Shown here one piece after another: positions 1 through 64,000 of a stretch of DNA of 64,000 nt. The notes beneath the pieces were generated by a model. That model was not told the DNA's origin and made no database searches. It worked only from the letters and a program-made list of their open reading frames with translations. The stretch lies in contig NZ_CP113949.1 in NCBI RefSeq assembly GCF_026810445.1, forward strand, positions 930,001 through 994,000. Direction: 5' to 3'. This DNA is from Pseudomonas sp. BSw22131. Its GTDB lineage: Bacteria; Pseudomonadota; Gammaproteobacteria; Pseudomonadales; Pseudomonadaceae. How positions within the stretch are numbered: the first letter of the stretch is position 1; each line of letters begins with the position of its first letter. A program made the position numbers and the translations under genes.

Positions 1-1007
1 TCGCGGACCCCGAGCACTCGCGTTGGCTGGGTGCCTTGCTGGCGCTGGCCTACCCGGACCGTGTGGCGCAGCAACGTAAAGCGGGTGGTGCGGAATATCG
101 CCTCGCCAATGGCCGCGCAGCGTTATTTGCCGAGCCGGACGCCCTCATGAAGCAGCCGTGGCTGGTGGTGGCCGACCTCGGCAGCCGTCAGGGACAGCGC
201 GAGGAGCGGATCTACCTCGCAGCAGAGTTTGACGTAACACTGTTCGACTCAGTCCTGAGCGAGCAGGTGACGCGAGTCGATCACCTGGAGTGGGACGAGC
301 GCGAAGGCGTGTTTCGCGCCGAACGTCAGCGCAAGGCCGGTGAGCTGATCGTCAGTCGAGAGCCTTTGACCGGGCTGGACGAGTCTGCCCGTGGCCATGC
401 GTTGCTGGCGTTGGTGCGGCGCAAAGGCCTCGAATTGCTGCCATGGACGCCCGAGCTGCGGCAATGGCAGGCGAGGGTTGCGTTGCTCAGGCAGCTGGAT
501 CTGGAGAGGCTTGATGCGAGCGAATGGCCCGATGTCAGTAATGAGGCCCTGCTTGCCAGCCTGGAGCGCTGGTTGCTGCCGTATCTGGGCAAGGTCTCGC
601 GACTGAGTCATTTCGGCAATCTGGACCTGTCTTCGATTCTGCATAACTTGCTGCCGTGGCCGTTGCCGCAGCGCCTTGACGAGCAAGCGCCGCACCACCT
701 GAGCGTGCCGTCGGGTTCGTCGATCCGGCTTGATTACAGCGAGCATCCACCGATTCTGGCCGTGCGCCTGCAAGAGCTGTTCGGCCTGGCCGACACGCCA
801 CGCATCGCCCAAGGTCGCCAGATCGTCAAACTGCACCTTTTGTCCCCCGCACGGCGACCGGTGCAAGTCACTCAGGATCTCTCCAATTTCTGGCGCAGCA
901 CCTATGCCGAAGTGAAGAAGGATCTGAAAGGCCGCTACCCGAAACACTACTGGCCCGACGACCCGCTAGTGGCTGAGCCCACGGCGCGGGTAAAACCGAG
1001 GAAGTGA
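1..1007 (+). CDS. hrpB: ATP-dependent RNA helicase HrpB, C-terminal part (5' truncated by window edge)
   Basis: The reading frame is open from base 3 to the TGA ending at 1007, so about 334 residues of the C-terminal end are present and the helicase core lies outside the window. HrpB is a DEAH-family helicase-like protein of about 840 residues. The visible part matches the family's C-terminal region: a stretch around AYPDRVAQQR, followed by the conserved late block around HYWPDDP close to the end. There is no internal disruption. Assignment rests on recognition of this tail only, because the Walker and DEAH motifs are not visible. REP-type repeats follow the stop codon directly. Confidence 0.88.
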   Translation, partial: ADPEHSRWLGALLALAYPDRVAQQRKAGGAEYRLANGRAALFAEPDALMKQPWLVVADLGSRQGQREERIYLAAEFDVTLFDSVLSEQVTRVDHLEWDEREGVFRAERQRKAGELIVSREPLTGLDESARGHALLALVRRKGLELLPWTPELRQWQARVALLRQLDLERLDASEWPDVSNEALLASLERWLLPYLGKVSRLSHFGNLDLSSILHNLLPWPLPQRLDEQAPHHLSVPSGSSIRLDYSEHPPILAVRLQELFGLADTPRIAQGRQIVKLHLLSPARRPVQVTQDLSNFWRSTYAEVKKDLKGRYPKHYWPDDPLVAEPTARVKPRK

Positions 1008-1013
1008 GGTGGT

Positions 1014-1176
1014 GCATCGCGGCCTCGCTTTGGCTCGTCAACTCCTACAAAAGCGGCATCGTTTACCCACATAGCGCACATCCTGTTAGCGCGAGCGAGC
1101 GGCAGTACGAGGTCCCGCGAAAGTCACGCCTTCCTTTGTAGGAGTTGACGAGCCAGGGCGAGGCCGCGATGAGGCG
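1014..1176. repeat. Inverted pair of REP-like elements downstream of hrpB
   Basis: Two copies of one element lie in opposite orientation: GCATCGCGGCCTCGC...CTCGTCAACTCCTACAA at about 1014-1053, and its complement TTGTAGGAGTTGACGAGCC...GGCCGCGATG at about 1136-1171. The same element recurs near 36.2, 38.2, 54.3 and 57.6 kb. It belongs to the dispersed intergenic repeats common in Pseudomonas. The rest of the 1008-1395 gap shows no gene. Confidence 0.8.
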
Positions 1177-1277
1177 GCCTTGATTCGCAGGATCCTGGTT
1201 CTATCTGAAAGACCGCATTCGCAGGCTCTACTGCCGCTGCGCTGCAGATCGTCAGCAAGCTAACTCCCACGGCCTCC

Positions 1278-1380
1278 GGCCAGAAGCAACAGCCAGCACA
1301 TGCGGTTCCCGAAGCTTCAGGCCAGAAGCAACAGCGGCGCAGATGTGAATTTTTCAAAGCCTGTGGCCAGAATCAATAGC
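1278..1380. repeat. Three short direct repeats GGCCAGAAGCAACAGC
   Basis: The 16-base word occurs at 1278-1293 and 1320-1335, and as a variant (GGCCAGAATCAATAGC) at 1365-1380, spaced 42 and 45 bases. It lies between hrpB and the end of csgH. The function is unknown. Related words (TTCGGACAGAATCAAC) recur at about 5787 and 54574, so it is probably a dispersed repeat remnant. Confidence 0.6.
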
Positions 1381-1395
1381 GATACACCTTCGCGT

Positions 1396-1704
1396 TCAGT
1401 CTACGGACGCGTCACTGCACGAACCCTCTACCGATTTGAGCAACGTGTCATTTTGAAAGACTTCAAGGTGCACCTGGCACGTCGCGCCCTCAGGCATGCT
1501 CAGGGTGACGCTGTTGCCCGGTGCGCCGCTCTGCACTTCGCCGTCCTGATTGATCCCTGAGTGACCGCTCGAACTGCTTTGCTTGATCGCCATTCGATAA
1601 TGCAGCGACAGCGGGGTCGGGTTCTCGATGTGTGGGCGGATCATCACGACGCTGCCGTTGCGCTGCATGTCGATTGATACGGCTAACTGCGAGAAATCCA
1701 TCAT
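1396..1704 (-). CDS. csgH: Curli assembly chaperone, CsgH/CsgC-like
   Basis: This 102-residue protein is the last gene of the curli operon, 11 bases after csgB. Its size, beta-rich composition and position match the CsgC/CsgH family of periplasmic proteins that restrain premature amyloid formation by curlin. Two cysteines lie in the C-terminal third (after GAT and in EGSC) and could form a disulfide. The start is a double ATG, preceded by AGAGG about 9 bases upstream. No hydrophobic signal peptide is visible after this start, and the frame upstream overlaps the csgB tail without offering one. That is unexpected for a periplasmic protein. Assignment rests mainly on context and fold-like composition. 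Confidence 0.7.
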   Translation of the reverse strand: MMDFSQLAVSIDMQRNGSVVMIRPHIENPTPLSLHYRMAIKQSSSSGHSGINQDGEVQSGAPGNSVTLSMPEGATCQVHLEVFQNDTLLKSVEGSCSDASVD

Positions 1705-1715
1705 CGGAGTTGCCT

Positions 1716-2225
1716 CTACTTCTGCGTCGCGGTGGCGTTCATGTTGTCGCCGTATTGGGTGATCGAGACCGTGCCGCCAAACCCGGCCTGGCTGACCGAT
1801 GCCTGGTTGGCTTGCCCGTATTGCCCCACAAACGCCTGGTTATACGCGCCGTTTTGCACGACGCTGGCTGCGTTGCCGGTGCCGCTCTGTACCACGCCCG
1901 CCTGGTTGTTGTTGCCCGACTGGCTGACTTCCATGCCGTTGCTGACGCCTGTCTGTTGCGCCGTTATCGAGTTATTGATGCCGCTTTGGTTGATCGTCGC
2001 CAGGTTTCGGTTACCTGACTGAATCTGATTCAGACGCTGGGCGGCGCCGCTCTGGTCGACGCGGGTTCTGTTGTTCGAGCCGATCTGCGCGATGGTGGAA
2101 ACGCTATTGCCCACCGTGATATCCGAGTAACGCGCCTCGGGCATCAGATCTGCCGCCTGGGACAGCGCGCCGGCGCAGGACAGAGCGGCAGCGAGCCACC
2201 ACCGTCGATTATTTTTGAGTGCCAT
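1716..2225 (-). CDS. csgB: Minor curlin / nucleator, CsgB-type curlin-repeat protein
   Basis: A Sec signal peptide (ending near SQAAD, about residue 25) is followed by roughly twelve short curlin half-repeats of the form Q-x-G-x-x-N-x-x-x-x-x-Q, for example QSGNNNQAGVVQ. This is the beta-strand-turn-strand pattern of curli subunits, which are secreted through CsgG and polymerise into amyloid on the cell surface. With 169 residues it is close in size to E. coli CsgA and CsgB. It is called the minor subunit because a much longer curlin lies upstream in the same operon, but the roles could be reversed. Its start overlaps the csgG stop by 17 bases, implying translational coupling. Confidence 0.82.
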   Translation of the reverse strand: MALKNNRRWWLAAALSCAGALSQAADLMPEARYSDITVGNSVSTIAQIGSNNRTRVDQSGAAQRLNQIQSGNRNLATINQSGINNSITAQQTGVSNGMEVSQSGNNNQAGVVQSGTGNAASVVQNGAYNQAFVGQYGQANQASVSQAGFGGTVSITQYGDNMNATATQK

Positions 2226-3111
2226 TTTTCTCTCCGTCAGGAATCAAGTCTCGGTCGGACGCTGTAATCGGTAACGTGGACATCTGCTCGTCGTAGTTTT
2301 TCAGGTAGCTCTGCAGCAACGGCTTGTTGATGTCGTCCGGGTTTTTAAGGTTCCAGCTGCCATCGCGGGCACCTTGGGCAATCATGTGGATCAACGCGGT
2401 TTCTATGGCCTCACGCACGCACTGCTGCACGGGTTCGTTACGCGACAGGCCTGTTTCGACCTCCAGCAGGTGCTTGAGGGAAACGAAGCGGAAGATGCCA
2501 AAGTCGACCTGAATCGAAAACACCGTCTTGGTCGTGGTGATGCTTTGGATGATGTCCCCAGTGCGGATGTCGATCGCACGCAGGTTCACTGTCACCTGAT
2601 CCTGCCGGTACAGCTCTGACGGTCCGATGCCCAGATAACGCACGCCAATCCCGCCGGTTCTGACGTTGCTTTCATACGCGACGATGGCGCCTTCGATCAG
2701 CATGTTGGCCGGGCGCAATGCAGGCAGCTGAACCTGCGCCTGATCTTGCGGTTGCTCCAGCGCACGAATGATTTTGCGTTCGGTAAGCAGGTCTTGCAGG
2801 TTTTCTCGCTCCACCGGTTTGAACCAGCGGGAATCACGCAGCGCGGTGATCAGCAGCGAGGCGGCGCCTTGGGTCACCGACGTCGAGAACGAGCTGTCGG
2901 GCGAGGGTTTGTATTGGCCGGTCTGGTCACGCAGGCCGTATACCGCGACGCTGATAGGTCCAGCGGGCGCAGGCAAATGAGTCAGGTCACGCAGGCTCTG
3001 GGTGGCAGGCGACAGCGTGGCCGGAGATACGGTTGATGCGGGACGGGAAGTGGCACAACCGGCGACTAACATTACGGCAGATACGATCAATGATAACGAA
3101 CGGATGTACAT
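2209..3111 (-). CDS. csgG: Curli outer-membrane secretion channel CsgG (lipoprotein)
   Basis: CsgG forms the outer-membrane pore that exports curlin subunits. The 300-residue protein begins with a lipoprotein signal peptide with lipobox VAGC (Cys at residue 19). It has the family's mid-region, including LIEGAIVAYESN, GGIGVRYLGIG and a Gln/Asn-rich strand region, and is close in length to E. coli CsgG (277 aa). The C-terminus is extended by about 20 residues. The gene lies between the two curlin genes, unlike E. coli, where csgG is in the divergent csgDEFG operon. It follows a terminator-like hairpin after csgA, so its expression may be set lower than csgA's. Confidence 0.93.
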   Translation of the reverse strand: MYIRSLSLIVSAVMLVAGCATSRPASTVSPATLSPATQSLRDLTHLPAPAGPISVAVYGLRDQTGQYKPSPDSSFSTSVTQGAASLLITALRDSRWFKPVERENLQDLLTERKIIRALEQPQDQAQVQLPALRPANMLIEGAIVAYESNVRTGGIGVRYLGIGPSELYRQDQVTVNLRAIDIRTGDIIQSITTTKTVFSIQVDFGIFRFVSLKHLLEVETGLSRNEPVQQCVREAIETALIHMIAQGARDGSWNLKNPDDINKPLLQSYLKNYDEQMSTLPITASDRDLIPDGEKNGTQK

Positions 3112-3130
3112 GCTTTCTCTTCCTGCAAAG

Positions 3131-3155
3131 AAACCCCGCCGGAGCCCCGGCGGGG
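3131..3155 (-). terminator. Hairpin with terminator character between csgA and csgG
   Basis: A perfect 9-bp stem CCCCGCCGG / CCGGCGGGG (3134-3142 and 3147-3155) with a 4-base loop is followed on the minus strand by TTTCTTTG. It lies just after the csgA stop and before csgG. It resembles an intrinsic terminator with a weak U tract. It may act as a partial terminator, or as a 3' stabiliser of csgA mRNA. Confidence 0.72.
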
Positions 3156-3164
3156 TAAAACATC

Positions 3165-4172
3165 TTAGTGTTGGTAGATAGCGGCCACGTTGCCGCTGCC
3201 GCCGGTCTGGGTGACGTTGGCGACCATGTTGTTGCCCGACTGAGTCAGGCCAACACTGTTGGCCGCCAGGTAAGAACCGCTGCCGGTCTGGCTGACAACT
3301 GCGCGGTTGCTGTTGCCGGTCTGCAGGAGGGTTTCTTCGTTGAAGGAGCCGGTTTGAGTGCTGGACGCGAAGTTGTTGTTGCCGCGTTGTTGAACGTCTG
3401 CGCTCAGGACATTGCCGTTCTGATACAGGCTGGCAGTGTTGTAATCACCGCGTTGCAGCGCAGAGGCAGCACTGAAACTGGTGCCAGCCTGACCGATGGA
3501 GCCCATGTTGTTGTTGCCGTTTTGCTGCACGTTTGCAGACACCAGATTTTGGTTGTACTGCTGCGCAACGGTCCCGGTGTTGCTGTTGCCAGATTGGCTG
3601 ACCTTGCCCGACACCACGTTGTTGTTGTTTTGTTGCGATACACCGGCCGAGTTGTAGCTGCCCGACTGGGAAATCGCCGCGCTGACGAACGTGTTGTTGG
3701 CGCTCTGAGAGGTGTTGGCTGTGTTGTTGTTGCCACCGCCCTGAGTGATGCTGGCGCCGGTGCGGGTGTTGTAGTCCTGGTTGATGGTGGCAGTGCTGTA
3801 GCCGCCCGACTGATCAAGCCTGGCGCTTTGATTGCCGCTGCCAGTCTGATTGACCGTGGCGCTGTTGTCTTTACCCGCCTGACTGGCTTCGGTGAAGTTG
3901 CTGCTGCCGTTTTGATTGATGCCCAAAACGCTGTAAGTCGCGCTCTGGCTGATTGGCGTACCGGAGGAGCGGTTGCCGGCGACGGTGCCAGCGCTGTTGC
4001 GGCTTCCCCTTTGATCGATATTGACGGTCGACTGGGTAGCGCCGCGTTGCTCGACATTCAATATCTGGCTGGAGCCGTCCTGGTAGGTGTTGACGGTGCT
4101 GGAGTCGGCCATGGCAGCGCCAGACAGTGCAACGAGAACGGCGATGGACAGCAGTGATTTACGTGCTTGCAT
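3165..4172 (-). CDS. csgA: Major curlin subunit, CsgA-type, greatly expanded
   Basis: This 335-residue curlin has a signal peptide (cleavage near AMAD, about residue 22). The rest is almost entirely curlin half-repeats of 11-13 residues (Q-x-G-x-x-N...Q). I count about 24-25 half-repeats, or about 12 full units, against five in E. coli CsgA (151 aa). It ends in the typical ...IYQH. Asn, Gln, Ser and Gly dominate and there are no Cys. It should be secreted through CsgG with help from CsgE and CsgF and form the amyloid fibre body. It is the third gene of csgEFAGBH, 63 bases after csgF. A purine-rich AGGATGACTTCTC leader precedes its ATG. Which of the two curlins nucleates cannot be decided from sequence. 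Confidence 0.88.
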   Translation of the reverse strand: MQARKSLLSIAVLVALSGAAMADSSTVNTYQDGSSQILNVEQRGATQSTVNIDQRGSRNSAGTVAGNRSSGTPISQSATYSVLGINQNGSSNFTEASQAGKDNSATVNQTGSGNQSARLDQSGGYSTATINQDYNTRTGASITQGGGNNNTANTSQSANNTFVSAAISQSGSYNSAGVSQQNNNNVVSGKVSQSGNSNTGTVAQQYNQNLVSANVQQNGNNNMGSIGQAGTSFSAASALQRGDYNTASLYQNGNVLSADVQQRGNNNFASSTQTGSFNEETLLQTGNSNRAVVSQTGSGSYLAANSVGLTQSGNNMVANVTQTGGSGNVAAIYQH

Positions 4173-4235
4173 GAGAAGTCATCCTTTCAACGTGTGATTG
4201 TTTTTTGTTTTGGTGACGCACAGGTACAGCGGGTC

Positions 4236-4664
4236 CTACGGTTGATTCACTTGAAACTGCGTGGTCTGCCCGGTGTTCTTGTCGGTGGTGACAATTTGCA
4301 GCAGCCCACCTTGAAGATTGGTGATCGCGATACGGAAGTCGGTGGTTTCAACCACTCCCGGCACCAGTTGGCCGTTGGCGCCGACGATGCTTGAGGTGAC
4401 GGCAGACGACACCCGGCTGAGAATGGCGCTCTGCAACATGCTGTTGAATTGAGTCAGGGCGGTCTGTCCCGAAGCCGACGAGTACGACGACTTCTCGGTA
4501 AACCGGTTTTGCGCCTGGGCCTGATTCAGCAGCACCGGGCCGTTCAATGGATTGCCGCCAAACGAGGGGTTATTGGGCACATAGGCCAGTTCGCTGGCAT
4601 GCGCGGCCTGGCCGAGTCCGGACATCAGCGTCAGGCCGATGACTGTCAGAGATAAACGCTGCAT
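4236..4664 (-). CDS. csgF: Curli assembly factor CsgF
   Basis: CsgF binds the CsgG pore and couples curlin export to surface nucleation. The mature N-terminus after the signal peptide (ending near AHAS) contains the diagnostic segment YVPNNPSFGGNPLNG, the part that inserts into CsgG. A Gln/Asn-rich stretch and a compact C-terminal domain follow. Length is about 142 residues, as expected. An earlier ATG at 4679 overlaps the csgE stop (ATGA) and would add five residues. The ATG at 4664 gives a cleaner signal peptide and has AAAGG upstream. Confidence 0.92.
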   Translation of the reverse strand: MQRLSLTVIGLTLMSGLGQAAHASELAYVPNNPSFGGNPLNGPVLLNQAQAQNRFTEKSSYSSASGQTALTQFNSMLQSAILSRVSSAVTSSIVGANGQLVPGVVETTDFRIAITNLQGGLLQIVTTDKNTGQTTQFQVNQP

Positions 4665-4675
4665 AGAAATACCTT

Positions 4676-5119
4676 TCATAGTTCGTCGCGCCCCAGGTCC
4701 GGATCGCCAAAAAATTGCGCGAGTTGGTAGTCGAGAATTGCCTGAAAAACCTGCGCAGCTGCATCAGCGCCAATGGCCGGAATGAGCGTGCGGTTTGGCG
4801 GCAGAAACGTCTGGAACAGACGGCGATTGCCGTAGTCGACGAAGACCTGGCTGCCGAGTCGCGCAGTCGGGCGTTCCGTGATCGCAACCGTGAAGGTTCC
4901 GGTTTCGTCCTTCTCGCTCCAGGCCACTGCGAAGCTGTCATAAAAGGCACGGCCGGCCAGCGTGATGGTTTGTCCGATGACAATACCGCCCACGTCTTTA
5001 TGGTTGAGCGTTCGATGTTGATCGACAGTTGCAGTAGTGCTTACGCTGGACTGCGCACAGGCGGTGGCAACAACTAATAGTTGCAGGGCGAGGGCGCCCC
5101 AAGTCTTTTTGTTATTCAT
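4676..5119 (-). CDS. csgE: Curli assembly factor CsgE
   Basis: CsgE is the periplasmic cap that delivers curlin subunits to CsgG. The 147-residue protein has a signal peptide (cleavage near ACAQ, about residue 23). It carries family hallmarks: GIVIGQTITLAGRAFYDSF, VDYGNRRLFQTFLPP, and a C-terminal segment around AQVFQAILDYQL. It is the first gene of the operon. Its stop overlaps the csgF start by four bases. No csgD-like LuxR regulator is found next to it or elsewhere in the window. Confidence 0.92.
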   Translation of the reverse strand: MNNKKTWGALALQLLVVATACAQSSVSTTATVDQHRTLNHKDVGGIVIGQTITLAGRAFYDSFAVAWSEKDETGTFTVAITERPTARLGSQVFVDYGNRRLFQTFLPPNRTLIPAIGADAAAQVFQAILDYQLAQFFGDPDLGRDEL

Positions 5120-5212
5120 TTTTATGAGCCGCTAATACGGGTCTGTTGCTAGTTATAGATGAAGCAATACGCTTTGCCACTACTAAAGTTGAAATATTTT
5201 AAATATTTTTGT

Positions 5213-5229
5213 TGGCGTCAAATTTTACT
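5213..5229 (+). promoter_or_regulatory. TGGCGTCAA box, copy 1 (curli)
   Basis: TGGCGTCAAATTTTACT lies about 95-110 bases upstream of the csgE start. The first 12 bases are identical to the box at 48983 upstream of lapA. The GTCAA-plus-A/T part resembles one half of published FleQ boxes, which is an inference only. Confidence 0.5.
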
Positions 5230-5281
5230 TAGAGTGGCGATTTTAAATAGCGGGCTAACAGTCGTTTCGTTAACGGGAATA

Positions 5282-5299
5282 TGGCGTCAATTTTTAATT
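5282..5299 (+). promoter_or_regulatory. TGGCGTCAA box, copy 2 (curli)
   Basis: TGGCGTCAATTTTTAATT is a direct repeat of the 5213 box, 69 bases away in the same orientation. A degenerate TGGCGATTTTAAA also lies between them at 5235. Confidence 0.5.
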
Positions 5300-5820
5300 T
5301 ATATAGTGGGTTGTCTGTTTTCCGGCAGAGAAAGGATTCTTTTTTGACAGGTTGCTGGTTGGCTGGAGGTCAAGTGGTTAGTGGGCTGCATCGTTCGATG
5401 GCGTCGGTTGTCCAGCGTCAAATACTGTTGATCATTCAAGCGAGGGTAAAGCGATCTCGCATGGGTGCCAGTGTGGGGATGATCAAGTCTTGCGCGTTAG
5501 CGATGCACTTGGGACTGCGTTTTTGAGGAGGGTAAGTGTCCGGTGGTTCTGAGCGTTAGCGTTCGGAGATTGGTGTTTTTAAATGAAGTTAGTTGCGCGA
5601 AAAGATAGGCGCTCTGTGGGCAAGGTATGAGTGTATTGCGGTGCGTATTAGTGACAGGGTCGCTCTAAGTCGCAGGTCTTGCCTTTTTTAATCGTTAATG
5701 CCTGCGTGCACAAAGAGACTTTAGTTGCTGCCGCTACGCTGTTGGACGCAGCCCTGGCACATCGCGAGTACGCTCACGCCTAAAGCCTTCGGACAGAATC
5801 AACACCAACCCGCCCTTCGT

Positions 5821-6939
5821 TTATCGGGGGAGCTGGCCGGAATCAGGAGCCCTGACTCCGGGCAGCAGGAGCCGGGCGATGACAGGCAGGTGATCAGAGA
5901 TCAACAGGGTGTCGTCCTGACGTACCCGAGCTGTCAGGCGCTTCATCGCTGGGCTGTAAAAAAGGTAATCGACCGTGCGGTCCGGGCCGCTCACGCGTGG
6001 GTCGTTGGGGAATCGGGTGAACCATTTACGCCGATCCTCGCCGGCCGCGTCGTCGTTGCTCGGGACCATCGGGTAACGGTCCCACAGCGCCTGCAGTTCA
6101 CTGACAGGCGCGAATTCACCGCGTAATTCAGGCGCCAAACGGTGGTATTGATCCTTTGCCAGCAAACTGAAATCCCCCCCGAGAATCCAGGGCGCCTGTG
6201 CATGTTCGAATTCGTCGAGCAGGCCTCTCATCACATCAAGCTGCCGCGTTGCGGTACGGTCGCCGGGGTGTGAGTCCCCGAGATGAGTGTTCACTATCGC
6301 CAAGTGCTTGCCATCGGTCATGGGCAGATAACCCACCAGCAACGCGGGTCGGGGGGCGAACTGTCGGCTGATGAAATTGCCAGCGGGTGAGGGCAGTTGC
6401 AGGCGTTCGGCTCTGTCGATCACGTAGCGGCTGATGATTGCGAGCTTGGTGCCGACGCTGCCGAAGATGTGCGGGTTGGGGATGAAGTCTGACTTCCAGT
6501 AAAACGCTTCGGTGCTGCACGGGTACAGGTCCGTCACGCGCGCCTGAAGCAAGGCGAGCTGGTTGACGTAATCGGTATTTTTGGCGCCGTCGTCCACTTC
6601 CTGCAACAGCACGACGTCGGGCTGCTCGTCACGAATGACTCGCGCCACCTCGTCCAGGTTGTAGGCCACATCCTCAGGTGTCGGGCGCTCGTCCGGGCCG
6701 CTGCCGTCGGCCATGTCGTACCAGAATACATAGCGTTTGCCCGCCAGATACTGGATGTTCCAGGTCATGACCTTGAGCGTCTGCCCTGGCGCCAGTTGTG
6801 GCGCGGCTGCGTCCTTGGCGTTGCAACTCACCGGCATGCGCTCGTGCTCGGCAGGGTGCCAGGTGACGTCGTAGACAAGCCCTGCGCAGAACGCCGCCAG
6901 CAGCGTGGCAATCAGCACATATCGTGTTAATCGAGGCAT
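5821..6939 (-). CDS. Endonuclease/exonuclease/phosphatase (EEP) family protein, membrane-anchored or exported
   Basis: The EEP fold is shown by ordered motifs: VMTWNIQ (first Asn), LLQEVD (metal-binding Glu), NTHLGD, GGDFS, DRTVDYLF and the catalytic ISDHLPV near the C-terminus. Members cleave phosphodiesters in nucleic acids or lipids. An N-terminal hydrophobic segment (residues 5-25) suggests export or anchoring, so the substrate is probably extracytoplasmic. The usual GGDFN has Ser instead of Asn, which may affect activity. The ATG at 6939 is chosen. A GTG 15 bases upstream is possible. Substrate is unknown and neighbours give no clue. Confidence 0.8.
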   Translation of the reverse strand: MPRLTRYVLIATLLAAFCAGLVYDVTWHPAEHERMPVSCNAKDAAAPQLAPGQTLKVMTWNIQYLAGKRYVFWYDMADGSGPDERPTPEDVAYNLDEVARVIRDEQPDVVLLQEVDDGAKNTDYVNQLALLQARVTDLYPCSTEAFYWKSDFIPNPHIFGSVGTKLAIISRYVIDRAERLQLPSPAGNFISRQFAPRPALLVGYLPMTDGKHLAIVNTHLGDSHPGDRTATRQLDVMRGLLDEFEHAQAPWILGGDFSLLAKDQYHRLAPELRGEFAPVSELQALWDRYPMVPSNDDAAGEDRRKWFTRFPNDPRVSGPDRTVDYLFYSPAMKRLTARVRQDDTLLISDHLPVIARLLLPGVRAPDSGQLPR

Positions 6940-7005
6940 CGTTCTGGCTGGCACCTCAGTTGATCAATGGGAGAGCGTTGCGCTAGCAGCAGGCTGTAGC
7001 TTCAG

Positions 7006-7668
7006 TCAGACAGGCTTGGTTTGCTCGTCGATCAACATGAACATCCGAAACATCACCACGCTGATAAACAGCTGCAGGAAACTCGAAGTACTGTCCACCG
7101 CAAGCGACAGCGCAAAGCTTTGCTGCTCAGGCAAAACGTAGTAACTGATGCCCTCCAGCACCGACAACGGCAGGTAAACGAACAGCACGCAGGTCAGGAT
7201 GCGCAGCATGTGGCCACGGGTCATCATGAAGCTCGCCCGCATGGCGGCCAACGGCCTCAAGCCGCGCAACACCAGCAGATATTCCGAAAACACCAGTTTG
7301 ATCATCACCCAGATGCCGGGGAGGATGAACAGCGACAGACCGCCCATGATCAGCAATGTGCTGAGCGCCGACAGCACCGCAAACGTCGGCCACAACCGCA
7401 ACGCGGCGGCCAGCAGATTGCGTTTGGATGGCTCGTCACCACCGCTCCTTGCGTCGAGAAACAGGATCAGCGCCCCGGTGTACAGCGGGTAGAACAGCAG
7501 CCCGATCAGCAACTCATACGTCGCGGTCGCATTCGGATCAAGCGTACTGCTGAGCAATTGTTTGGATAACGCCTCAAGCACCACCAGTGGCAGGCACAGC
7601 GTCAGGATGCTGGCGAGGTTGCGCCGGAAAAAATAAAGGGAATCTCGGAGAATCGTCAGCGGGTTCAT
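7006..7668 (-). CDS. YciC family inner-membrane protein
   Basis: This is a 220-residue polytopic membrane protein with about five to six hydrophobic segments. It begins MNPLTILRDSLYFFRRNL and ends in a membrane segment around FRMFMLIDEQ, typical of the YciC (UPF0259) family. The function is not established for the family, and no catalytic motif is seen. It stands alone between the EEP protein and the divergent DUF2076 gene. Confidence 0.75.
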   Translation of the reverse strand: MNPLTILRDSLYFFRRNLASILTLCLPLVVLEALSKQLLSSTLDPNATATYELLIGLLFYPLYTGALILFLDARSGGDEPSKRNLLAAALRLWPTFAVLSALSTLLIMGGLSLFILPGIWVMIKLVFSEYLLVLRGLRPLAAMRASFMMTRGHMLRILTCVLFVYLPLSVLEGISYYVLPEQQSFALSLAVDSTSSFLQLFISVVMFRMFMLIDEQTKPV

Positions 7669-7867
7669 TGCGACATCACAGGCTGAAAGCAGGCCGCCAC
7701 TTTAACGCAGTGCCAGCGCGCGGGCTAATGGGATGCGCTGTGCCGGGCCCGGCCCGGTTAACTTTTTTTACATCCTATTGAAACGCCCCGGAACAGCCCC
7801 ATTACCTTGCCTGTATCCGACCATTTGGTCTGACAACGAATTCCAACGGCAATCTAACGAGGTCGCC

Positions 7868-8692
7868 ATGAACAGCGAAGAGCAAACCCTGATCGACGAC
7901 TTGTTTGTAAAACTCAAGCAAGCAGAAAAGGATTCGGCCATACGAGACGCCCAGGCCGAAGCGCGGATCAAGGAACACCTCGGCGAGCAGCCAGGCGCCC
8001 CTTATTACATGGCGCAAGCTATCATCGTGCAGGAAGTGGCCATCAAGCAGCTCGAGGCCCAGAGTCGCCAGCGCGATGAACAGATCCAGCAGTTGCAGAC
8101 CGAGCTTCAGCGCGCCAAGGCGCAGGCGCCCGCAACGGCTCAGAGCGGCGGTTTCCTGTCGAGCATCTTTGGTGGTGGCGCCCGGGAGCCACAGGCTCAG
8201 CAGCCTTCTTCGTTTTCCCAACAGCGTCCGTCCAATCCGCAGCCTTCTTCGGGCGGCTGGCGGGACTCGGGGCCCGCTAGCCCACCGCCTTACAACAGCG
8301 CCGCGCCGCAAGGTAATTACGCGCAGCCGCAGCAGCCGCCGCAGCAACAAGCACCTGCCTCGCCAATGGGCAGCGGCTTTTTGGGCGGTGCATTGAAAAC
8401 AGCGGCAGGCGTGGCCGGCGGTGTGATGCTGGCGCAAGGCATCAGCAGCCTGTTTCATCAAAACAGCCAGCCGCAGGAGATTGTCGAAGTCATCAAAGAG
8501 GAGCCGGCGCAAAACGTCAGCGACACTTTCAGCCAGGACTCAGGCAGCACCGGTGGCTGGAACGATGATCAGCAGAACGTCACCAGCAATGACAACTGGG
8601 GCGGGAACAACGATGCAGGTGGCTTTGCCGATACCGACTATGGTAACGACGATGGCGGCGGCATGTTCGACGACGATGATTCGTTCGTCTGA
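7868..8692 (+). CDS. DUF2076 domain protein
   Basis: The N-terminal 80 residues contain the DUF2076 signature: a short helix with LIDDLFVKLKQAE, a GAPYYMAQAIIVQE block and a coiled coil. A Pro/Gln/Ser-rich linker follows (about 100-175), then a Gly-rich hydrophobic segment around GGALKTAAGVAGGVMLAQG, and an Asp/Asn/Gly-rich acidic tail ending DDDDSFV. The function is unknown; the segment around 190-210 may associate with membrane. ATG 7868 is used because DUF2076 begins there. The frame is open further upstream, but no better start or homology is seen. Confidence 0.82.
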   Translation: MNSEEQTLIDDLFVKLKQAEKDSAIRDAQAEARIKEHLGEQPGAPYYMAQAIIVQEVAIKQLEAQSRQRDEQIQQLQTELQRAKAQAPATAQSGGFLSSIFGGGAREPQAQQPSSFSQQRPSNPQPSSGGWRDSGPASPPPYNSAAPQGNYAQPQQPPQQQAPASPMGSGFLGGALKTAAGVAGGVMLAQGISSLFHQNSQPQEIVEVIKEEPAQNVSDTFSQDSGSTGGWNDDQQNVTSNDNWGGNNDAGGFADTDYGNDDGGGMFDDDDSFV

Positions 8693-8820
8693 TACATCGT
8701 CACGAATCCACCCCGTTATGACGCCTCGCGAATGAATTCCTGTGCACAGGAGATGTGCACTGGTCAGCGAAGCTTCGCGGGCAAGCCTCGCTCAACAAGC
8801 TTCGCGCTGAACGCAAATCC

Positions 8821-9362
8821 CTGTAGGAGCCAACTTGTTGGCGAGGCGGCCGTGCGGATTGAATCAATCCCAACGCCACGCGAATGAATTCGCGTCTACA
8901 GATCAAGCGCCCATCCAGAAGCGCTTCCGGTTCTGTAGGAGCCAACTTGTTGGCGAGGCGGCCGTGCGGATTGAATCAATCCCAACGCCACGCGAATGAA
9001 TTCGCGTCTACAGATCAAGCGCCCATTCAGAAGCGCTTCCGGTTCTGTAGGAGCCAACTTGTTGGCGAGTCGGTTTCGGATAAAGGTTGAATCAGTCCCG
9101 ACGCCACGCGAATGAATTCGCGTCTACAGATCAAGCGCCCATTCAGAAGCGCTTCCGGTTCTGCAGGAGCCAACTTGTTGGCGAGGCGGTTTCGAATAAA
9201 GGTTGAACCAGTCCCGACGCCACGCGAATGAATTCGCTCCTACAGATCAAGCGCCCATTCAGAAGCGCCTCGGTTCTGTAGGAGCCAACTTGTTGGCGAG
9301 GCGGTTTCGGATAAAGATTGAATCAGTCCCGACGCCACGCGAATGAATTCGCGTCTACAGCC
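8821..9362. repeat. Five-copy BIME/REP array, 112-116 bp period
   Basis: GTAGGAGCCAACTTGTTGG starts at 8823, 8935, 9047, 9163 (GCAGGAG variant) and 9278, giving periods of 112, 112, 116 and 115. Each unit also holds the inverted partner ACGCGAATGAATTCGCGTCTACAG and a linker with CAAGCGCCCAT. Units one and two are nearly identical, so this is recent tandem amplification. The array fills most of the 8693-9512 gap, and no gene is seen in it. Confidence 0.9.
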
Positions 9363-9512
9363 CGCGGTGTCAGCCGCGCGTCACCGGGTTCTCAACGCGC
9401 TAATTCGGTCTTCCTTCCCACGCCACTCTTCAATCACTTCCTCAAACTGGCATACTGAGCGCCGGCTCGCCTTTCGGGCCGTTGTCGCTCGTTAGCGCAT
9501 CGAGGATTTCCG

Positions 9513-9992
9513 GTGAAAAGAATTGCGGTGTTCGCCGACGTACAAAACCTCTATTACACCGTGCGTCAGGCTCATGGCTGCCACTTCAACTATGCCGCTC
9601 TGTGGGCTGATATCAGCCAGCGCGGGCAGATTGTCGAAGCCTATGCCTATGCCATCGACCGTGGCGACAGCAAGCAGCAACAGTTCCAGCAGATCCTGCG
9701 CAACCTGGGTTTCGTCGTCAAACTCAAGCCGTACATTCAACGCAGCGATGGCTCGGCCAAAGGCGACTGGGACGTGGGCATCACCATCGACATCATGGAC
9801 GTCGCGCCCAACGTGGATGAAGTCGTGCTGGCCTCGGGTGATGGCGATTTTGATTTGCTACTCGAGCGCATCATCAGCAAGCACGGCGTTGAAGCAGTGG
9901 CGTATGGCGTGCCCGGGCTCACTGCCAACTCGCTGATCCGCGCGGCCAGCCGATATGTGCCGATTGAAGGCGGGTTGTTGCTCAAGAATTAG
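9513..9992 (+). CDS. NYN-domain (LabA/DUF88) putative RNase
   Basis: The 159-residue protein has the PIN-like NYN fold. An N-terminal FADVQNLYYT holds the first acidic residue. KGDWDVGITIDIM and LASGDGDFDLLLERI supply the remaining conserved Asp residues that would bind metal, followed by GVEAVAYGVPG. Related proteins are predicted nucleases acting on RNA. It starts at GTG 9513 with GAGGA nine bases upstream. It is monocistronic, flanked on both sides by REP elements. Confidence 0.83.
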   Translation: MKRIAVFADVQNLYYTVRQAHGCHFNYAALWADISQRGQIVEAYAYAIDRGDSKQQQFQQILRNLGFVVKLKPYIQRSDGSAKGDWDVGITIDIMDVAPNVDEVVLASGDGDFDLLLERIISKHGVEAVAYGVPGLTANSLIRAASRYVPIEGGLLLKN

Positions 9993-10006
9993 AGCCGCAC
10001 TCCACT

Positions 10007-10085
10007 GTAGGAGCGAACTTGTTCGCGAGGCGGCGTTCCTGACACAACACTGTGACCGCTTCGCCAACAAATTGGCTCCTACAGG
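10007..10085. repeat. REP-like inverted pair
   Basis: GTAGGAGCGAACTTGTTCGCGAGG is followed by CTTCGCCAACAAATTGGCTCCTACAG in opposite orientation, between the NYN gene and the exonuclease gene. It resembles the units of the 8.8-9.4 kb array. Confidence 0.75.
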
Positions 10086-10128
10086 GCGAGCCGTACATTC
10101 AAGACCATCGCTAAAGGCCATTAAAACC

Positions 10129-10743
10129 GTGCACGAGCGCATCGCTGTTATCGACTTTGAAACCACCGGAATCTCCCCCGGCGCTGGCTGCCGCGCCACC
10201 GAGATTGCCGTGGTGATCATGGAGCAAGGGCGCATCGTGGAGCGTTATCAAAGCCTGATGAACGCCGGTGTACGCATTCCGTCCTTTATCGAATCGTTGA
10301 CCGGCATCAGTAACAGCATGCTGCGCACAGCCCCCAGCGCCGACCGAGTGATGAACGAAGTGGCCGAGTTCGTCGGCGTCACCCCGCTGGTTGCGCACAA
10401 TGCCTCGTTCGACCAGAAGTTCTGGGATTACGAACTTTCGCGCATCAAGCGCCTGCGCGAGCAGAGCTTCGCGTGCTCCCTGCTACTTGCGCGCCGCCTG
10501 ATGCCTGGCGCACCGAATCACAAGCTTGGCACCCTCACCACGTGGGCCGGCCTGCCAAACACCGGCAAGGCCCACCGGGCCATGGCCGATGCTGAAATGG
10601 CCGCCAACCTCACCGCGCACCTCAGCAACGAACTGCGCCACACCCACGGCGTCAGCAGCGTGTCCCACCAGATGATGTGCTCCCTGCAAAAAGTCCCGGC
10701 CAAAAAAGTCAGCGAAGCCATCAAACGCCATCGCGGTTTTTGA
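10129..10743 (+). CDS. 3'-5' exonuclease, DnaQ/DEDDh family
   Basis: The three Exo motifs of DEDDh exonucleases are present: VIDFETTG at the N-terminus (catalytic Asp and Glu), VAHNASFDQKF in the middle, and HRAMADAEM with the general-base His and last Asp. With 204 residues it resembles stand-alone epsilon-like proteins rather than the replicative subunit. The frame is open further upstream through the REP element, but homology begins at GTG 10129, preceded by AAAGG. The C-terminal basic tail (KKVSEAIKRHRGF) might bind nucleic acid. The physiological role is unknown. Confidence 0.83.
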   Translation: MHERIAVIDFETTGISPGAGCRATEIAVVIMEQGRIVERYQSLMNAGVRIPSFIESLTGISNSMLRTAPSADRVMNEVAEFVGVTPLVAHNASFDQKFWDYELSRIKRLREQSFACSLLLARRLMPGAPNHKLGTLTTWAGLPNTGKAHRAMADAEMAANLTAHLSNELRHTHGVSSVSHQMMCSLQKVPAKKVSEAIKRHRGF

Positions 10744-10771
10744 CACCGGGCTGCGCCGTCCGCTGTGCGCC

Positions 10772-10885
10772 CCGTCGCCAACAAGTTGGCTACAGACAGC
10801 GGCTGTCGTTTATGTAAACGCAGCGCGATCTCGCTTCTGCGCGAAGGGCGTGGGAGCTGGCTTGCCTGCGATCTGCCGCGCAGCC
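10772..10885. repeat. Degenerate REP-type elements
   Basis: A half element (GTCGCCAACAAGTTGGCTACAG, 10772-10793) and a second type (CGTGGGAGCTGGCTTGCCTGCGAT, about 10848-10872) lie between the exonuclease and the exporter. The second type reappears at 54.4-54.6 kb. Confidence 0.6.
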
Positions 10886-11021
10886 GCAGCAAAGCCTGTG
10901 GCAGATGCCAAGACCAAGCGCCAAAAAAGTGTATGGGTCGAATAAATCCCATGTGTTGCTGATATCCAGCGCCTGTCATTCCTAAAATGATCCGCCACAA
11001 CAACTAGACCTTGAGCTATTC

Positions 11022-11921
11022 ATGCCTGTTTCTCGCCGTTTCCCCCTGTTGTTGATGGGTGCTTTTTTCGCCTTGTATGTCATCTGGGGCTCTACGTACC
11101 TCGCCATTCGCATCGGCATCGAAACCTGGCCGCCGCTGATGATGGCGGGCGTGCGTTTTACGATTGCCGGCGCGGTGCTGTTCGCCTTCATGTGCTGGCG
11201 CGGGGCGCCGATGCCATCCCGGCGCCAGTGGGTGTCCGCCGGCATGATCGGGTTTTTGCTGCTGGCCTGTGGCAACGGGGGAGTGACGCTGGCTGAGCAC
11301 GCAGGCGTGGCGTCAGGCGTTGCTGCGTTGTCTGTCGCGGTCGTGCCGTTGTTCACCTTGCTGTTCGGTCTGTTCTGGGGGCATCGCAACACCCGGCTTG
11401 AATGGGCCGGCATTCTGCTGGGGCTGGTGGGCATAGGCCTGCTCAACCTGGGCTCCAATCTGCAAGCCAGCCCTATGGGCGCCGCGCTGGTTATCCTGGC
11501 TGCCGCGTCATGGGCGTTCGGTTCGGTCTGGAGTCGATACTTGCCGCTGCCGGTCGGTCCCATGGCCAGCGCCTGTGAAATGCTCATCGCAGGTGCCATG
11601 TTGCTCGCTGGCAGCGTCCTCAGTGGCGAGCGCATGACCCAATCGCCCGGCCTCTCCGGCTGGCTGGTCATGGCGTATCTGGTGGTGTTCGGCTCGATCA
11701 TCGCGTTCAGCGCCTACATGTACCTGCTGAAGAATGTGCGCCCGGCCGCCGCCACCAGCTATGCCTACGTCAACCCCGCGGTGGCGGTGATGCTGGGCGT
11801 CGCGTTCGCCGGTGAACACATTGGCATCGAAGAAGGGCTGGCGATGGCCGTGATCATCAGCGCCGTGGTGCTGATCGGCTTGCCGCAGTGGCGCAAGCAG
11901 AAACCCGCCGAGAAAGGGTAA
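11022..11921 (+). CDS. yedA: EamA/DMT family exporter, YedA-like
   Basis: About ten transmembrane segments in two EamA repeats (roughly residues 10-140 and 150-290) place it in the drug/metabolite transporter superfamily. The start region ALYVIWGSTYLAIRIGIETWPP is typical of the YedA branch, as is the length of 299 residues. Substrates of this branch are poorly defined (amino acids or metabolites). It sits 48 bases before rhlE on the same strand. Whether the two are co-transcribed is not clear. Confidence 0.85.
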   Translation: MPVSRRFPLLLMGAFFALYVIWGSTYLAIRIGIETWPPLMMAGVRFTIAGAVLFAFMCWRGAPMPSRRQWVSAGMIGFLLLACGNGGVTLAEHAGVASGVAALSVAVVPLFTLLFGLFWGHRNTRLEWAGILLGLVGIGLLNLGSNLQASPMGAALVILAAASWAFGSVWSRYLPLPVGPMASACEMLIAGAMLLAGSVLSGERMTQSPGLSGWLVMAYLVVFGSIIAFSAYMYLLKNVRPAAATSYAYVNPAVAVMLGVAFAGEHIGIEEGLAMAVIISAVVLIGLPQWRKQKPAEKG

Positions 11922-11969
11922 ACTGCCGGCCATTGCAAAACGTGCTGACACTTTTCCTACGGTATCCCC

Positions 11970-13304
11970 ATGACATTCGCCTCTCTCGGCCTGATCGAAC
12001 CCTTGCTGCGCGCCCTTGATGCGCTCGGCTACCAGACCCCGACGCCTGTCCAGGCGCAGGCGATCCCTCCCGTGCTGGCCGGGCGCGACCTGATGGCAGC
12101 CGCCCAGACCGGCACTGGCAAAACTGCCGGTTTCGCTTTGCCACTGTTGCAACGCCTGACCATGGAAGGCCCGAAAGTAGTCTCCAACTCGATTCGCGCC
12201 TTGGTGCTGGTGCCGACCCGCGAACTGGCCGAACAGGTTCACGCGAACATCGCTCAATACGCCGAGCACCTGCCGCTGACCACCTACGCGGTGTATGGCG
12301 GCGTCAGTATTAACCCGCAGATGATGAAACTGCGCCGTGGCGTGGACGTGTTGGTGGCGACTCCAGGCCGTTTGCTGGACTTGTTTCGGCAGAACGCCGT
12401 GAAATTCTCCCAGGTGCAAACGCTGATCCTCGACGAAGCCGATCGCATGCTGGATCTGGGGTTCTCCGAAGAGCTGCGCGACATCTACGCCGCGCTGCCC
12501 AAGCGCCGCCAGACGCTGCTTTTTTCCGCGACGTTCTCGGATGCCATCCGCGCGTTGGCCGCACAGATGCTCGATGATCCGCTGAGCATCGAAGTCAGCC
12601 CGCGCAACGTGGCGGCGTCCTCGGTCAAGCAATGGGTCGTGCCGGTGGACAAAAAGCGCAAGGCCGAACTGTTCATCCATCTGCTGAGAAAACAGCGCTG
12701 GACCCAAGTGCTGGTCTTCGCCAAAACCCGCGTCGGTGTCGATCAACTGGTTGACCGCCTGCAAGGCCTGAGCATTAACGCGGACGGCATTCACGGCGAC
12801 AAACCGCAAGCCACACGGCAGCGTGCGCTGGACCGCTTCAAGGCCAAAGAAGTGCAGATTCTGGTCGCTACTGACGTGGCTGCACGCGGTCTGGACATCG
12901 ACGACCTTCCGACCGTGGTCAACCTCGACCTGCCGATCGTTGCCGAAGACTACATCCACCGCATCGGCCGCACCGGGCGCGCCGGCCTGACCGGGGAAGC
13001 TATTTCGTTCGTGTGCGCCGACGAGGTGGAGCTGTTGTCCGCCATCGAGATGCTGACGCGCCAGACCCTCACCCGTAAGGAAGAGCAGGATTTCGAGCCT
13101 GAACACCGCGTTCCGGCCACCGACGCCAGCGGCCAGATACTGAAGAAGCCGAAAAAACCCAAAAAGCCGAAAGTCAGCGGTGGCGGCAAGCGCAACCTGG
13201 GCAAATGGGTGGACAGCGGTGATGCAGCGCCAGAAGCGCCGTCGGTCAAGCCTGTGCGCAAAGTGCCGGTGTTTAATACCGGGCCGAGGAAGCGTAAGCC
13301 TTGA
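11970..13304 (+). CDS. rhlE: DEAD-box ATP-dependent RNA helicase RhlE
   Basis: All core motifs are in order: Q motif (TPTPVQAQAIP), Walker A AQTGTGKT, PTRELAEQ, TPGRLLD, DEADRMLDLGF, SAT, and in the second RecA domain ATDVAARGLDI and HRIGRTGR. The C-terminus after about residue 370 is a Lys-rich, low-complexity tail (KKPKKPKKPK), typical of RhlE and probably RNA-binding. The length of 444 residues is standard. Family members unwind RNA in ribosome maturation, mRNA turnover or cold adaptation. Confidence 0.93.
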   Translation: MTFASLGLIEPLLRALDALGYQTPTPVQAQAIPPVLAGRDLMAAAQTGTGKTAGFALPLLQRLTMEGPKVVSNSIRALVLVPTRELAEQVHANIAQYAEHLPLTTYAVYGGVSINPQMMKLRRGVDVLVATPGRLLDLFRQNAVKFSQVQTLILDEADRMLDLGFSEELRDIYAALPKRRQTLLFSATFSDAIRALAAQMLDDPLSIEVSPRNVAASSVKQWVVPVDKKRKAELFIHLLRKQRWTQVLVFAKTRVGVDQLVDRLQGLSINADGIHGDKPQATRQRALDRFKAKEVQILVATDVAARGLDIDDLPTVVNLDLPIVAEDYIHRIGRTGRAGLTGEAISFVCADEVELLSAIEMLTRQTLTRKEEQDFEPEHRVPATDASGQILKKPKKPKKPKVSGGGKRNLGKWVDSGDAAPEAPSVKPVRKVPVFNTGPRKRKP

Positions 13305-13557
13305 GGTCTTCCAGTGCTGGCCGCCACGCACGGTGACGCGCGCCGGTTCGCACCCGTGAGTTGCATTCTGTTTTAGCAATAAATGTATTTGTCAGTAAAA
13401 TGCAGTCGAAGGAATTTGCTGGTCGTCCGATGTTCAGCTGTCGATGCATCTGACGGATTAGTTTTACAGGCGCTGAAACGATAGTCGTCCAGCGCTCGCA
13501 TCATGGATCAGGCAGCCCTGCATGAGGGTTTGCCAGCAACTGAGGGTATGAATTCGC

Positions 13558-14634
13558 GTGAAGATTCTTGTTACCGGCGGTGCCGGCTTTATCGGGTCGG
13601 CGGTCATTCGCCACATCATTTCCAATACCGCAGACTCCGTCGTCAACGTCGACAAGCTGACATACGCGGGTAACCTGGAGTCCCTGCAGGCCGTTGACCA
13701 GAACGAGCGCTACGCGTTTGAACACGTCGATATCTGCAACCGCGAAGACCTTGATCGCGTGTTCCGTGATCACCAGCCCGATGCCGTGATGCACCTGGCC
13801 GCCGAATCGCACGTTGACCGCTCGATCACCGGGCCTTCGGAATTCATACAGACCAACATCATTGGCACCTACGTGCTGCTGGAAGCTGCCCGCGGCTACT
13901 GGTCTTCACTGGATGAAACGCGCAAAGCGGCCTTCCGCTTCCACCACATTTCGACCGACGAAGTGTACGGCGATCTCCATGGGCCGGAAGATCTCTTCAC
14001 CGAAACCACCCCTTACCAGCCAAGTTCGCCGTACTCTGCCAGCAAGGCCAGCTCTGACCATCTGGTGCGCGCTTGGGCACGCACTTACGGTCTGCCAACT
14101 CTGGTCACCAACTGCTCCAATAACTACGGTCCGTTCCACTTCCCCGAGAAGTTGATCCCGCTGGTTATCCTCAATGCACTGGAAGGCAAACCGCTGCCGA
14201 TCTACGGGAAGGGCGACCAGATCCGCGATTGGCTGTTTGTAGAAGATCACGCCCGTGCACTCTACAAAGTCGTCACCGAAGGCGAGATTGGCGAGACCTA
14301 CAACATCGGTGGCCACAACGAAAAACAAAACATCGAAGTCGTGCGCACCGTTTGTGCCTTGCTCGATGAGCTGCGTCCGGATTCCGCTTTCCGTCCGCAT
14401 GCCGACCTGCTGACCTACGTCAAAGATCGTCCGGGTCACGACCTGCGTTACGCGATCGATGCCAGCAAGATCGAACGCGAGCTGGGTTGGGTGCCGGAAG
14501 AGAGCTTCGATTCGGGCATTCGCAAGACGGTGCAGTGGTATCTCGAAAACCCTGAGTGGGTGGCGCATGTTAAAAGCGGTAGCTACCAGCAGTGGATCGA
14601 CAAAAACTACGCCGCACGTACTGACAAAGCATGA
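13558..14634 (+). CDS. rmlB: dTDP-glucose 4,6-dehydratase
   Basis: This is the second step of dTDP-L-rhamnose synthesis: NAD-dependent conversion of dTDP-glucose to dTDP-4-keto-6-deoxyglucose. The SDR Rossmann motif TGGAGFIGS is at the N-terminus. The catalytic triad region shows STDEVYGDL and [11 protein letters not shown], and [14 protein letters not shown] is diagnostic. The start is GTG. It heads an rmlBDA operon whose stop and start codons overlap by four bases. Its product also feeds the 3-amino sugar branch encoded at 19-22 kb. Confidence 0.96.
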
Positions 14635-15536
14635 AGATTCTGCTGCTTGGTAAAAACGGCCAGGTAGGCTGGGAACTGCAGCGTGCGCTGGGCGTTGTTG
14701 GCGAAGTCATTGCATTGGATCGCAATCCTGCATTGACCGCCTACGGCACTCTCGCGGGCGATCTAGCTGATCTGGCAGGCCTGCGTGAAGCCATCCGTCA
14801 GGTTGCGCCAGACGTGATCGTCAACGCTGCCGCTTACACTGCAGTCGACAAGGCAGAGACCGAGCGCGATTTGGCCCACACGATAAACGCGCTCGCCAGC
14901 CAGGTGATGGCTGAAGAGGCCAAGCGGCTTGATGCGTTTCTGGTGCATTACTCCACGGACTACGTGTTCGATGGCGGCGGCACGGTTGCCTGGAAAGAAA
15001 GCGATGAGGTCGCTCCAGTCAATTATTACGGAGCAACCAAGCTTGAAGGCGAACAGCTGATTGTGGCGTCTGGCTGCAAGCATTTGATCTTCCGGACCAG
15101 TTGGGTCTATGCGGCGCGGGGCAACAATTTTGCCAAGACGATGCTCAGGCTCGCCAAGGATCGCACTTCCCTGAACGTGATTGCCGATCAGATCGGCGTG
15201 CCGACAGGGGCGGACCTGCTGGCTGACGTAGCGGTTATGGCCTTGCTGCAAGCGCGCACCAAGCCGGAGTTGTCCGGAATTTACCATCTGGCGCCTGCTG
15301 GTGAGACGTCGTGGCACGCTTATGCGCAATACGTAATCGACACTGCTCGCGCAATGGGTGAACTGCTGGCTGTGGAAACGATCAATCCCATCGCCACGAC
15401 CGAATATCCCACACCCGCCGGTCGCCCCTTGAATTCGCGTCTCGACACGAAAAAGCTCCGCGACTCCTTTTCGATACACTTGCCGGATTGGCAAAGTGGC
15501 GTAACCCGAATGCTTATGGAAGCCCTCAATAAATGA
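14631..15536 (+). CDS. rmlD: dTDP-4-dehydrorhamnose reductase
   Basis: This is the last step of dTDP-L-rhamnose synthesis. The 301-residue SDR protein has the N-terminal [12 protein letters not shown] nucleotide-binding loop, [12 protein letters not shown], the STDYVFDG segment, the catalytic YGATKLEGE and RTSWVYA. It overlaps rmlB by four bases at the start and rmlA by four at the end (ATGA both times), so the three enzymes are translationally coupled. Confidence 0.96.
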
Positions 15537-16423
15537 ACACGACCAATCGTAAGGGAATCATTCTGGCCGGCGGATCGGGCACGCGCCTGCACCCGCTGAC
15601 CCTGGGCGTTTCCAAGCAAATGCTGCCCATCTACGACAAACCGATGATTTTCTACCCGCTGTCGGTTCTGATGCTGGCAGGCATGCGTGAGATCCTGATC
15701 ATCTCGACGCCCGAAGATTTGCCTAGCTTCCGAAAACTGCTGGGTGACGGCAGTCAGTACGGCATTGAGCTGACCTATGCTGAACAACCGAGCCCCGATG
15801 GTCTGGCCCAAGCCTTCATCATCGGCGAAGAATTCATCGGCAATGACCCTTGCTGCCTGATTCTGGGCGACAACATCTTCTACGGCCAACACTTCTCGGA
15901 CAACTTGCGCGCTGCGTCTGAGCAGGTGCATGGCGCGACAGTCTTTGGCTATCACGTCAACGATCCCGAGCGCTTTGGCGTGGTCGAGTTCGACCAGACT
16001 GGCCGTGCGCTGAGTATCGAAGAGAAGCCAGCCGTTCCGAAATCCAGCTATGCAGTCACCGGTCTGTATTTTTACGATAACCAGGTCGTTGAAATCGCCA
16101 AGAACATCAAGCCATCGGAACGTGGCGAGCTCGAAATCACCGACGTCAACCGCGCTTACCTCGATCAGAAAACCCTGACCGTTCAGATGCTGGGTCGCGG
16201 TTTTGCCTGGTTGGACACCGGTACTCACGAGTCGCTTCTGGAAGCAAGCCACTTCGTTCACACCATCGAGCAGCGTCAAGGCTGGAAAGTGGCGTGTCTT
16301 GAAGAGATCGCCTACACCAGCGGCTGGATCACCGCCGAGCAACTGGGTACTCAGGCTGAAAAGCTGAAGAAAACCGGTTACGGGCAGTACCTGCAGAAGC
16401 TTTTCGAAGAAGGGTCTCTCTGA
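15533..16423 (+). CDS. rmlA: Glucose-1-phosphate thymidylyltransferase
   Basis: This is the first step of the pathway: dTTP plus glucose-1-phosphate to dTDP-glucose. The 296-residue nucleotidyltransferase has the signature [16 protein letters not shown], then [21 protein letters not shown] and LGDNIFYG (metal-binding Asp). It is the last of the coupled rmlBDA genes. A glycosyltransferase follows after 33 bases. rmlC is missing here and is found at 30.8-31.3 kb on the other strand. Confidence 0.96.
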
Positions 16424-16456
16424 CCTACGTTTGCTAGCCGCCCTGTGATTTGACTG

Positions 16457-17392
16457 ATGGACCCGACGATGCCGATAGCGCAGCCCAAGATTGCCATCCT
16501 GTTGGCTGCCTATAACGGCATGGCCTGGATTGAAGAGCAGCTTGCTTCAATCCAGGCTCAAATTGATGTGAGCGTGACCCTATTCATAAGTATCGATCCC
16601 TCTGTGGACGGCACCGAAACGTGGTGTGCATCCTACGCAGCGGCACATCCCAATACCGTCATACTTGCGCCAACAGGACGCTTTGGCGGTGCAGCGCGGA
16701 ACTTCTTCAGGCTGCTGCGCGACGTTGACTTTTCTATGTATGAGTACGTCGCCTTTTCCGATCAGGATGATATCTGGAACCACGACAAGCTTAGTCGAGC
16801 GGTTGGGGTTCTAGCGTCGGGCGTTTACGACGGGTATTCCAGTAATGTCACTGCATTCTGGCCAGATGGCCGGCGCATGTTGATCAATAAGGCTCAGCCT
16901 CAGGTCAAATGGGACCATCTGTTTGAAGCGGCAGGGCCCGGCAGTACTTATGTTATGACCAAACAATTGGTCACTGACTTCAAGAACTCATTGATCGCTA
17001 ATTGGCTTATGGCTCAGGATGTGAGCCTGCATGATTGGTACTGCTACGCGTTCGCCCGAAGTTCCGGATACGAATGGTTCATTGATCCTGTGCCCGGACT
17101 GGACTATCGCCAGCATGCGAATAATCAGTTAGGCGTAAATGCTGGTATTCGTTCAGGAGCCTCACGCCTGAAAAAAGTATTCAACGGTTGGTGGTTTGAT
17201 CAAATTCGTCTGATTTCGTCTTTAACAGAAGCTGATGCTCCATGGTGGAATGAAAGTTATGCGCTTAAGACGCGTAGTTCGATGATAGAGCTGGCCTGGT
17301 ATTCTCCTCAGTGTAGAAGGCGTAAAGCAGAGAAGATATTACTTGGAGCTATTTGTTTGCTCCATGGTTTATCTATTATTCGCCTTCGCTAA
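16457..17392 (+). CDS. Family 2 glycosyltransferase, probable rhamnosyltransferase
   Basis: The N-terminal GT-A fold has the nucleotide-sugar motif ILLAAYNGMAWIEEQL and the metal-binding region FSDQDDIW. The downstream block HDWYCYAFA...LDYRQHANNQLG is typical of GT2 enzymes assembling rhamnose-containing O-antigens. It is 311 residues long and lies 33 bases after rmlA. Its closest relative in the window is the GT2 gene at 31.9-33.0 kb, which shares FSDQDDIW and DYRQH.NN. Donor and linkage cannot be read from the sequence. An in-frame ATG four codons later is an alternative start. Confidence 0.8.
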   Translation: MDPTMPIAQPKIAILLAAYNGMAWIEEQLASIQAQIDVSVTLFISIDPSVDGTETWCASYAAAHPNTVILAPTGRFGGAARNFFRLLRDVDFSMYEYVAFSDQDDIWNHDKLSRAVGVLASGVYDGYSSNVTAFWPDGRRMLINKAQPQVKWDHLFEAAGPGSTYVMTKQLVTDFKNSLIANWLMAQDVSLHDWYCYAFARSSGYEWFIDPVPGLDYRQHANNQLGVNAGIRSGASRLKKVFNGWWFDQIRLISSLTEADAPWWNESYALKTRSSMIELAWYSPQCRRRKAEKILLGAICLLHGLSIIRLR

Positions 17393-17425
17393 TCCGAGTT
17401 GAGCTATTGTTTTTCTGCCACTTAG

Positions 17426-17483
17426 CCGTCGAGAGCTTTAAATATGCCCGTATTATATGAGCGCCGAGGCGCTAACTCGACGG
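17426..17483. repeat. Inverted repeats between convergent genes
   Basis: CCGTCGAG at 17426-17433 pairs with CTCGACGG at 17476-17483. Inside is a tight hairpin AGCGCC-GA-GGCGCT (about 17460-17473). It sits in the gap between the convergent GT2 gene and the frameshifted membrane gene. It lacks a clear U tract on either strand, so terminator function is uncertain. Confidence 0.4.
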
Positions 17484-17519
17484 TCATTGGTGGTGAAAAT
17501 AATGTGTCTTAATCTATCG

Positions 17520-18921
17520 TTACGAAGGCGAGTTCCCGACTGCTTTAAGTGTTTTGGTTATCGATGGTAAGTAAATAAATACAATTATAAATATCGCGAG
17601 TGCAATCAGGGCGATCTCGTAGGAGTAAACAGACATCCACGGGCCTTGTCGGTTGAAATAGTATTGCCAAGCAGTGCTTTGAAAGCTTAGAGACTGTGTT
17701 GTGGCAAGGGTAACCTGACTTTTAAGCAGCAGAGCAGGTGCTACAATCAGCGCGGAGGCTATAAGGCACCATACGCGCTGCGCGGTTGTCCAGTTGTAGA
17801 CACCTAGTAAGCATATTACAACTGGCAGAATGCCAATCCATTGTCTACTTTCTGCCCCAAAAATTAATAACGGGGTAAAGCTAATGAATATAATTTCGAG
17901 GCTTATGATGGATCGACAAGATGTGGATTTAAAAAGTATTGTGGCCAACACTACAAGGACTGCAGGCCCTAACCCTATAAAATGAGCTACGATCGGTTTA
18001 AGGGGAAGTGCAAGAGTTTGTGCGGTCATGAAGTTTAATAGTGGTGGGCCTTTGAAGCCAGTATCCCAATTTATACCCTTGAACATGATTAGCGCATTTA
18101 TCAAAAGTAGTAAGAGTGCGCCTACTAGCTTGGGGATGCTGATCGATGTCCAAGTGGATTTGGTCAGCAGGTATGAGCCCGCTCTCCAAAGTAAAAAAGC
18201 CATTAGCAAAAACGCCATTGAACCTGAGAGTAACTTCAATCCAATTAGAGCAGTCTCGCCTTCAAGGTTTTTACCTTGTTGCACGATGGACTCGTCTGGG
18301 ATTTCAAGAAATTTAGCTACAGCTATTTTGGCAAAGGCAGCGATTAGCAGCAGGAAGAGAAATATTCTGCCTAGCAAATTCGGTTTTTCTGTAACTATGG
18401 TCTTAGCGCATTGAGGTAAAATCGCCCGATATGGCATACAAAAATTTTTGATGATGATTGGCCCACAGCCAAATGCTCAAGCATGAAATAAATAAAGCTA
18501 TATGGTCGCTGAGGATTGGATAATATACAGGCATGACTAACAATGGCCAGCTAAACAGTAGCGTTAGCGCACATATGGTAGATCGGGCCTTAGAGGATGT
18601 AAGCGTTGTTAATGTATGATAGATCAGGATGACGGAGGATGTGGCCAGTAGGATATTGACTCCGATCTGGATATTTACCAGGTCGCCACCTTTAAATCCT
18701 AAAACGGAAAACAATATGAGCAGTGCGAATCCCGGAAGGCGTGTGACGTGATAAGGGTCGTTTTTTAGAAAAATCCCCTTTCCGATGTCTTCAATAACGC
18801 GTAAATAGCCGGCCCCGTCCCATCCAGCACCGTTGCCAACCGGTATGGTACCGCAGATAAGCATTGACGCAATGAGTATAAAAAATACGGTTATAGTAAG
18901 GTACCAGATCTGCCGGCTCAT
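17520..18921 (-). pseudogene. Polytopic membrane protein (possible GT-C/GtrC-like sugar transferase), frameshifted
   Basis: Two overlapping frames look like halves of one gene. The first (18921 down to 18403, 172 aa) has several membrane helices and an early GAGWDGAGYLRVIE segment with acidic residues in a first-loop position, then YHVTRLPGF, as in GT-C type transferases. The second (to 17520) adds about 300 aa with about eight helices. The switch lies at CAAAAATTTTTG (18439-18450), where removing one base joins them smoothly. As the last gene after gtrA-like, gtrB-like and amino-sugar genes, it would fit the integral membrane transferase that places the sugar on the O-antigen. Two separate coupled genes, or an assembly error, remain possible. 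The stretch is A+T-richer than its surroundings. Confidence 0.6.
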
Positions 18922-18965
18922 CCATTATCCTTGATTTCTTTGTGAATTGTCTTTGACAGGTCGCG

Positions 18966-19361
18966 TTATTGTTTTTGCATTTTTCCGAATGCTAATTTAC
19001 TCAATATAAATGTTATTGGAAGTGTAAAGGCAATGGCAGCAAGAGGGGCGAAAAGTTGGCTGACAAGCATTTTTTCTACCAAAAGCCAAATTATAATCAA
19101 GCTGCAGCAATATTGAATTAGGTAAATTAAGGGTGTGAATAGGATTGACTTTATTCCCCGGTGTGTCCGGAAAACAAAAAATCGGTTTAGAAAATATGCC
19201 AGCACTATCCCTAGTGCATATGAAATGGTGTAACTCACTTTGTACGTGGCAACGTTAAGCAATAAAATATACACGATGTATGTCAAGGCGGTGTTAAAGC
19301 CGCCAGACAGTAAAAACCTACTGAAGTCGAGCCGTGCGATGCACGAGTAAAGCTTATTCAT
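18966..19361 (-). CDS. GtrA family membrane protein (putative polyprenyl-phosphate sugar flippase)
   Basis: This 131-residue protein has four transmembrane helices and the GtrA signature: FLLSGGFNTALTYIVY at the start, SYALGIVLAYFLNRFFVF in helix two to the following loop, and a final helix. GtrA proteins are thought to flip undecaprenyl-phosphate-linked monosaccharides for O-antigen decoration. The gene follows the acetyltransferase/ketoisomerase gene and overlaps its end by 8 bases (TTG 19379 would overlap by 26). A GtrB-like transferase lies upstream, supporting a three-component Gtr-type system. Confidence 0.83.
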   Translation of the reverse strand: MNKLYSCIARLDFSRFLLSGGFNTALTYIVYILLLNVATYKVSYTISYALGIVLAYFLNRFFVFRTHRGIKSILFTPLIYLIQYCCSLIIIWLLVEKMLVSQLFAPLAAIAFTLPITFILSKLAFGKMQKQ

Positions 19362-20316
19362 GACTTTGTGGGGTGCCAATTATCGACCTGAATTCGTCGT
19401 AGTTACGAATGTAATCTTCAGAGTCATAGTAATGGGATGCAAATACCAGCAGCACTGCATCATGGGAGTAACGGTATTGAATGCCCCAAGTCATAGGCGG
19501 GAGGTGGATCCCTTTATTCGGTTTGTCGAGGATGAATTCCTCGCGGGTTTTACCGTCATCAGCGACAACATGCACCGAGCCCTTTACTGCGACCAGAAAT
19601 TGATGGCAGATCCGGTGAGCATGCTCTCCGCGCGTCTCAGCGGTAGGCACATCGTAGACGAGGAAATAGCGCTCTGATTTAAACGGAACGGTTCGCTCGA
19701 ATTCACCAGCGGACAGGCTGCCGCGAATGTCAGCGACTTCGGTCATCGTGTGTAGCGTGACGCCTTTGATTGAGGTCGCAACGATGCTTGGTTTGGCCTT
19801 GTCGGCCCTGGTTGCATCCTGCACAGCGCTGACCGGTTTAGCGTCAACATAACCGATGATTTTCGCTGGATTACCCACCACGATGGCGTTGGGCGGAATC
19901 GAGCGGGTTACAACCGCCCCTGCGCCGATCATTGCGTTTATGCCGATTGTAATACCCGGCAGAATCGTGCAATTGGCGCCAAGCGAGGCTCCTTTTCGGA
20001 TAATGGTTCGAGCAAAAGTTTGCGGATAAACTTTGCTGCGAGGGAACAGATCGTTGGTGAACGTTGCGTTGGGGCCAATGAAAACATCGTCCTCAATGGT
20101 AATGCCATCCCAGACCTGTACGCCACACTTGAGTGTGACGCGGTCGCCGATGATTACATCATTTTCAATGAAAACGTTGTCGCATATATTGCATTCGCTG
20201 CCTAGAGTGGCACCTGGCAGGACATGGGCGAAGGCCCATACGCGCGTGCCTTTACCAATTTTTTCCGATTCGCACAGCGCATGGCTGTGAACAAAAAAGT
20301 CCTTAGTTTTGCTCAT
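19354..20316 (-). CDS. Bifunctional dTDP-3-amino-3,6-dideoxyhexose N-acetyltransferase / 3,4-ketoisomerase (WxcM/FdtD-like)
   Basis: Residues about 1-180 form a left-handed beta-helix acetyltransferase (hexapeptide repeats, with IGKGTRVWAFAHV and the late GAGAVVTRSIPPNAIVVGNPAKIIGY). Residues about 195-320 form a cupin of the FdtA/QdtA/WxcM type with RGEHAHRICHQ and a C-terminal HYYDSEDYIRNYDEF. Such fusions (WxcM, FdtD) carry out the ketoisomerisation before, and the N-acetylation after, the transaminase step in dTDP-Fuc3NAc or dTDP-Qui3NAc synthesis. The transaminase is encoded two genes upstream. Start ATG 20316 has GGAGACAGGA directly before it. Which epimer is made cannot be told here. 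Confidence 0.86.
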   Translation of the reverse strand: MSKTKDFFVHSHALCESEKIGKGTRVWAFAHVLPGATLGSECNICDNVFIENDVIIGDRVTLKCGVQVWDGITIEDDVFIGPNATFTNDLFPRSKVYPQTFARTIIRKGASLGANCTILPGITIGINAMIGAGAVVTRSIPPNAIVVGNPAKIIGYVDAKPVSAVQDATRADKAKPSIVATSIKGVTLHTMTEVADIRGSLSAGEFERTVPFKSERYFLVYDVPTAETRGEHAHRICHQFLVAVKGSVHVVADDGKTREEFILDKPNKGIHLPPMTWGIQYRYSHDAVLLVFASHYYDSEDYIRNYDEFRSIIGTPQSHE

Positions 20317-21247
20317 TCCTGTCTCCAAAATCTTCGACCCGCATTGGAATTGCCAATGGCCGGTTTTTTGTATTCTCGTAAGTGCGCCAAGCGTATGAGC
20401 CTACGATGCCCAGCCCCAGGAGATTCAAGCAGCCCAAGAAGGTTATCGTCAGCATGATCATTGCGTAGCCTGGCACTTCAATCATGCCGTTGAGCTTCGC
20501 TATCAAAGTGACTAAAGCGAATACTGCAGCGAGTACAGAGCCAAAGGCGCCCACTCGGGTCAGCAGTCTGATGGGCAAGTCAGTGAATGAGAAGACACTG
20601 TCCATAAGATAATTGATCTTTTTACGCAGGGTCCATGCCGATTTGCCGTGAACTCGTTCCTGACGGGTGTAGGTCACAATCTCCCTGCGATACCCCAGCC
20701 AGAATATTTGTGCGATCAACGAGCTATGCCGCTCATCCAGCGTGAGTAATGTGTCCCTGAACGCCTTGTTGCAGGCAAACATATCCACGCCACCCGGAGG
20801 GATTTCTGGGATCACATACCGGCGGTAAAGACCCCAGAATATTCTTGAGGCTGTGCGCGTGGCCCAAGGGTCCTCGCGACCCTCCCTGACACCCACCACG
20901 ACGTCTACTTCCTGACGCAGCAGGACGCGATTCATCTCAAGCACCAGTTCAGGTGGTTCTTGCAAATCCGCCGCCATCACCGCAAATCGGTCGCCGCTTC
21001 CGTTCTGCAGGCCGGTACGGATCGCCATGAACGATCCGAAGTTTCTCGACAGGAGAATCAACTTGGAAAGGAAGGGCTGCGAGGGCAGCTTTTCCCTAAG
21101 GATCTCGTAACAGCGGTCCGGGCTGCCGTCCACAACGAACACAACTTCGAGGTCGTTGTCCAGTTGAGTATTCAAGCCTGCGAGGGCCAATAGCAAATCC
21201 GGGACGTTGCCCTCGTTGCGATATACCGGGATGACCAACGTCAGCAA
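20303..21247 (-). CDS. GtrB-like family 2 glycosyltransferase (polyprenyl-phosphate sugar synthase)
   Basis: The N-terminal GT2 domain shows LVIPVYRNEGNV, the VVDGSPD loop and AADLQEPPE. Two transmembrane helices follow near residues 230-290, and a conserved TYENTKNRP tail lies beyond the second helix. This is the DPM1/GtrB architecture: a sugar is moved from a nucleotide to undecaprenyl phosphate on the inner leaflet. It starts at TTG 21247, two bases after the transaminase stop, with AGGGGA upstream. The neighbours suggest the sugar is the 3-acetamido-3,6-dideoxyhexose made by this operon. Confidence 0.85.
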   Translation of the reverse strand: MLTLVIPVYRNEGNVPDLLLALAGLNTQLDNDLEVVFVVDGSPDRCYEILREKLPSQPFLSKLILLSRNFGSFMAIRTGLQNGSGDRFAVMAADLQEPPELVLEMNRVLLRQEVDVVVGVREGREDPWATRTASRIFWGLYRRYVIPEIPPGGVDMFACNKAFRDTLLTLDERHSSLIAQIFWLGYRREIVTYTRQERVHGKSAWTLRKKINYLMDSVFSFTDLPIRLLTRVGAFGSVLAAVFALVTLIAKLNGMIEVPGYAMIMLTITFLGCLNLLGLGIVGSYAWRTYENTKNRPLAIPMRVEDFGDRNEQN

Positions 21248-21249
21248 GA

Positions 21250-22350
21250 TTATTTCCCCTCGGTGAAGTAAGCAGTGACCGCTTCAATCACGCGATCGAC
21301 TTCTTGGTCGGTCAAACCAGGGTAGCAAGGCAGAGAAATAACTTTCTCACATGTTTGCTCAGTCTCTTCAAGCGAGGCTACTTGGTCAACGGCGTAAGCA
21401 GGTTGTTTGTGATCTGCAATTGGATAGTGGATGTCCGTGTTAACCATTTTTTCTTTGAGCGCTGCAGCAAACGCGGCTCGGTCTTTGACGCGTACGACGT
21501 AAAGGTGAGCAACGTAATCTTCGTCCGTGGAGGATGGGAGTTGCATGTCCAGTGTAGCGAAGGCGTCGCTGTAGCGCTTGGCGATGGAGCGACGTTGTTC
21601 GTTCCATGCGTCCAGGTGAGGCAGTTTCACGCGCAGGATCGCGGCCTGCATTTCGTCCAGGCGGCTATTACGGCCGCCGGGGATCGATACCTGATATTTT
21701 TGCGTCCAGCCATATTGGCGCAATTGGCGAATACGCTTAGCCAGTTGATCGTCGTCAGTGATAATCGCGCCGCCGTCACCCAACGCACCGAGATTCTTTG
21801 TCGGATAGAAGCTGAAACAGGCGATAGTGCCGAAGCTTCCGCATTGCTTACCATTGCGGCGGGCGCCGTGAGACTGAGCGCAGTCTTCCAGCACAGGAAC
21901 ACCGGCAGCTGATGCAATGCGCACGATTTCTTCGATGTTTGCCAGTTGGCCATACAGGTGCGTGACAATTACGGCGGAAGGCTTGGTTTCGATGACCGCG
22001 GCAAGTGCTTTTGGACAGATCGTCAGGCTGACGGGATCGATATCGATATAAAACGGTTTGGCCCCCACCGCGTGAATAGCCGTGCTGCCATAGAAGCCTG
22101 CGTTGGCAACCGCGATGACGCTATCGCCACTTCCTACGCTCAACCCCTTGAGTGCCAGCTCAAGGGCATCCGAGCCGTTGGCCACGCTGATGCAGTGATT
22201 CACGCCCACGTATTTTGCAAACTCTTCCTCAAACAGCTTCACCTCGTTACCCAGAACGTACCAGTGGCTGTCCAGGACGGCTTTCAATGGCGTGACGAAG
22301 TCGAGACCGGCATTAGCTTTGACTGCGGAGAAAAGAACGATGTTTTCCAT
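21250..22350 (-). CDS. DegT/DnrJ/EryC1 aminotransferase, dTDP-3-keto-6-deoxyhexose transaminase (FdtB/QdtB/WxcK-like)
   Basis: This PLP-dependent sugar aminotransferase has ANGSDALELAL near the N-terminus, EDCAQSHGA, the internal-aldimine Lys in CFSFYPTKNLGALGDGG, and SRLDEMQAAILRVKL. Family members add an amino group from glutamate to a keto-sugar nucleotide. Pairing with the ketoisomerase/acetyltransferase two genes downstream points to C-3 amination of dTDP-3-keto-6-deoxyhexose. The ATG at 22350 (MENIVLF) with GGA upstream is preferred over the open frame's earlier start. The gene lies 14 bases after the upstream stop. Confidence 0.87.
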   Translation of the reverse strand: MENIVLFSAVKANAGLDFVTPLKAVLDSHWYVLGNEVKLFEEEFAKYVGVNHCISVANGSDALELALKGLSVGSGDSVIAVANAGFYGSTAIHAVGAKPFYIDIDPVSLTICPKALAAVIETKPSAVIVTHLYGQLANIEEIVRIASAAGVPVLEDCAQSHGARRNGKQCGSFGTIACFSFYPTKNLGALGDGGAIITDDDQLAKRIRQLRQYGWTQKYQVSIPGGRNSRLDEMQAAILRVKLPHLDAWNEQRRSIAKRYSDAFATLDMQLPSSTDEDYVAHLYVVRVKDRAAFAAALKEKMVNTDIHYPIADHKQPAYAVDQVASLEETEQTCEKVISLPCYPGLTDQEVDRVIEAVTAYFTEGK

Positions 22351-22364
22351 AAAAATTCCAAGAA

Positions 22365-22991
22365 TCACTGAGCGGAATGATCGGCTTTTTCGCAAACGCT
22401 TGGCATTGCGAAGAGCTTCAGGGATGAGGTCAGGGTGTAAAGCGTTAACTTACAACCTCGCGAGTTGCTTTGGCTAATGATTTGCCCCGAATATCCTGTG
22501 CGCGCGGCCTTCGGATTATTCAGTGCTTTGGCGACATCGGGTCGTTGCTCCGTAACCGTCAGTGCGCCAATGACTTTTCCATCTTCAACGGCAATGATGA
22601 ATTCGGGACTGCCGGCATTCTCAGGGACGTAAGTCCACCCTGTTATTTTCAAGCCGGAGCCGACCATGGTTACTTCGTCAATATTACCTGACGCGACAGT
22701 ATCTGCGATAAGCTGCACAGAGAGGTAAGGAGTAGCACTTAGAGGGATAGACATCCTGCTGACTAAGTCATCTTTGCCGAGCATAATTGTAGCTTTGTCT
22801 TTTGGACTGGTCGCTTGAGCGAGGCCCTGTTGTATGGCCGCGCCGATCACTGATTTGTGCAAATTGCCATACGTTGTGGTGTTAGCTTCCCATGTCGAGA
22901 GGTTGCTCAATACCATAAATATCACCAACAACAGCAAGGTTATGCAAATCCTTCTGTTGATCTTCGATGCCTTAGGTTCAGTAGCAATCAT
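22365..22991 (-). CDS. Unrecognised single-span periplasmic protein coupled to the DUF2142 gene
   Basis: This 208-residue protein was not recognised. One hydrophobic segment (residues about 13-33) suggests an inner-membrane anchor with the rest in the periplasm. The soluble part is mixed alpha/beta. It contains LKITGWTYVPENAG and an ARTGYSGQI segment reminiscent of beta-sandwich domains attached to polytopic sugar transferases. Its ATG overlaps the stop of the DUF2142 gene (ATGA) and has GAGGAG upstream, so the two proteins are probably made together and may form a complex. Confidence 0.6.
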   Translation of the reverse strand: MIATEPKASKINRRICITLLLLVIFMVLSNLSTWEANTTTYGNLHKSVIGAAIQQGLAQATSPKDKATIMLGKDDLVSRMSIPLSATPYLSVQLIADTVASGNIDEVTMVGSGLKITGWTYVPENAGSPEFIIAVEDGKVIGALTVTEQRPDVAKALNNPKAARTGYSGQIISQSNSRGCKLTLYTLTSSLKLFAMPSVCEKADHSAQ

Positions 22992-24253
22992 CTGACACTC
23001 CTCTGAATGAATCGCTTAGCAGTCAGGGACAGCAACAGCCCTAGAAAGGGGATAGTGACGAAGAGGTATCTCCCCTGCGGCTGAGGAAGTGAGTTCTGGG
23101 AAGCTATGAGACTCATCAGCGTGATGGACGGATAAAGCGCGATGATCATCACAAGAGGTAAACCGTATTGCAGCGCAATATCCAGTTTGCGCTCAGATCT
23201 ATCGATCGGTTTCATCTGATAAAGCGCAATTAAAGCGATGCTTATCAAAATGAAAGCAGACGCTAGGTAATAGCTATTCGGGATAAAAATATTCATCCAG
23301 CCGGTCACTGAGAAGTAGCTTTTGAGCGTCAGATTAAGCCAGGGAAACACAGTTTCCGTATTTAAAAAATGGTCGCCGCACAACAAATAACAGGTGCCAT
23401 ATCCTGCAGCCGGATTTAGCTTATGCATATTGACGAAGTCGATCTGCCCCGATACTCCAGATATCTCGCCATACTTTGTATAGACAAGCAGCAGCATAGG
23501 GAGCGAGACAACTAAAGAGACAACGATGGCAGTAGGTGCATGCTTGAAAAGTTGTGTATTTTTGAACGCGCGGTTTGCCGCCAGCAGGGTAAATGCAAAT
23601 ACTAGGGCAGGGATGAAGTAGAGTTTGGCCATGAACATCAAGCCTAACGCCATCCCGAGGTAGAGAGCGCGTTTTCTTGTTGGCGAATTTAGAAAGCTTA
23701 CGAGCGTGCTAATCAGTAAAGCGATACTTGCAAGACCATAAGCATCACTGTTGAGGTAGGAGAATACGAAGGTCACTTGCGGGATCAGCGCCACAACCAG
23801 CGCTATTAGCGCTGACATGAGGACCGGCAATCCCGTCGAGCGAGAGGTCCGGAATAACGCGCATATGAATACGCACCCCAAAATCCAGTTAAAACTTCTG
23901 GCGGCCATATAAATCATGTCCGCGGGAAGAATCCAACTACCAACATAGGTTGTTATAAGTGCGCCAGCGATGTGCGGGAATGGAAGCCCGTGGTACCAAA
24001 AATCACCCTTTTGCCATGTATGCCCAGATATCGGTCCAAGCAAAGCTTCATGAGGTTCTGAGGCGAGGGGAAGCGTATGGAACGCTTTTAAATACTCCAG
24101 CAGGAAAAAGTGGGTTGATTCGTCTGGTGCACCGTTGAAGGCGATTCCTATCGACCAAAGTGCAACAACACAAAAGTAGAACGCTGCCAGCAAAAGCTGG
24201 CAGCGAAAGTTGGATAGACCTGTAGAGCTACAGGTAGGGTGTTCATTCAGCAC
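22988..24253 (-). CDS. DUF2142 family polytopic membrane protein (putative GT-C-type transferase)
   Basis: This 421-residue protein has about ten to eleven transmembrane helices. The first extracytoplasmic loop carries APDESTHFF, the acidic PDE-x-x-H signature of DUF2142 proteins, which resemble GT-C glycosyltransferases using lipid-linked sugars. A late PQGRYLF also fits. It lies 51 bases after the methyltransferase/GT2 gene and is coupled to the 208-residue protein. It is a second candidate, besides the frameshifted gene at 17.5-18.9 kb, for transferring a flipped sugar to the glycan. Start is GTG. Confidence 0.75.
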   Translation of the reverse strand: MLNEHPTCSSTGLSNFRCQLLLAAFYFCVVALWSIGIAFNGAPDESTHFFLLEYLKAFHTLPLASEPHEALLGPISGHTWQKGDFWYHGLPFPHIAGALITTYVGSWILPADMIYMAARSFNWILGCVFICALFRTSRSTGLPVLMSALIALVVALIPQVTFVFSYLNSDAYGLASIALLISTLVSFLNSPTRKRALYLGMALGLMFMAKLYFIPALVFAFTLLAANRAFKNTQLFKHAPTAIVVSLVVSLPMLLLVYTKYGEISGVSGQIDFVNMHKLNPAAGYGTCYLLCGDHFLNTETVFPWLNLTLKSYFSVTGWMNIFIPNSYYLASAFILISIALIALYQMKPIDRSERKLDIALQYGLPLVMIIALYPSITLMSLIASQNSLPQPQGRYLFVTIPFLGLLLSLTAKRFIQRSVR

Positions 24254-24304
24254 TATCTGGCCCCTGATTTAATTTTAAGACAGCCTCTCAACCGACCAGC
24301 CCGT

Positions 24305-27300
24305 TTATATCTTGACTCTTGGTGGCCATGCCAAGCCAAAGTCTTCGTGGTCCAGAGTCAGATTAGGATTGTAGGTATAGTCTTCCTGAATCGTTGGCCA
24401 GCGCGCCTGAATATGGAGGACTTCTTTAGAAAAACGCGCTTTTTTCTCAGGGGTATCCTCAAGGCCACGTGTTGCCGATTCGTGGTGATAGAGCTCAGAG
24501 AAAGGCGTCCAGACATTGATGTAGCCTGCCTCTTGCACCCTTAAGCAGAAGTCGACGTCGTTGAATGCGATCTTGAGATTCTCTTCATCCAGGCCGTTGA
24601 CCTGCTCAAAGATGGACTTCTTGATGATCAGACATGCTGCCGTAACTGCCGAGAACTCTTGAATCAATGCAGCTCGGCAGAAATAACCAAAGTCGCCCTT
24701 GGGCAGATATTTGTGAGAGTGACCTGCCACCCCGCCTACGCCTACTACCACCCCGCCATGCTGCAGACGATCGTCCGGGTACCAGAGGCGCGCACCGACT
24801 GCTCCAACATTTGGCTGCAGAGCGATAGAGACCATCTCCTCAAGCCACTCAGGTGTGATCACTTCAATGTCGTTATTGATCAAGCCAATCAATTCACCGC
24901 GAGCAAGCTTGACCGCGCTGTTGTTCAGGGCTGAGTAGTTGAACGGTCCGTCGTCGCGCATTACTCTGATGTTGTCCTGCTGAGCGAGTTGTTCAAAATA
25001 TTCGAGAGACACCGGATCATCAGATCCGTTGTCGATCAGGATGATTTCGTAATTTTTGTAGGTGGTCAGATTCTCAATGCTGTCGATGCACTGCTTCACC
25101 AACCCGTGAGCGTTACGGGTTGGGATGATCAGAGAAACCAGCGGGGGAGTGGTAGGGCGTGCATAGTGGACGCGATACATACCCATGGGGAGCAACTCAG
25201 TGCTACCGATCTCGCCTTTGCGGTGCAAATGTTCATCAAGCGCTTTGATGCCGGCCAACGCTGCGTAAGGCTTCTCTTGCCCTGCCATTGCGGTACTGCC
25301 GGAGTGTATGCGCCAGTGGTAAAGGACGCGTGGGATATGCACGATCTGGTTACGGTTCAGCTTTTCAGTGCATCGCAGCGCGAGATCGTAATCTTGCGCG
25401 CCTTCAAAGCCTACCCGGAACCCTCCGACTTCTTTAACGAGATCTCGGCGGTATACGCCAAGGTGGCAGACCATATTCTGGGAGCGGAACAGAAACTCGT
25501 TCCAATCCGATTTGAAGTAAGGCGAAGTACGCTTGCCAGCAGTATCGATCTTGTCTTCGTCAGAGTAGATGACTCCGACATCTGGATTGTCGTGAATAGC
25601 ACGCGCTACCCAGTAAAGCGCATTCTCTGGCAACAGGTCATCGTTATCCATCAGCGCCAGGAACTCACCAGAGGCCAACTCCAGAGCGGAGTTGCTGGCA
25701 TTGGAAATATGGCCGTTCTCTGTACGGAACATAACCTTGAAGCGCCGATCTTGCTTGGCGAGGGACTTGAGGTATGCGATGACGTCTGCATCCGTAGACG
25801 CATCATCAGCGATACAAAGCTCCCAGTTTTTATAGAGCTGAGATTTGACGCTATCCACAGCCTCGCGCAACAGATCGAGTGGTGGGTTGTAGACGGGCAT
25901 TATTATCGAAATGATTGGTTTGGTTTTCCACTTTGTGATTTCTTCGCTGATCTTCCAACGGCCATTATCATCAAGGGTGTCGTAGTATTTCACCCAAGTG
26001 GCGTAGTCGTGGCGGTCCAAGACTTCGCGCGTTTCCTGGCCCACGAAAGCGAAGTTGCTAGCCCCGGCCATCCAGTTAACGCGTGCGACCAAACCCGCAG
26101 TGCCCTGTAAGCGCCAAACTGCGATGGCTTTACGAATGGTGTTTTTGAGTCCGCCGCCGCGACGAATAACGGACCGCAGCAATCTCCAGGCTTTCTTGCT
26201 GCGCCCAGCTAGACGCGCAGCCTTGCGAGCGGGAGCGGTTGCTTTCCAGCTTGACGAGGCCTGCATCGCGATAATTTGTAAGTTCAGATTATGGATGTGT
26301 GTGTCTTTCTGTACCTGCTGGATCCGCAACATCTCTTCCAGATTACGGACGTGGGTATCCTTCTCCATTAGCGACTCTTGCCATCTGGCGAGCGTAGCCT
26401 GGAGCGCTTCATTTTTGAGGTCCAGCTTGCTTTGCAATTCGGAGTTGGGACTTTTGAGTCCAGATTCATTCAGCACGTTGATCTCATGAGCCAGTTGCTC
26501 TTCCGTGAATAATGTGAGGCTTACTTCCAGCTCAAGCAGGTCAGCGCCACTAAGCGTGTTGGCATCTAAAGGAATCAACACGCTAGGGTCGTCACTCAGC
26601 GCTAGATAAAGCGTGTTGTGATCGGCTCGGGATATCCGCATTGCGGAGGCACTGACAAGCGGGTGATTGATGTCATCATGCCACTCCCAGACCGTTTCGG
26701 AGCCAGAGCATACCTTGATGTCCTCAATCGAAAAGCTTTGGCGATGATTGACCGGATCAAATCGAAGCGTCAGTCCCGAAGCTAGAGCCTCCGGCAGCGT
26801 AAATCTAACGATCTGGTGCCCGTCAGTGACTGCTTGATGTAGGGCAGACTCCTCAGAAAAATTGCCGTATTCATTGCTTATGTAAAGCGTGGCACTCCTC
26901 GAAGCCTGCGTTACGACGCCCAGTTTATGGATCTTGGCTTCCGGAGCCCAGTTCAAGAACTGATCTGCGTCAGCCCCTGTAACTTTTTCTTGGAAGGCTG
27001 CTTCAGTAGCGATGTAACGTGTCAGGTCGTCGGCGCTGATATCCATGCCAGCGCTTGCTAAAAGCTGCGTAACGAACTCCTGTCGACTCACTGACGAACT
27101 ACTCGGAGAGAACGGGTTCGCGGCGGCCATGAGCAGCAGCAGTCCACGCATCATAAGGTGGCCGAGCTCAACGCCCTCCTTCATTTCCCATTCGACATCG
27201 ATGAGTTGTGGGACATCGTTGGAGTCGATAACGATATTTTGGGGAACTGCGTCGATGTAACGGCCTGGAAGCACGGAGTTGACCGACGTCAGCTGGACAT

Positions 27301-28597
27301 CGGAGCCTTCCTCTGCAAGTAGTGTTTGCAGGCAGGCCAGATACTTTTGCAAAAAAGGAGTGAAACCTGCCACGTTCCAGTCGCGGCGCGCTGCTATGTT
27401 TAGAAAGTCTAGGCTTAGAACGCTGCCTTTTGCGTACGTGTCTATGCGAGGAAGCACATACTTGAATGCGCCTTCTGCGTCTGTTTCCCAAGTACTTTCC
27501 GGGGCGTCCCCTAACTTTCTGTAGTGGACTTGGATACCTTGAGGCGTGTCGACGAAAAGCGACTCTTTGCAGTAGCGCGTTTTCCTGCCGGTGCTGTAGT
27601 GGTACGCGAGAATATTATTGGTAATGGATTCCTCTATTTCGCACGAGGCGACAATCAAAAAAGAATTCGCAAGCTCCATTCCCAAGTTATTGTTGATAAC
27701 GACAGGCCAGGCTTTTTCGAGATTGAATGTTGTCAACTCTGGGAGTTGCGGGTCTTTCTTCACGTTCTGCCAAGCGAGAGCCGCCGAATCGAATTTTTCG
27801 TGCTCAAAGCCGCTTTCAGTAATGATCGAGTTCGGAAGTTTGTAGTCTGGGCTTGGCGCCAAGAAGTCAGACGAAGCAAACCCCGAGCGCTTAATCAGGT
27901 CGCTTAGTTCTTTTTTGCCGTAAGTCTTCGGCTGTCCGTGCTCATATCTGCCTTCGATTCCATACATGGTAACCCCGAGGTGATCCTCAGGAGCTCCAGC
28001 AAAGTACTTGAGACCAAGCTGGTTTTCGATGGCTATGAATAGATGACCGTCCGGTTTTAAGAGCTGGCGAATCCGCATCAGCATCGCCAGCGCAGGGTTG
28101 TCCGCAGTGCTGAACATACTGGCGTACTCAAGCACACCAATCAGGGTGACGACGTCAAATTGTTCTTCGATTTTGAAGTCGTCGAATCGCTCGGCAAGCA
28201 CGGTAACATTGTCCAAACCGCGTGTACGGCTAGCTGCCATGGCCGCGCGGCGTGGGCTGCCTTCCAAGCAAAGCAGGTCAGCTCCACACTCACCCAGATA
28301 TCGGCTGATCGCACCGCAGCCGGCTCCGATCTCCAAAACCCTTCCCTTGAGCAGTTTCTCAAACGGACGCAGGATATTCCCGCGTGTCGCACTGAGGTGG
28401 TAAAGCTTTGCCCAGTCAGTGCAGTGTTGAGGTAACTCATCCGACAAAACGGAAACGTCTTTGGCGTCACGGATTATGTTCGCCAGTTCGGTTTCTGCAT
28501 TATCGCCGTCGCTGTAGGCGATACCTTGGAAGTCAGAGCGGACCCAAACGCCTGTGTTGGGATCCTTGGTATAACCATATTTGTCAAGTTTATGCAT
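24305..28597 (-). CDS. Multidomain glycan enzyme: SAM methyltransferase + coiled coil + two GT2 domains
   Basis: This is a 1430-residue protein. Residues about 70-250 form a class I methyltransferase (VLEIGAGCGAISRYL). About 330-600 is a region with kinase-like spacing whose identity I cannot confirm. About 600-700 is beta-rich. About 700-780 is heptad-rich coiled coil. About 895-1120 is a first GT2 domain (ISIIMPVYNP, ALMDNDD, YSDEDKID). About 1150-1410 is a second GT2 domain (SLIIPTRN, GLINNDIEV). The order resembles WsaE-type enzymes, which add rhamnose residues and methylate the terminal one. Lying directly after wzm-wzt, it likely extends and caps the ABC-exported polysaccharide. It overlaps the wzt stop by eight bases. 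Confidence 0.82.
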   Translation of the reverse strand: MHKLDKYGYTKDPNTGVWVRSDFQGIAYSDGDNAETELANIIRDAKDVSVLSDELPQHCTDWAKLYHLSATRGNILRPFEKLLKGRVLEIGAGCGAISRYLGECGADLLCLEGSPRRAAMAASRTRGLDNVTVLAERFDDFKIEEQFDVVTLIGVLEYASMFSTADNPALAMLMRIRQLLKPDGHLFIAIENQLGLKYFAGAPEDHLGVTMYGIEGRYEHGQPKTYGKKELSDLIKRSGFASSDFLAPSPDYKLPNSIITESGFEHEKFDSAALAWQNVKKDPQLPELTTFNLEKAWPVVINNNLGMELANSFLIVASCEIEESITNNILAYHYSTGRKTRYCKESLFVDTPQGIQVHYRKLGDAPESTWETDAEGAFKYVLPRIDTYAKGSVLSLDFLNIAARRDWNVAGFTPFLQKYLACLQTLLAEEGSDVQLTSVNSVLPGRYIDAVPQNIVIDSNDVPQLIDVEWEMKEGVELGHLMMRGLLLLMAAANPFSPSSSSVSRQEFVTQLLASAGMDISADDLTRYIATEAAFQEKVTGADADQFLNWAPEAKIHKLGVVTQASRSATLYISNEYGNFSEESALHQAVTDGHQIVRFTLPEALASGLTLRFDPVNHRQSFSIEDIKVCSGSETVWEWHDDINHPLVSASAMRISRADHNTLYLALSDDPSVLIPLDANTLSGADLLELEVSLTLFTEEQLAHEINVLNESGLKSPNSELQSKLDLKNEALQATLARWQESLMEKDTHVRNLEEMLRIQQVQKDTHIHNLNLQIIAMQASSSWKATAPARKAARLAGRSKKAWRLLRSVIRRGGGLKNTIRKAIAVWRLQGTAGLVARVNWMAGASNFAFVGQETREVLDRHDYATWVKYYDTLDDNGRWKISEEITKWKTKPIISIIMPVYNPPLDLLREAVDSVKSQLYKNWELCIADDASTDADVIAYLKSLAKQDRRFKVMFRTENGHISNASNSALELASGEFLALMDNDDLLPENALYWVARAIHDNPDVGVIYSDEDKIDTAGKRTSPYFKSDWNEFLFRSQNMVCHLGVYRRDLVKEVGGFRVGFEGAQDYDLALRCTEKLNRNQIVHIPRVLYHWRIHSGSTAMAGQEKPYAALAGIKALDEHLHRKGEIGSTELLPMGMYRVHYARPTTPPLVSLIIPTRNAHGLVKQCIDSIENLTTYKNYEIILIDNGSDDPVSLEYFEQLAQQDNIRVMRDDGPFNYSALNNSAVKLARGELIGLINNDIEVITPEWLEEMVSIALQPNVGAVGARLWYPDDRLQHGGVVVGVGGVAGHSHKYLPKGDFGYFCRAALIQEFSAVTAACLIIKKSIFEQVNGLDEENLKIAFNDVDFCLRVQEAGYINVWTPFSELYHHESATRGLEDTPEKKARFSKEVLHIQARWPTIQEDYTYNPNLTLDHEDFGLAWPPRVKI

Positions 28598-29954
28598 TGT
28601 GGCTTACCGGGTCGATTTCCATGGTGACGGCTAGGTCAATCAACCCCAAGAGTTTGGGCGTGGGTTCAACGATAAAATGAATGGAATCATAACGACGGTC
28701 GTGTGGGACTATCTCTTCGCCTTCGCGAGACGCTAGGCCTATAGAAATGAAGTAGTCGCCGGTGGCAAGTCGGTTTTTAAACCGCAACTTGGCTTTAGAC
28801 TTAGCTCCGGTCCCTCCCATCTCTCTGGCTTCTTCGCAGTCGAGCAGGTAGGAGTTGGTGCCGTATACGGTCACGCCTTCCTTTGTTTTAACTGTGAAGC
28901 CCAATATAGGATTGATGATATGACGATTGAATTTAAAGGCCAAAGTCAGCGTGATCTCGTCTCCCGGCTCCACGCTGCTCGGGTATTCACGACCAGCAGA
29001 AGCCAAATGGAAGTCGGTCAAGATTGCCGCGCCATCACCCCAGCGATACTCGTGTGGGTTGTACCCGGGACGTGAGCTATAGACGTCTTCGTCAAAACTC
29101 AATGAAACGTCGGGTCGTGCATCCTGCGTTTTTCCTACAGGGGCTTCCGAAGCTGCAAGGTCCGCGACAGCTGCGACGTCAGTTTTCTCGCGACCGAAAA
29201 GTATATCGGTATAGCGGTTGATAACCGGGCGCGACTCTCCAATCATCTCAACCCGACTTTGCTCAAGTAAGATCGCACGGGAGCAGTGTGTGACAACCTG
29301 CTCGCTAGAATGGGTAACGAGAAGAATGCTGGTGCCATTCTCTTTCAATTGGCGCAGACGCTCAAAGCATTTGGCCTGGAAACGTGCATCACCTACCGAA
29401 AGGGCTTCGTCCACCACAAGGATCTCTGGATCCACTTGCGCCTGGACGGCGAAAGCAAGCCTCACAGCCATACCGCTTGAGTAAGCCTTTACCGGCTGGT
29501 CGAGGAACTCACCAATGTCTGCAAAACCTGCAATGGCATCGAACCGATTGTTGACTTCTTCACGGGTCAGGCCCAGAACGGCGGCGTTCAGGTAGACGTT
29601 CTCTCGGCCCGTAAACTCAGGGTTGAAACCAGAGCCTAACTCGAGCAAGGCGGCGATACGCCCGCGGGTTTCAATTTCACCGGTCGTTGGGGTCAGCGTG
29701 CCGCAGATGATTTGAAGCAAAGTCGACTTTCCTGACCCATTGCGACCAACTATCCCTACGGTTTCGCCTTTTTTGACTTCAAAGCTAATGTCGCGTAATG
29801 CCCAGAATTCTTTCCCATAAGTGGTGACTTGATCACCGGCCCAGCGTTGAAAGCGAGGCACGATCGCTTGTTTCAAGCGATCGTGAGGTTTGTCGTAAGT
29901 GTAGAAGCATTTGGAGACGTTCCGAACGCTGATTACCGAGTGATCAGATGACAT
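28590..29954 (-). CDS. wzt: O-antigen ABC transporter ATPase Wzt with C-terminal glycan-binding domain
   Basis: The N-terminal 250 residues are an ABC ATPase (GRNGSGKSTLLQ Walker A, the conserved ENVYLNAAVLGL segment, and Walker B ILVVDEALSVGD). The last about 170 residues form the beta-sandwich Wzt C-domain (GDEITLTLAFKFN, FKNRLATGDYFISIGL). In this family that domain recognises the non-reducing end modification of the polymer before export. The methyltransferase domain in the next gene could supply that mark. It overlaps the wzm stop by eleven bases. Confidence 0.93.
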   Translation of the reverse strand: MSSDHSVISVRNVSKCFYTYDKPHDRLKQAIVPRFQRWAGDQVTTYGKEFWALRDISFEVKKGETVGIVGRNGSGKSTLLQIICGTLTPTTGEIETRGRIAALLELGSGFNPEFTGRENVYLNAAVLGLTREEVNNRFDAIAGFADIGEFLDQPVKAYSSGMAVRLAFAVQAQVDPEILVVDEALSVGDARFQAKCFERLRQLKENGTSILLVTHSSEQVVTHCSRAILLEQSRVEMIGESRPVINRYTDILFGREKTDVAAVADLAASEAPVGKTQDARPDVSLSFDEDVYSSRPGYNPHEYRWGDGAAILTDFHLASAGREYPSSVEPGDEITLTLAFKFNRHIINPILGFTVKTKEGVTVYGTNSYLLDCEEAREMGGTGAKSKAKLRFKNRLATGDYFISIGLASREGEEIVPHDRRYDSIHFIVEPTPKLLGLIDLAVTMEIDPVSHNA

Positions 29955-30771
29955 CAGCGAACCCTTTGCGTGTCTTTTGGAAGAACCAGAAGCCTATGGA
30001 AGCAATCACTGCCCCAATGATGATAGCTATAGCCAGGCTGTCCCACTGCGGCAGATTGCCAAATAGGAGCACGCTGCGGCTTTCCTCGATGATGTAAGTC
30101 AAAGGGTTCAGCTTCAGCCACGGCTGATATGCATCCGGCAGCGCCGCTACGGGGTACAGCACTGGAGATAGAAACAAGAGAACGGTGGTCAGCACGGTGA
30201 TTACATGGCCAACATCTCTAAGGAATACGCCGAGAGATGCCAGAAACCAGCTGATGCCGAGTGTTGCAAGAATGAGTGGTACCAGGATCAGGGGGAACAG
30301 CAGTGCCGTCCAATGCAGCGTGCCAATGATCAAGAACTGAGCGACCAGCAGAACGAACAGGCTGATACAGCTGTGAAATAGCGCTGACCCCAACGTAATG
30401 ACGGGAAGAATCTCTAACGGAAAGACGACTTTTTTTACGTAGTTACTGTTTGTCATGACCAGCGAAGGCGCGCGGTTGGCACACTCGGCGAACAAGCCGT
30501 GAACGATCATTCCTACAAACAGCAGAATCGCGAATCCACCTTTCCCTGTGTCCACGCCCACCCAGCGAGATTTGAATATCTCAGAGAACACGAAGGTGTA
30601 GACAGCCAGCATCAGGATTGGATTGAAGAACGACCATGCCAGACCCATCACAGATCCGCGGTACCGCCCGATAACTTCACGCTTGGTCATCTGTGAAATC
30701 AGTGAGCGGTTTCTCCACAAGCTGGTCGTTAAGCTGACCGGACCTGCGGAAGGGGTAAGATGAGGGTTCAC
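29944..30771 (-). CDS. wzm: O-antigen ABC transporter permease Wzm
   Basis: This 275-residue ABC-2 type permease has six membrane helices. It begins with a cytoplasmic segment SLISQMTKREVIGRYRGSVMG, typical of Wzm, and contains the SWFLASLGVFLRDVGHV region. With Wzt it exports a lipid-linked polysaccharide completed in the cytoplasm. Its GTG start overlaps the rmlC stop by one base (TAGTG), tying rhamnose synthesis to export in one operon. Confidence 0.93.
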   Translation of the reverse strand: MNPHLTPSAGPVSLTTSLWRNRSLISQMTKREVIGRYRGSVMGLAWSFFNPILMLAVYTFVFSEIFKSRWVGVDTGKGGFAILLFVGMIVHGLFAECANRAPSLVMTNSNYVKKVVFPLEILPVITLGSALFHSCISLFVLLVAQFLIIGTLHWTALLFPLILVPLILATLGISWFLASLGVFLRDVGHVITVLTTVLLFLSPVLYPVAALPDAYQPWLKLNPLTYIIEESRSVLLFGNLPQWDSLAIAIIIGAVIASIGFWFFQKTRKGFADVI

Positions 30772-31316
30772 TAGGCGAACACCTCTGCGTCGGCCAGATT
30801 CACGGCGACGGCATCTTTTGCAGAGAGGATTGGTTGCTCGGCGAAAGGCCAGTCAATCGACACGGCGGGATCATTCCACGCCAGGCTTCGTTCGAATTCA
30901 GGCGCCCAGTAATCGGTGGTTTTGTACAGGAACTCGGCAGTCTCCGAGAGCACTACGAAGCCATGGGCGAACCCTTCTGGGATCCAGAGCTGTGATCGAT
31001 TGTTGGCGCTGAGGTGGACACCTACCCACTTGCCAAATGTTGCTGAGCTTTTGCGTAGGTCCACGGCCACATCAAACACTTCTCCTTGCGTCACCCGAAC
31101 GAGCTTTCCCTGTGCTTGGCTGATCTGATAATGCAGCCCGCGAAGCACTCCCTTCGCTGACTTGGAATGGTTGTCCTGGACGAACTGTACCGGTCTTCCA
31201 ACGGCTTCTTCGAACACTTTTTGGTTGAAGCTTTCATAGAAAAAGCCACGCTCGTCTCCGAATACTTTCGGCTCAAATAGAACAACATCCGGAATGGCGA
31301 GGGCGGTAGCTCTCAT
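30771..31316 (-). CDS. rmlC: dTDP-4-dehydrorhamnose 3,5-epimerase
   Basis: The 181-residue cupin has the RmlC signature: FGDERGFFYESFN, QDNHSKSAKGVLRGLHYQ (catalytic His in GLHYQ), GEVFDVAVDLRKSS and PEGFAHGFVVLS. It supplies the third step of dTDP-L-rhamnose synthesis, missing from the rmlBDA cluster 15 kb away on the opposite strand. It heads the minus-strand operon that continues with wzm, wzt and the glycosyltransferase genes. Confidence 0.95.
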   Translation of the reverse strand: MRATALAIPDVVLFEPKVFGDERGFFYESFNQKVFEEAVGRPVQFVQDNHSKSAKGVLRGLHYQISQAQGKLVRVTQGEVFDVAVDLRKSSATFGKWVGVHLSANNRSQLWIPEGFAHGFVVLSETAEFLYKTTDYWAPEFERSLAWNDPAVSIDWPFAEQPILSAKDAVAVNLADAEVFA

Positions 31317-31920
31317 TTTTACGGTATCTCCAAAAAGAAGCCAGGGCCGGATAGGCGGCGCTGCTGGCTTGAAATTCTATTAGCTCAGTTCAGGAAGTCT
31401 GACCCCACTGAAGGCAGGATCAGCTTGTTACGTGTTCGTTGTCATGCCAATACCTGATCTACGCGCCGGTCTGGACGAGTTGGGCTAAGAAGCAGGCACG
31501 CAAAGGTCAGTTTATTTGCCCTTGGTGCCGCAACCGGGCGCTGGCAAATATTGGCTGCGATGAGGAAATACGCAATCATCATTGCGGGAGCAATGCGCCA
31601 AAAGCGTATATTTTTTGAGCAGTCGGAATGCGCCACTTGCCTCTTTTTATCCTCTTTGGTTTCGCAGGTAAGCTCTCAGACCCCAATCGGGGGCACTTGT
31701 TCTGAGAACCGACGCTCTCGGCTTTTAACTTGCAATTCCGCTTTCGCTGGGCGGGCGGCACATTACCATAATCAGGGCGTTCGGACATTCAGCGCCGGGC
31801 GTTTTCCCCTTTCGATCCGGTGTGAAAGAGGGGGAGGTCGCAACGGTAAGGGATTTCCCGACCGAGCTGCAACAGTGAACGCTGTCCGCGGCGATAATCA
31901 GACATGTCTTACAGCTGTAC
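31317..31920. other. Gene-free leader of the rmlC operon
   Basis: About 600 bases between rmlC and the next GT2 gene. Short frames here show no recognisable family, no good ribosome site and no codon bias, so I call none. It presumably holds the promoter of the rmlC-wzm-wzt operon, but no element can be assigned with confidence. Confidence 0.5.
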
Positions 31921-33048
31921 CTAGATCTTTCCGAGGATCGCAGCCGCGTAGAGGCTCAAATTGCCTTCAAGCGTTTGACGATAGATCCCGGATTTTATAA
32001 TTTCGCGAAGCCGGGTTGCTATTCCGCCGGCACGGCCTCGACTGAAATGCAGAAGTGTCTCTTTGGCATCGCTAGATAGTGGCGTATGGATATCGTTCAG
32101 TATCGACAGATTTGCGTCGCTCCACTCTTTGCGCTGCCCTTCACACATTTTTCGCAGTCGAATAACTCTTTCACGCCAGCTTGAGTTCGCGCCAATGATG
32201 TTATTGCTGTGCTGGCGGTAATCAATGCTCGGTTTAACGTCGTATTTGACGCTGCCGCCGCATGCCGTGACAAGCAGATAGGTCAACCAGTCATGAGCAA
32301 TAATTTTTGCTTCAGGTGACACCTGCGCCAGAAGTTGTCTGGTTGCACCGTTCACCAGCATCGTGTTGGCTCCAGCGATGCTCTGTACCAAGGCGTTTTG
32401 GAATGAGGGGGGTTTCAAGAATGCTGGAGAATGGCCAATCACATAATTTTTTTCATCAACAAGCCTGGTTCTCGAACAGAAGATGCATGGCCTGTCAGGT
32501 GGCATTGTTTGAAGGTGAGCGATGCTGCGCTCTAGCTTGTTGTGAAACCAGATGTCGTCTTGGTCGCTGAAGGCGAAGTAGCGCGCATTTATTTCCGGAC
32601 GGCGGATCAAAGACAGGAAGTTTTGACCAAAGCCTTTTCTAGGGCCATCGAGGATGATCAGTCGATCAGAACCCCAACGTGTTTGATATTCGGCAAGAAT
32701 CTTCTTGGTGGCGTCGGTCGACCCGTCGTCTGAGGCGTAGAGCGTCCAGTTGGTACACGATTGGGCTTCAAACGAGTCGAGCTGCTGGTCGAGGAACAGA
32801 GCGCCATTAAAGGTACACATCAGAATCGCGACGCTTGTTTGAGGATCCTCAACACCGCCAAAGGGGGCTTGTGGAGCTTGGTCTTTGACCTGACTTGACA
32901 CCGGCTGCTTACCCTCTTCCGTACTATCGGTATTTGTTAATGAGGCATTAGCCGAAACAACGGCGCATCTTAACCCGCGGCCCTGATCGACGTCAGCATC
33001 CGCATTAAGCAAATTGTCACTTGCGCTTGGTATAGCCGGCCTTATCAT
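31921..33048 (-). CDS. Family 2 glycosyltransferase, probable rhamnosyltransferase
   Basis: The protein has 375 residues. About the first 70 are variable and low-complexity. The GT2 domain then starts at VAILMCTFNGALFLDQQL, followed by YASDDGSTDAT, FSDQDDIWFHNKL and a C-terminal HDWLTYLLVTACGG...DYRQHSNN. It closely resembles the GT2 gene at 16.5-17.4 kb in motif choice, suggesting duplicated or functionally paired transferases at the two ends of the locus. It lies 604 bases upstream of rmlC and may have its own promoter. Confidence 0.8.
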   Translation of the reverse strand: MIRPAIPSASDNLLNADADVDQGRGLRCAVVSANASLTNTDSTEEGKQPVSSQVKDQAPQAPFGGVEDPQTSVAILMCTFNGALFLDQQLDSFEAQSCTNWTLYASDDGSTDATKKILAEYQTRWGSDRLIILDGPRKGFGQNFLSLIRRPEINARYFAFSDQDDIWFHNKLERSIAHLQTMPPDRPCIFCSRTRLVDEKNYVIGHSPAFLKPPSFQNALVQSIAGANTMLVNGATRQLLAQVSPEAKIIAHDWLTYLLVTACGGSVKYDVKPSIDYRQHSNNIIGANSSWRERVIRLRKMCEGQRKEWSDANLSILNDIHTPLSSDAKETLLHFSRGRAGGIATRLREIIKSGIYRQTLEGNLSLYAAAILGKI

Positions 33049-33066
33049 AGTTGTGTCTTTATCTAG

Positions 33067-33098
33067 GCCGAAATGCTGTGCTTATCAGCATTTTCGGG
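33067..33098. other. Hairpin in the GT2 / small-ORF intergenic region
   Basis: CCGAAATGCTG (33068-33078) pairs with CAGCATTTTCGG (33086-33097), with one unpaired T and a 7-base loop. It lies just upstream of the minus-strand GT2 gene and of a small plus-strand frame. There is no U tract, so the role is unknown. Confidence 0.4.
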
Positions 33099-33173
33099 CT
33101 TCTGAGGTGGCTGTTCAAGTAACCGCAGGCTCAGTACCTCGTGTCACGAGGCGCCTCTACATCGCCTATTAAA

Positions 33174-33335
33174 ATGTCCAGCACAGAGGAGCGCGTTTTG
33201 AGGGGGTTTAAGGTCTTACGTAATCCGTTAGTGATTATCGGAGTGCCTGTTCTGGTATTGGCTGTAGTCTGCAATCAGCCCGCACTGATGGGGCTTTTTA
33301 TGTCTCTCGTGGCATGCGCATTGATAAGCGGCTGA
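33174..33335 (+). CDS. Small hypothetical membrane protein
   Basis: A 53-residue frame starts at ATG 33174 (MSSTEERVLRGF). It has a basic segment followed by a hydrophobic stretch (about residues 18-50) that could span the membrane twice. No family is recognised. An upstream in-frame ATG at 33141 is less likely. It precedes lapG on the same strand by about 220 bases. Coding status is uncertain. Confidence 0.4.
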   Translation: MSSTEERVLRGFKVLRNPLVIIGVPVLVLAVVCNQPALMGLFMSLVACALISG

Positions 33336-33554
33336 GAAAGGCGGGCTACGATGAGTGGGGCAGAATCATACTAAGACGTTTCAGTCGCTAGCTTATATAA
33401 GGGAGTGTTGAGCAGGCGCGATCACCAGTGTCGACCGCTGATTGTTGAGCGTACGGAGCTGCTCCATCGTCTCGACCACCCCGCCATTGTCTTTCCCCCT
33501 ACAACCCGTCACCATCGCTTTTTTGCCACCTGCTTGCATATCGGGTCAAACGAA

Positions 33555-34250
33555 TTGGCAGTACGTTCAGCTCATGGACGGCCTGGGCTTTGGCTGCTGC
33601 TTGCGCTCGTGTTGTTTTGCGGCGCAGGGGCGGGCTATCTCAATGCCGACTGGGATTTCTCTGTTATCAGTCGGCGCGCCGAAGCGTTGTACGGGCCTTT
33701 GGGCGCTGGAAAGCAGCGCATCGATGCCTGGCAGAATCTGCTCGCCACGCAAAAGCAGACGCCCGAGCTTGAACAGCTGAACGTGGTCAACCGGTTCTTC
33801 AACAAGCAGATGCGTTACGAAGAAGACATCGACCTGTGGCACGAGGTCGACTACTGGGCCACGCCCATTCAGTCGCTGATGAAAGGTGCGGGGGATTGCG
33901 AGGATTACGCCATCGCCAAGTATTTCAGCCTGAGGCGATTGGGCGTCCCCAGCGAAAAACTCTTGATCACCTACGTCAAAGCCCTGCGCCTGAACCGAGC
34001 GCACATGGTGCTGACCTATTACCCAAGCCCCAACGCCATGCCGTTGGTGCTCGACAGCCTGATTGACGTGATCAAGCCTGCGAACGAACGTCCCGACCTG
34101 TTGCCTGTTTATGCCTTTAATGGCGAGGGACTTTTTTTGCCGGGCGCGCAGGGCAACAAGAAGGTGGGCGACACCAAGCGTCTGTCCCGTTGGCAGGATC
34201 TGCTGAAGAAAATGACCGCTGAAGGCTTCCCGGCCGAGCCTGAGTACTAG
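33555..34250 (+). CDS. lapG: Periplasmic cysteine protease LapG
   Basis: LapG cleaves the N-terminus of LapA and releases the adhesin from the surface when c-di-GMP is low. After an N-terminal signal/anchor segment (WLLLALVLF), ADWDFSVISRRAEALYGPLG matches the family. The bacterial transglutaminase-like Cys-His-Asp triad is visible in GAGDCEDYA, NRAHMVL and LVLDSL. TTG 33555 gives a normal length (231 aa) and signal peptide. The frame is open 50 codons further upstream without family resemblance. lapD follows after eight bases, as in other Pseudomonas. Confidence 0.93.
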   Translation: MAVRSAHGRPGLWLLLALVLFCGAGAGYLNADWDFSVISRRAEALYGPLGAGKQRIDAWQNLLATQKQTPELEQLNVVNRFFNKQMRYEEDIDLWHEVDYWATPIQSLMKGAGDCEDYAIAKYFSLRRLGVPSEKLLITYVKALRLNRAHMVLTYYPSPNAMPLVLDSLIDVIKPANERPDLLPVYAFNGEGLFLPGAQGNKKVGDTKRLSRWQDLLKKMTAEGFPAEPEY

Positions 34251-34258
34251 GAGTTTCG

Positions 34259-36205
34259 ATGTCTCTGTTCAAACAACTGTTGATCGCGATCTGTCTGTTT
34301 CTGGTGGTGGCGTTTGCCGGCAGCTTTGTCGTGAGCCTCGAAAGCTCCCGTGCGCAGTACGTCAACCAGTTGCGCTCCCACGCGCAGGATGCTGCTACTT
34401 CGCTGGCGTTGTCGCTCACGTCCAACATTGAAGACCCGGCGATGGTTGAGTTGATGGTCAGCTCGATTTTCGACAGCGGTTATTACGCAAGCATCCGCGT
34501 GGTGGACCTGGCGAGCAACACAGCCATCGTCGAGCGCAGCGCAACACCGGACAATCAGGGCGTGCCGCAGTGGTTCATCAACGCTATCGGGCTTGAGCCG
34601 GCGGGAGGCGAGGCCATTGTCAGCAGCGGTTGGCAGCAGAGGGCACGGGTCGAGGTGGTGAGCCATCCGATGTTCGCCCTGGCCAAATTGTGGCAAAGCG
34701 CGCTGGGGAGTCTGGGGTGGTTGCTGGTGTGCGGGGTGGTCAGTGCGATTCTGGGTGCGTTGTTGCTGCGTCGTCAGTTGCGCCCGCTCGATGACATGGT
34801 CGCGCAGTCCCACGCCATCGGTCGTCGTGAGTTCACCAGTATCAAGGAGCTGCCGCGCACGCCTGAGTTGCGCCGCGTGGTGCAGGCCATGAACCAGATG
34901 GTCGAAAAGCTCAAGGCGCTGTTTCAGGAAAGCACCGAGCGCAGTGAAAAGCTGCGCGTTGAGTCGTATCAGGACAGTTTGACGGGGTTGTCCAATCGCC
35001 GTTATTTCGACATGCAACTGGCCGCTCACGTGAGCAATTTTGAAGAAGAGCGCGCGGGTTATCTGTTGCTGTTGCGGGTGCAGGACCTGGCCGGTCTGAA
35101 CCAGCGCCTGGGTGGCAAACGCACCGATGCGTTGTTGATCGCCGTGGCGCAGCAGTTGGTGCGCCAGTGCGAGCACTACCCGGAAACGCGGCATTTGATC
35201 AGCCGCAGTCGTGGCGGCGAGTTTGCGGTGCTGGCGCCGGGGATGGTGCGGGAAGAAGCGCTGCAGTTGGCACAAAATCTTGAAGTCGCGTTGCAGACTC
35301 TGGCCGATACAGGCGCGTCGGATGTGTCCGCGGTCGCGCACATGGGTCTTGCGCCTTACAGCCCTGGCGATGCGCCACTGACCTTGCTCGGTCTCGCCGA
35401 TCAGGCGCTGTCCCAGGCGGAAACCCAGGGTGAGCAGACGTGGAGTTGCATTGATCACGGCGCGGTCACCAATCTGGGCGATGACCATCACACCTGGCAC
35501 CGGGTGCTGGATCAGGCGTTGAGCAAAGGCGGCTTCCAGTTGTTTTTCCAGCCCGTGGTCGATGCGCGTGATGAGAATCGGGTGCTGCATTTCAAAGTGA
35601 TTTCGCGCTTGGTCAATGAGCACGGGCATACCATTCCTGCCGGTCGCTTCCTGCCGTGGATCGAGCGCTTTGGCTGGTCGACGCGTCTGGATCTGTGGAT
35701 GGTGCAGCAGGTGTTGCTGCACCTGCAGACACACGATCACGCGTTGGCCTTGAACCTCTCTGCGGCGACGCTGGCAGACAGTCAGGCGCTGGATCAAGTC
35801 TTCGATACGTTGCGTCAGCACTCCAAAGTGGGCGCCCGCCTGACGTTCGAGATCGGCGAGGAGCAATTGCCGGAGCAAGCGGTGCTTGAGCAACTGACCC
35901 GACGGCTTCAGGCAATTGGCTTCACCTTGGCGTTGCAGCGGTTTGGGGGGCGCTTCAGCATGATCGGCAACCTGGCGCACCTTGGGCTTGCGTACCTGAA
36001 GATCGACGGCAGTTACATCCGCGCCATTGACGAGGAAAGCCACAAGCGTCTGTTCATCGAAGCGGTCAAGCGTGCCGCGCACAGCATCGATCTGCCGCTG
36101 ATCGCCGAGCGTGTGGAAACCGAAGGCGAGCGATTGGTGATAGCCGAGATGGGCATTGAAGGCGTGCAGGGGCAGTTGGTCGGCGATCCTGCGCCCTGGA
36201 AGTAA
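34259..36205 (+). CDS. lapD: c-di-GMP effector LapD (degenerate GGDEF-EAL inner-membrane receptor)
   Basis: This 648-residue receptor has a first membrane helix, a periplasmic domain (about 25-150) with Trp125 in SSGWQQ (matching the LapG-contacting Trp of known LapD), a second helix, HAMP (about 175-230), GGDEF and EAL domains. Both output sites are degenerate (SRGGEF in place of GGDEF; KVI in place of EAL), as in LapD, which binds c-di-GMP rather than making or cutting it. When bound, it sequesters LapG and keeps LapA on the surface. The gene is coupled to lapG. Confidence 0.95.
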   Translation: MSLFKQLLIAICLFLVVAFAGSFVVSLESSRAQYVNQLRSHAQDAATSLALSLTSNIEDPAMVELMVSSIFDSGYYASIRVVDLASNTAIVERSATPDNQGVPQWFINAIGLEPAGGEAIVSSGWQQRARVEVVSHPMFALAKLWQSALGSLGWLLVCGVVSAILGALLLRRQLRPLDDMVAQSHAIGRREFTSIKELPRTPELRRVVQAMNQMVEKLKALFQESTERSEKLRVESYQDSLTGLSNRRYFDMQLAAHVSNFEEERAGYLLLLRVQDLAGLNQRLGGKRTDALLIAVAQQLVRQCEHYPETRHLISRSRGGEFAVLAPGMVREEALQLAQNLEVALQTLADTGASDVSAVAHMGLAPYSPGDAPLTLLGLADQALSQAETQGEQTWSCIDHGAVTNLGDDHHTWHRVLDQALSKGGFQLFFQPVVDARDENRVLHFKVISRLVNEHGHTIPAGRFLPWIERFGWSTRLDLWMVQQVLLHLQTHDHALALNLSAATLADSQALDQVFDTLRQHSKVGARLTFEIGEEQLPEQAVLEQLTRRLQAIGFTLALQRFGGRFSMIGNLAHLGLAYLKIDGSYIRAIDEESHKRLFIEAVKRAAHSIDLPLIAERVETEGERLVIAEMGIEGVQGQLVGDPAPWK

Positions 36206-36229
36206 ACCGCGTCCCGGCTGACCTGGCTT

Positions 36230-36390
36230 TTGTTGGAGCCGACGAGCCAAAGCGAGGCCGCGATGCAATCTGTCTGACCCACCGCAATCGCGGCCTCGCC
36301 CTGGTTCGTCAACCCCTACAGCGATAGGCGCTGTGGCGTCATGGATTGAATAAGCCGCCGCCACGCGAATGAAGTCGCGCCCACAGATGG
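36230..36390. repeat. REP-like inverted pair plus half element after lapD
   Basis: TTGGAGCCGACGAGCC...GAGGCCGCGATGCAATC pairs with CAATCGCGGCCTCGCC...CGTCAACCCCTACAG (36232-36321). A second-type half element with CCACGCGAATGAAGTCGCGCCCACAG follows (about 36360-36387). It lies between the lapD and hipA stops. Confidence 0.75.
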
Positions 36391-36427
36391 ATGTCGCGAT
36401 GCAGTCGCGGTGACACACCGGCCGATG

Positions 36428-37642
36428 TCAGCTGAGCATCCGTATCGAGCTTGTTGCATCGCAGGCCATTTCCAGTTCGGCGCCGTTTAGCCTCTCACCG
36501 TAATGGTCTTTCAATTCCATCTCCCAGCCTGCGACCTCTTCGAGAATTTCCTCTGCTGCATTCTGAGACAGTGCGAAATGGCTATGGTGGCTGATCATGT
36601 TGGATCGGCTGATTCTGCGTCCCTCCTGGCCAACCGACATGATCAACGTTTGTGCGGGCCCCTCGCCAAGTACGGGCAAAACGTCATACATAGGGGACAG
36701 ACGCCACTGACCACTGACCCAGATGACCGCATGGTTTTTTGGGTGGTCGTCGGAGTTGCCCACCAAGGCGTTGTAGCACATGCGTTTGAACAGCTCCTGC
36801 AGGTCCACGTCCGGCACGCCACGACGACGCATCTCATCAGCGACACCTGCGTAGAGCCAGTCCCGGTGATATGAGTCATTCCATTCCGAATTCAGTAGCG
36901 TCAAGGCGCTGAGCATCGGTATGCGTCTGGCACCTTGCGCAATGGCGGTACGATCAAATCGCTCGACCAGTAGTGTGGACGGACGCTCTGCATGCAAAGC
37001 TGTTTTGGCCACATTCAGCCCCTTCGAGGCGGCAAAGGTCATGCACGCGTATTCGACAGGGGGCAGGGCATAGTCATCAAACCGGTCCTGTGGTTTGGCG
37101 AGGATCAACATGCCGTTATCCTGCAGCGTTCTTTTGGGGCGCGCGCCGCCGAGTGCGGACCGCTGCTGGCGAATCTTGAGACTGGTGGCTGAGTCGCTAT
37201 CGAGTTGGCCGTCGTATACCGCTTCGCAAGCCTCAACGAATTTGGCTAGTCCTTTCAACGTCGGGACGTTAGCGTGGCCAATGCCAGGCGGGGACGTAGA
37301 CGTAGTTCCCGCCATAAGATTGCCGATGCGGTCGCTGTTTGGGGATTTGAGCAAGTAGTCAATCGGTCCCAGGTCCTGACCATATGAGCGATGGAGGAGA
37401 CGCTCCCCCCAGCCATCGGGCATGGCGTCATTGATGAAACCGGGTATCCCGCGGTTTTTGCTGATGCCTGTATAGGGTTCGTTACGTAACGGATAATTGA
37501 TCGAATCCGGTACCCAGCCTCCACGCTTTACGTAATCAGGAGCGTAGATGAACTCACCGGTTTTCCCTATCAATGTCAGTCTGCCGAGAGTCAGAACCTC
37601 ACCGGTTTCGGGATGCTCCATATAGATGTAGGCACGCTGCAT
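36428..37642 (-). CDS. hipA: HipA-type serine/threonine kinase toxin
   Basis: The 404-residue length is that of HipA toxins. An N-terminal HipA domain (YMEHPETGEVLTLGRL) and a C-terminal kinase-like domain are present. The latter has LVERFDR, the catalytic NALVGNSDDHPKNHAVIW and the metal-site YDVLP. HipA kinases phosphorylate translation targets such as glutamyl-tRNA synthetase and induce dormancy. The target here is unknown. The ATG overlaps the antitoxin stop by one base (TGATG). The frame is open 47 codons further upstream, but that part is a shadow of hipB. Confidence 0.87.
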   Translation of the reverse strand: MQRAYIYMEHPETGEVLTLGRLTLIGKTGEFIYAPDYVKRGGWVPDSINYPLRNEPYTGISKNRGIPGFINDAMPDGWGERLLHRSYGQDLGPIDYLLKSPNSDRIGNLMAGTTSTSPPGIGHANVPTLKGLAKFVEACEAVYDGQLDSDSATSLKIRQQRSALGGARPKRTLQDNGMLILAKPQDRFDDYALPPVEYACMTFAASKGLNVAKTALHAERPSTLLVERFDRTAIAQGARRIPMLSALTLLNSEWNDSYHRDWLYAGVADEMRRRGVPDVDLQELFKRMCYNALVGNSDDHPKNHAVIWVSGQWRLSPMYDVLPVLGEGPAQTLIMSVGQEGRRISRSNMISHHSHFALSQNAAEEILEEVAGWEMELKDHYGERLNGAELEMACDATSSIRMLS

Positions 37643-37974
37643 CAGAAGTCCTCCGGTCTGGGCTTGGTCAGCCGCACTCGCCTTGACGCAATGGTGTCGC
37701 GCTTGTTCTCGAGGGTAGTTGCTGGGGTCAGCTCTATGCTGTCGAGAGAGGCGAAGATCGCTTCGGTAAGACCAAGCCGCCACAGCACCAGTAGGAACGA
37801 CCTCAGGTCTACCGCTTCAGAACCGCTTTCGATTTTACGCAGAGTATGTGTAGAGACACCCAGTGACGCCTTGAGATCGGCCTGGCGCAATCCCAGTACG
37901 AGACGCTTCGCTTTTACCAGAAGGCCAATCTTGCGCAGTGCGTCTGCGCAAATGACCGGAAAATAACTATCCAT
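37642..37974 (-). CDS. hipB: HipB-type antitoxin, XRE helix-turn-helix protein
   Basis: This 110-residue protein has a Cro/C1-type HTH (LRQADLKASLGVSTHTLRKIESG, about residues 30-52), followed by a C-terminal tail ending RLTKPRPEDF. The position directly before hipA with a one-base overlap marks it as the antitoxin and autorepressor. ATG 37974 (MDSYFPV) is preferred. An ATG at 38022 would add 16 residues and run through the candidate operator. Confidence 0.83.
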   Translation of the reverse strand: MDSYFPVICADALRKIGLLVKAKRLVLGLRQADLKASLGVSTHTLRKIESGSEAVDLRSFLLVLWRLGLTEAIFASLDSIELTPATTLENKRDTIASRRVRLTKPRPEDF

Positions 37975-37997
37975 AATACTAATCCACGTAAGCTTTA

Positions 37998-38011
37998 AGC
38001 CGTTTAAGGCT
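37998..38011. promoter_or_regulatory. Candidate hipBA operator
   Basis: An inverted repeat AGCC-GTTTAA-GGCT lies about 25-37 bases upstream of the chosen hipB start, with AAGGTTAAGGCTAGG further out. HipB-like antitoxins usually repress their own operon through short inverted repeats. The assignment is by position only. Confidence 0.35.
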
Positions 38012-38175
38012 GAAATTAGCATACATAACCGGGTGTGATTAAAGGTTAAGGCTAGGATTTTTCAATATTAAAGATCTTAAGGCTCGGATTGGTGAGTCTT
38101 ATTTTTCGGAAAATCATGAAACGAGAGTGGCTAGTAGTGGCTGTTCGCGCTACCCGATTTGCGCTGTGTGCGCTT

Positions 38176-38465
38176 TTGTAGGAGTTCACGAGCCAAAGCG
38201 AGGCCGCGATGCAATTTGTCTGACCCACCGCAATCGCGGCCTCGCCCAGGCTCGTCAACTCGTACAGGGGAGGGCGTAAGAGTCGCGGGTAATGAGGATC
38301 TGCTTAGCAATGAGCTGCTGTAGGAGTCAACATGTTGGCGAGGCGTCTTGCGGGTTGAGACAGGATTGACGTCTCGCGAATAAATTCGCTCCTACGGGTA
38401 ATGCGCTGCGGCGTTATGGATTGAATCAGCAGCGCCGCCACGCGAAGGGTTTCGCGCCCACAGAC
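38176..38465. repeat. Cluster of REP-like elements upstream of hipBA
   Basis: The cluster contains a pair GTAGGAGTTCACGAGCC...CTCGTCAACTCGTACAG (38177-38266), a pair GTAGGAGTCAACATGTTGG...ATTCGCTCCTACG (38320-38397), and a half element CCACGCGAAGGGTTTCGCGCCCACAG (about 38437-38462). Nothing else is recognised between 38030 and 38536. Confidence 0.75.
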
Positions 38466-38536
38466 GGATGCCCGCCGAGGCGTTTTCGGGTTAAAGGTGA
38501 TTGACATCATGCCCGCTGTCCGCAGGCGCAACCGGC

Positions 38537-38875
38537 TCAGATCAGCCCGGTTTCTTCGTCGTTGATCAGATCGCTCAGGCCGCCCAGTGATTCCCGGGCC
38601 TGGTTGCGATCCATCAATTTGGCCTGCGCCGCAACGGGCAGGTCGGTGATATTCAAAATGCCTTTTGCCGTCAGTACCTGAATCAAGTCATCGAGTACAC
38701 GGATCATCTCCATGTCGCTCATCTTGAGCTGGTTCAGACTTTTTTCGACAACTTCATCGGCATACCACGCCTGTATCTCGTGGTCATCGGCTGGCAAGGT
38801 TTCGCTCGCTTCGGCAAAGGCGGCAGCCTCCACACGCGTGATCTCACCGTTGGCATCGCGCTGAACGTAAAACAT
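38537..38875 (-). CDS. Small conserved Pseudomonas protein (often labelled 'tryptophan synthase subunit beta-like')
   Basis: This is a 112-residue acidic, mostly helical protein beginning MFYVQRDANGEI and containing EIQAWYADEVVEKSL, DMEMIRVLDDLIQVL and DLPVAAQAKLMDRN. It resembles a family that databases often mislabel as tryptophan synthase beta. It has no PLP lysine motif and is far too short for that enzyme. The function is unknown. ATG 38875 follows GGGAGTGGTCC. It lies immediately downstream of the lapA terminator, so it is either transcribed by readthrough or from a promoter near the hairpin. Confidence 0.72.
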   Translation of the reverse strand: MFYVQRDANGEITRVEAAAFAEASETLPADDHEIQAWYADEVVEKSLNQLKMSDMEMIRVLDDLIQVLTAKGILNITDLPVAAQAKLMDRNQARESLGGLSDLINDEETGLI

Positions 38876-38886
38876 GGACCACTCCC

Positions 38887-38927
38887 TAAAAAAGCACAGG
38901 CCGGCAACCGCGTGAGCGGCTGCCGGC
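38887..38927 (-). terminator. Intrinsic terminator after lapA
   Basis: A 12-bp stem GCCGGCAGCCGC / GCGGTTGCCGGC (one G-T pair) with a TCAC loop (38900-38927) is followed on the minus strand by CTGTGCTTTTTT. It ends lapA transcription and lies 12 bases before the next gene's start. Confidence 0.85.
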
Positions 38928-38956
38928 ACAGTACATCAGCTATCTAACGCTCGTCA

Positions 38957-41900
38957 TCAGGAGTGATGATCGACCTTGATGGTTGGATCAGTACCGCCGA
39001 CCAGCGACTTGATCATGTCGTTGCTCCAGGTCACGCCTTCCAGCTTGATGTGAACATCGGCTTTAGCGACGTCCGCAGCTGAGTTGAACTGGCCCGTTGT
39101 GCTGACTTCCACCGTGGTGTTTTTACCGTCGTTGGTGATCTGCAGGAACTTGGAGATGGCGTCGGAGTTGCCGTCTTCACCTTGCAGCAGATCGCTCAGG
39201 TCCAGCTTGTCACCGCCCTTGCTCACCGGCGTGTCCTTGAAGTCCTTGACCACGTCGGTGCCGACGTCGCCTTGCTTCCAGACAAACGTGTTGCTGCCAG
39301 CGCCACCGATGAGGATGTCGTTGCCTTTGCCCCCGATCAATATGTCGTTGCCGCCCTGGCCGAACAGGATGTCGTTGCCATTGCCCCCGATCAACGTGTC
39401 GTTACCGCCGTTGGAGCCAGCCGTCGTCGAGTTGTTGGACAGCGCGATGACATCGGTCAGATGCTCGGTGATGTACTGATGCAGCGCCTGGTTGTCGGCA
39501 ATCGTCACCCCTTTGCTCTCGGCAAAAGCCTTGAGTGCAGTGGTGCCTTCCTGGCCACCGAAGTTGATCACGTCGCCAAACAGGATGTCATTGCCATCGC
39601 CGCCCACGAGCATGTCATTGCCTGGCGCAACCGCCGTCTTGGATCCCAATACCGCAGCGGCCAGATCATCGACACTGACGTTGGCCAGCGATTTGCCGCT
39701 GGTGTCGTAGTGATCGAGGACGGTGGTGTTGGTGCCGCTGCCGATACCGATGGCTTCGACGCCGTTGTTGGACAACTTGCTCAGCAGCGCAAAACCGGTA
39801 TCGGCTTCGGCCATCGCTTTGTCCAGGCTGTCCTGGGCGACGGTGAAGCTGTATTCGGTGCCGCCTTTGCCGTCGTCATGCGCCGACAGTTTGCCAATGT
39901 CGGTCTTGGTCAGGGTCGATCCCGAACCTTTGTAGGCGTCAACGTTGCCCGCTGTGTCGATCAACGTATAGGTTTTGCCGTACAGCGTCTGCGTGACGGT
40001 CTTGCCAACACTCCAGGTCGCCAGGGCATCGACCAGGGTAACGTTGGTCACGTTGCCGTTGGAATCCCTGTAGTTGAACAGCGTACCGTCGGTGCTCTGA
40101 AACTCGTTCGGCGCGCCGTCAGTGATGAAGTACGTGAGATTCTGCGCGCCCGGATTCGCAGCTTTGGCCTCGATGAACCAGTCAGCCGCTGTCTTGAACG
40201 CGTCCTCATAGTTAGTCCGGCCGTCAGCCTTGATGCCGTTCATCGCCTGCTCAAGTGAGTCGAGTGCCGCCTGTTTGTCCTTCAGGTCCACGGTCACCGG
40301 CACACGTGCATTGGTGTCGAAGTCCAGCAGCATCAGCGTCACCTTGCCTGCATCCGAACCGCTCGCGCTGGTGGCGAGTTTGTCGAAGACAGAAGACAGC
40401 TGCGCTTTGGCAGTGGCGAGCGTGTTGGACATGCTGCCCGAGCTGTCGAGGATGAACGCGATGTTGTAGCTCTTGCCCTGCACGATGCTGGTGCCCGAGA
40501 CGTCGCCCACCAGGATGTCATTGGCAGCGCTGCCGGTCAGCGGCGTTTGATCGCTGCCTGCATCGCCATTGCCGGTGTTGTAAACGCCCTGATCGACCGT
40601 CACTTTGATGACTTGGGTGGTGACGGCTACGTCTTTGTTCGAGTTTTCAGTGGCGGTGGCGGTAACGGTCAGGTTGAACGTGCCGTGGAAGTAGTCCGGC
40701 GTCTTGATCGTCAGCGTTGTCAGGTCCAGCCCGCGGATGTCCACCTGCGTGTTGGTGTCGCCAGTGTTCGTCACGGTGTGGCCCGCCGCATCCGTCAACA
40801 CCGAACCTTTCGGTACGCCGGAGAGGGCAGTGACGTGCGTTTCCGAATCGTTGTCGGTGTAGGCGACGTTGATCGAGCTCAGCTTGATCGGGCTGTTTTC
40901 AACACCATGGTTCAGTTCGTAGCCTTTGTAATAGCCCTCGCCACTGACGCCGTTGACTTCGTTCAGACCGGAAACACTCAGGCCGGACGCTTTCAGGTCA
41001 TCGACCGACGTGTAGAGCAGCGCGTTGCTGCTGTTGAGTGCAACGCTGGTGCCGCCCACTACCAGGTTCAGGTCGTAGCTGCCCGGCCCGCTCTGGTTGT
41101 AGTGGTAGATGTCCAGCGTGTAATAGCCGGACGCGGTCGGCGTGTAGCCGGTCGAACTCAGCGCGCCGCTCGAATGATCCCACTGCGCGGTAGCAACCGT
41201 TTTGCCGCCGATTGTGATCAGCAAGCTGTCATCGGCCTTGCCGCCAAAGCTGTACGTTTTACCGGCTTCCAGGTAGATCAGGCCGGACAGTTTGGTGCCG
41301 GTGCCCTGAACCACGTTGCTGTCGATTGCCGAACTCGCGAGGCCGTGGGTGGTGGCTGCGGTCGTGGTGTTGAAGCCAGCCTTGATGGTCGCTTCATTGG
41401 CGCCGCCACCGCCGTTGCCCATGTTGGTCAGCGTGCCGACCCACACATCCTTGACCAGACCGGTCGAGGTGATCGGGGTGGTGCCCAGCGTGATCCTCGG
41501 TACGTCAGCGACTGGCGTGATGTCGATTTTGAGCGTCGATGACGCACCGCTCAAACCACCCGCAACGGGCACGAAGCCCAGCTCTGCGTAGTCCGCGTGC
41601 ATGTTGCCGACGCCGGACGCGGTGTACGAGTTGTCGCCGGACTCATTGGCGACCGGCATGAATTTCAAGCCGCCGTCAACGATGAATTGCTTGGTGAATT
41701 CCTGACCCGCAGTGACGGCTTTCCAGGCGCTGCCGTCTTTGTATTCCAGGGTGCCGCTGGCCGGCAAGCCACTGATCTTGACGCTCATGGCAACGGTGGA
41801 GCTGGCAGGATCGGCAATGCCGAAGGTTTTCCAGGACAGCACCATCGCCGTGTCTTCTTTGACGGTTTGCGTGCCACTGTTGGCCGTGGGCAGGCTGCTG

Positions 41901-44900
41901 TCGACGAGGGTCGTCGTCACGCTGTCTGCACCGCCAATCACCAGTTGCTCGAAGTTGCCACCGGTTGCCGAAGCGACTTTGACGGTAAAGCTTTCAGCGC
42001 CTTCTACCAGCGAATCCGTCAGCGTCTGGATATTGAAGCCAAAGTCTTTGGTGCCCTTCGCAATCGTGACTTCTGCTACGCCGGTGAAGTCGCTGCCATC
42101 TTTGGCAACGCCGCTGTAGCTCAACTTCACCACCACGTCGGTCTGGCCCGGGTTGTCCAGGTGCAGGACGTAGCTTGCGCTGGCGCCTTCGATGACCGAG
42201 CCGGCCCCGGTGATTGTCACTTGGGTGGGGTCGATCACGTCGCTGACGTTGACGGTGGCCGTTGCCTTGCTCACGTCCAGGCCTTCCAGGTTGCCGTGGC
42301 CGCTGTTGTCGTTGGCGAAACCGACCACGGTGACGGTCTTGGAAGCGACGGTGTTGTAAACGTCGTTCGTGTCGCCGCTCACGCTGTACTGGGCACTGGT
42401 TTCGTTGGCCTTGATAGTGACCACGTCGCCATTGGACAGCTTGAGCGTCAGGTCGGATTTCGGTGCGTGATCGACGCTGATGGTGAACACGCCAGTGCCG
42501 CCTTCAAGCAGTTGAGTCGGCGCCTGAACCGTCACCACGGTGTCGGTGTTGACCTGAGTGATCTGCGTATTGACCGCGCTGCGGTCCGCGTTCACGTCCT
42601 CGAAATTGCCGCCGGTGTAGCTCTTGATCGCGGTCGACACCTTGCTCGCGCTGTCGGTGTAGGCGCTGTCCGGCACAGTGTAAGGCGCCGAGCCCGAGCT
42701 TTGGCCTGCGGCGATCTTGATCACCATGTTGTTTGCCAGCGTGACCGACATGTCGGTCTGCGCGGTCACCGGCGTGCCGGTTGGGCCCGTCAGTTTCACG
42801 GTGTAGGTGATGGTCTCGCCTTCAGTCGCAGTGCCCACGGTCGACAGCGCCAGCTGGGTAGTGTCTTTGCTGTCCAGGATCTGGGTGGTCTGGTCGCCTG
42901 AGGCGTAATTCACGGCCTCGAAGTTACCGCCTACCGCGCTGACAATGTGCGCACCCACCGAGGCCGCATCGATATAGATGGTGTCGTCGTGGGTGTAGAC
43001 CTTCGTGGAACCCGAGGTCGTGTTCGCCGCGATGGTGATCGTGGCGTTGTTGCTCAGGGTGATGAGCATGTCGGTTTGTGCGGCGTTCTTCAGCGTCGCG
43101 GTGTACGTGATGTAGTTGCCTTCGGTCACATTGCTTTCAGCCGTCAGCGCGATGTTGCTGCTGTTGACCACGTCGACGACCTTGGTGGTCACCGTCGCGT
43201 TGCTGTAGTCCAGGTTTTCGAAGTTGCCATCGTTGACCACGGTTTTACCGTTGACGGTGGTGGTCGTGGTGCCGGTGACGTTGACCGTCAGATCGCTCGC
43301 CTTGTAGACGTCGTTCTGCACTTTGTAGTCGACGTAACCGGTTTTGCTGTTGGCGTCGATGACAATGGTCTGACCGTTGGACAGGGTGAGCTCGGTCTTG
43401 GTCTGGGCTGCGTGATCCAGTGTGGCGGTGTAGCGAACGGTGCCGTCTTCGTTGACCGAATCCAGGTTGGCGTTCAGCGTCACGCGGGTGGTGTCGATGG
43501 TGTCGCTGATCAGCGTGCTGACTGGAGAGTTATCGACCGTCAACCCGGCAGTCACGCCAACGGTGGCTTCCTTGATTGAGTGGACGAGAGTGCCGCCATC
43601 TTTATAGACGTCATCGCCCGGGCCGGCGACGCTGACAGTGCCGCTCGACTGACCTTTGAGGATAGTGACCGTCTGGTTGTTGTCCAGCTTGACGGTGATG
43701 TCGGCGCTGGCGACAACAGGGTTTTTCGAGCTGTCCTGCAGCGCTACGGTGTACTCGATCGGGCTGCCTTCCACGCCGGTTGCAGCCGCCGAAAGCACCA
43801 GCGCTGTCACTGGCAATACGTGCACCATGAGGTTCAGGTCGCTGCTGCTCGCTGCGGCGCTGCCATCTTGCGTGGTGACGGTGAAGACCAGCGGGACATC
43901 CCCTTTAAAGCCGGTAGCTGGGGTGAACGCCAGTTTGCTGGTGTCCCAACCGGTGATGTCGAACGGTTTGCCCGCTTCTGCGGTGGTGATGGTGTGAGTG
44001 TTCACGCCATCGGTGATCACAGAACCCTGAGGCAGGCCACTGACGCTCAACTTCAGCGATGCGTTTTCCGAGCCATCGGTGTCGGTTGCAGCGGCCGCGA
44101 ACTGCGACAGCGCAATCGAGTGACCTTCAAGCCCGGTGTTGGCAGCCTGAGTGACGCTGATATTGTCCAGAATGCCGCCGAACGAGTTGCTGTCCACCCC
44201 TTTGAATTCCAGACGCGCGGAACCATCGGAGGTCACCGGCACCTGGAAGGTGTAGGTTTTCAGCCCGGTTTGCGAGGCGTTGAGCGTGCCAATCAGGACA
44301 CCACCCCACGTCACGTTGATCACTGAGTTGTCCAGTGAGCCGGCACGTGGCGAGTAGTCGACTGAAATCGTGTAAGTCGCGCCAGCCTTGGCCGGAATGT
44401 CGGTGTACAGGTTGCGGACTTCGCCTGCGTTGCTTTCCAGTTCGATGACGTGGTTGCCCGCGCTCTCTTTGGGGTCGATGACGCCGTAAGTGCTGGCTTT
44501 GCCAATTTCGACGGCGTTGTTGCGGTTGCCTGTTTGCCACAGGCCGCCGCCCAACTGATCGACAGCAATGTCTTTCCAGTTGCCCACGTTGGCGCTGCTT
44601 TCGAAGTCGATGCCACGGCTGAAGCCTTCGCCGACCAGCGCAATGCTTGGCTTGTCGGTCACGGGCGCGACGTCGATGTCGACAGTCGCGGTGCCGGTGC
44701 TGTTGGTGCCCTGATTATCGACCGCGCTGTAGGTGAAGCTGGTCTTGCCGCTCCAGTCTGCGTCGGGTTTGAAGTAGATAGTGGCGCTGTTGCCGCTCGC
44801 GGTGATCACGCTGGACGTGGTCAGCGTGTTGCCGTTTGCGTCTACGAACGTGCCGTGTTCAGGCAGGCTCGACAGGCGGAACTGGCTCACGTTGCCATCG

Positions 44901-47900
44901 ACATCGCTGCCGGTCAGCGTGATGGCAGTGCGAGGCGCGTCTTCGTCCATGACGACTGCTGAATCGCGGACCACCGGGGCGTCGTTGACCGGGTTGACGG
45001 TGATCGTGCCGTCGTGGATGGCTTTCAGATTGTTGTTGCCGTTTGCATCAGCGTCGGTGATTTCAACCTTCACGCCGCGCACGTCGGTGCTCGGATCAAC
45101 GCTGGTGTTCTGGTACTTGATCGAGTTGATCAGCGTTTCGTACTGCGCAATCGAGGCGTTGCCCGTCAGTTCAATGACCACGTTGCCGGCGCCGTCATTG
45201 CTGACGGTGTAGGTCACACCTGGAACAGCCGTGCCGGTTTCGCCACCTTTATAGTATTCGGAGACGATCAGGTCCTGGGCCTGAACACCGGTGAGGGTGA
45301 TCTTCGCGCCGCTTAACTCGGTGCTGTCGATATCGCTGATGACCAGGTCTTTGACGATAGGTGTTGCTGCACCTTTTTCGGTGTATTCGACGCTGCTGAA
45401 ATTCAGGATCGGCGCGTCGTTAGCTGGCGTCACGGTCACTGGCAGGGTTTGCGAAGTAGACGCTGTCGGGCCGGTGGCTTCGGTGGAGGTCGCCGTCACG
45501 GTCAGGTTGATCACGCCGTTGAAGTCTTTCGGCGGGGTGATGGTCAGCTTGCTCAGATCCCAGCCATTGATAATGACAGTGCCGCCAGCGCCCCCGGTGG
45601 AGGTGAAGCTGTTGACGCCGTCAGTCAACACAGCGCCCTGCGGGATGTTGCCAATCTGGGTGGTCAGACGTTCCGAACCGTCGGTGTCGACCAGCGCCGA
45701 GCTGAGTGTCAGTTGGATCGCGGTGTCTTCTGTGCCTTGTGCGGAGGTGGCCGCGACAGTCGGGGCATCGGCTACGGCGCCGACCTGAACGTCGAAGCTC
45801 AGGTCCTTGCTCACAGGCGTGGCATCGCCGTCCTGGGCCGTGGCGGTCACGGTCAACGGCACGGTACCGCTGAAGTTGCTCGGCGCGGTGAACTTGAGGT
45901 TGCTCAGGTTCCAGTCGGTGATGTCGGTCGAGGTGCTGCCAGCGCTTGCGCTGAAAGTATGAGTGCCGTCAGTCAGCGTGGAACCGACCGGGAGGCCGCT
46001 CATTTTCAGCGTCAGGGTTTCCGAGCCGTCGATGTCAGTGGCGCGGGCCTGGATTGGCGCGAGCAGGATGGCGTTGTCTTCCAGACCGCTGTTCAGGGTC
46101 TGGGTGACGCTGATGTTGTTGATCACGCCGCCGAACGAGTTGCTGTCGCCAGCCTTGAATTCCAGTTTCGCCGAGCCGTCGGAGGTGACCGGCACATTGA
46201 AGGTGTAAGTCTGCATGCCGGTCTGGCTTGCGTTCAATGTGCCGACCAGAGCGCCGCCCCAGAAAACGTTGATCAGGGAGTTGCTTTCCGCACCTTGACG
46301 CGGCGAGTAGTCGACCGAGATGGTGTAGGTGGCGCCGGCCTTGGCGTCGATGTTGGTATACAGGTTTGCCGGATCGCCTGCGTCACGCTCAAGCTCGATC
46401 ACCTTGCTGTTGCGCACGCTGCCGTCCACACCGTAGGTGCCCGGATTGCGGATTTCCAGGATGTCGCCGCTGTTATCGGTGTGCCATGCGCCGCTACCGA
46501 TGTCGCCGGCCACAGTGGTGGTCGAGCCATTGGCCGTTAGCGAGGCCACGGTAGTGTTGGCGCCCAGGGACAATTCCGGAATATCGGTAACAGGAGCAAC
46601 GACGATGCTGCCCGTGGCATTGCCGACACTGACCAGACCGCCGTTATCCACAGCGTTGTAAGTGAACTGCGTGCTGCCGCTCCAGTCCGGATCAGGCTTG
46701 AAGTAAATGGTCGCAGTGTTGCCCGAGGCCCGGATGTCGCTCAGGTTGGTCAGTTCTGTAGTGCCAGCCGCGTCGCTGTAGAACTTGCCGTGTTCAGCCA
46801 TGGTGACCAGGTTGAAGTGATCAACTGAACCATCAACGTCACCGCCTTGAAGCACGACAGCGATGGTGTTGTCTTCGTCACCGGCAGCCGAGGTGTTGCC
46901 GACGGTAGGTGCGTCGTTGACCGGAATCACGTTGACCGGCGTGTTGACCGCCACTGAATCCAGCTGACCGTCATTGACCACCACCGAAATGTCGCGCGGG
47001 AGGGTGCCTGGGTTCTCGCTGTTGTTGCCGTAGGTAACCGAATTGATCAGCGCCTGGTATTCGGCTTTGGTCGCCTCGCCCGTAAGGGTCAGGACAATTT
47101 TTCCGTCAACGACGGATGTCGTGACGTTGATGTTGGTGTTCGGGCTGCCGACAACCAGGCTGTCGCCCGTTTGCGCCCCGTTAAGGGTGACGGAGCCACC
47201 TTTCAACGTAGCGTTGTCGACGTCAGCAAGAGTGACTTTGCCGTCCAGGGATACGCCGCTCTGACCTTCAGTGAAGGAAATTGAGCCTTCGATCGCTGCT
47301 GTCGGTGCGTCGTTGACTGGAACAACGCTCACAACCGCATTGACGGGTACGGAGTTGTTCTGGCCATCGTTTACGGTGATCGTGATGTTGCGATCAATCG
47401 CGCTCGGGTCTTCGCTGCTGTTGCTGAAGGTGATCGACTTGATCACAGCTTCGTATTGCGCAGCGCTCGCGGCGCCGCTCAGTGTCACGACCAGCGCGCC
47501 ATTGACGGTAGCGGTGGTAACAGTGATTGCCGGGTTGTTACTGCCGACCACCACGCTATCGCCGGCTTGCGGGTTACCGAGACTGACGGTTGCGCCGGTC
47601 ACGGTCGGGCTGTCTACGTCGGTGATGCGCAGGTCGCCAACGATTGGCACGCCCTTGTCGCCTTCTGTGAAGGTCGTGGCGAAGTTGGCACCATTGGTGT
47701 TGTTGTCCAGATCAACCACTGGCAACGCATCGTTGTCGATGATGGTCGTGGTGACGCTACCCTGGGTCGGGCTGACAACGATTTGCTCGAAGTTGCCGCC
47801 GGTGATGGCGCCAATGGCGACGGTCAGGTTTTCAACGCCTTCGGGGATGGTGTCATTGATCGTGGCAATGTCAAAGGTCACGCTGCTGGAGTTGGCAGGC

Positions 47901-48880
47901 ACTTTGACGCTGACCACTTGGGTGTAATCGCTGCCATCCGCCGCGGTGCCACTGTAGGTCAGGTTGATGGTGACTTCAGTCTGCGCCGGGTTGCTCAACG
48001 TGATGGTATACGTCGCGCTTTGGCCTTCGACTACAGACGCGGTGCCGGTGATGCTGGCAGTCGTGGTATCGATGGTGTCGGTAATCTGCGTGACAGCGGG
48101 CGTCGGGTCAGTGGTGACCACAATGCCTGCGCCGCCGCTGGTCCCGGTGATAGTGGTGGAAATCTGGGTGGGATCGATATAAGGGGTATTACCGTTCGGA
48201 ATCTGAACGGAGACAGTTCCGGTGGTCTGACCGCCAGCGATGACGATGGTCTGGCCGTTTGAGAGAGTAACAATGAGGTCAGTCTGCGGGGCCTGGGTCA
48301 CGGTCGCGGTGTAAACCAGCGTGCCGCCGTTTTCAGTCAACGTCGGCGTTCCGGTGACCGTAAGCGTCGATTGAGTCTGTATTATGTTGTTGGTGTCATT
48401 GACACCAGCAGTTTGCAGTAGCGGGGCTTGAGCTGCGTTGGCCGGGCCTGCTGTCGGGAAGCCAATGGTCGGGGCGACCGCGCCAGCGGTTTCGCTCAAC
48501 AGCACGAAACTGTGCCCGCCGCCGGCATCACCGCCGCCTGGGGCGTTCTGGCCAGCTGCGGTTGCTTCAAGGTCTTTGGTAGGGTCAGCGCCCGCAGCGA
48601 TGGCTTGCTGCAATTCCGCAACCGACGGCGCAGCTTGCGCGGTGGCTTCCGAAAGATTGACCGTGGACGTCGGGATTTCCGAACTCCACTGGCTGTCACG
48701 GCCCATGTCGAGCTGACGGCCATCAGGCAGTTCGAGCGTGACGGCACCTGCCGGACCAGTCAGCACCTGTTCACCGGCAAACAACCGGTCCCCCTCGATC
48801 AGCACACGGCGAATCCCTTCCGGGGAGACTGCGACTACTTGGCCAACAATGCTTTTGACGATGGCAACAACACTGCTCAT
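38957..48880 (-). CDS. lapA: Giant RTX-type surface adhesin LapA
   Basis: This 3307-residue biofilm adhesin is exported by LapEBC and held in the outer membrane until LapG cuts it. The N-terminal retention module (SSVVAIVKSIVGQVVAVSPEG) precedes the LapG site TAAG at residues 107-110, the same position as in P. fluorescens LapA. Calx-beta-like and T1SS-type Ig repeats follow. Two near-identical jelly-roll-like domains lie at about 795-920 and 1435-1575. LapA-type repeats (about 1790-2230), a PA14-like domain (about 2525-2610), a vWA domain with DSSGSMS (about 2800-2960), nonapeptide RTX repeats GGxGxDxL (about 3080-3195) and a C-terminal secretion region complete it. ATG 48880 follows GGAGAG; an ATG six codons earlier is unlikely. 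Confidence 0.95.
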   Translation of the reverse strand: MSSVVAIVKSIVGQVVAVSPEGIRRVLIEGDRLFAGEQVLTGPAGAVTLELPDGRQLDMGRDSQWSSEIPTSTVNLSEATAQAAPSVAELQQAIAAGADPTKDLEATAAGQNAPGGGDAGGGHSFVLLSETAGAVAPTIGFPTAGPANAAQAPLLQTAGVNDTNNIIQTQSTLTVTGTPTLTENGGTLVYTATVTQAPQTDLIVTLSNGQTIVIAGGQTTGTVSVQIPNGNTPYIDPTQISTTITGTSGGAGIVVTTDPTPAVTQITDTIDTTTASITGTASVVEGQSATYTITLSNPAQTEVTINLTYSGTAADGSDYTQVVSVKVPANSSSVTFDIATINDTIPEGVENLTVAIGAITGGNFEQIVVSPTQGSVTTTIIDNDALPVVDLDNNTNGANFATTFTEGDKGVPIVGDLRITDVDSPTVTGATVSLGNPQAGDSVVVGSNNPAITVTTATVNGALVVTLSGAASAAQYEAVIKSITFSNSSEDPSAIDRNITITVNDGQNNSVPVNAVVSVVPVNDAPTAAIEGSISFTEGQSGVSLDGKVTLADVDNATLKGGSVTLNGAQTGDSLVVGSPNTNINVTTSVVDGKIVLTLTGEATKAEYQALINSVTYGNNSENPGTLPRDISVVVNDGQLDSVAVNTPVNVIPVNDAPTVGNTSAAGDEDNTIAVVLQGGDVDGSVDHFNLVTMAEHGKFYSDAAGTTELTNLSDIRASGNTATIYFKPDPDWSGSTQFTYNAVDNGGLVSVGNATGSIVVAPVTDIPELSLGANTTVASLTANGSTTTVAGDIGSGAWHTDNSGDILEIRNPGTYGVDGSVRNSKVIELERDAGDPANLYTNIDAKAGATYTISVDYSPRQGAESNSLINVFWGGALVGTLNASQTGMQTYTFNVPVTSDGSAKLEFKAGDSNSFGGVINNISVTQTLNSGLEDNAILLAPIQARATDIDGSETLTLKMSGLPVGSTLTDGTHTFSASAGSTSTDITDWNLSNLKFTAPSNFSGTVPLTVTATAQDGDATPVSKDLSFDVQVGAVADAPTVAATSAQGTEDTAIQLTLSSALVDTDGSERLTTQIGNIPQGAVLTDGVNSFTSTGGAGGTVIINGWDLSKLTITPPKDFNGVINLTVTATSTEATGPTASTSQTLPVTVTPANDAPILNFSSVEYTEKGAATPIVKDLVISDIDSTELSGAKITLTGVQAQDLIVSEYYKGGETGTAVPGVTYTVSNDGAGNVVIELTGNASIAQYETLINSIKYQNTSVDPSTDVRGVKVEITDADANGNNNLKAIHDGTITVNPVNDAPVVRDSAVVMDEDAPRTAITLTGSDVDGNVSQFRLSSLPEHGTFVDANGNTLTTSSVITASGNSATIYFKPDADWSGKTSFTYSAVDNQGTNSTGTATVDIDVAPVTDKPSIALVGEGFSRGIDFESSANVGNWKDIAVDQLGGGLWQTGNRNNAVEIGKASTYGVIDPKESAGNHVIELESNAGEVRNLYTDIPAKAGATYTISVDYSPRAGSLDNSVINVTWGGVLIGTLNASQTGLKTYTFQVPVTSDGSARLEFKGVDSNSFGGILDNISVTQAANTGLEGHSIALSQFAAAATDTDGSENASLKLSVSGLPQGSVITDGVNTHTITTAEAGKPFDITGWDTSKLAFTPATGFKGDVPLVFTVTTQDGSAAASSSDLNLMVHVLPVTALVLSAAATGVEGSPIEYTVALQDSSKNPVVASADITVKLDNNQTVTILKGQSSGTVSVAGPGDDVYKDGGTLVHSIKEATVGVTAGLTVDNSPVSTLISDTIDTTRVTLNANLDSVNEDGTVRYTATLDHAAQTKTELTLSNGQTIVIDANSKTGYVDYKVQNDVYKASDLTVNVTGTTTTTVNGKTVVNDGNFENLDYSNATVTTKVVDVVNSSNIALTAESNVTEGNYITYTATLKNAAQTDMLITLSNNATITIAANTTSGSTKVYTHDDTIYIDAASVGAHIVSAVGGNFEAVNYASGDQTTQILDSKDTTQLALSTVGTATEGETITYTVKLTGPTGTPVTAQTDMSVTLANNMVIKIAAGQSSGSAPYTVPDSAYTDSASKVSTAIKSYTGGNFEDVNADRSAVNTQITQVNTDTVVTVQAPTQLLEGGTGVFTISVDHAPKSDLTLKLSNGDVVTIKANETSAQYSVSGDTNDVYNTVASKTVTVVGFANDNSGHGNLEGLDVSKATATVNVSDVIDPTQVTITGAGSVIEGASASYVLHLDNPGQTDVVVKLSYSGVAKDGSDFTGVAEVTIAKGTKDFGFNIQTLTDSLVEGAESFTVKVASATGGNFEQLVIGGADSVTTTLVDSSLPTANSGTQTVKEDTAMVLSWKTFGIADPASSTVAMSVKISGLPASGTLEYKDGSAWKAVTAGQEFTKQFIVDGGLKFMPVANESGDNSYTASGVGNMHADYAELGFVPVAGGLSGASSTLKIDITPVADVPRITLGTTPITSTGLVKDVWVGTLTNMGNGGGGANEATIKAGFNTTTAATTHGLASSAIDSNVVQGTGTKLSGLIYLEAGKTYSFGGKADDSLLITIGGKTVATAQWDHSSGALSSTGYTPTASGYYTLDIYHYNQSGPGSYDLNLVVGGTSVALNSSNALLYTSVDDLKASGLSVSGLNEVNGVSGEGYYKGYELNHGVENSPIKLSSINVAYTDNDSETHVTALSGVPKGSVLTDAAGHTVTNTGDTNTQVDIRGLDLTTLTIKTPDYFHGTFNLTVTATATENSNKDVAVTTQVIKVTVDQGVYNTGNGDAGSDQTPLTGSAANDILVGDVSGTSIVQGKSYNIAFILDSSGSMSNTLATAKAQLSSVFDKLATSASGSDAGKVTLMLLDFDTNARVPVTVDLKDKQAALDSLEQAMNGIKADGRTNYEDAFKTAADWFIEAKAANPGAQNLTYFITDGAPNEFQSTDGTLFNYRDSNGNVTNVTLVDALATWSVGKTVTQTLYGKTYTLIDTAGNVDAYKGSGSTLTKTDIGKLSAHDDGKGGTEYSFTVAQDSLDKAMAEADTGFALLSKLSNNGVEAIGIGSGTNTTVLDHYDTSGKSLANVSVDDLAAAVLGSKTAVAPGNDMLVGGDGNDILFGDVINFGGQEGTTALKAFAESKGVTIADNQALHQYITEHLTDVIALSNNSTTAGSNGGNDTLIGGNGNDILFGQGGNDILIGGKGNDILIGGAGSNTFVWKQGDVGTDVVKDFKDTPVSKGGDKLDLSDLLQGEDGNSDAISKFLQITNDGKNTTVEVSTTGQFNSAADVAKADVHIKLEGVTWSNDMIKSLVGGTDPTIKVDHHS

Positions 48881-48982
48881 TAGGGGGACTCTCCGCATTT
48901 ACCGTTCAGGGGTATCCATGATGCCGACTGGCTTTTCTGTGAGCCGCTTCATACTGGAGTACGTATTTTTTACACTGTTATC

Positions 48983-48999
48983 TGGCGTCAAATTAATAA
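48983..48999 (+). promoter_or_regulatory. TGGCGTCAA box, copy 3 (lapA)
   Basis: TGGCGTCAAATTAATAA lies about 103 bases upstream of the lapA start, a distance similar to the curli box at 5213. Its first 12 bases are identical to that box. Confidence 0.5.
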
Positions 49000-49020
49000 C
49001 TGTCTGAATTAGTTAAAATT

Positions 49021-49035
49021 GTATTTTTGACGCCA
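49021..49035 (-). promoter_or_regulatory. TGGCGTCAA box, copy 4 (lapA, inverted)
   Basis: On the minus strand this reads TGGCGTCAAAAATAC. It faces copy 3 with the A/T tracts pointing inward; the pair spans 53 bases. Confidence 0.5.
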
Positions 49036-49280
49036 GCTTATTTACGCAGGTTTTGAAGTTTGGGAATTAACTTTTAGTCAAACTATTGACCTATTCAGCG
49101 ACATCCTAAACAATCCCCCCCGTAATGTCACATTGATATTCGATGGAATCGCGTATTTCTGCTGTGTGATCCTCAAGTCCCATTCAGAACACTCCAAACC
49201 GGTCCCATTCAATAGCCATTTTATGATGCAGCGGCTGCTTAGCTGCGTTTTGAACAAGAACGTTCTCGGGACCCAATCAC

Positions 49281-50633
49281 ATGCGCGCGCACTTCCTTAC
49301 CGTTATTCCTTTCGCCCTCACCGCCACCCTGGCCCATGCAGAAAGCCTGCCGCAGGCCATGCAGAAGGCGATGGACGTGCACCCCGAAGTTCAGGCCGGC
49401 GTTAATGCACGCATCGCTCAGGACTACGCCGTTCGTGCTGCCAAGGGCGGATACTTGCCGCGCGTAGACGTTACCGCAGGTTATGGTCGTGCCGGTTCCG
49501 ATACCCCAAGCACCCGCGCCATCAATGGCAATCACGACTGGCAAACGCTCAATCGCGGCGAGTCGGCCGTGCGTTTGCAACAAATGCTTTTTGATGGTTT
49601 TCAAACCTCCAACGAAGTAGCGCGTCAACAAGCAACCGCTAATTCCCGTGGTTACTCTTTGCTTAATACTTCCGAACGCACCGGTTTGATGGTTGCTCAG
49701 GTTTATCTGGATGTTCTAACTCAGCGTGAAATGGTCCGCCTGGCCGAGCAAAACTTGAAAAGTCACGAGCGCATTTATGACCAGATCAAGTTGCGCACCA
49801 CTCGCGGTGTAGGCCGAATGGCAGACATGGACCAGGCCGACGCGCGTCTGGCTCAGGCACAAAACAACCTGATGACCGAAAAGACGAATCTGGCGGACGC
49901 CGAGACCAACTACCTCAGCGCAGTCGGTCAGGTGCCTGATCAACTGGAAGCGCCACAGGCTTACATGACCATGATGCCGGCCACGCTTCAGGAAGCGCGT
50001 CAGCAAATGCTTGAGAACAGCCCGGTGCTGCGTTCCGCTGAAGCCGACATCGCTGCCGCTGAAAAGCAGTACAGCTCTGCTCAATCGTCCTACTACCCAC
50101 GCTTTGATGCAGAGCTGGGCCGCAACGCCGACAACAACGTCGGCGGCGACGAAGGCCACAACAATGGCTGGGAAGCGATGGTTCGCATGCGCATGAACCT
50201 GTATTCGGGTGGCAGCACCAAGGCCGACTTGCAGTCCAAGTCTTATCTCGCCTCGCAAGCGCTGGACATCCGCAACAACGCACTGCGTCAGTTGAACGAA
50301 GAACTGGGCCTGGCCTGGAACGCCTACAACAACGCCAATGCGCAAATCCCTATCGCGCAGCAGTACGTTGATCGCACCACCAGCGTTCGCACTTCTTATC
50401 AGCAGCAATTCGGCCTTGGCGAGCGCACCTTGCTCGACTTGCTGGACAGCGAAAACGAGCTGTTCACCGCTTCCCAGCGTCTGGTTCAACTGCAGAACCT
50501 GAAGGTGTACACGCAGTACCGCATCAAGGCCGACATGGGCGTGCTGTTGAAAAGTCAGGGTGTGATGGCGCCGATGGCATCAGTTGTGCAGAACGATACG
50601 AAACCGACAGTTCAGTTGCCGGGAATGAACTGA
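49281..50633 (+). CDS. lapE: Outer-membrane type I secretion channel LapE (TolC family)
   Basis: This 450-residue TolC-like protein has a cleavable signal peptide (cleavage near AHAES, residue 21). It has two outer-membrane efflux repeats with long helical hairpins: VRLQQMLFDGFQTSNEV in the first half and VRMRMNLYSGGSTKADL in the second, plus the late LLDSENELFTASQRL. It forms the outer-membrane part of the LapBC exporter for LapA and is also the pore in which the uncut adhesin is retained. It is divergent from lapA, followed by lapB after 65 bases. Confidence 0.92.
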   Translation: MRAHFLTVIPFALTATLAHAESLPQAMQKAMDVHPEVQAGVNARIAQDYAVRAAKGGYLPRVDVTAGYGRAGSDTPSTRAINGNHDWQTLNRGESAVRLQQMLFDGFQTSNEVARQQATANSRGYSLLNTSERTGLMVAQVYLDVLTQREMVRLAEQNLKSHERIYDQIKLRTTRGVGRMADMDQADARLAQAQNNLMTEKTNLADAETNYLSAVGQVPDQLEAPQAYMTMMPATLQEARQQMLENSPVLRSAEADIAAAEKQYSSAQSSYYPRFDAELGRNADNNVGGDEGHNNGWEAMVRMRMNLYSGGSTKADLQSKSYLASQALDIRNNALRQLNEELGLAWNAYNNANAQIPIAQQYVDRTTSVRTSYQQQFGLGERTLLDLLDSENELFTASQRLVQLQNLKVYTQYRIKADMGVLLKSQGVMAPMASVVQNDTKPTVQLPGMN

Positions 50634-50698
50634 TTCTTGACGTAATCAGGGTCTTAATCAGGGTCTTAAACAGCTAGCGATATAAAGAGAGTGTCAGC

Positions 50699-52852
50699 GT
50701 GGATTTGGAATTACCGTCGGTTCAACTGGGCCATGATCCCCGCAGCCAGCATGATGATCCGTTGCTGGACGGCTTGCTGACACTCTGCGCCCTGCACCAT
50801 AAGCCCGCCAGTCGGGCAATGCTGACCACCGGTCTGCCATTGCCCGATCAGCGCTTGAGCGCCGATTTACTGTCACGTGCCGCGGCGCGCGCCGGTTTGC
50901 AGGGTCGTTTGCTGCAACGCAAGCTCGATCAGATCCCTTCCATTGCCTTGCCTGCGTTGTTGATGCTCAAGGACGGCCGCAGTGCCGTTCTGCTGAGCTG
51001 GAATGACGACAATGCGCGGCTGCTGCTGAGCGAGAGCGACGGCGGCGAAGTGGAGGTGGCCCGCGAGGTGCTGGCCAAAGATTACGGCGGCAAGGTTTTC
51101 TTCGCACAGCCGCAACACAAATTTGATGTGACCAAAGGCTCGCTGATCCCACGCGCGAAGTCCTGGTTCAAAGACACCCTCAAGCGCTCGCGCTGGCTGT
51201 ATGCCGATGCGATCGCAGCAAGCTTTGTGATCAACCTGATCGCACTGGCTGCGCCACTTTTCGTCATGAACGTCTACGACCGCGTGGTTCCCAACCAGGC
51301 CACCGCCACGTTGTGGGTTTTGGCGGCGGGTATCTGTGGCGCCTACGTTTTTGACCTGCTGCTCAAGGGCCTGCGCAGTTTGTGCCTGGACCTGGCGGGC
51401 AAGAAAACCGACCTGATCATCTCCGCCACATTGTTCGAGCGGATCGTTGGCATGGCCATGAAAGTGCGTCCGGCCAGGGTCGGCAGCTTCGCCCAGAACA
51501 TCCATGAGTTTCAGGGCATGCGCGACTTCTTGACGTCGCTGACCCTGACCAGCCTGATCGACCTGCCGTTCACCCTCATCATTCTGTTGGTGATCGCGCT
51601 GCTTGGTGGCCACCTCGTGTGGATCCCGATCATTGCGTTCCCGCTGGCGCTGGGTATCGGCCACTTCCTGCAAAAACCATTGACTGCCACGCTTGAGCGC
51701 ACCATGGCGTTGGGTGCAGAGCGGCAGTCGAGCCTGATCGAAACCCTCGCAGGGCTTGATGCGGTAAAGGTCAATAACGCCGAGAGCGAACGTCAATATC
51801 AGTGGGAACAGACAATCGGCACGCTGAGCCGCCTCGAGTTACGCGTCAAAGTGTTGTCCGGTCTGGCCATGAACATCACGCTGATGATCCAGCAACTGGC
51901 TGGCGTCGCGATGATTTGCTTTGGCGTGTACCAGATCATCGACGGCAACTTGAGCATGGGCGGCCTGGTGGCGTGCTACATGCTGAGCGGTCGCGCACTG
52001 GCACCGTTGGCGCAGTTGTCCGGGCTGCTGACGCGCTATCAACAAGCCAAAGTGACGATGGTGTCGGTAGACCAGATGATGGAGCTGCCGCAGGAGCGCA
52101 ACTTCGATGAACGCCCGCTCAGCCGCCAGGTTTTGCAGGGCGCCATGGAGTTTCGTGGGCTTGATTTCACCTATCCTAACCAGCAGACCCTGGCGCTCAA
52201 GGGCATCAGTCTGATGATTCGCCCTGGCGAGAAAATCGGCATCATTGGCCGTAGCGGCTCGGGCAAAAGCTCGCTGGCCAAACTGCTGGTCGGCCTGTAT
52301 CAGCCAGACGCTGGCTCGTTGCTGGTGGATGGCGTGGATATCCGTCAGATCGACGTGAGCGAGTTGCGCCATAACATTGGTTACGTGGCGCAGGACATTC
52401 AGCTGTTGTCCGGCACCCTGCGCGACAATCTGGTGTCGGGCGCGCGTTACGTCGATGACGAAACGGTGCTGCAAGCCGCTGAGCTGGCCGGCGTGCATGA
52501 GTTCGCGCGTCTGCATCCACAGGGCTACGAGCTGCAAGTGGGCGAGCGTGGGCAAAACCTGTCGGGCGGTCAGCGGCAGAACGTTGCCCTGGCGCGGGCG
52601 CTGTTGCTCAACCCGCCTATTTTGCTGCTGGACGAACCCACCAGCGCGATGGACAACACCGGTGAAGAACGCCTCAAGCAACGTCTGCAGGCGGTTATCG
52701 AAACCAAGACCATGATCCTGGTGACTCACCGAGCTTCGCTGCTCAGTCTGGTGGATCGCTTGATCGTGATCGACCGGGGCCAGATTCTCGCTGATGGCCC
52801 TAAGGCCGCTGTGATGGAAGCGTTGAAGAAGGGGCAGATCAGTGTTGCTTAA
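50699..52852 (+). CDS. lapB: Type I secretion ABC transporter LapB
   Basis: The protein has 717 residues. A C39-like N-terminal domain (about 15-140) appears to lack a proper catalytic Cys-His pair and is probably a substrate-binding CLD. Six transmembrane helices follow (about 160-430, beginning YADAIAASFVINLIALAAPLF). The nucleotide-binding domain has Walker A GRSGSGKSS, signature LSGGQRQNVALARAL and Walker B ILLLDEPTSAMD. It energises LapA export with LapC and LapE. The start is GTG 50699. The stop overlaps the lapC GTG by 11 bases. Confidence 0.94.
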   Translation: MDLELPSVQLGHDPRSQHDDPLLDGLLTLCALHHKPASRAMLTTGLPLPDQRLSADLLSRAAARAGLQGRLLQRKLDQIPSIALPALLMLKDGRSAVLLSWNDDNARLLLSESDGGEVEVAREVLAKDYGGKVFFAQPQHKFDVTKGSLIPRAKSWFKDTLKRSRWLYADAIAASFVINLIALAAPLFVMNVYDRVVPNQATATLWVLAAGICGAYVFDLLLKGLRSLCLDLAGKKTDLIISATLFERIVGMAMKVRPARVGSFAQNIHEFQGMRDFLTSLTLTSLIDLPFTLIILLVIALLGGHLVWIPIIAFPLALGIGHFLQKPLTATLERTMALGAERQSSLIETLAGLDAVKVNNAESERQYQWEQTIGTLSRLELRVKVLSGLAMNITLMIQQLAGVAMICFGVYQIIDGNLSMGGLVACYMLSGRALAPLAQLSGLLTRYQQAKVTMVSVDQMMELPQERNFDERPLSRQVLQGAMEFRGLDFTYPNQQTLALKGISLMIRPGEKIGIIGRSGSGKSSLAKLLVGLYQPDAGSLLVDGVDIRQIDVSELRHNIGYVAQDIQLLSGTLRDNLVSGARYVDDETVLQAAELAGVHEFARLHPQGYELQVGERGQNLSGGQRQNVALARALLLNPPILLLDEPTSAMDNTGEERLKQRLQAVIETKTMILVTHRASLLSLVDRLIVIDRGQILADGPKAAVMEALKKGQISVA

Positions 52853-54218
52853 GTCAGGTTCCGGGCAATCCGGCGGCGGGATCATGCGCTACTTCCGTGG
52901 CACTTCTTCACTTGAAGGGCAGCCGTTGCCTGAAGTCGAGAAGGCCCTGGTCGACGACGCCCCACGCATCGTGCGGCTGACCATCTGGGCCGTGATTCTG
53001 TTTTTCGCGTTTCTGGTGGTGTGGGCCAACTACGCGGTTATCGACGAAGTCACCAAGGGCGAGGGCAAGGCAATTCCTTCGACCAAAGTGCAGAAGATCC
53101 AAAACCTTGAGGGCGGCATCGTTGCGCAGATTTACGTGCATGATGGCCAGATCGTCGAAACCGGCGCGCCGTTGATTCGTCTTGACGACACGCGCTTTGC
53201 TTCGAACGTCGGGGAGACGGAAGCGGACCGGGTGTCGATGGAATTACGCGTCGAGCGCCTCAGTGCAGAAGTGGATGCGCGGCCTCTGAACATCTCGGCC
53301 GACGCGCGCAAGACCGCACCGAATCAGGCGGCCAACGAAGAATCGCTTTACCTGAGCCGTCGCCAGCAACTGGCCGACGAACTGGGTGGTTTGCAGCAGC
53401 AGTTGATTCAGCGTCAGCAAGAGCTGCGCGAGTTCGCTTCTAAGCAAGAGCAGTACCGTAACAGCCTGAGTTTGTTGCGCCAGGAAATCGGTATGTCCGA
53501 GCCTTTGGTGAAGCAGGGCGCCGTGTCGCCGGTTGAAGTGCTGCGCCTGAAGCGCTCGGAAGTGGAAACACGCGGTCAGCTCGACGGCACCACGCTGGCC
53601 ATTCCTCGCGCTCAGGCTGCGATCAACGAAGTGCAACGCAAGATCGATGAAACCCGCGGCAAATTCCGTAGCGATGCACTGACCCAATTGAACGAAGCAC
53701 GCACCAACCTGAGCAAGGCGCAATCGACCGCCAAAGGACTGGAGGATAGGGTCAACCGGACAATGGTTACGTCCCCGGTGCGCGGTATCGTCAAGCAGAT
53801 GCTGGTCAACACCGTGGGTGGCGTTATTCAGCCGGGCAGTGACATTGCTGAAATCGTCCCGCTGGATGACACGTTGCTGGTGGAGGCGCGGATTCGCCCG
53901 CAGGACATTGCGTTTCTGCACCCAGGGCAGGAAGCGATGATCAAGTTTTCGGCCTACGACTACACCATCTACGGCGGCCTCAAAGGCAAGCTTGAACAGA
54001 TTGGTGCTGACACGATCCAGGACGAAGAAAAGAAGAACACGTTTTACGTGATCAAACTGCGCACCGACCGCAGCCACTTGGGGACTGATGAGCATCCGCT
54101 GTTGATCATCCCGGGGATGGTCGCCACGGTGGATATCATCACCGGCAAAAAAAGCGTCCTGAGCTACTTGCTCAAACCCGTCCTCAAAGCCCGCGCCGAG
54201 GCATTGCACGAGCGTTGA
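52842..54218 (+). CDS. lapC: Type I secretion membrane-fusion protein LapC (HlyD family)
   Basis: A single N-terminal transmembrane helix (about residues 45-65) is followed by a lipoyl-like half (GEGKAIPSTKVQKIQNLEGG), a long periplasmic coiled-coil hairpin (about 120-300), and the second lipoyl and beta-barrel region (TMVTSPVRGIVKQM...VGGVIQPG). It bridges LapB and LapE. The GTG at 52842 overlaps the lapB end. An ATG at 52884 (MRYFRG) with GGCGGG upstream is an equally good start. Confidence 0.93.
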   Translation: MLLKSGSGQSGGGIMRYFRGTSSLEGQPLPEVEKALVDDAPRIVRLTIWAVILFFAFLVVWANYAVIDEVTKGEGKAIPSTKVQKIQNLEGGIVAQIYVHDGQIVETGAPLIRLDDTRFASNVGETEADRVSMELRVERLSAEVDARPLNISADARKTAPNQAANEESLYLSRRQQLADELGGLQQQLIQRQQELREFASKQEQYRNSLSLLRQEIGMSEPLVKQGAVSPVEVLRLKRSEVETRGQLDGTTLAIPRAQAAINEVQRKIDETRGKFRSDALTQLNEARTNLSKAQSTAKGLEDRVNRTMVTSPVRGIVKQMLVNTVGGVIQPGSDIAEIVPLDDTLLVEARIRPQDIAFLHPGQEAMIKFSAYDYTIYGGLKGKLEQIGADTIQDEEKKNTFYVIKLRTDRSHLGTDEHPLLIIPGMVATVDIITGKKSVLSYLLKPVLKARAEALHER

Positions 54219-54270
54219 TAGTTGGGGTTGGCGGCCGGAGTTACCTTCGGCTGCTCACTGAAAATCCCCT

Positions 54271-54735
54271 GGAGCTGACGAGCCCTGACGAGCCTTGGCG
54301 AGGCCGCGATGCCATGTGCCTGACACACCGCAATCGCGGCCTCGCGTTGGCTCGTCAACTCGCATTAAACATCAGATATGTCACTGATTTAAAAGGCCCC
54401 AGTATTTCGCTTCTGCCGCAGGCGTGGGAGCTCGGCTTGCCAGCGATGGACTGCGCAGCAGTCCTGAAATCAGATGCCCTAGTCGTTCCTGACACGCTGA
54501 GTTGTCAGGATTTGTTGCCGCTTTGCGGCAAATCGCAGGCAAACGGAACGCCGCCCGGCCAGCTCCCACGCCCTTCGGACAGAATCAAAAAAAGAAGCGC
54601 GTGCTGCCAATGTTTGCTGCGCGAAAGCGCGGCGTCTGGACGACGGGGAATCTCCTACAGAAGTTATTTGCAATAGCCTGTAAATCCTTCGCCCACGCGA
54701 ATGAATTCGCGCCTACATATTGGTGTCCGACAGGC
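54271..54735. repeat. REP-like elements after lapC
   Basis: The group contains a pair GAGCTGACGAGCC...GAGGCCGCGATG and CAATCGCGGCCTCGCG...CTCGTCAACTC (54271-54364), a second-type pair with GCGTGGGAGCTCGGCTTGCCAGCG and CCGGCCAGCTCCCACGC (about 54422-54573), and a half element CCACGCGAATGAATTCGCGCCTACA (about 54692-54717). A decayed copy follows at 54750-54815. No gene is seen in 54219-55148. Confidence 0.7.
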
Positions 54736-55148
54736 AGAAACGATGCCGCTTATGGAGCTGACGGGTTTACGAAGCTGCGATGCGGTTCACCTGACCCACC
54801 GCCATCGAGTCTAGAGACGTGTCGCTGCGCTCAGATGTCGAGACGCTCGCAAATAAACGTGGGGGGCGCTTGCTCGCGATGAGCACCATTCAGGTGCCGG
54901 GCATTTTTGTGTGTTGCACGTTATTGGCTGAGTGGTTGACGTGTAATCCCCACGCAAAGATCTCCACCGCTGAGCACAAATATTGCATAGTGACCGTCAC
55001 GTAAGTCTTGAGGTGGAGAAACGACTCATTGTCGTTACCGATCTGAAAGAATTTCCTGTGATAATCGCGCGACGCCTTGTCGGCTTCTGATGAGCGACCT
55101 CGAGACAGCGGGTCCGGCCTGAAACTCTTTTGCAGTGAGAAGACAGCA

Positions 55149-56159
55149 ATGCCCATGATTCCCCTGCTGATTTGCGACGACTCCAATATGGCGCGCAAGC
55201 AGCTGATAAGGGCTTTACCCGCCGATTGGGGCGTTTCAATCACCACGGCGACCAATGGTCGTGAAGGTCTTGCGGCTATTCGTGAGGGGCTGGGGCAGAT
55301 TGTGCTGCTGGACCTGACCATGCCCGACATGGATGGCTATCAGACCTTGGCGGCGATACGTGCCGAAAGTCTCGACACCCGTGTCATCGTGGTCTCCGCA
55401 GACGTGCAGGAAGAGGCTGTGCGGCGAGTCCTGGAATTGGGCGCGCTGGCGTTTCTCAAAAAGCCAGCCGATCCGGTCCAGTTGCAGCAGACCCTTGAGC
55501 GGCTGGGGTTGTTGGGCGAACCAAGCCAGTCTGTTGCCACCCCGCCGCAAACCGCGCACGCCGCTATCAGTCTTCAGGACGCTTTACGCGAAACCGTCAA
55601 CGTCGCCATGGGCCGGGCCGCAGCGTTGCTGGCGCGTGTGCTTGGCGTGTTCGTGCAACTGCCAGTGCCCAACGTCAACATGCTTGAGGTCGGTGAGCTG
55701 CATATGGCGCTGGCGGATGCGCAGAGCAGAGACCGGCTGACGGCGGTCTGTCAGGGCTACATCGGCGGCGGGATCGCAGGGGAGGCCTTGCTGCTGTTTC
55801 ATGATTCCGAGATCGCCGACATGGCGCAGTTGATGAAACTCGACGCCCATGGCAGCGGGGGCGAAAGCTCGGACATGGAGATGCTGCTGGATTTGTCGTC
55901 GATCCTCATTGGCGCCTGTCTGAGTAGTATCGCCGAGCAATTGGACATCGCCTTCTCGCAAAGCCATCCGCAGGTCCTCGGCACTCAGGGCGGTATCGAT
56001 GAACTGATCCGCATCAACGAGCAGCGCTGGAAGAAGACCCTCGCGGTGGAAATCAGCTACAGCCTGGAAGGCCACAACATTCATTTCGATTTGCTGATGT
56101 TGTTCACCGAGGATTCGGTAGAGCTGCTTTCGCGCAAACTCGCCTACTTGATGAGCTGA
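55149..56159 (+). CDS. Response regulator with receiver and CheX/CheC-like phosphatase domain
   Basis: The N-terminal receiver (about 1-120) has the acidic pocket LLICDDSN, the phosphorylation Asp in VLLDLTMPDMDG, and the Lys in LKKPADP. The rest (about 150-335) resembles CheX/CheC-type domains, with two related helices around LEVGELHMALAD and SSDMEMLLDLSSILIGACLSSIAEQLD. Such proteins dephosphorylate receivers. ATG 55149 is preceded by GAGAAG. The PAS-GGDEF gene starts three bases after the stop, so the pair likely formed one signalling unit. Confidence 0.83.
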   Translation: MPMIPLLICDDSNMARKQLIRALPADWGVSITTATNGREGLAAIREGLGQIVLLDLTMPDMDGYQTLAAIRAESLDTRVIVVSADVQEEAVRRVLELGALAFLKKPADPVQLQQTLERLGLLGEPSQSVATPPQTAHAAISLQDALRETVNVAMGRAAALLARVLGVFVQLPVPNVNMLEVGELHMALADAQSRDRLTAVCQGYIGGGIAGEALLLFHDSEIADMAQLMKLDAHGSGGESSDMEMLLDLSSILIGACLSSIAEQLDIAFSQSHPQVLGTQGGIDELIRINEQRWKKTLAVEISYSLEGHNIHFDLLMLFTEDSVELLSRKLAYLMS

Positions 56160-56162
56160 TGT

Positions 56163-57122
56163 ATGACTGATCGTATCGATATCAGAGAACTCCACTGGCT
56201 GCTGACCATCACGCAGAGCATCGACGTCGGCATTGTGGTGCTGGACCGGGAATATCGCGTGCAGGTCTGGAACACGTTCATGGAGAATCGCTCGGGCGTA
56301 GTGCCTTACGAGGCGGCCAACCGGTCGTTCTTCGAGCTGTTTCCCGAGGTCAATGCGCCGTGGTTCATGCGCAAGATCGATAACGTCGTTACCCTTGGCA
56401 CACCTGCTTTCACCATCTGGGAGCAACGGCCTTATCTGGTGCGCTTCAAGAGCTACCAGCCGATCACCGGGCAAGAAGATTTCATGTATCAGAACACCAC
56501 GATGTTTGCGCTGCGTTCCACCACCGGTGAGATCACGCATGTGTGTCTGGTGATCTACGACGTCACTGATGTGGCGACCAACCGTCTGCAGTTGCAGGCA
56601 GCGAATCAGCAATTGCAGAAGCTCTCCAGCACCGACGTGCTGACCGGGTTGTAAAACCGGGCGCACTGGTAAGAAGCACTACGCCTTGAGTACGCCCGGC
56701 ACACTCGCTACGGCGCCGCGGCCGCGCTGGTGATGTTCGACATCGATCACTTCAAGCGGGTCAACGATACATTTGGTCATCAGTGCGGTGACCGTGTGAT
56801 CCAGCGCGTCGCCGACATCATCCGTGAGCACATTCGCGACGCCGATATCGCAGGCCGATACGGTGGCGAGGCGTTTGCCATGCTGTTGCCTGACAGCGAT
56901 AAACACGGTGGTGCGATGCTCGCCGAGCGTTTGCGCATCTCTGTTCAAGCGCTGGAAATCCAGCATGAGGGACAAACCGTGCGCTGCACTATCAGCTTCG
57001 GTGTGGCCGACCTGTACCTGCCGCTCGACGACCACAAAGCCCTGATCGAATCGGCTGATCAAGGGCTGTATGCATCGAAGAAAAACGGACGAAATCAAGT
57101 GTCCGTATACGAGCCGCTGTAA
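56163..57122 (+). pseudogene. PAS-GGDEF diguanylate cyclase gene interrupted by two in-frame TAA codons
   Basis: One frame runs from 56163 to 57122 but carries TAA at 56652-56654 and 56670-56672. Upstream is a 163-residue PAS half (IVVLDREYRVQVWNTFMENRSG, VCLVIYDVTDVA) ending at STDVLTGL. Downstream, after NRAHW-stop-EALRLEYARHTRYG, is a GGDEF domain (VMFDIDHFKRVNDTFGH, RYGGEAFAML). The family normally reads LTGLYNR, so a Tyr codon and a Glu codon have become stops. The catalytic motif is GGEAF, with Ala in place of the usual Glu, so cyclase activity would be doubtful even with readthrough. It lies three bases after the response regulator. Erosion of a c-di-GMP gene is the simplest reading. 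Confidence 0.85.
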
Positions 57123-57153
57123 CAGCCAATATGGCGGATTGCTGACGCGGCTC

Positions 57154-57292
57154 CGGCCCTGACAACGCGCCGAGGGCTGACGCTGACCCGGCCCTGAAAC
57201 GTGCCGATCGCTGACGCTGACACGGCCCTGAAACGTGCCGTTGGCTGACGCTGATCCGGCCCTGAAACGTGCCGATGGCTGACGCTGGCTGA
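57154..57292. repeat. Four tandem 34-35 bp repeats
   Basis: CGGCCCTGA begins at 57154, 57189, 57223 and 57257. Each unit reads roughly CGGCCCTGAAACGTGCCG, then A/T-GGCTGACGCTGA. The first copy is the most diverged. This is a minisatellite-like array between the broken GGDEF gene and the next REP pair. Confidence 0.85.
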
Positions 57293-57302
57293 CGCCGACT
57301 CT

Positions 57303-57632
57303 GTAGGAGCCAACTTGTTGGCGAGGCGTCGTCCGAGTTGAACCAGAACCGCCGCCTCGCGAATGAGTTCGCTCCTACAGGTTTTGGCGGGCATATATGT
57401 GATTCGCAGGACCGATCAAGCGCTGTACGCGTCGAATGAATTCGCGTCTACCGATGACGACCGCCGCACACCGCAGCGACCACGATCCCGTGGGAGGGAG
57501 CTTGCTCGCGGTGAGGTTGGCACCTTACCGACAGCCGACGCTATCGTGTAGGAGTTGACGAGCCCAGGCGGGGCCGCGATGCGATTTATCTGGCGCAGCG
57601 CATTCGCGGTCTCGCCAAGGCTCGCCTTACGC
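57303..57632. repeat. REP-like elements
   Basis: The group contains a pair GTAGGAGCCAACTTGTTGG...GAGTTCGCTCCTACAG (57303-57380), a half element GAATGAATTCGCGTCTACCG (about 57436-57455), and a pair GTAGGAGTTGACGAGCC...CTCGCCAAGGCTCGCC (57547-57628). No gene is seen between 57123 and 57663. Confidence 0.75.
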
Positions 57633-57663
57633 TTATAAGGCACAGCAGTCTGTTTTTACCCCT

Positions 57664-58479
57664 TCACGACAGCTCCGCAAAATCACTCAACACGTCATCA
57701 CGCAGGGCGATGAATCGGGCGTCGCTGCGATTTCTCGGTCGGGGCAGATCGATGTCGACGACGCGGCGAACACGTCCTGGATTGGGCTGCATTACCACCA
57801 CCCGGTCGCCTAGGTAAATCGCCTCATCAACGTCGTGCGTGACGTGCACCACGGTGATTTTTTCGTGCTGCCAGATGTGTTGCAACTCACGTTGCAGGCG
57901 CGTACGGGTCAAAGCGTCGAGCGCGCCGAACGGCTCATCCAGCAGCAACACGCTGGGCCGATTCACCAGTGCGCGGGCTATGGCCACGCGCTGCGCCATG
58001 CCACCGGAAATCTGGTGCGGGAACGACCCGGTAAAATCCTGCAGCCCCACCAGTTCAATGTGCTCGGTGACCGCCTCGCGTTTCTGCGCAGCGCTCAGGG
58101 GCGCATTCTTCAAGCCTACAGCGACGTTTTGCTCCACCGTCAGCCACGGGAACAACCGGTGATCCTGAAACACGATCCCGCGCTCAAGCCCGGTGCCACG
58201 AATGGGCGTTTCACCAAGCAGAATGCGGCCATCGTAATCTTCGTCCAGCCCCAGGATCAGCCGCAGCAGTGTGGATTTGCCGCAGCCGCTGGCGCCCACG
58301 ATGGTGATGAATTCGCCTGGCTCGATGTCCAGGCGCACGTTATCCAGAACCTGTAGCTGCGCGCCATCGCCCGATGATGAGCTGAAGCGCTTGCTGATGT
58401 TTTCCAGCCGCAGCCCGTTTCTCTCTTGTAACTCGCCACTTAAAGAAGGGGTAGGCGCTGGGTTGAGTGCGTGGGGCAT
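57664..58479 (-). CDS. ABC transporter ATPase, SsuB/TauB/NrtD-like, orphan
   Basis: This 271-residue ATPase of the nitrate/sulfonate/taurine import group has Walker [14 protein letters not shown], the [18 protein letters not shown]-loop, signature [15 protein letters not shown], Walker [17 protein letters not shown] and the switch His in VTHDVDEA. These ATPases normally lie beside a permease and a binding protein, and neither is present within several kilobases on either side. It may power a transporter encoded elsewhere or be the remnant of an operon. ATG 58479 is chosen (AGGATCGAG upstream); an earlier in-frame start at 58527 is possible. Confidence 0.85.
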
Positions 58480-58703
58480 GTCTCGATCCTGTGGTGAGTG
58501 ATGAGCGGGGCGGCACGCCACAAACATCCTCGCTGCCGTTTATCCGCCCATGTCTGAACGCTTGGGCCCGGTTGGTACGGCTCAGATCCTAAAGATATGA
58601 AGGGCAGATCCGACAATCACCTTTTCTTCTATGGGTAGAACTTTCTGAAGACTCAGTTCGTGAACCGGCGTGTGTGTTGCGTCGAGTCGGCTGAGCGGTT
58701 GAC

Positions 58704-58790
58704 TGTAGGTGCGAATTCATTCGCGTGAACACAGGCCCGACATGTGCGAGCTGACGGGCCAGGGCGGGGCCGCGATGCGGTCTGTCAGAC
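58704..58790. repeat. Degenerate REP-like elements
   Basis: TGTAGGTGCGAATTCATTCGCG (about 58704-58725) and GCGAGCTGACGGGCCAGG...GGCCGCGATGCGGTCTGTC (about 58747-58787) are diverged single copies in the gap between the ABC ATPase and dctM. Nothing else is seen there except the terminator. Confidence 0.55.
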
Positions 58791-58793
58791 AAA

Positions 58794-58822
58794 CAAAACC
58801 GCCCGGCAAGGGGCGGGTTTTG
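58794..58822 (-). terminator. Terminator after the TRAP operon
   Basis: AAAACCCGCCCC-TTGCC-GGGCGGTTTT on the minus strand forms a G+C stem flanked by A and T tracts. It lies 22 bases after the dctM stop. The sequence is nearly symmetric and could work on both strands. Confidence 0.75.
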
Positions 58823-58843
58823 TGAAGGCGAAAGCGCTGGCGA

Positions 58844-60124
58844 TTACAGCACCAGGTTAGGCAGCCACAGCGAAATGGCGGGGATGTAGGTCACGGCCAT
58901 CAGTACGGCTAACAGCGCGACATAGAACGGCAGCAGTGCCTTTACAGTGGCTTCGATGGTCACTTTGCCGACCGCAGCGCCGACAAATAGCACCGCGCCC
59001 ACCGGTGGCGTGATCAATCCGATGCCCAGGTTCACCAGCATGATCATGCCGAAATGCACCGGATCGACGCCGATGCCGATGATCACAGGAAGCAGGATCG
59101 GCGTCAGAATCAGGATCAATGGCGCCATGTCCATCACCGTGCCCAGCAGCAGCAACATCACGTTGATGCACATTAGGATCACGTAGCGATTGTCCGACAG
59201 TGTCAGGAACGCGGTGGTGATCTTCATCGGGATTTCCATCAGCGTCAGGATGTAACCGAAGCTGGCAGCGAAACCGATCAGGATCATCACGATGGAAATG
59301 GTGCGCACCGCCCGATGCATCAGCTTGGGCAGATCGCGCCACTTGTAGTCGCGGTAGATGAACATCGTCACGAAAAACGACCACAGCACCGCAATTGCGG
59401 CGGACTCGGTGGCGGTGAATATCCCGGACAGAATCCCGCCGAGGATGATCACCATCGCCATCAACCCCCACAGCGCTTCGCCCGCGATTTTCAGCGCCTG
59501 GCGCAGCGGAATCACCTCACCTTTTGGGTAGTTGCGACGACGCGCGAAGATCATGCACAGGCCCATCATCACTGCGCTGAGCAGCAAGCCCGGCATGATC
59601 CCGGCCATGAACAGCGACGCAATCGATACAGTGCCCCCGGCTGCCAGCGAATACAGCACCGAGTTATGGCTGGGCGGGGTCAGCAGCGCCTGCACCGAGC
59701 CGCTCACGGTGACTGCAGTCGAAAAATCCCGTGGATAACCGTTGCGTTCCATTTCCGGGATCAGCACCGAGCCGACTGAGGCGGTGTCCGCCACCGAGGA
59801 GCCCGAGATCGCGCCGAAGAAGGTCGATGCCACGATGTTCACCAACGACAAGCCACCGCGGACAAACCCAACCAGCACCCCCGCGAACGCTACCAGCCTG
59901 CGAGACATGCCACCTTCAGCCATGATCGCGCCCGCCAGCACGAAGAACGGAATTGCCAGCAGCGAGAATTTGTTGACGCCCCCCGCCACTTGAATCATCA
60001 GCGCATCGAACGGAATGTCGATCCACCACGCGCCGACCAAGGCCGACAAGCCGAGCGCGTAGGCCACCGGCATGCCCAGCAGGATCAGCGCGATAAAACT
60101 GCCCAACAGAATGAATGCGTCCAT
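58844..60124 (-). CDS. dctM: TRAP transporter large permease, DctM type
   Basis: This 426-residue, roughly 12-helix membrane protein has DctM signatures: GMPVAYALGLSALVG near the start, FAGVLVGFVRGGLSLVNIVAS, SGSSVADTASVGSVLIPEM, and NLGIGLITPPVGAVLFV near the end. It forms the sodium-driven translocation unit with DctQ and takes substrate from DctP. It follows dctQ with no spacer (TAA then ATG). The operon context with uronate dehydrogenase suggests hexuronates as substrate. Confidence 0.93.
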   Translation of the reverse strand: MDAFILLGSFIALILLGMPVAYALGLSALVGAWWIDIPFDALMIQVAGGVNKFSLLAIPFFVLAGAIMAEGGMSRRLVAFAGVLVGFVRGGLSLVNIVASTFFGAISGSSVADTASVGSVLIPEMERNGYPRDFSTAVTVSGSVQALLTPPSHNSVLYSLAAGGTVSIASLFMAGIMPGLLLSAVMMGLCMIFARRRNYPKGEVIPLRQALKIAGEALWGLMAMVIILGGILSGIFTATESAAIAVLWSFFVTMFIYRDYKWRDLPKLMHRAVRTISIVMILIGFAASFGYILTLMEIPMKITTAFLTLSDNRYVILMCINVMLLLLGTVMDMAPLILILTPILLPVIIGIGVDPVHFGMIMLVNLGIGLITPPVGAVLFVGAAVGKVTIEATVKALLPFYVALLAVLMAVTYIPAISLWLPNLVL

Positions 60125-60652
60125 TTATGCCGCTCCTTCGCTTTCTTCGAGCACGTCGAAGCGCACCACGCGGCGGTGGCTTTGATCGCCCAGCAACAGC
60201 TTTTCCAGCACGAAGATCAGCGTCAGCACGCCGCCAATCGGAATAGGCAGATAAGAAATGCCCACCCGCAACCCAGGCATTTCCCCGAGGAACTGATTCC
60301 AGGTGTTGAAGCTGAGCTTGAAACCTTTGGTGATCATGAACAGGCACACCACGGCCATCAGCACCTGCACCAGCACCGCTGCCAATGTGCGTACGGGGGC
60401 GGGCATGCGCTCGACCGCCATCGCCACCGCCATGTGTGCGCCGGCCCGGTAACTGGCGGCGGCGCCAAAGAAGGTAAACACCACCATCAGCAGGATCGAG
60501 GTGGGTTCCGGCCAGCTTGATCCGCTGCCCAGTACGTAGCGTGTAAAAATGCCCCACGGGATGATCAGGGTCATGGTCAGCACGGACAGCCCGGCGATGC
60601 CGATGCAGAGCTGGTAGATCCTGTCGTTGATGCGCAACAGCGTATTTTTCAT
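60125..60652 (-). CDS. dctQ: TRAP transporter small permease, DctQ type
   Basis: This 175-residue protein has four transmembrane helices typical of DctQ, with the WPEPTSILLMVVFTFFGAAASYRAG region and GISYLPIPIGGVLTLIF before the last helix. It binds DctM in the inner membrane. ATG 60652 (MKNTLLRIND) is favoured over a GTG at 60664. The gene lies about 70 bases after dctP and directly before dctM. Confidence 0.9.
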   Translation of the reverse strand: MKNTLLRINDRIYQLCIGIAGLSVLTMTLIIPWGIFTRYVLGSGSSWPEPTSILLMVVFTFFGAAASYRAGAHMAVAMAVERMPAPVRTLAAVLVQVLMAVVCLFMITKGFKLSFNTWNQFLGEMPGLRVGISYLPIPIGGVLTLIFVLEKLLLGDQSHRRVVRFDVLEESEGAA

Positions 60653-60722
60653 GGGAATCACCACGCCGACGGCGATGAGCAGGCCAGGCCTGTCACCGCA
60701 GTCTTATCAGACAGAGAAGGGC

Positions 60723-61706
60723 TTACTGAACGGCTTCGATACGGCTGATCAGGTCTTTGTACGGCGCTCCGTACTTGTCGCGCACTGGCTGGGTGGCGTC
60801 AAAAAACGCCTTCTTCTGCGCAGGGCTGAGGGTGATGAATTCCACGCCGGCGGCCTTGAGTGTGGTCTCGGCTTCGGCTGACTTTTTGTCCCACAGCACG
60901 CGCTCTTCCATCTGTGCTTCACGTGCCAGGGTCTGCACCAGTTTCTGTTGGTCGGCGCTGAGCTTTTTCCAGGTGATTTTCGACATCACCACCGGTTCCG
61001 GCAGGATCAGGTGCTCGGTCAGGGTGTAGAACTTGGCGCTCTGGTAGTGGTTGTGTTCGAGGAGGGTGGGCGGGTTGTTTTCGGCGCCATCGATTACGCC
61101 GGTTTGCAGGGCGCTGAAGATTTCGCCGGTGGCCATGGCGATGCCGTTGCCGCCCATGTCGTTGATGGTGTCGATAAACACCGGGTTGCCTTGCACGCGG
61201 ATCTTCATGCCTTTGAGGTCGGCGATGTCGCGGACCGGCTTCTTGGTGTACAGGTTGCGCGTGCCGCCATCCATCCACGCCAGCGCGACCAGATTGAATT
61301 CGGAGTTGGTGATTTTATCGAGGATTTCCTGGCCGATTTCGCCGTCGATGATCTTGCGCATGTGGGCCTGATCACGGAACACGAAGGGCAGGTTGAACAC
61401 GTTCACGTCTGGAACCACGGGGCCAACGATACCGAGGCTGACGCGGGTCATCTGCACGGCGTTGGTCTGAACTTGCTCGACCACTTCTTTCTCGGAGCCG
61501 AGCACGCCGCCGGCAAACATCTTGAAGGTGATCTCGCCTTTGCTTTGTTCTTCAAGCTTCTTGCCCATCTGCTGTTCGGCCACCACGGGCGGATAACCCG
61601 CTGGATGGACCTCGGCGAACTTGATCTTGATTTCAGCCTGGGCCATGCCCGAGAGACCAAAGGCCAGCGGAAGTGCGACGGCGAGCAACGTGCGTTTGAA
61701 GTCCAT
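60723..61706 (-). CDS. dctP: TRAP transporter periplasmic binding protein, DctP type
   Basis: A signal peptide (cleavage near AQAE, residue 25) is followed by a DctP fold: FAEVHPAGYPPVVAEQQMG, the DLKGMKIRVQGNP segment with the carboxylate-binding Arg, and the GAENNPPTLLEH motif. The length of 327 residues is standard. It captures an acidic sugar in the periplasm. Genomic context points to galacturonate or glucuronate, but the ligand cannot be proven from the sequence. Confidence 0.93.
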   Translation of the reverse strand: MDFKRTLLAVALPLAFGLSGMAQAEIKIKFAEVHPAGYPPVVAEQQMGKKLEEQSKGEITFKMFAGGVLGSEKEVVEQVQTNAVQMTRVSLGIVGPVVPDVNVFNLPFVFRDQAHMRKIIDGEIGQEILDKITNSEFNLVALAWMDGGTRNLYTKKPVRDIADLKGMKIRVQGNPVFIDTINDMGGNGIAMATGEIFSALQTGVIDGAENNPPTLLEHNHYQSAKFYTLTEHLILPEPVVMSKITWKKLSADQQKLVQTLAREAQMEERVLWDKKSAEAETTLKAAGVEFITLSPAQKKAFFDATQPVRDKYGAPYKDLISRIEAVQ

Positions 61707-61775
61707 GGATATCTCCAGTGTTGTTATTTTTTTAGGTGCAAGGTGACGCTGTGTGATGAGGGTGCAGAGGGTGGT

Positions 61776-62663
61776 TCAGCCCTTGAAAGACGGTTCTTCG
61801 AGCCCTTTGACGCCAGGCTGCAAAGCGAAAACGCCACCGGCCAGCGGTTGATCGCTGATGTCGCCGCCCGGGCGGATCGAGGTGACGAAGAGGGTGTCCA
61901 GGTCTTTGCCGCCGAACGCGCACATGGCCGGTTTCTTGACCGGTACGGCGAGAGAGCGGTCCAGCTTGCCCGCCGGGGTAAAGCGATGGATCAGGCCGGC
62001 GTCGTTGCCGCAGATCCAGTAACAGCCGTCGGCGTCTACCGCACCGCCATCGGGGCGGCCAGGGAACTGGTTCATGTCCACGAATACTCGGCGATTGCTG
62101 GGTGTGCCGGTGTCGATGTCGTAATCGAACGCCCAGATTTTCTGAACGGTCGGGTGGGAATCCGAGAGGTACATGATCGTGCCGTCGGGGCTGAAACCCA
62201 GGCCGTTGGGGACGATGAAGTCCGTCAGTTGCGGCGTCAGAGGAGTGGTCTGCCCGGCGTCGTAGCGGTACATCGCGCCGACCACCGCGTTGGCGGCCAT
62301 GTCCATGAACATGGTGCCCGCCCAGAAACGCCCTTGCCGGTCGCATCGGCCGTCGTTGAAGCGCATGCCGTCGCGGGCATGTTCGACATCGATCAACAGG
62401 CTTGCAGCGAGCGTTCCATCTGCATTGGGATGCACACGAAACAAGCCGGTCTGCATCCCGGCGATCCAGCTGCCATCGCCGTATCGGGCAATGCAGGCGA
62501 TCATTTGCGGCGCCTCCCAAGTGAGCGTCAGGTTGTCCAGCGGGCTCCAGCGGTGCAGGCGTTGGGCTGGAATATCGACCCAGTAAAGCGCCTGCTCCTC
62601 AGGGCGCCACACCGGGCTTTCACCGGTGGCATTGCGCGCGTCGACTATCAGTTGAGCTGGCAT
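61776..62663 (-). CDS. SMP-30/gluconolactonase family aldonolactonase
   Basis: This six-bladed propeller lactonase of 295 residues has the first metal Glu in GESPVWRP, FNDGRCDRQGRFWAGTM, VPNGLGFSPDG (Asn ligand), YLSDS (Asp) and RPDGGAVDADGCYW. It probably opens the aldaro-lactone produced by uronate dehydrogenase in the upstream gene, giving an aldarate (glucarate or galactarate). The ATG at 62663 is preferred because it has GGA at normal spacing; another ATG lies nine bases earlier. Confidence 0.88.
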   Translation of the reverse strand: MPAQLIVDARNATGESPVWRPEEQALYWVDIPAQRLHRWSPLDNLTLTWEAPQMIACIARYGDGSWIAGMQTGLFRVHPNADGTLAASLLIDVEHARDGMRFNDGRCDRQGRFWAGTMFMDMAANAVVGAMYRYDAGQTTPLTPQLTDFIVPNGLGFSPDGTIMYLSDSHPTVQKIWAFDYDIDTGTPSNRRVFVDMNQFPGRPDGGAVDADGCYWICGNDAGLIHRFTPAGKLDRSLAVPVKKPAMCAFGGKDLDTLFVTSIRPGGDISDQPLAGGVFALQPGVKGLEEPSFKG

Positions 62664-62733
62664 GGCAATCATTCCGTGATTGTGGTCTGGCCGGCATTTT
62701 CAGCCGGTGCTGGCTAGTCGGGATGTTGCAGGG

Positions 62734-63561
62734 TCAGTCGTCGCCGAACGGTCCTGCTTCCACAAACGCACCGCCCTGATAAACCATCGTCGGGTCGTTG
62801 GCTGCCGGCATTGGCTGCGCCTCGACTTGCGCACGAAAACCTTCGGAAGTGTCCTTCGGCGAGTAGCCCAAATAGCTGGCGAGGCGGTTGTCCCACCAGA
62901 GATCGCGATTGTCGGAAGCCCCGTAAACCACGGTGTGTCCGACGTTCGGCGCGGTCAGCCCGCGATAGATCAACTGCGTGAGGTCGTCGTAGCTGAGCCA
63001 GGTGCTCATCATTCGACGGTTTTGCGGTTCCGGGAATGAGGAGCCGATGCGGATGCTGACGGTTTCGATGCCGTAGCGATCAAAGTAGAAGCTGGCCATG
63101 TCTTCGCCATAGGACTTGGACAGCCCGTAGTAACTGTCGGGGCGTTTGGCCGCGCTGGCGTCGATTTTTTCATCCTGGCGATAGAAGCCGATGACATGGT
63201 TGGAGCTGGCGAAGATCACCCGCTTCACACCGTGCCTGCGCGCCGCTTCGTAAATGTGGAAAGTACCGCTGATGTTGGCGCCGAGAATTTCTTCGAACGG
63301 GCGCTCAACCGACACACCGCCGAAATGCACGATGGCGTCGACGCCTTCGACCAGTTGGTGAACGGCGGCCTTGTCGGACAGATCGCAGGTCTGGATTTCT
63401 TCGTGGCTGCCCGTGGCGGGGGCCATTTCCGATATATCGGACAGACGGAGAATATGGGTGTAGGGGCGCAGGGTTTCGCGCAAGACTTTGCCCAAACCAC
63501 CTGCGGCGCCGGTGAGCAGCAGCCGATTGAAGGGAGTCTGGGCAGGCGTGGTATTGGTCAT
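62734..63561 (-). CDS. udh: NAD-dependent uronate dehydrogenase
   Basis: This 275-residue SDR enzyme has the cofactor loop LLTGAAGGLGKVLRE, SDISE after beta-2 (NAD preference), the catalytic Ser in IFASSNHVIGFY, YYGLSKSYGE (Tyr-Lys) and SIRIGSSFPEP. These match uronate dehydrogenases, which oxidise D-galacturonate or D-glucuronate to aldaro-lactones. It is followed by the lactonase and the TRAP genes, forming a coherent import-and-oxidation operon. ATG 63561 has AGGG seven bases upstream. Confidence 0.93.
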   Translation of the reverse strand: MTNTTPAQTPFNRLLLTGAAGGLGKVLRETLRPYTHILRLSDISEMAPATGSHEEIQTCDLSDKAAVHQLVEGVDAIVHFGGVSVERPFEEILGANISGTFHIYEAARRHGVKRVIFASSNHVIGFYRQDEKIDASAAKRPDSYYGLSKSYGEDMASFYFDRYGIETVSIRIGSSFPEPQNRRMMSTWLSYDDLTQLIYRGLTAPNVGHTVVYGASDNRDLWWDNRLASYLGYSPKDTSEGFRAQVEAQPMPAANDPTMVYQGGAFVEAGPFGDD

Positions 63562-63595
63562 GAGGAGCCCTGATTCAGGTGTTGTTGTTATGTGG

Positions 63596-63617
63596 TGTCA
63601 TCTGTCGTCGTATGACA
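63596..63617. promoter_or_regulatory. Candidate operator upstream of udh
   Basis: TGTCAT (63596-63601) and ATGACA (63612-63617) form a perfect inverted repeat with a 10-base spacer. Inside it GTCGTATGAC is itself a near-palindrome. It lies 35-56 bases before the udh start, a usual place for a GntR- or IclR-type repressor of uronate genes. No such regulator is in the window. Confidence 0.4.
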
Positions 63618-63715
63618 TGCGCGGAATTATCGGCAGGCCTGGCAAAATTTGTCAACGGGACCAAAGTACAAGACCGGCCGTTTTCAGATTGCGCGTGTCG
63701 AAAGAGGCCAAGGCG

Positions 63716-64000
63716 CTACAGCAGTGAGATCGGATAGCTGATGAACAGCCGGTTTTCGTCGAACTCATTGGTGCTGAAGTCTCGACGAATGCTCGAATTG
63801 CGCCACCTGACGTTCAGGGTTTTGAACGCGCCGCTCTGCACGGTATAGGCCAGTTCCGATTCCCGTCCCCATTCCTTGCCGTCGGTGATCGCGCCGGTGT
63901 GCACGTTGTCGCCGCTGATGTAGCGGTTCATCAGGGTCAGGCCGGGCACACCCAGGACGGCAAAATCCAGGTCGTGACGCAGTTGCCACGAGCGCTCTTT
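63716..64000 (-). CDS. OprD-family outer-membrane porin, C-terminal part (truncated by window edge)
   Basis: About 94 C-terminal residues of an OprD-type porin are visible. They run from KERSWQLRHDLDF through GLTLMNRYISGDN, a short acidic loop, then ESELAYTVQSGAFKTLNVRWRNSS, and end in RLFISYPISLL with a terminal-strand pattern. OprD channels admit small carboxylated substrates. Being just upstream of udh on the same strand, it probably passes uronates or aldarates to the TRAP system. The N-terminal part lies outside the window. Confidence 0.85.
   Translation of the reverse strand, partial: KERSWQLRHDLDFAVLGVPGLTLMNRYISGDNVHTGAITDGKEWGRESELAYTVQSGAFKTLNVRWRNSSIRRDFSTNEFDENRLFISYPISLL

Follow-up and report, generated by a model that had tools for sequence, protein, structure and literature searches.

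A conserved box upstream of the curli operon and lapA in Pseudomonas as a candidate half-site for FleQ

FleQ is a c-di-GMP-responsive enhancer-binding protein that switches cells between swimming and biofilm life. Many of its targets are shared with AmrZ, a ribbon-helix-helix regulator that also binds its own promoter, and in enterobacteria the control of curli belongs to CsgD. The FleQ box of P. aeruginosa has the consensus GTCaNTAAAtTGAC (Baraquet and Harwood 2016, cited after PMC6120874 and PMC8125075). The pel and wss promoters are described as carrying several spaced FleQ boxes, with repression turning into activation in the presence of c-di-GMP (PMC6478803, PMC10083355). FleQ ChIP peaks were reported at lapA and amrZ in both F113 and KT2440; flhA, on which FleQ is described to act from downstream of the promoter, is named among the peaks with the published motif. 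At lapA of KT2440, FleQ sites were predicted at -101..-114 and -140..-153. The FleQ footprints given for P. putida include TATTTGGCGTCATAG, CAAAGTGACAATATTTTGTCGCCAA, and TGAGTCAATAAACTGGCGCTG, and DNase I footprints in KT2440 are given at PP_0788, lapE, and PP_0681, the first of which contains TTGGC (PMC8125075). The authors of the footprint study saw no common motif, and in the ChIP study one section is headed to the effect that a FleQ consensus is still to be determined (PMC6120874). A c-di-GMP-linked control of curli is mentioned in PMC9279365.

The window analyzed here is a stretch of 64,000 nucleotides from the genome of Pseudomonas sp. BSw22131 (5.74 Mb, one contig). It contains a curli operon on the minus strand, in which csgE is followed by csgF, the gene for a curlin-repeat protein of 335 aa, csgG, and the gene for a csgB-like subunit, and, farther on, the giant adhesin gene lapA with its divergent secretion genes. 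Within the csg region, no csgD-like gene was recognized. The features of both regions are as follows:

1716..2225, minus strand: csgB/csgA-like curlin subunit (Pfam and NCBIfam)
2209..3111, minus strand: csgG (Pfam CsgG, 1.3e-70)
3165..4172, minus strand: curlin-repeat protein, 335 aa (Pfam Curlin_rpt, 3.4e-24)
4236..4679, minus strand: csgF (Pfam CsgF, 4.7e-30)
4676..5119, minus strand: csgE, at the head of the curli operon (Pfam CsgE, 1.3e-22; ATG at 5119)
5152..5157, minus strand: putative csg -10 hexamer TATAAC, by eye in a five-locus alignment, exact in 2/5
5174-5179, minus strand: poor -35-like element TGGCAA, 16-bp spacer to the -10; TGGC in 5/5 aligned loci, by eye
5213..5224, plus strand: csg proximal box TGGCGTCAAATT, 94 nt before the csgE ATG, predicted FleQ-type strong half-site
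5282..5293, plus strand: csg distal box TGGCGTCAATTT, 69 bp beyond the proximal box, same orientation
5412..5423, plus strand: weak third csg-upstream match CCAGCGTCAAAT, rank 13 of 127,978 by the amrZ and flhA matrix (see below)
38957..48880, minus strand: lapA, giant adhesin; the ORF reaches 48898, and the MSSVVAIV start (48880) is taken as likely
48983..48994, plus strand: lapA proximal box TGGCGTCAAATT, 103 nt upstream of the probable lapA start
49024..49035, minus strand: lapA distal box TGGCGTCAAAAA, oriented toward the proximal box
49077..49090, minus strand: canonical FleQ palindrome GTCAATAGTTTGAC, 12/14 match, absent from the sequence-only reading
49281..50633, plus strand: TolC-like outer-membrane protein (lapE-like), divergent from lapA (Pfam OEP, 8e-53)
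50699..54218, plus strand: type I secretion ATPase and HlyD-like adaptor (lapB, lapC; NCBIfam TIGR03375, TIGR01843)

A HipA-like gene (36428-37783) and a gene for a LapG-like cysteine protease (Peptidase_C93, 33405-34250) are located close to lapA.

The sequence-only reading of this DNA had proposed that one box lies upstream of both systems, twice at each, with the nearest copy about 100 bases before the start codon. All four words were found where it had placed them, namely at 5213 and 5282 on the plus strand, at 48983 on the plus strand, and at 49024-49035 on the minus strand. Their arrangement was also as described, with a csg pair in the same orientation 69 bp apart and a lapA pair convergent over 53 bp, and the nearest boxes lie 94 nt from csgE and 103 nt from the likely start of lapA. 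In each of the four boxes the GTCAA half-site is present with an A/T tract. The pattern TGGCGTCAAWWW has five matches in the 64-kb window against 0.07 expected, and none of 100 shuffles reached five; the fifth match, absent from the earlier reading, is located at 60794 within a TRAP DctP-family gene. A putative weak csg promoter, read by eye at 5152-5179, would place the near box about 70 bp before the start of transcription.

The distribution of the word was determined over the whole genome, with coding status assigned from ORFs of at least 100 aa, so that short genes could escape. The exact word TGGCGTCAAWW occurs 17 times (5 times for the reversed word), 10 times in ORFs and 7 times in non-coding DNA, and with one mismatch it occurs at 174 places (111 for the reversed word). 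The non-coding occurrences fall at csg (2), at lapA (2), upstream of an exopolysaccharide cluster, in the amrZ promoter, and at position 1160103. The last is outside ORFs of at least 100 aa and precedes a gene cluster of unclear kind, with no recognized biofilm gene near it. The word is not restricted to biofilm genes, but of the 7 non-coding places 6 belong to genes related to biofilm. Among the 17 sites there are two pairs closer than 100 bp, those at csg and lapA, where 0.0047 such pairs would be expected (P about 1e-5); this value is post hoc because the word was picked from those very pairs.

Upstream of the exopolysaccharide cluster (~826550-826880), after a GH5 cellulase gene, there are four box-like words, one exact and three with at most one mismatch. 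The genes of this cluster code for a beta-barrel, a Wza-like, and two Wzz/kinase proteins according to Pfam; GDP-mannose dehydratase-like and fucose synthase-like genes were recognized by eye. These boxes were dropped as conserved sites, since a non-coding box is absent from all five relatives whose first gene is 40-43% identical. Of 57 further hits, three at known csg or amrZ places were left out; the 39 coding and 21 non-coding entries include duplicates from overlapping loci. Non-coding boxes were noted in three relatives (G087, G085, G115) near a gene for RcpC of the Flp/Tad pilus, a chemoreceptor-like gene (by eye), and a gene for an HD-domain protein.

The conservation at csg was assessed by comparing CsgE of the window with the named genomes, which gave 24 loci (23 Pseudomonas, 1 Cupriavidus); with the window added and Cupriavidus kept apart, the set comprises 24 Pseudomonas loci, in which the identity of CsgE to that of the window goes down to 66%. 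The box was found with at most one mismatch at -110..-90 in all 24 loci of this csg type, although the interval was chosen after the positions were known and several of the loci are close relatives, so that they do not count as independent. In 40 rounds of the shuffle control the mean was 0.05 loci and the maximum 1. The near box is read in the direction marked '<' in 14 loci and on the other strand ('>') in 7, and in the remaining 3 it is read on both strands, forming the palindromes TTGACGTCAA or TTGGCGCCAA; such use of both orientations at one position is expected for a dimeric site. A second box is present at -166 to -175 in 12 of the 24 loci. In a five-locus alignment, the pairwise identity was 36% for the background, 82% for the distal box, and 60% for the proximal box, and 0.6% and 7.5% of 9-bp windows were as conserved as the distal and the proximal box, respectively, one locus being misaligned or gapped at the latter.

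No box was found at the Cupriavidus csg locus, which represents one genome with an uncertain csgE start. A search of this genome gave no FleQ-domain match, and two Pseudomonas genomes searched alongside did match. Its csgE, on a contig of Cupriavidus numazuensis, is 69% identical to that of the window, which suggests transfer between classes. In the other curli lineage of Pseudomonas, with CsgE 30-39% identical where aligned, the box was absent from 33/33 loci scanned over their whole length of ~3 kb, a control weakened by the possibility that another gene precedes csgE there.

For lapA, amrZ, and flhA, the sets consisted of the best 30 matching loci each, with 10 further loci chosen as distant for amrZ and flhA, and are not random. 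The counts for the core were made on the best CGTCAAW match picked in each short stretch, which favors the core. Counted in this way, GTCAA is present in 30/30 lapA loci, mostly near -107; at the spacing of the palindrome, 26 of these loci keep G12 and 25 keep C14. TTGGC precedes the core in just 5/30, and among seven distant lapA loci only 3 have the box with at most one mismatch. At amrZ, TGGCGTCA is found at -141 to -151 in 26 of the 30 close loci, and all 30 are within one mismatch of GGCGTCAA. GGCGTCAAW with at most one mismatch is present in 10/10 distant amrZ loci, for which a 160-bp stretch was scanned; 99 of 1000 control windows of 80 bp also hold it. In most amrZ loci the box runs on as GTCAAWTCTGTGAC, a sequence similar to the FleQ palindrome, and over all 40 loci C14 is kept in 35. 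Most amrZ and lapA loci retain, at FleQ spacing, the second half of the FleQ site, TG[AT]C. In the flhA leader, CGTCAA is present in 40/40 loci and GC precedes GTCAAA in 39/40, at -62 to -76; in the 13 leaders read by eye, the core comes just after a -24/-12-like element. Within the flagellar region of the own genome, the flhA leader alone has a non-coding box with at most one mismatch, the other flagellar promoters having none. The FleQ palindrome gave no non-coding match with three or fewer mismatches in that region, where one strand of the slightly asymmetric consensus was scanned.

The palindrome GTCaNTAAAtTGAC was also compared with the boxes. At lapA it matches at 12/14 positions (49077-49090), at 11/14 in the proximal box read on the other strand (48987-49000, GTTATTAATTTGAC), and at 10/14 at 49032-49045, so that none is exact. 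At the csg boxes, the best match to the full 14 bp is 9/14, with one good half-site only. By eye, the KT2440 site at -101..-114 corresponds to the proximal lapA box of the window and that at -140..-153 to the palindrome at 49077-49090. A matrix built from the amrZ and flhA sites ranked the four boxes of the window 1-4 among 127,978 positions, and 487 of 500 column-shuffled matrices put no box in the top 20. With amrZ alone, the csg boxes rank 1 and 3 and the lapA boxes 4 and 12; with flhA alone, the ranks are 8 and 83 at csg (the distal box being 83rd) and 9 and 1 at lapA. The test is partly circular because it was this word that had led to amrZ and flhA, and it indicates fit, not independence.

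The same elements as in the window boxes are held by the KT2440 footprints TTTGGCGTCATA, TTGGCGACAAAATATTG (reverse strand), and GTCAATAAACTGGCG, although none of the footprinted genes is csg. Other footprints listed in PMC8125075, AACGGCGCTGG and two at PP_5586, are without the core. The sequence-only reading had left the outer TGGC outside the FleQ box. It can belong to FleQ sites, since TTTGGCGTCATA is contained in a published footprint; the PP_0788 footprint and the 34/40 amrZ loci with TTGGC before the core largely settle this doubt, and at lapA the count is low (5/30). Upstream of MapA-type adhesin genes, TTGGCGACAA words were seen in 6/16 loci and CGCCAA-N5/6-TGAC in 10/16, eight of the loci having been chosen through such a word. 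These words resemble two of the P. putida FleQ footprints, TTGGCGACAAAATATTG and GTCAATAAACTGGCG. In a genus search with a published wss primer, several matches were located near MapA-type adhesin genes.

The genome has an intact fleQ gene (491 aa) with the Pfam domains FleQ, Sigma54_activat, and HTH_8, i.e., the N-terminal domain, AAA+, and a Fis-type HTH. In another Pseudomonas genome (G080) the match to the FleQ N-terminal domain is split in two and the box-like sequences are kept. It was tried as a natural experiment and rejected: its amrZ variant TTGGCGCCAATT is also found in 4/30 genomes with a whole FleQ match, so this genome says nothing on FleQ.

Conservation at both promoters supports the proposal of a shared regulator, and probably one regulator controls the curli and lapA systems. 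FleQ, which had been named as its candidate, gains from the presence of the same core at the orthologues of amrZ and flhA, known FleQ targets, and from the likeness to published footprints and predicted lapA sites. We consider it likely, on the basis of sequence comparison, that the box is the strong half-site of a FleQ binding element through which FleQ co-regulates csg and lapA.

A site for AmrZ, which would read the GCC in TTGACGCCA, is an unlikely alternative. The P. aeruginosa consensus of AmrZ is described as GCC between A/T-rich stretches, and AmrZ binds the amrZ promoter (PMC3946381). All four boxes of the window have GCC within A/T-rich flanks, as does amrZ, which itself has a very conserved box; lapA and algD belong to both regulons in F113. 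At amrZ, TTGGC is about as well kept as GTCAA (33/40). At lapA and flhA, GTCAA is kept better than GGC: at sites chosen by CGTCAAW, and thus biased, GGC directly precedes GTCAA in 9/30 lapA loci and is absent in 21/30, against 30/30 for GTCAA, and at flhA it is found in 30/40 against 40/40. The conserved second FleQ half also argues against AmrZ, as does the protection of TATTTGGCGTCATAG by purified FleQ (PMC8125075).

The csg box could instead be read by some other enhancer-binding protein whose helix-turn-helix resembles that of FleQ, such as one of the BrfA type, or by an unknown factor. The genome has six FleQ-domain matches, fleQ counted, and BrfA, a c-di-GMP-sensing protein of this class, was reported to control the Fap amyloid in P. 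fluorescens PF07. The core is, however, common to flhA and amrZ, which are FleQ targets, and we regard such a reader as quite improbable. Binding of a nucleoid protein, Fis or some other, to the A/T-rich regions, with the word as an incidental feature, is very hard to accept: two Fis sites overlap predicted FleQ sites at lapA of KT2440, but they were given a redundant impact, if any (PMC5612765), and the conserved letters form a word that includes G and C and keeps its distance in 24/24 csg loci, not a loose A/T pattern. Chance recurrence of GGCGTCAA, a word frequent in Pseudomonas coding DNA as the 10/17 coding occurrences illustrate, is scarcely credible, being contradicted by the conservation at csg and, post hoc, by the two close pairs.

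If FleQ is the reader, the box (T)TGGCGTCAAW followed by an A/T tract would be the strong half of a predicted FleQ site. Three elements, one canonical palindrome and two boxes, would then serve lapA about 100-210 bp before its start, and csg would be served by two direct boxes with a spacing of 69 bp, of which the nearer lies at about -100. FleQ, probably with FleN, may bridge or bend the DNA between the spaced sites, a looping that we infer. At low c-di-GMP, FleQ would hold both promoters low, and at high c-di-GMP it would activate them; the sign is inferred. By analogy with pel and wss, curli and LapA, and probably the exopolysaccharide, would rise together while the flagellar genes fall.

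A broader reading, for and against which we find the case evenly balanced, is that in much of Pseudomonas the main contact of FleQ is not the published palindrome. It would be the asymmetric half-site TTGGCGTCAAW, alone or in spaced pairs and on either strand, and a csg operon without its own csgD would be under direct control of c-di-GMP and FleQ together with LapA and AmrZ. If true, such a half-site would account for the fact that no consensus emerged from the ChIP and footprint studies. FleQ sites as such are already known; the extended half-site is a proposal, checkable on published data. The word, conserved and constant in position at csg, lapA, amrZ, and flhA, provides a testable extended FleQ site, and it would put curli into the motility-to-biofilm switch of Pseudomonas. 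Among the papers listed in a literature survey, none connected FleQ with a csg operon of Pseudomonas, which is weak evidence of absence; judged by titles, the exact word was not tied to this kind of site, and a text search found no paper pairing FleQ with the published palindrome.

Compared with the FleQ box of P. aeruginosa, the window boxes share the GTCAA half and the A/T tract, and lapA and amrZ also have the second half at 14-bp spacing. In contrast, the csg boxes are without a good second half, and the TGGC before GTCAA is outside the quoted consensus. As at pel and wss, two or three spaced elements stand upstream of a matrix operon at csg and lapA, but the products here are an amyloid and an adhesin instead of polysaccharides. 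A c-di-GMP link would be shared with the CsgD-curli system of enterobacteria; unlike in that system, no csgD-like gene was recognized in the csg region of the window, and the core found here is common to flagellar and adhesin genes.
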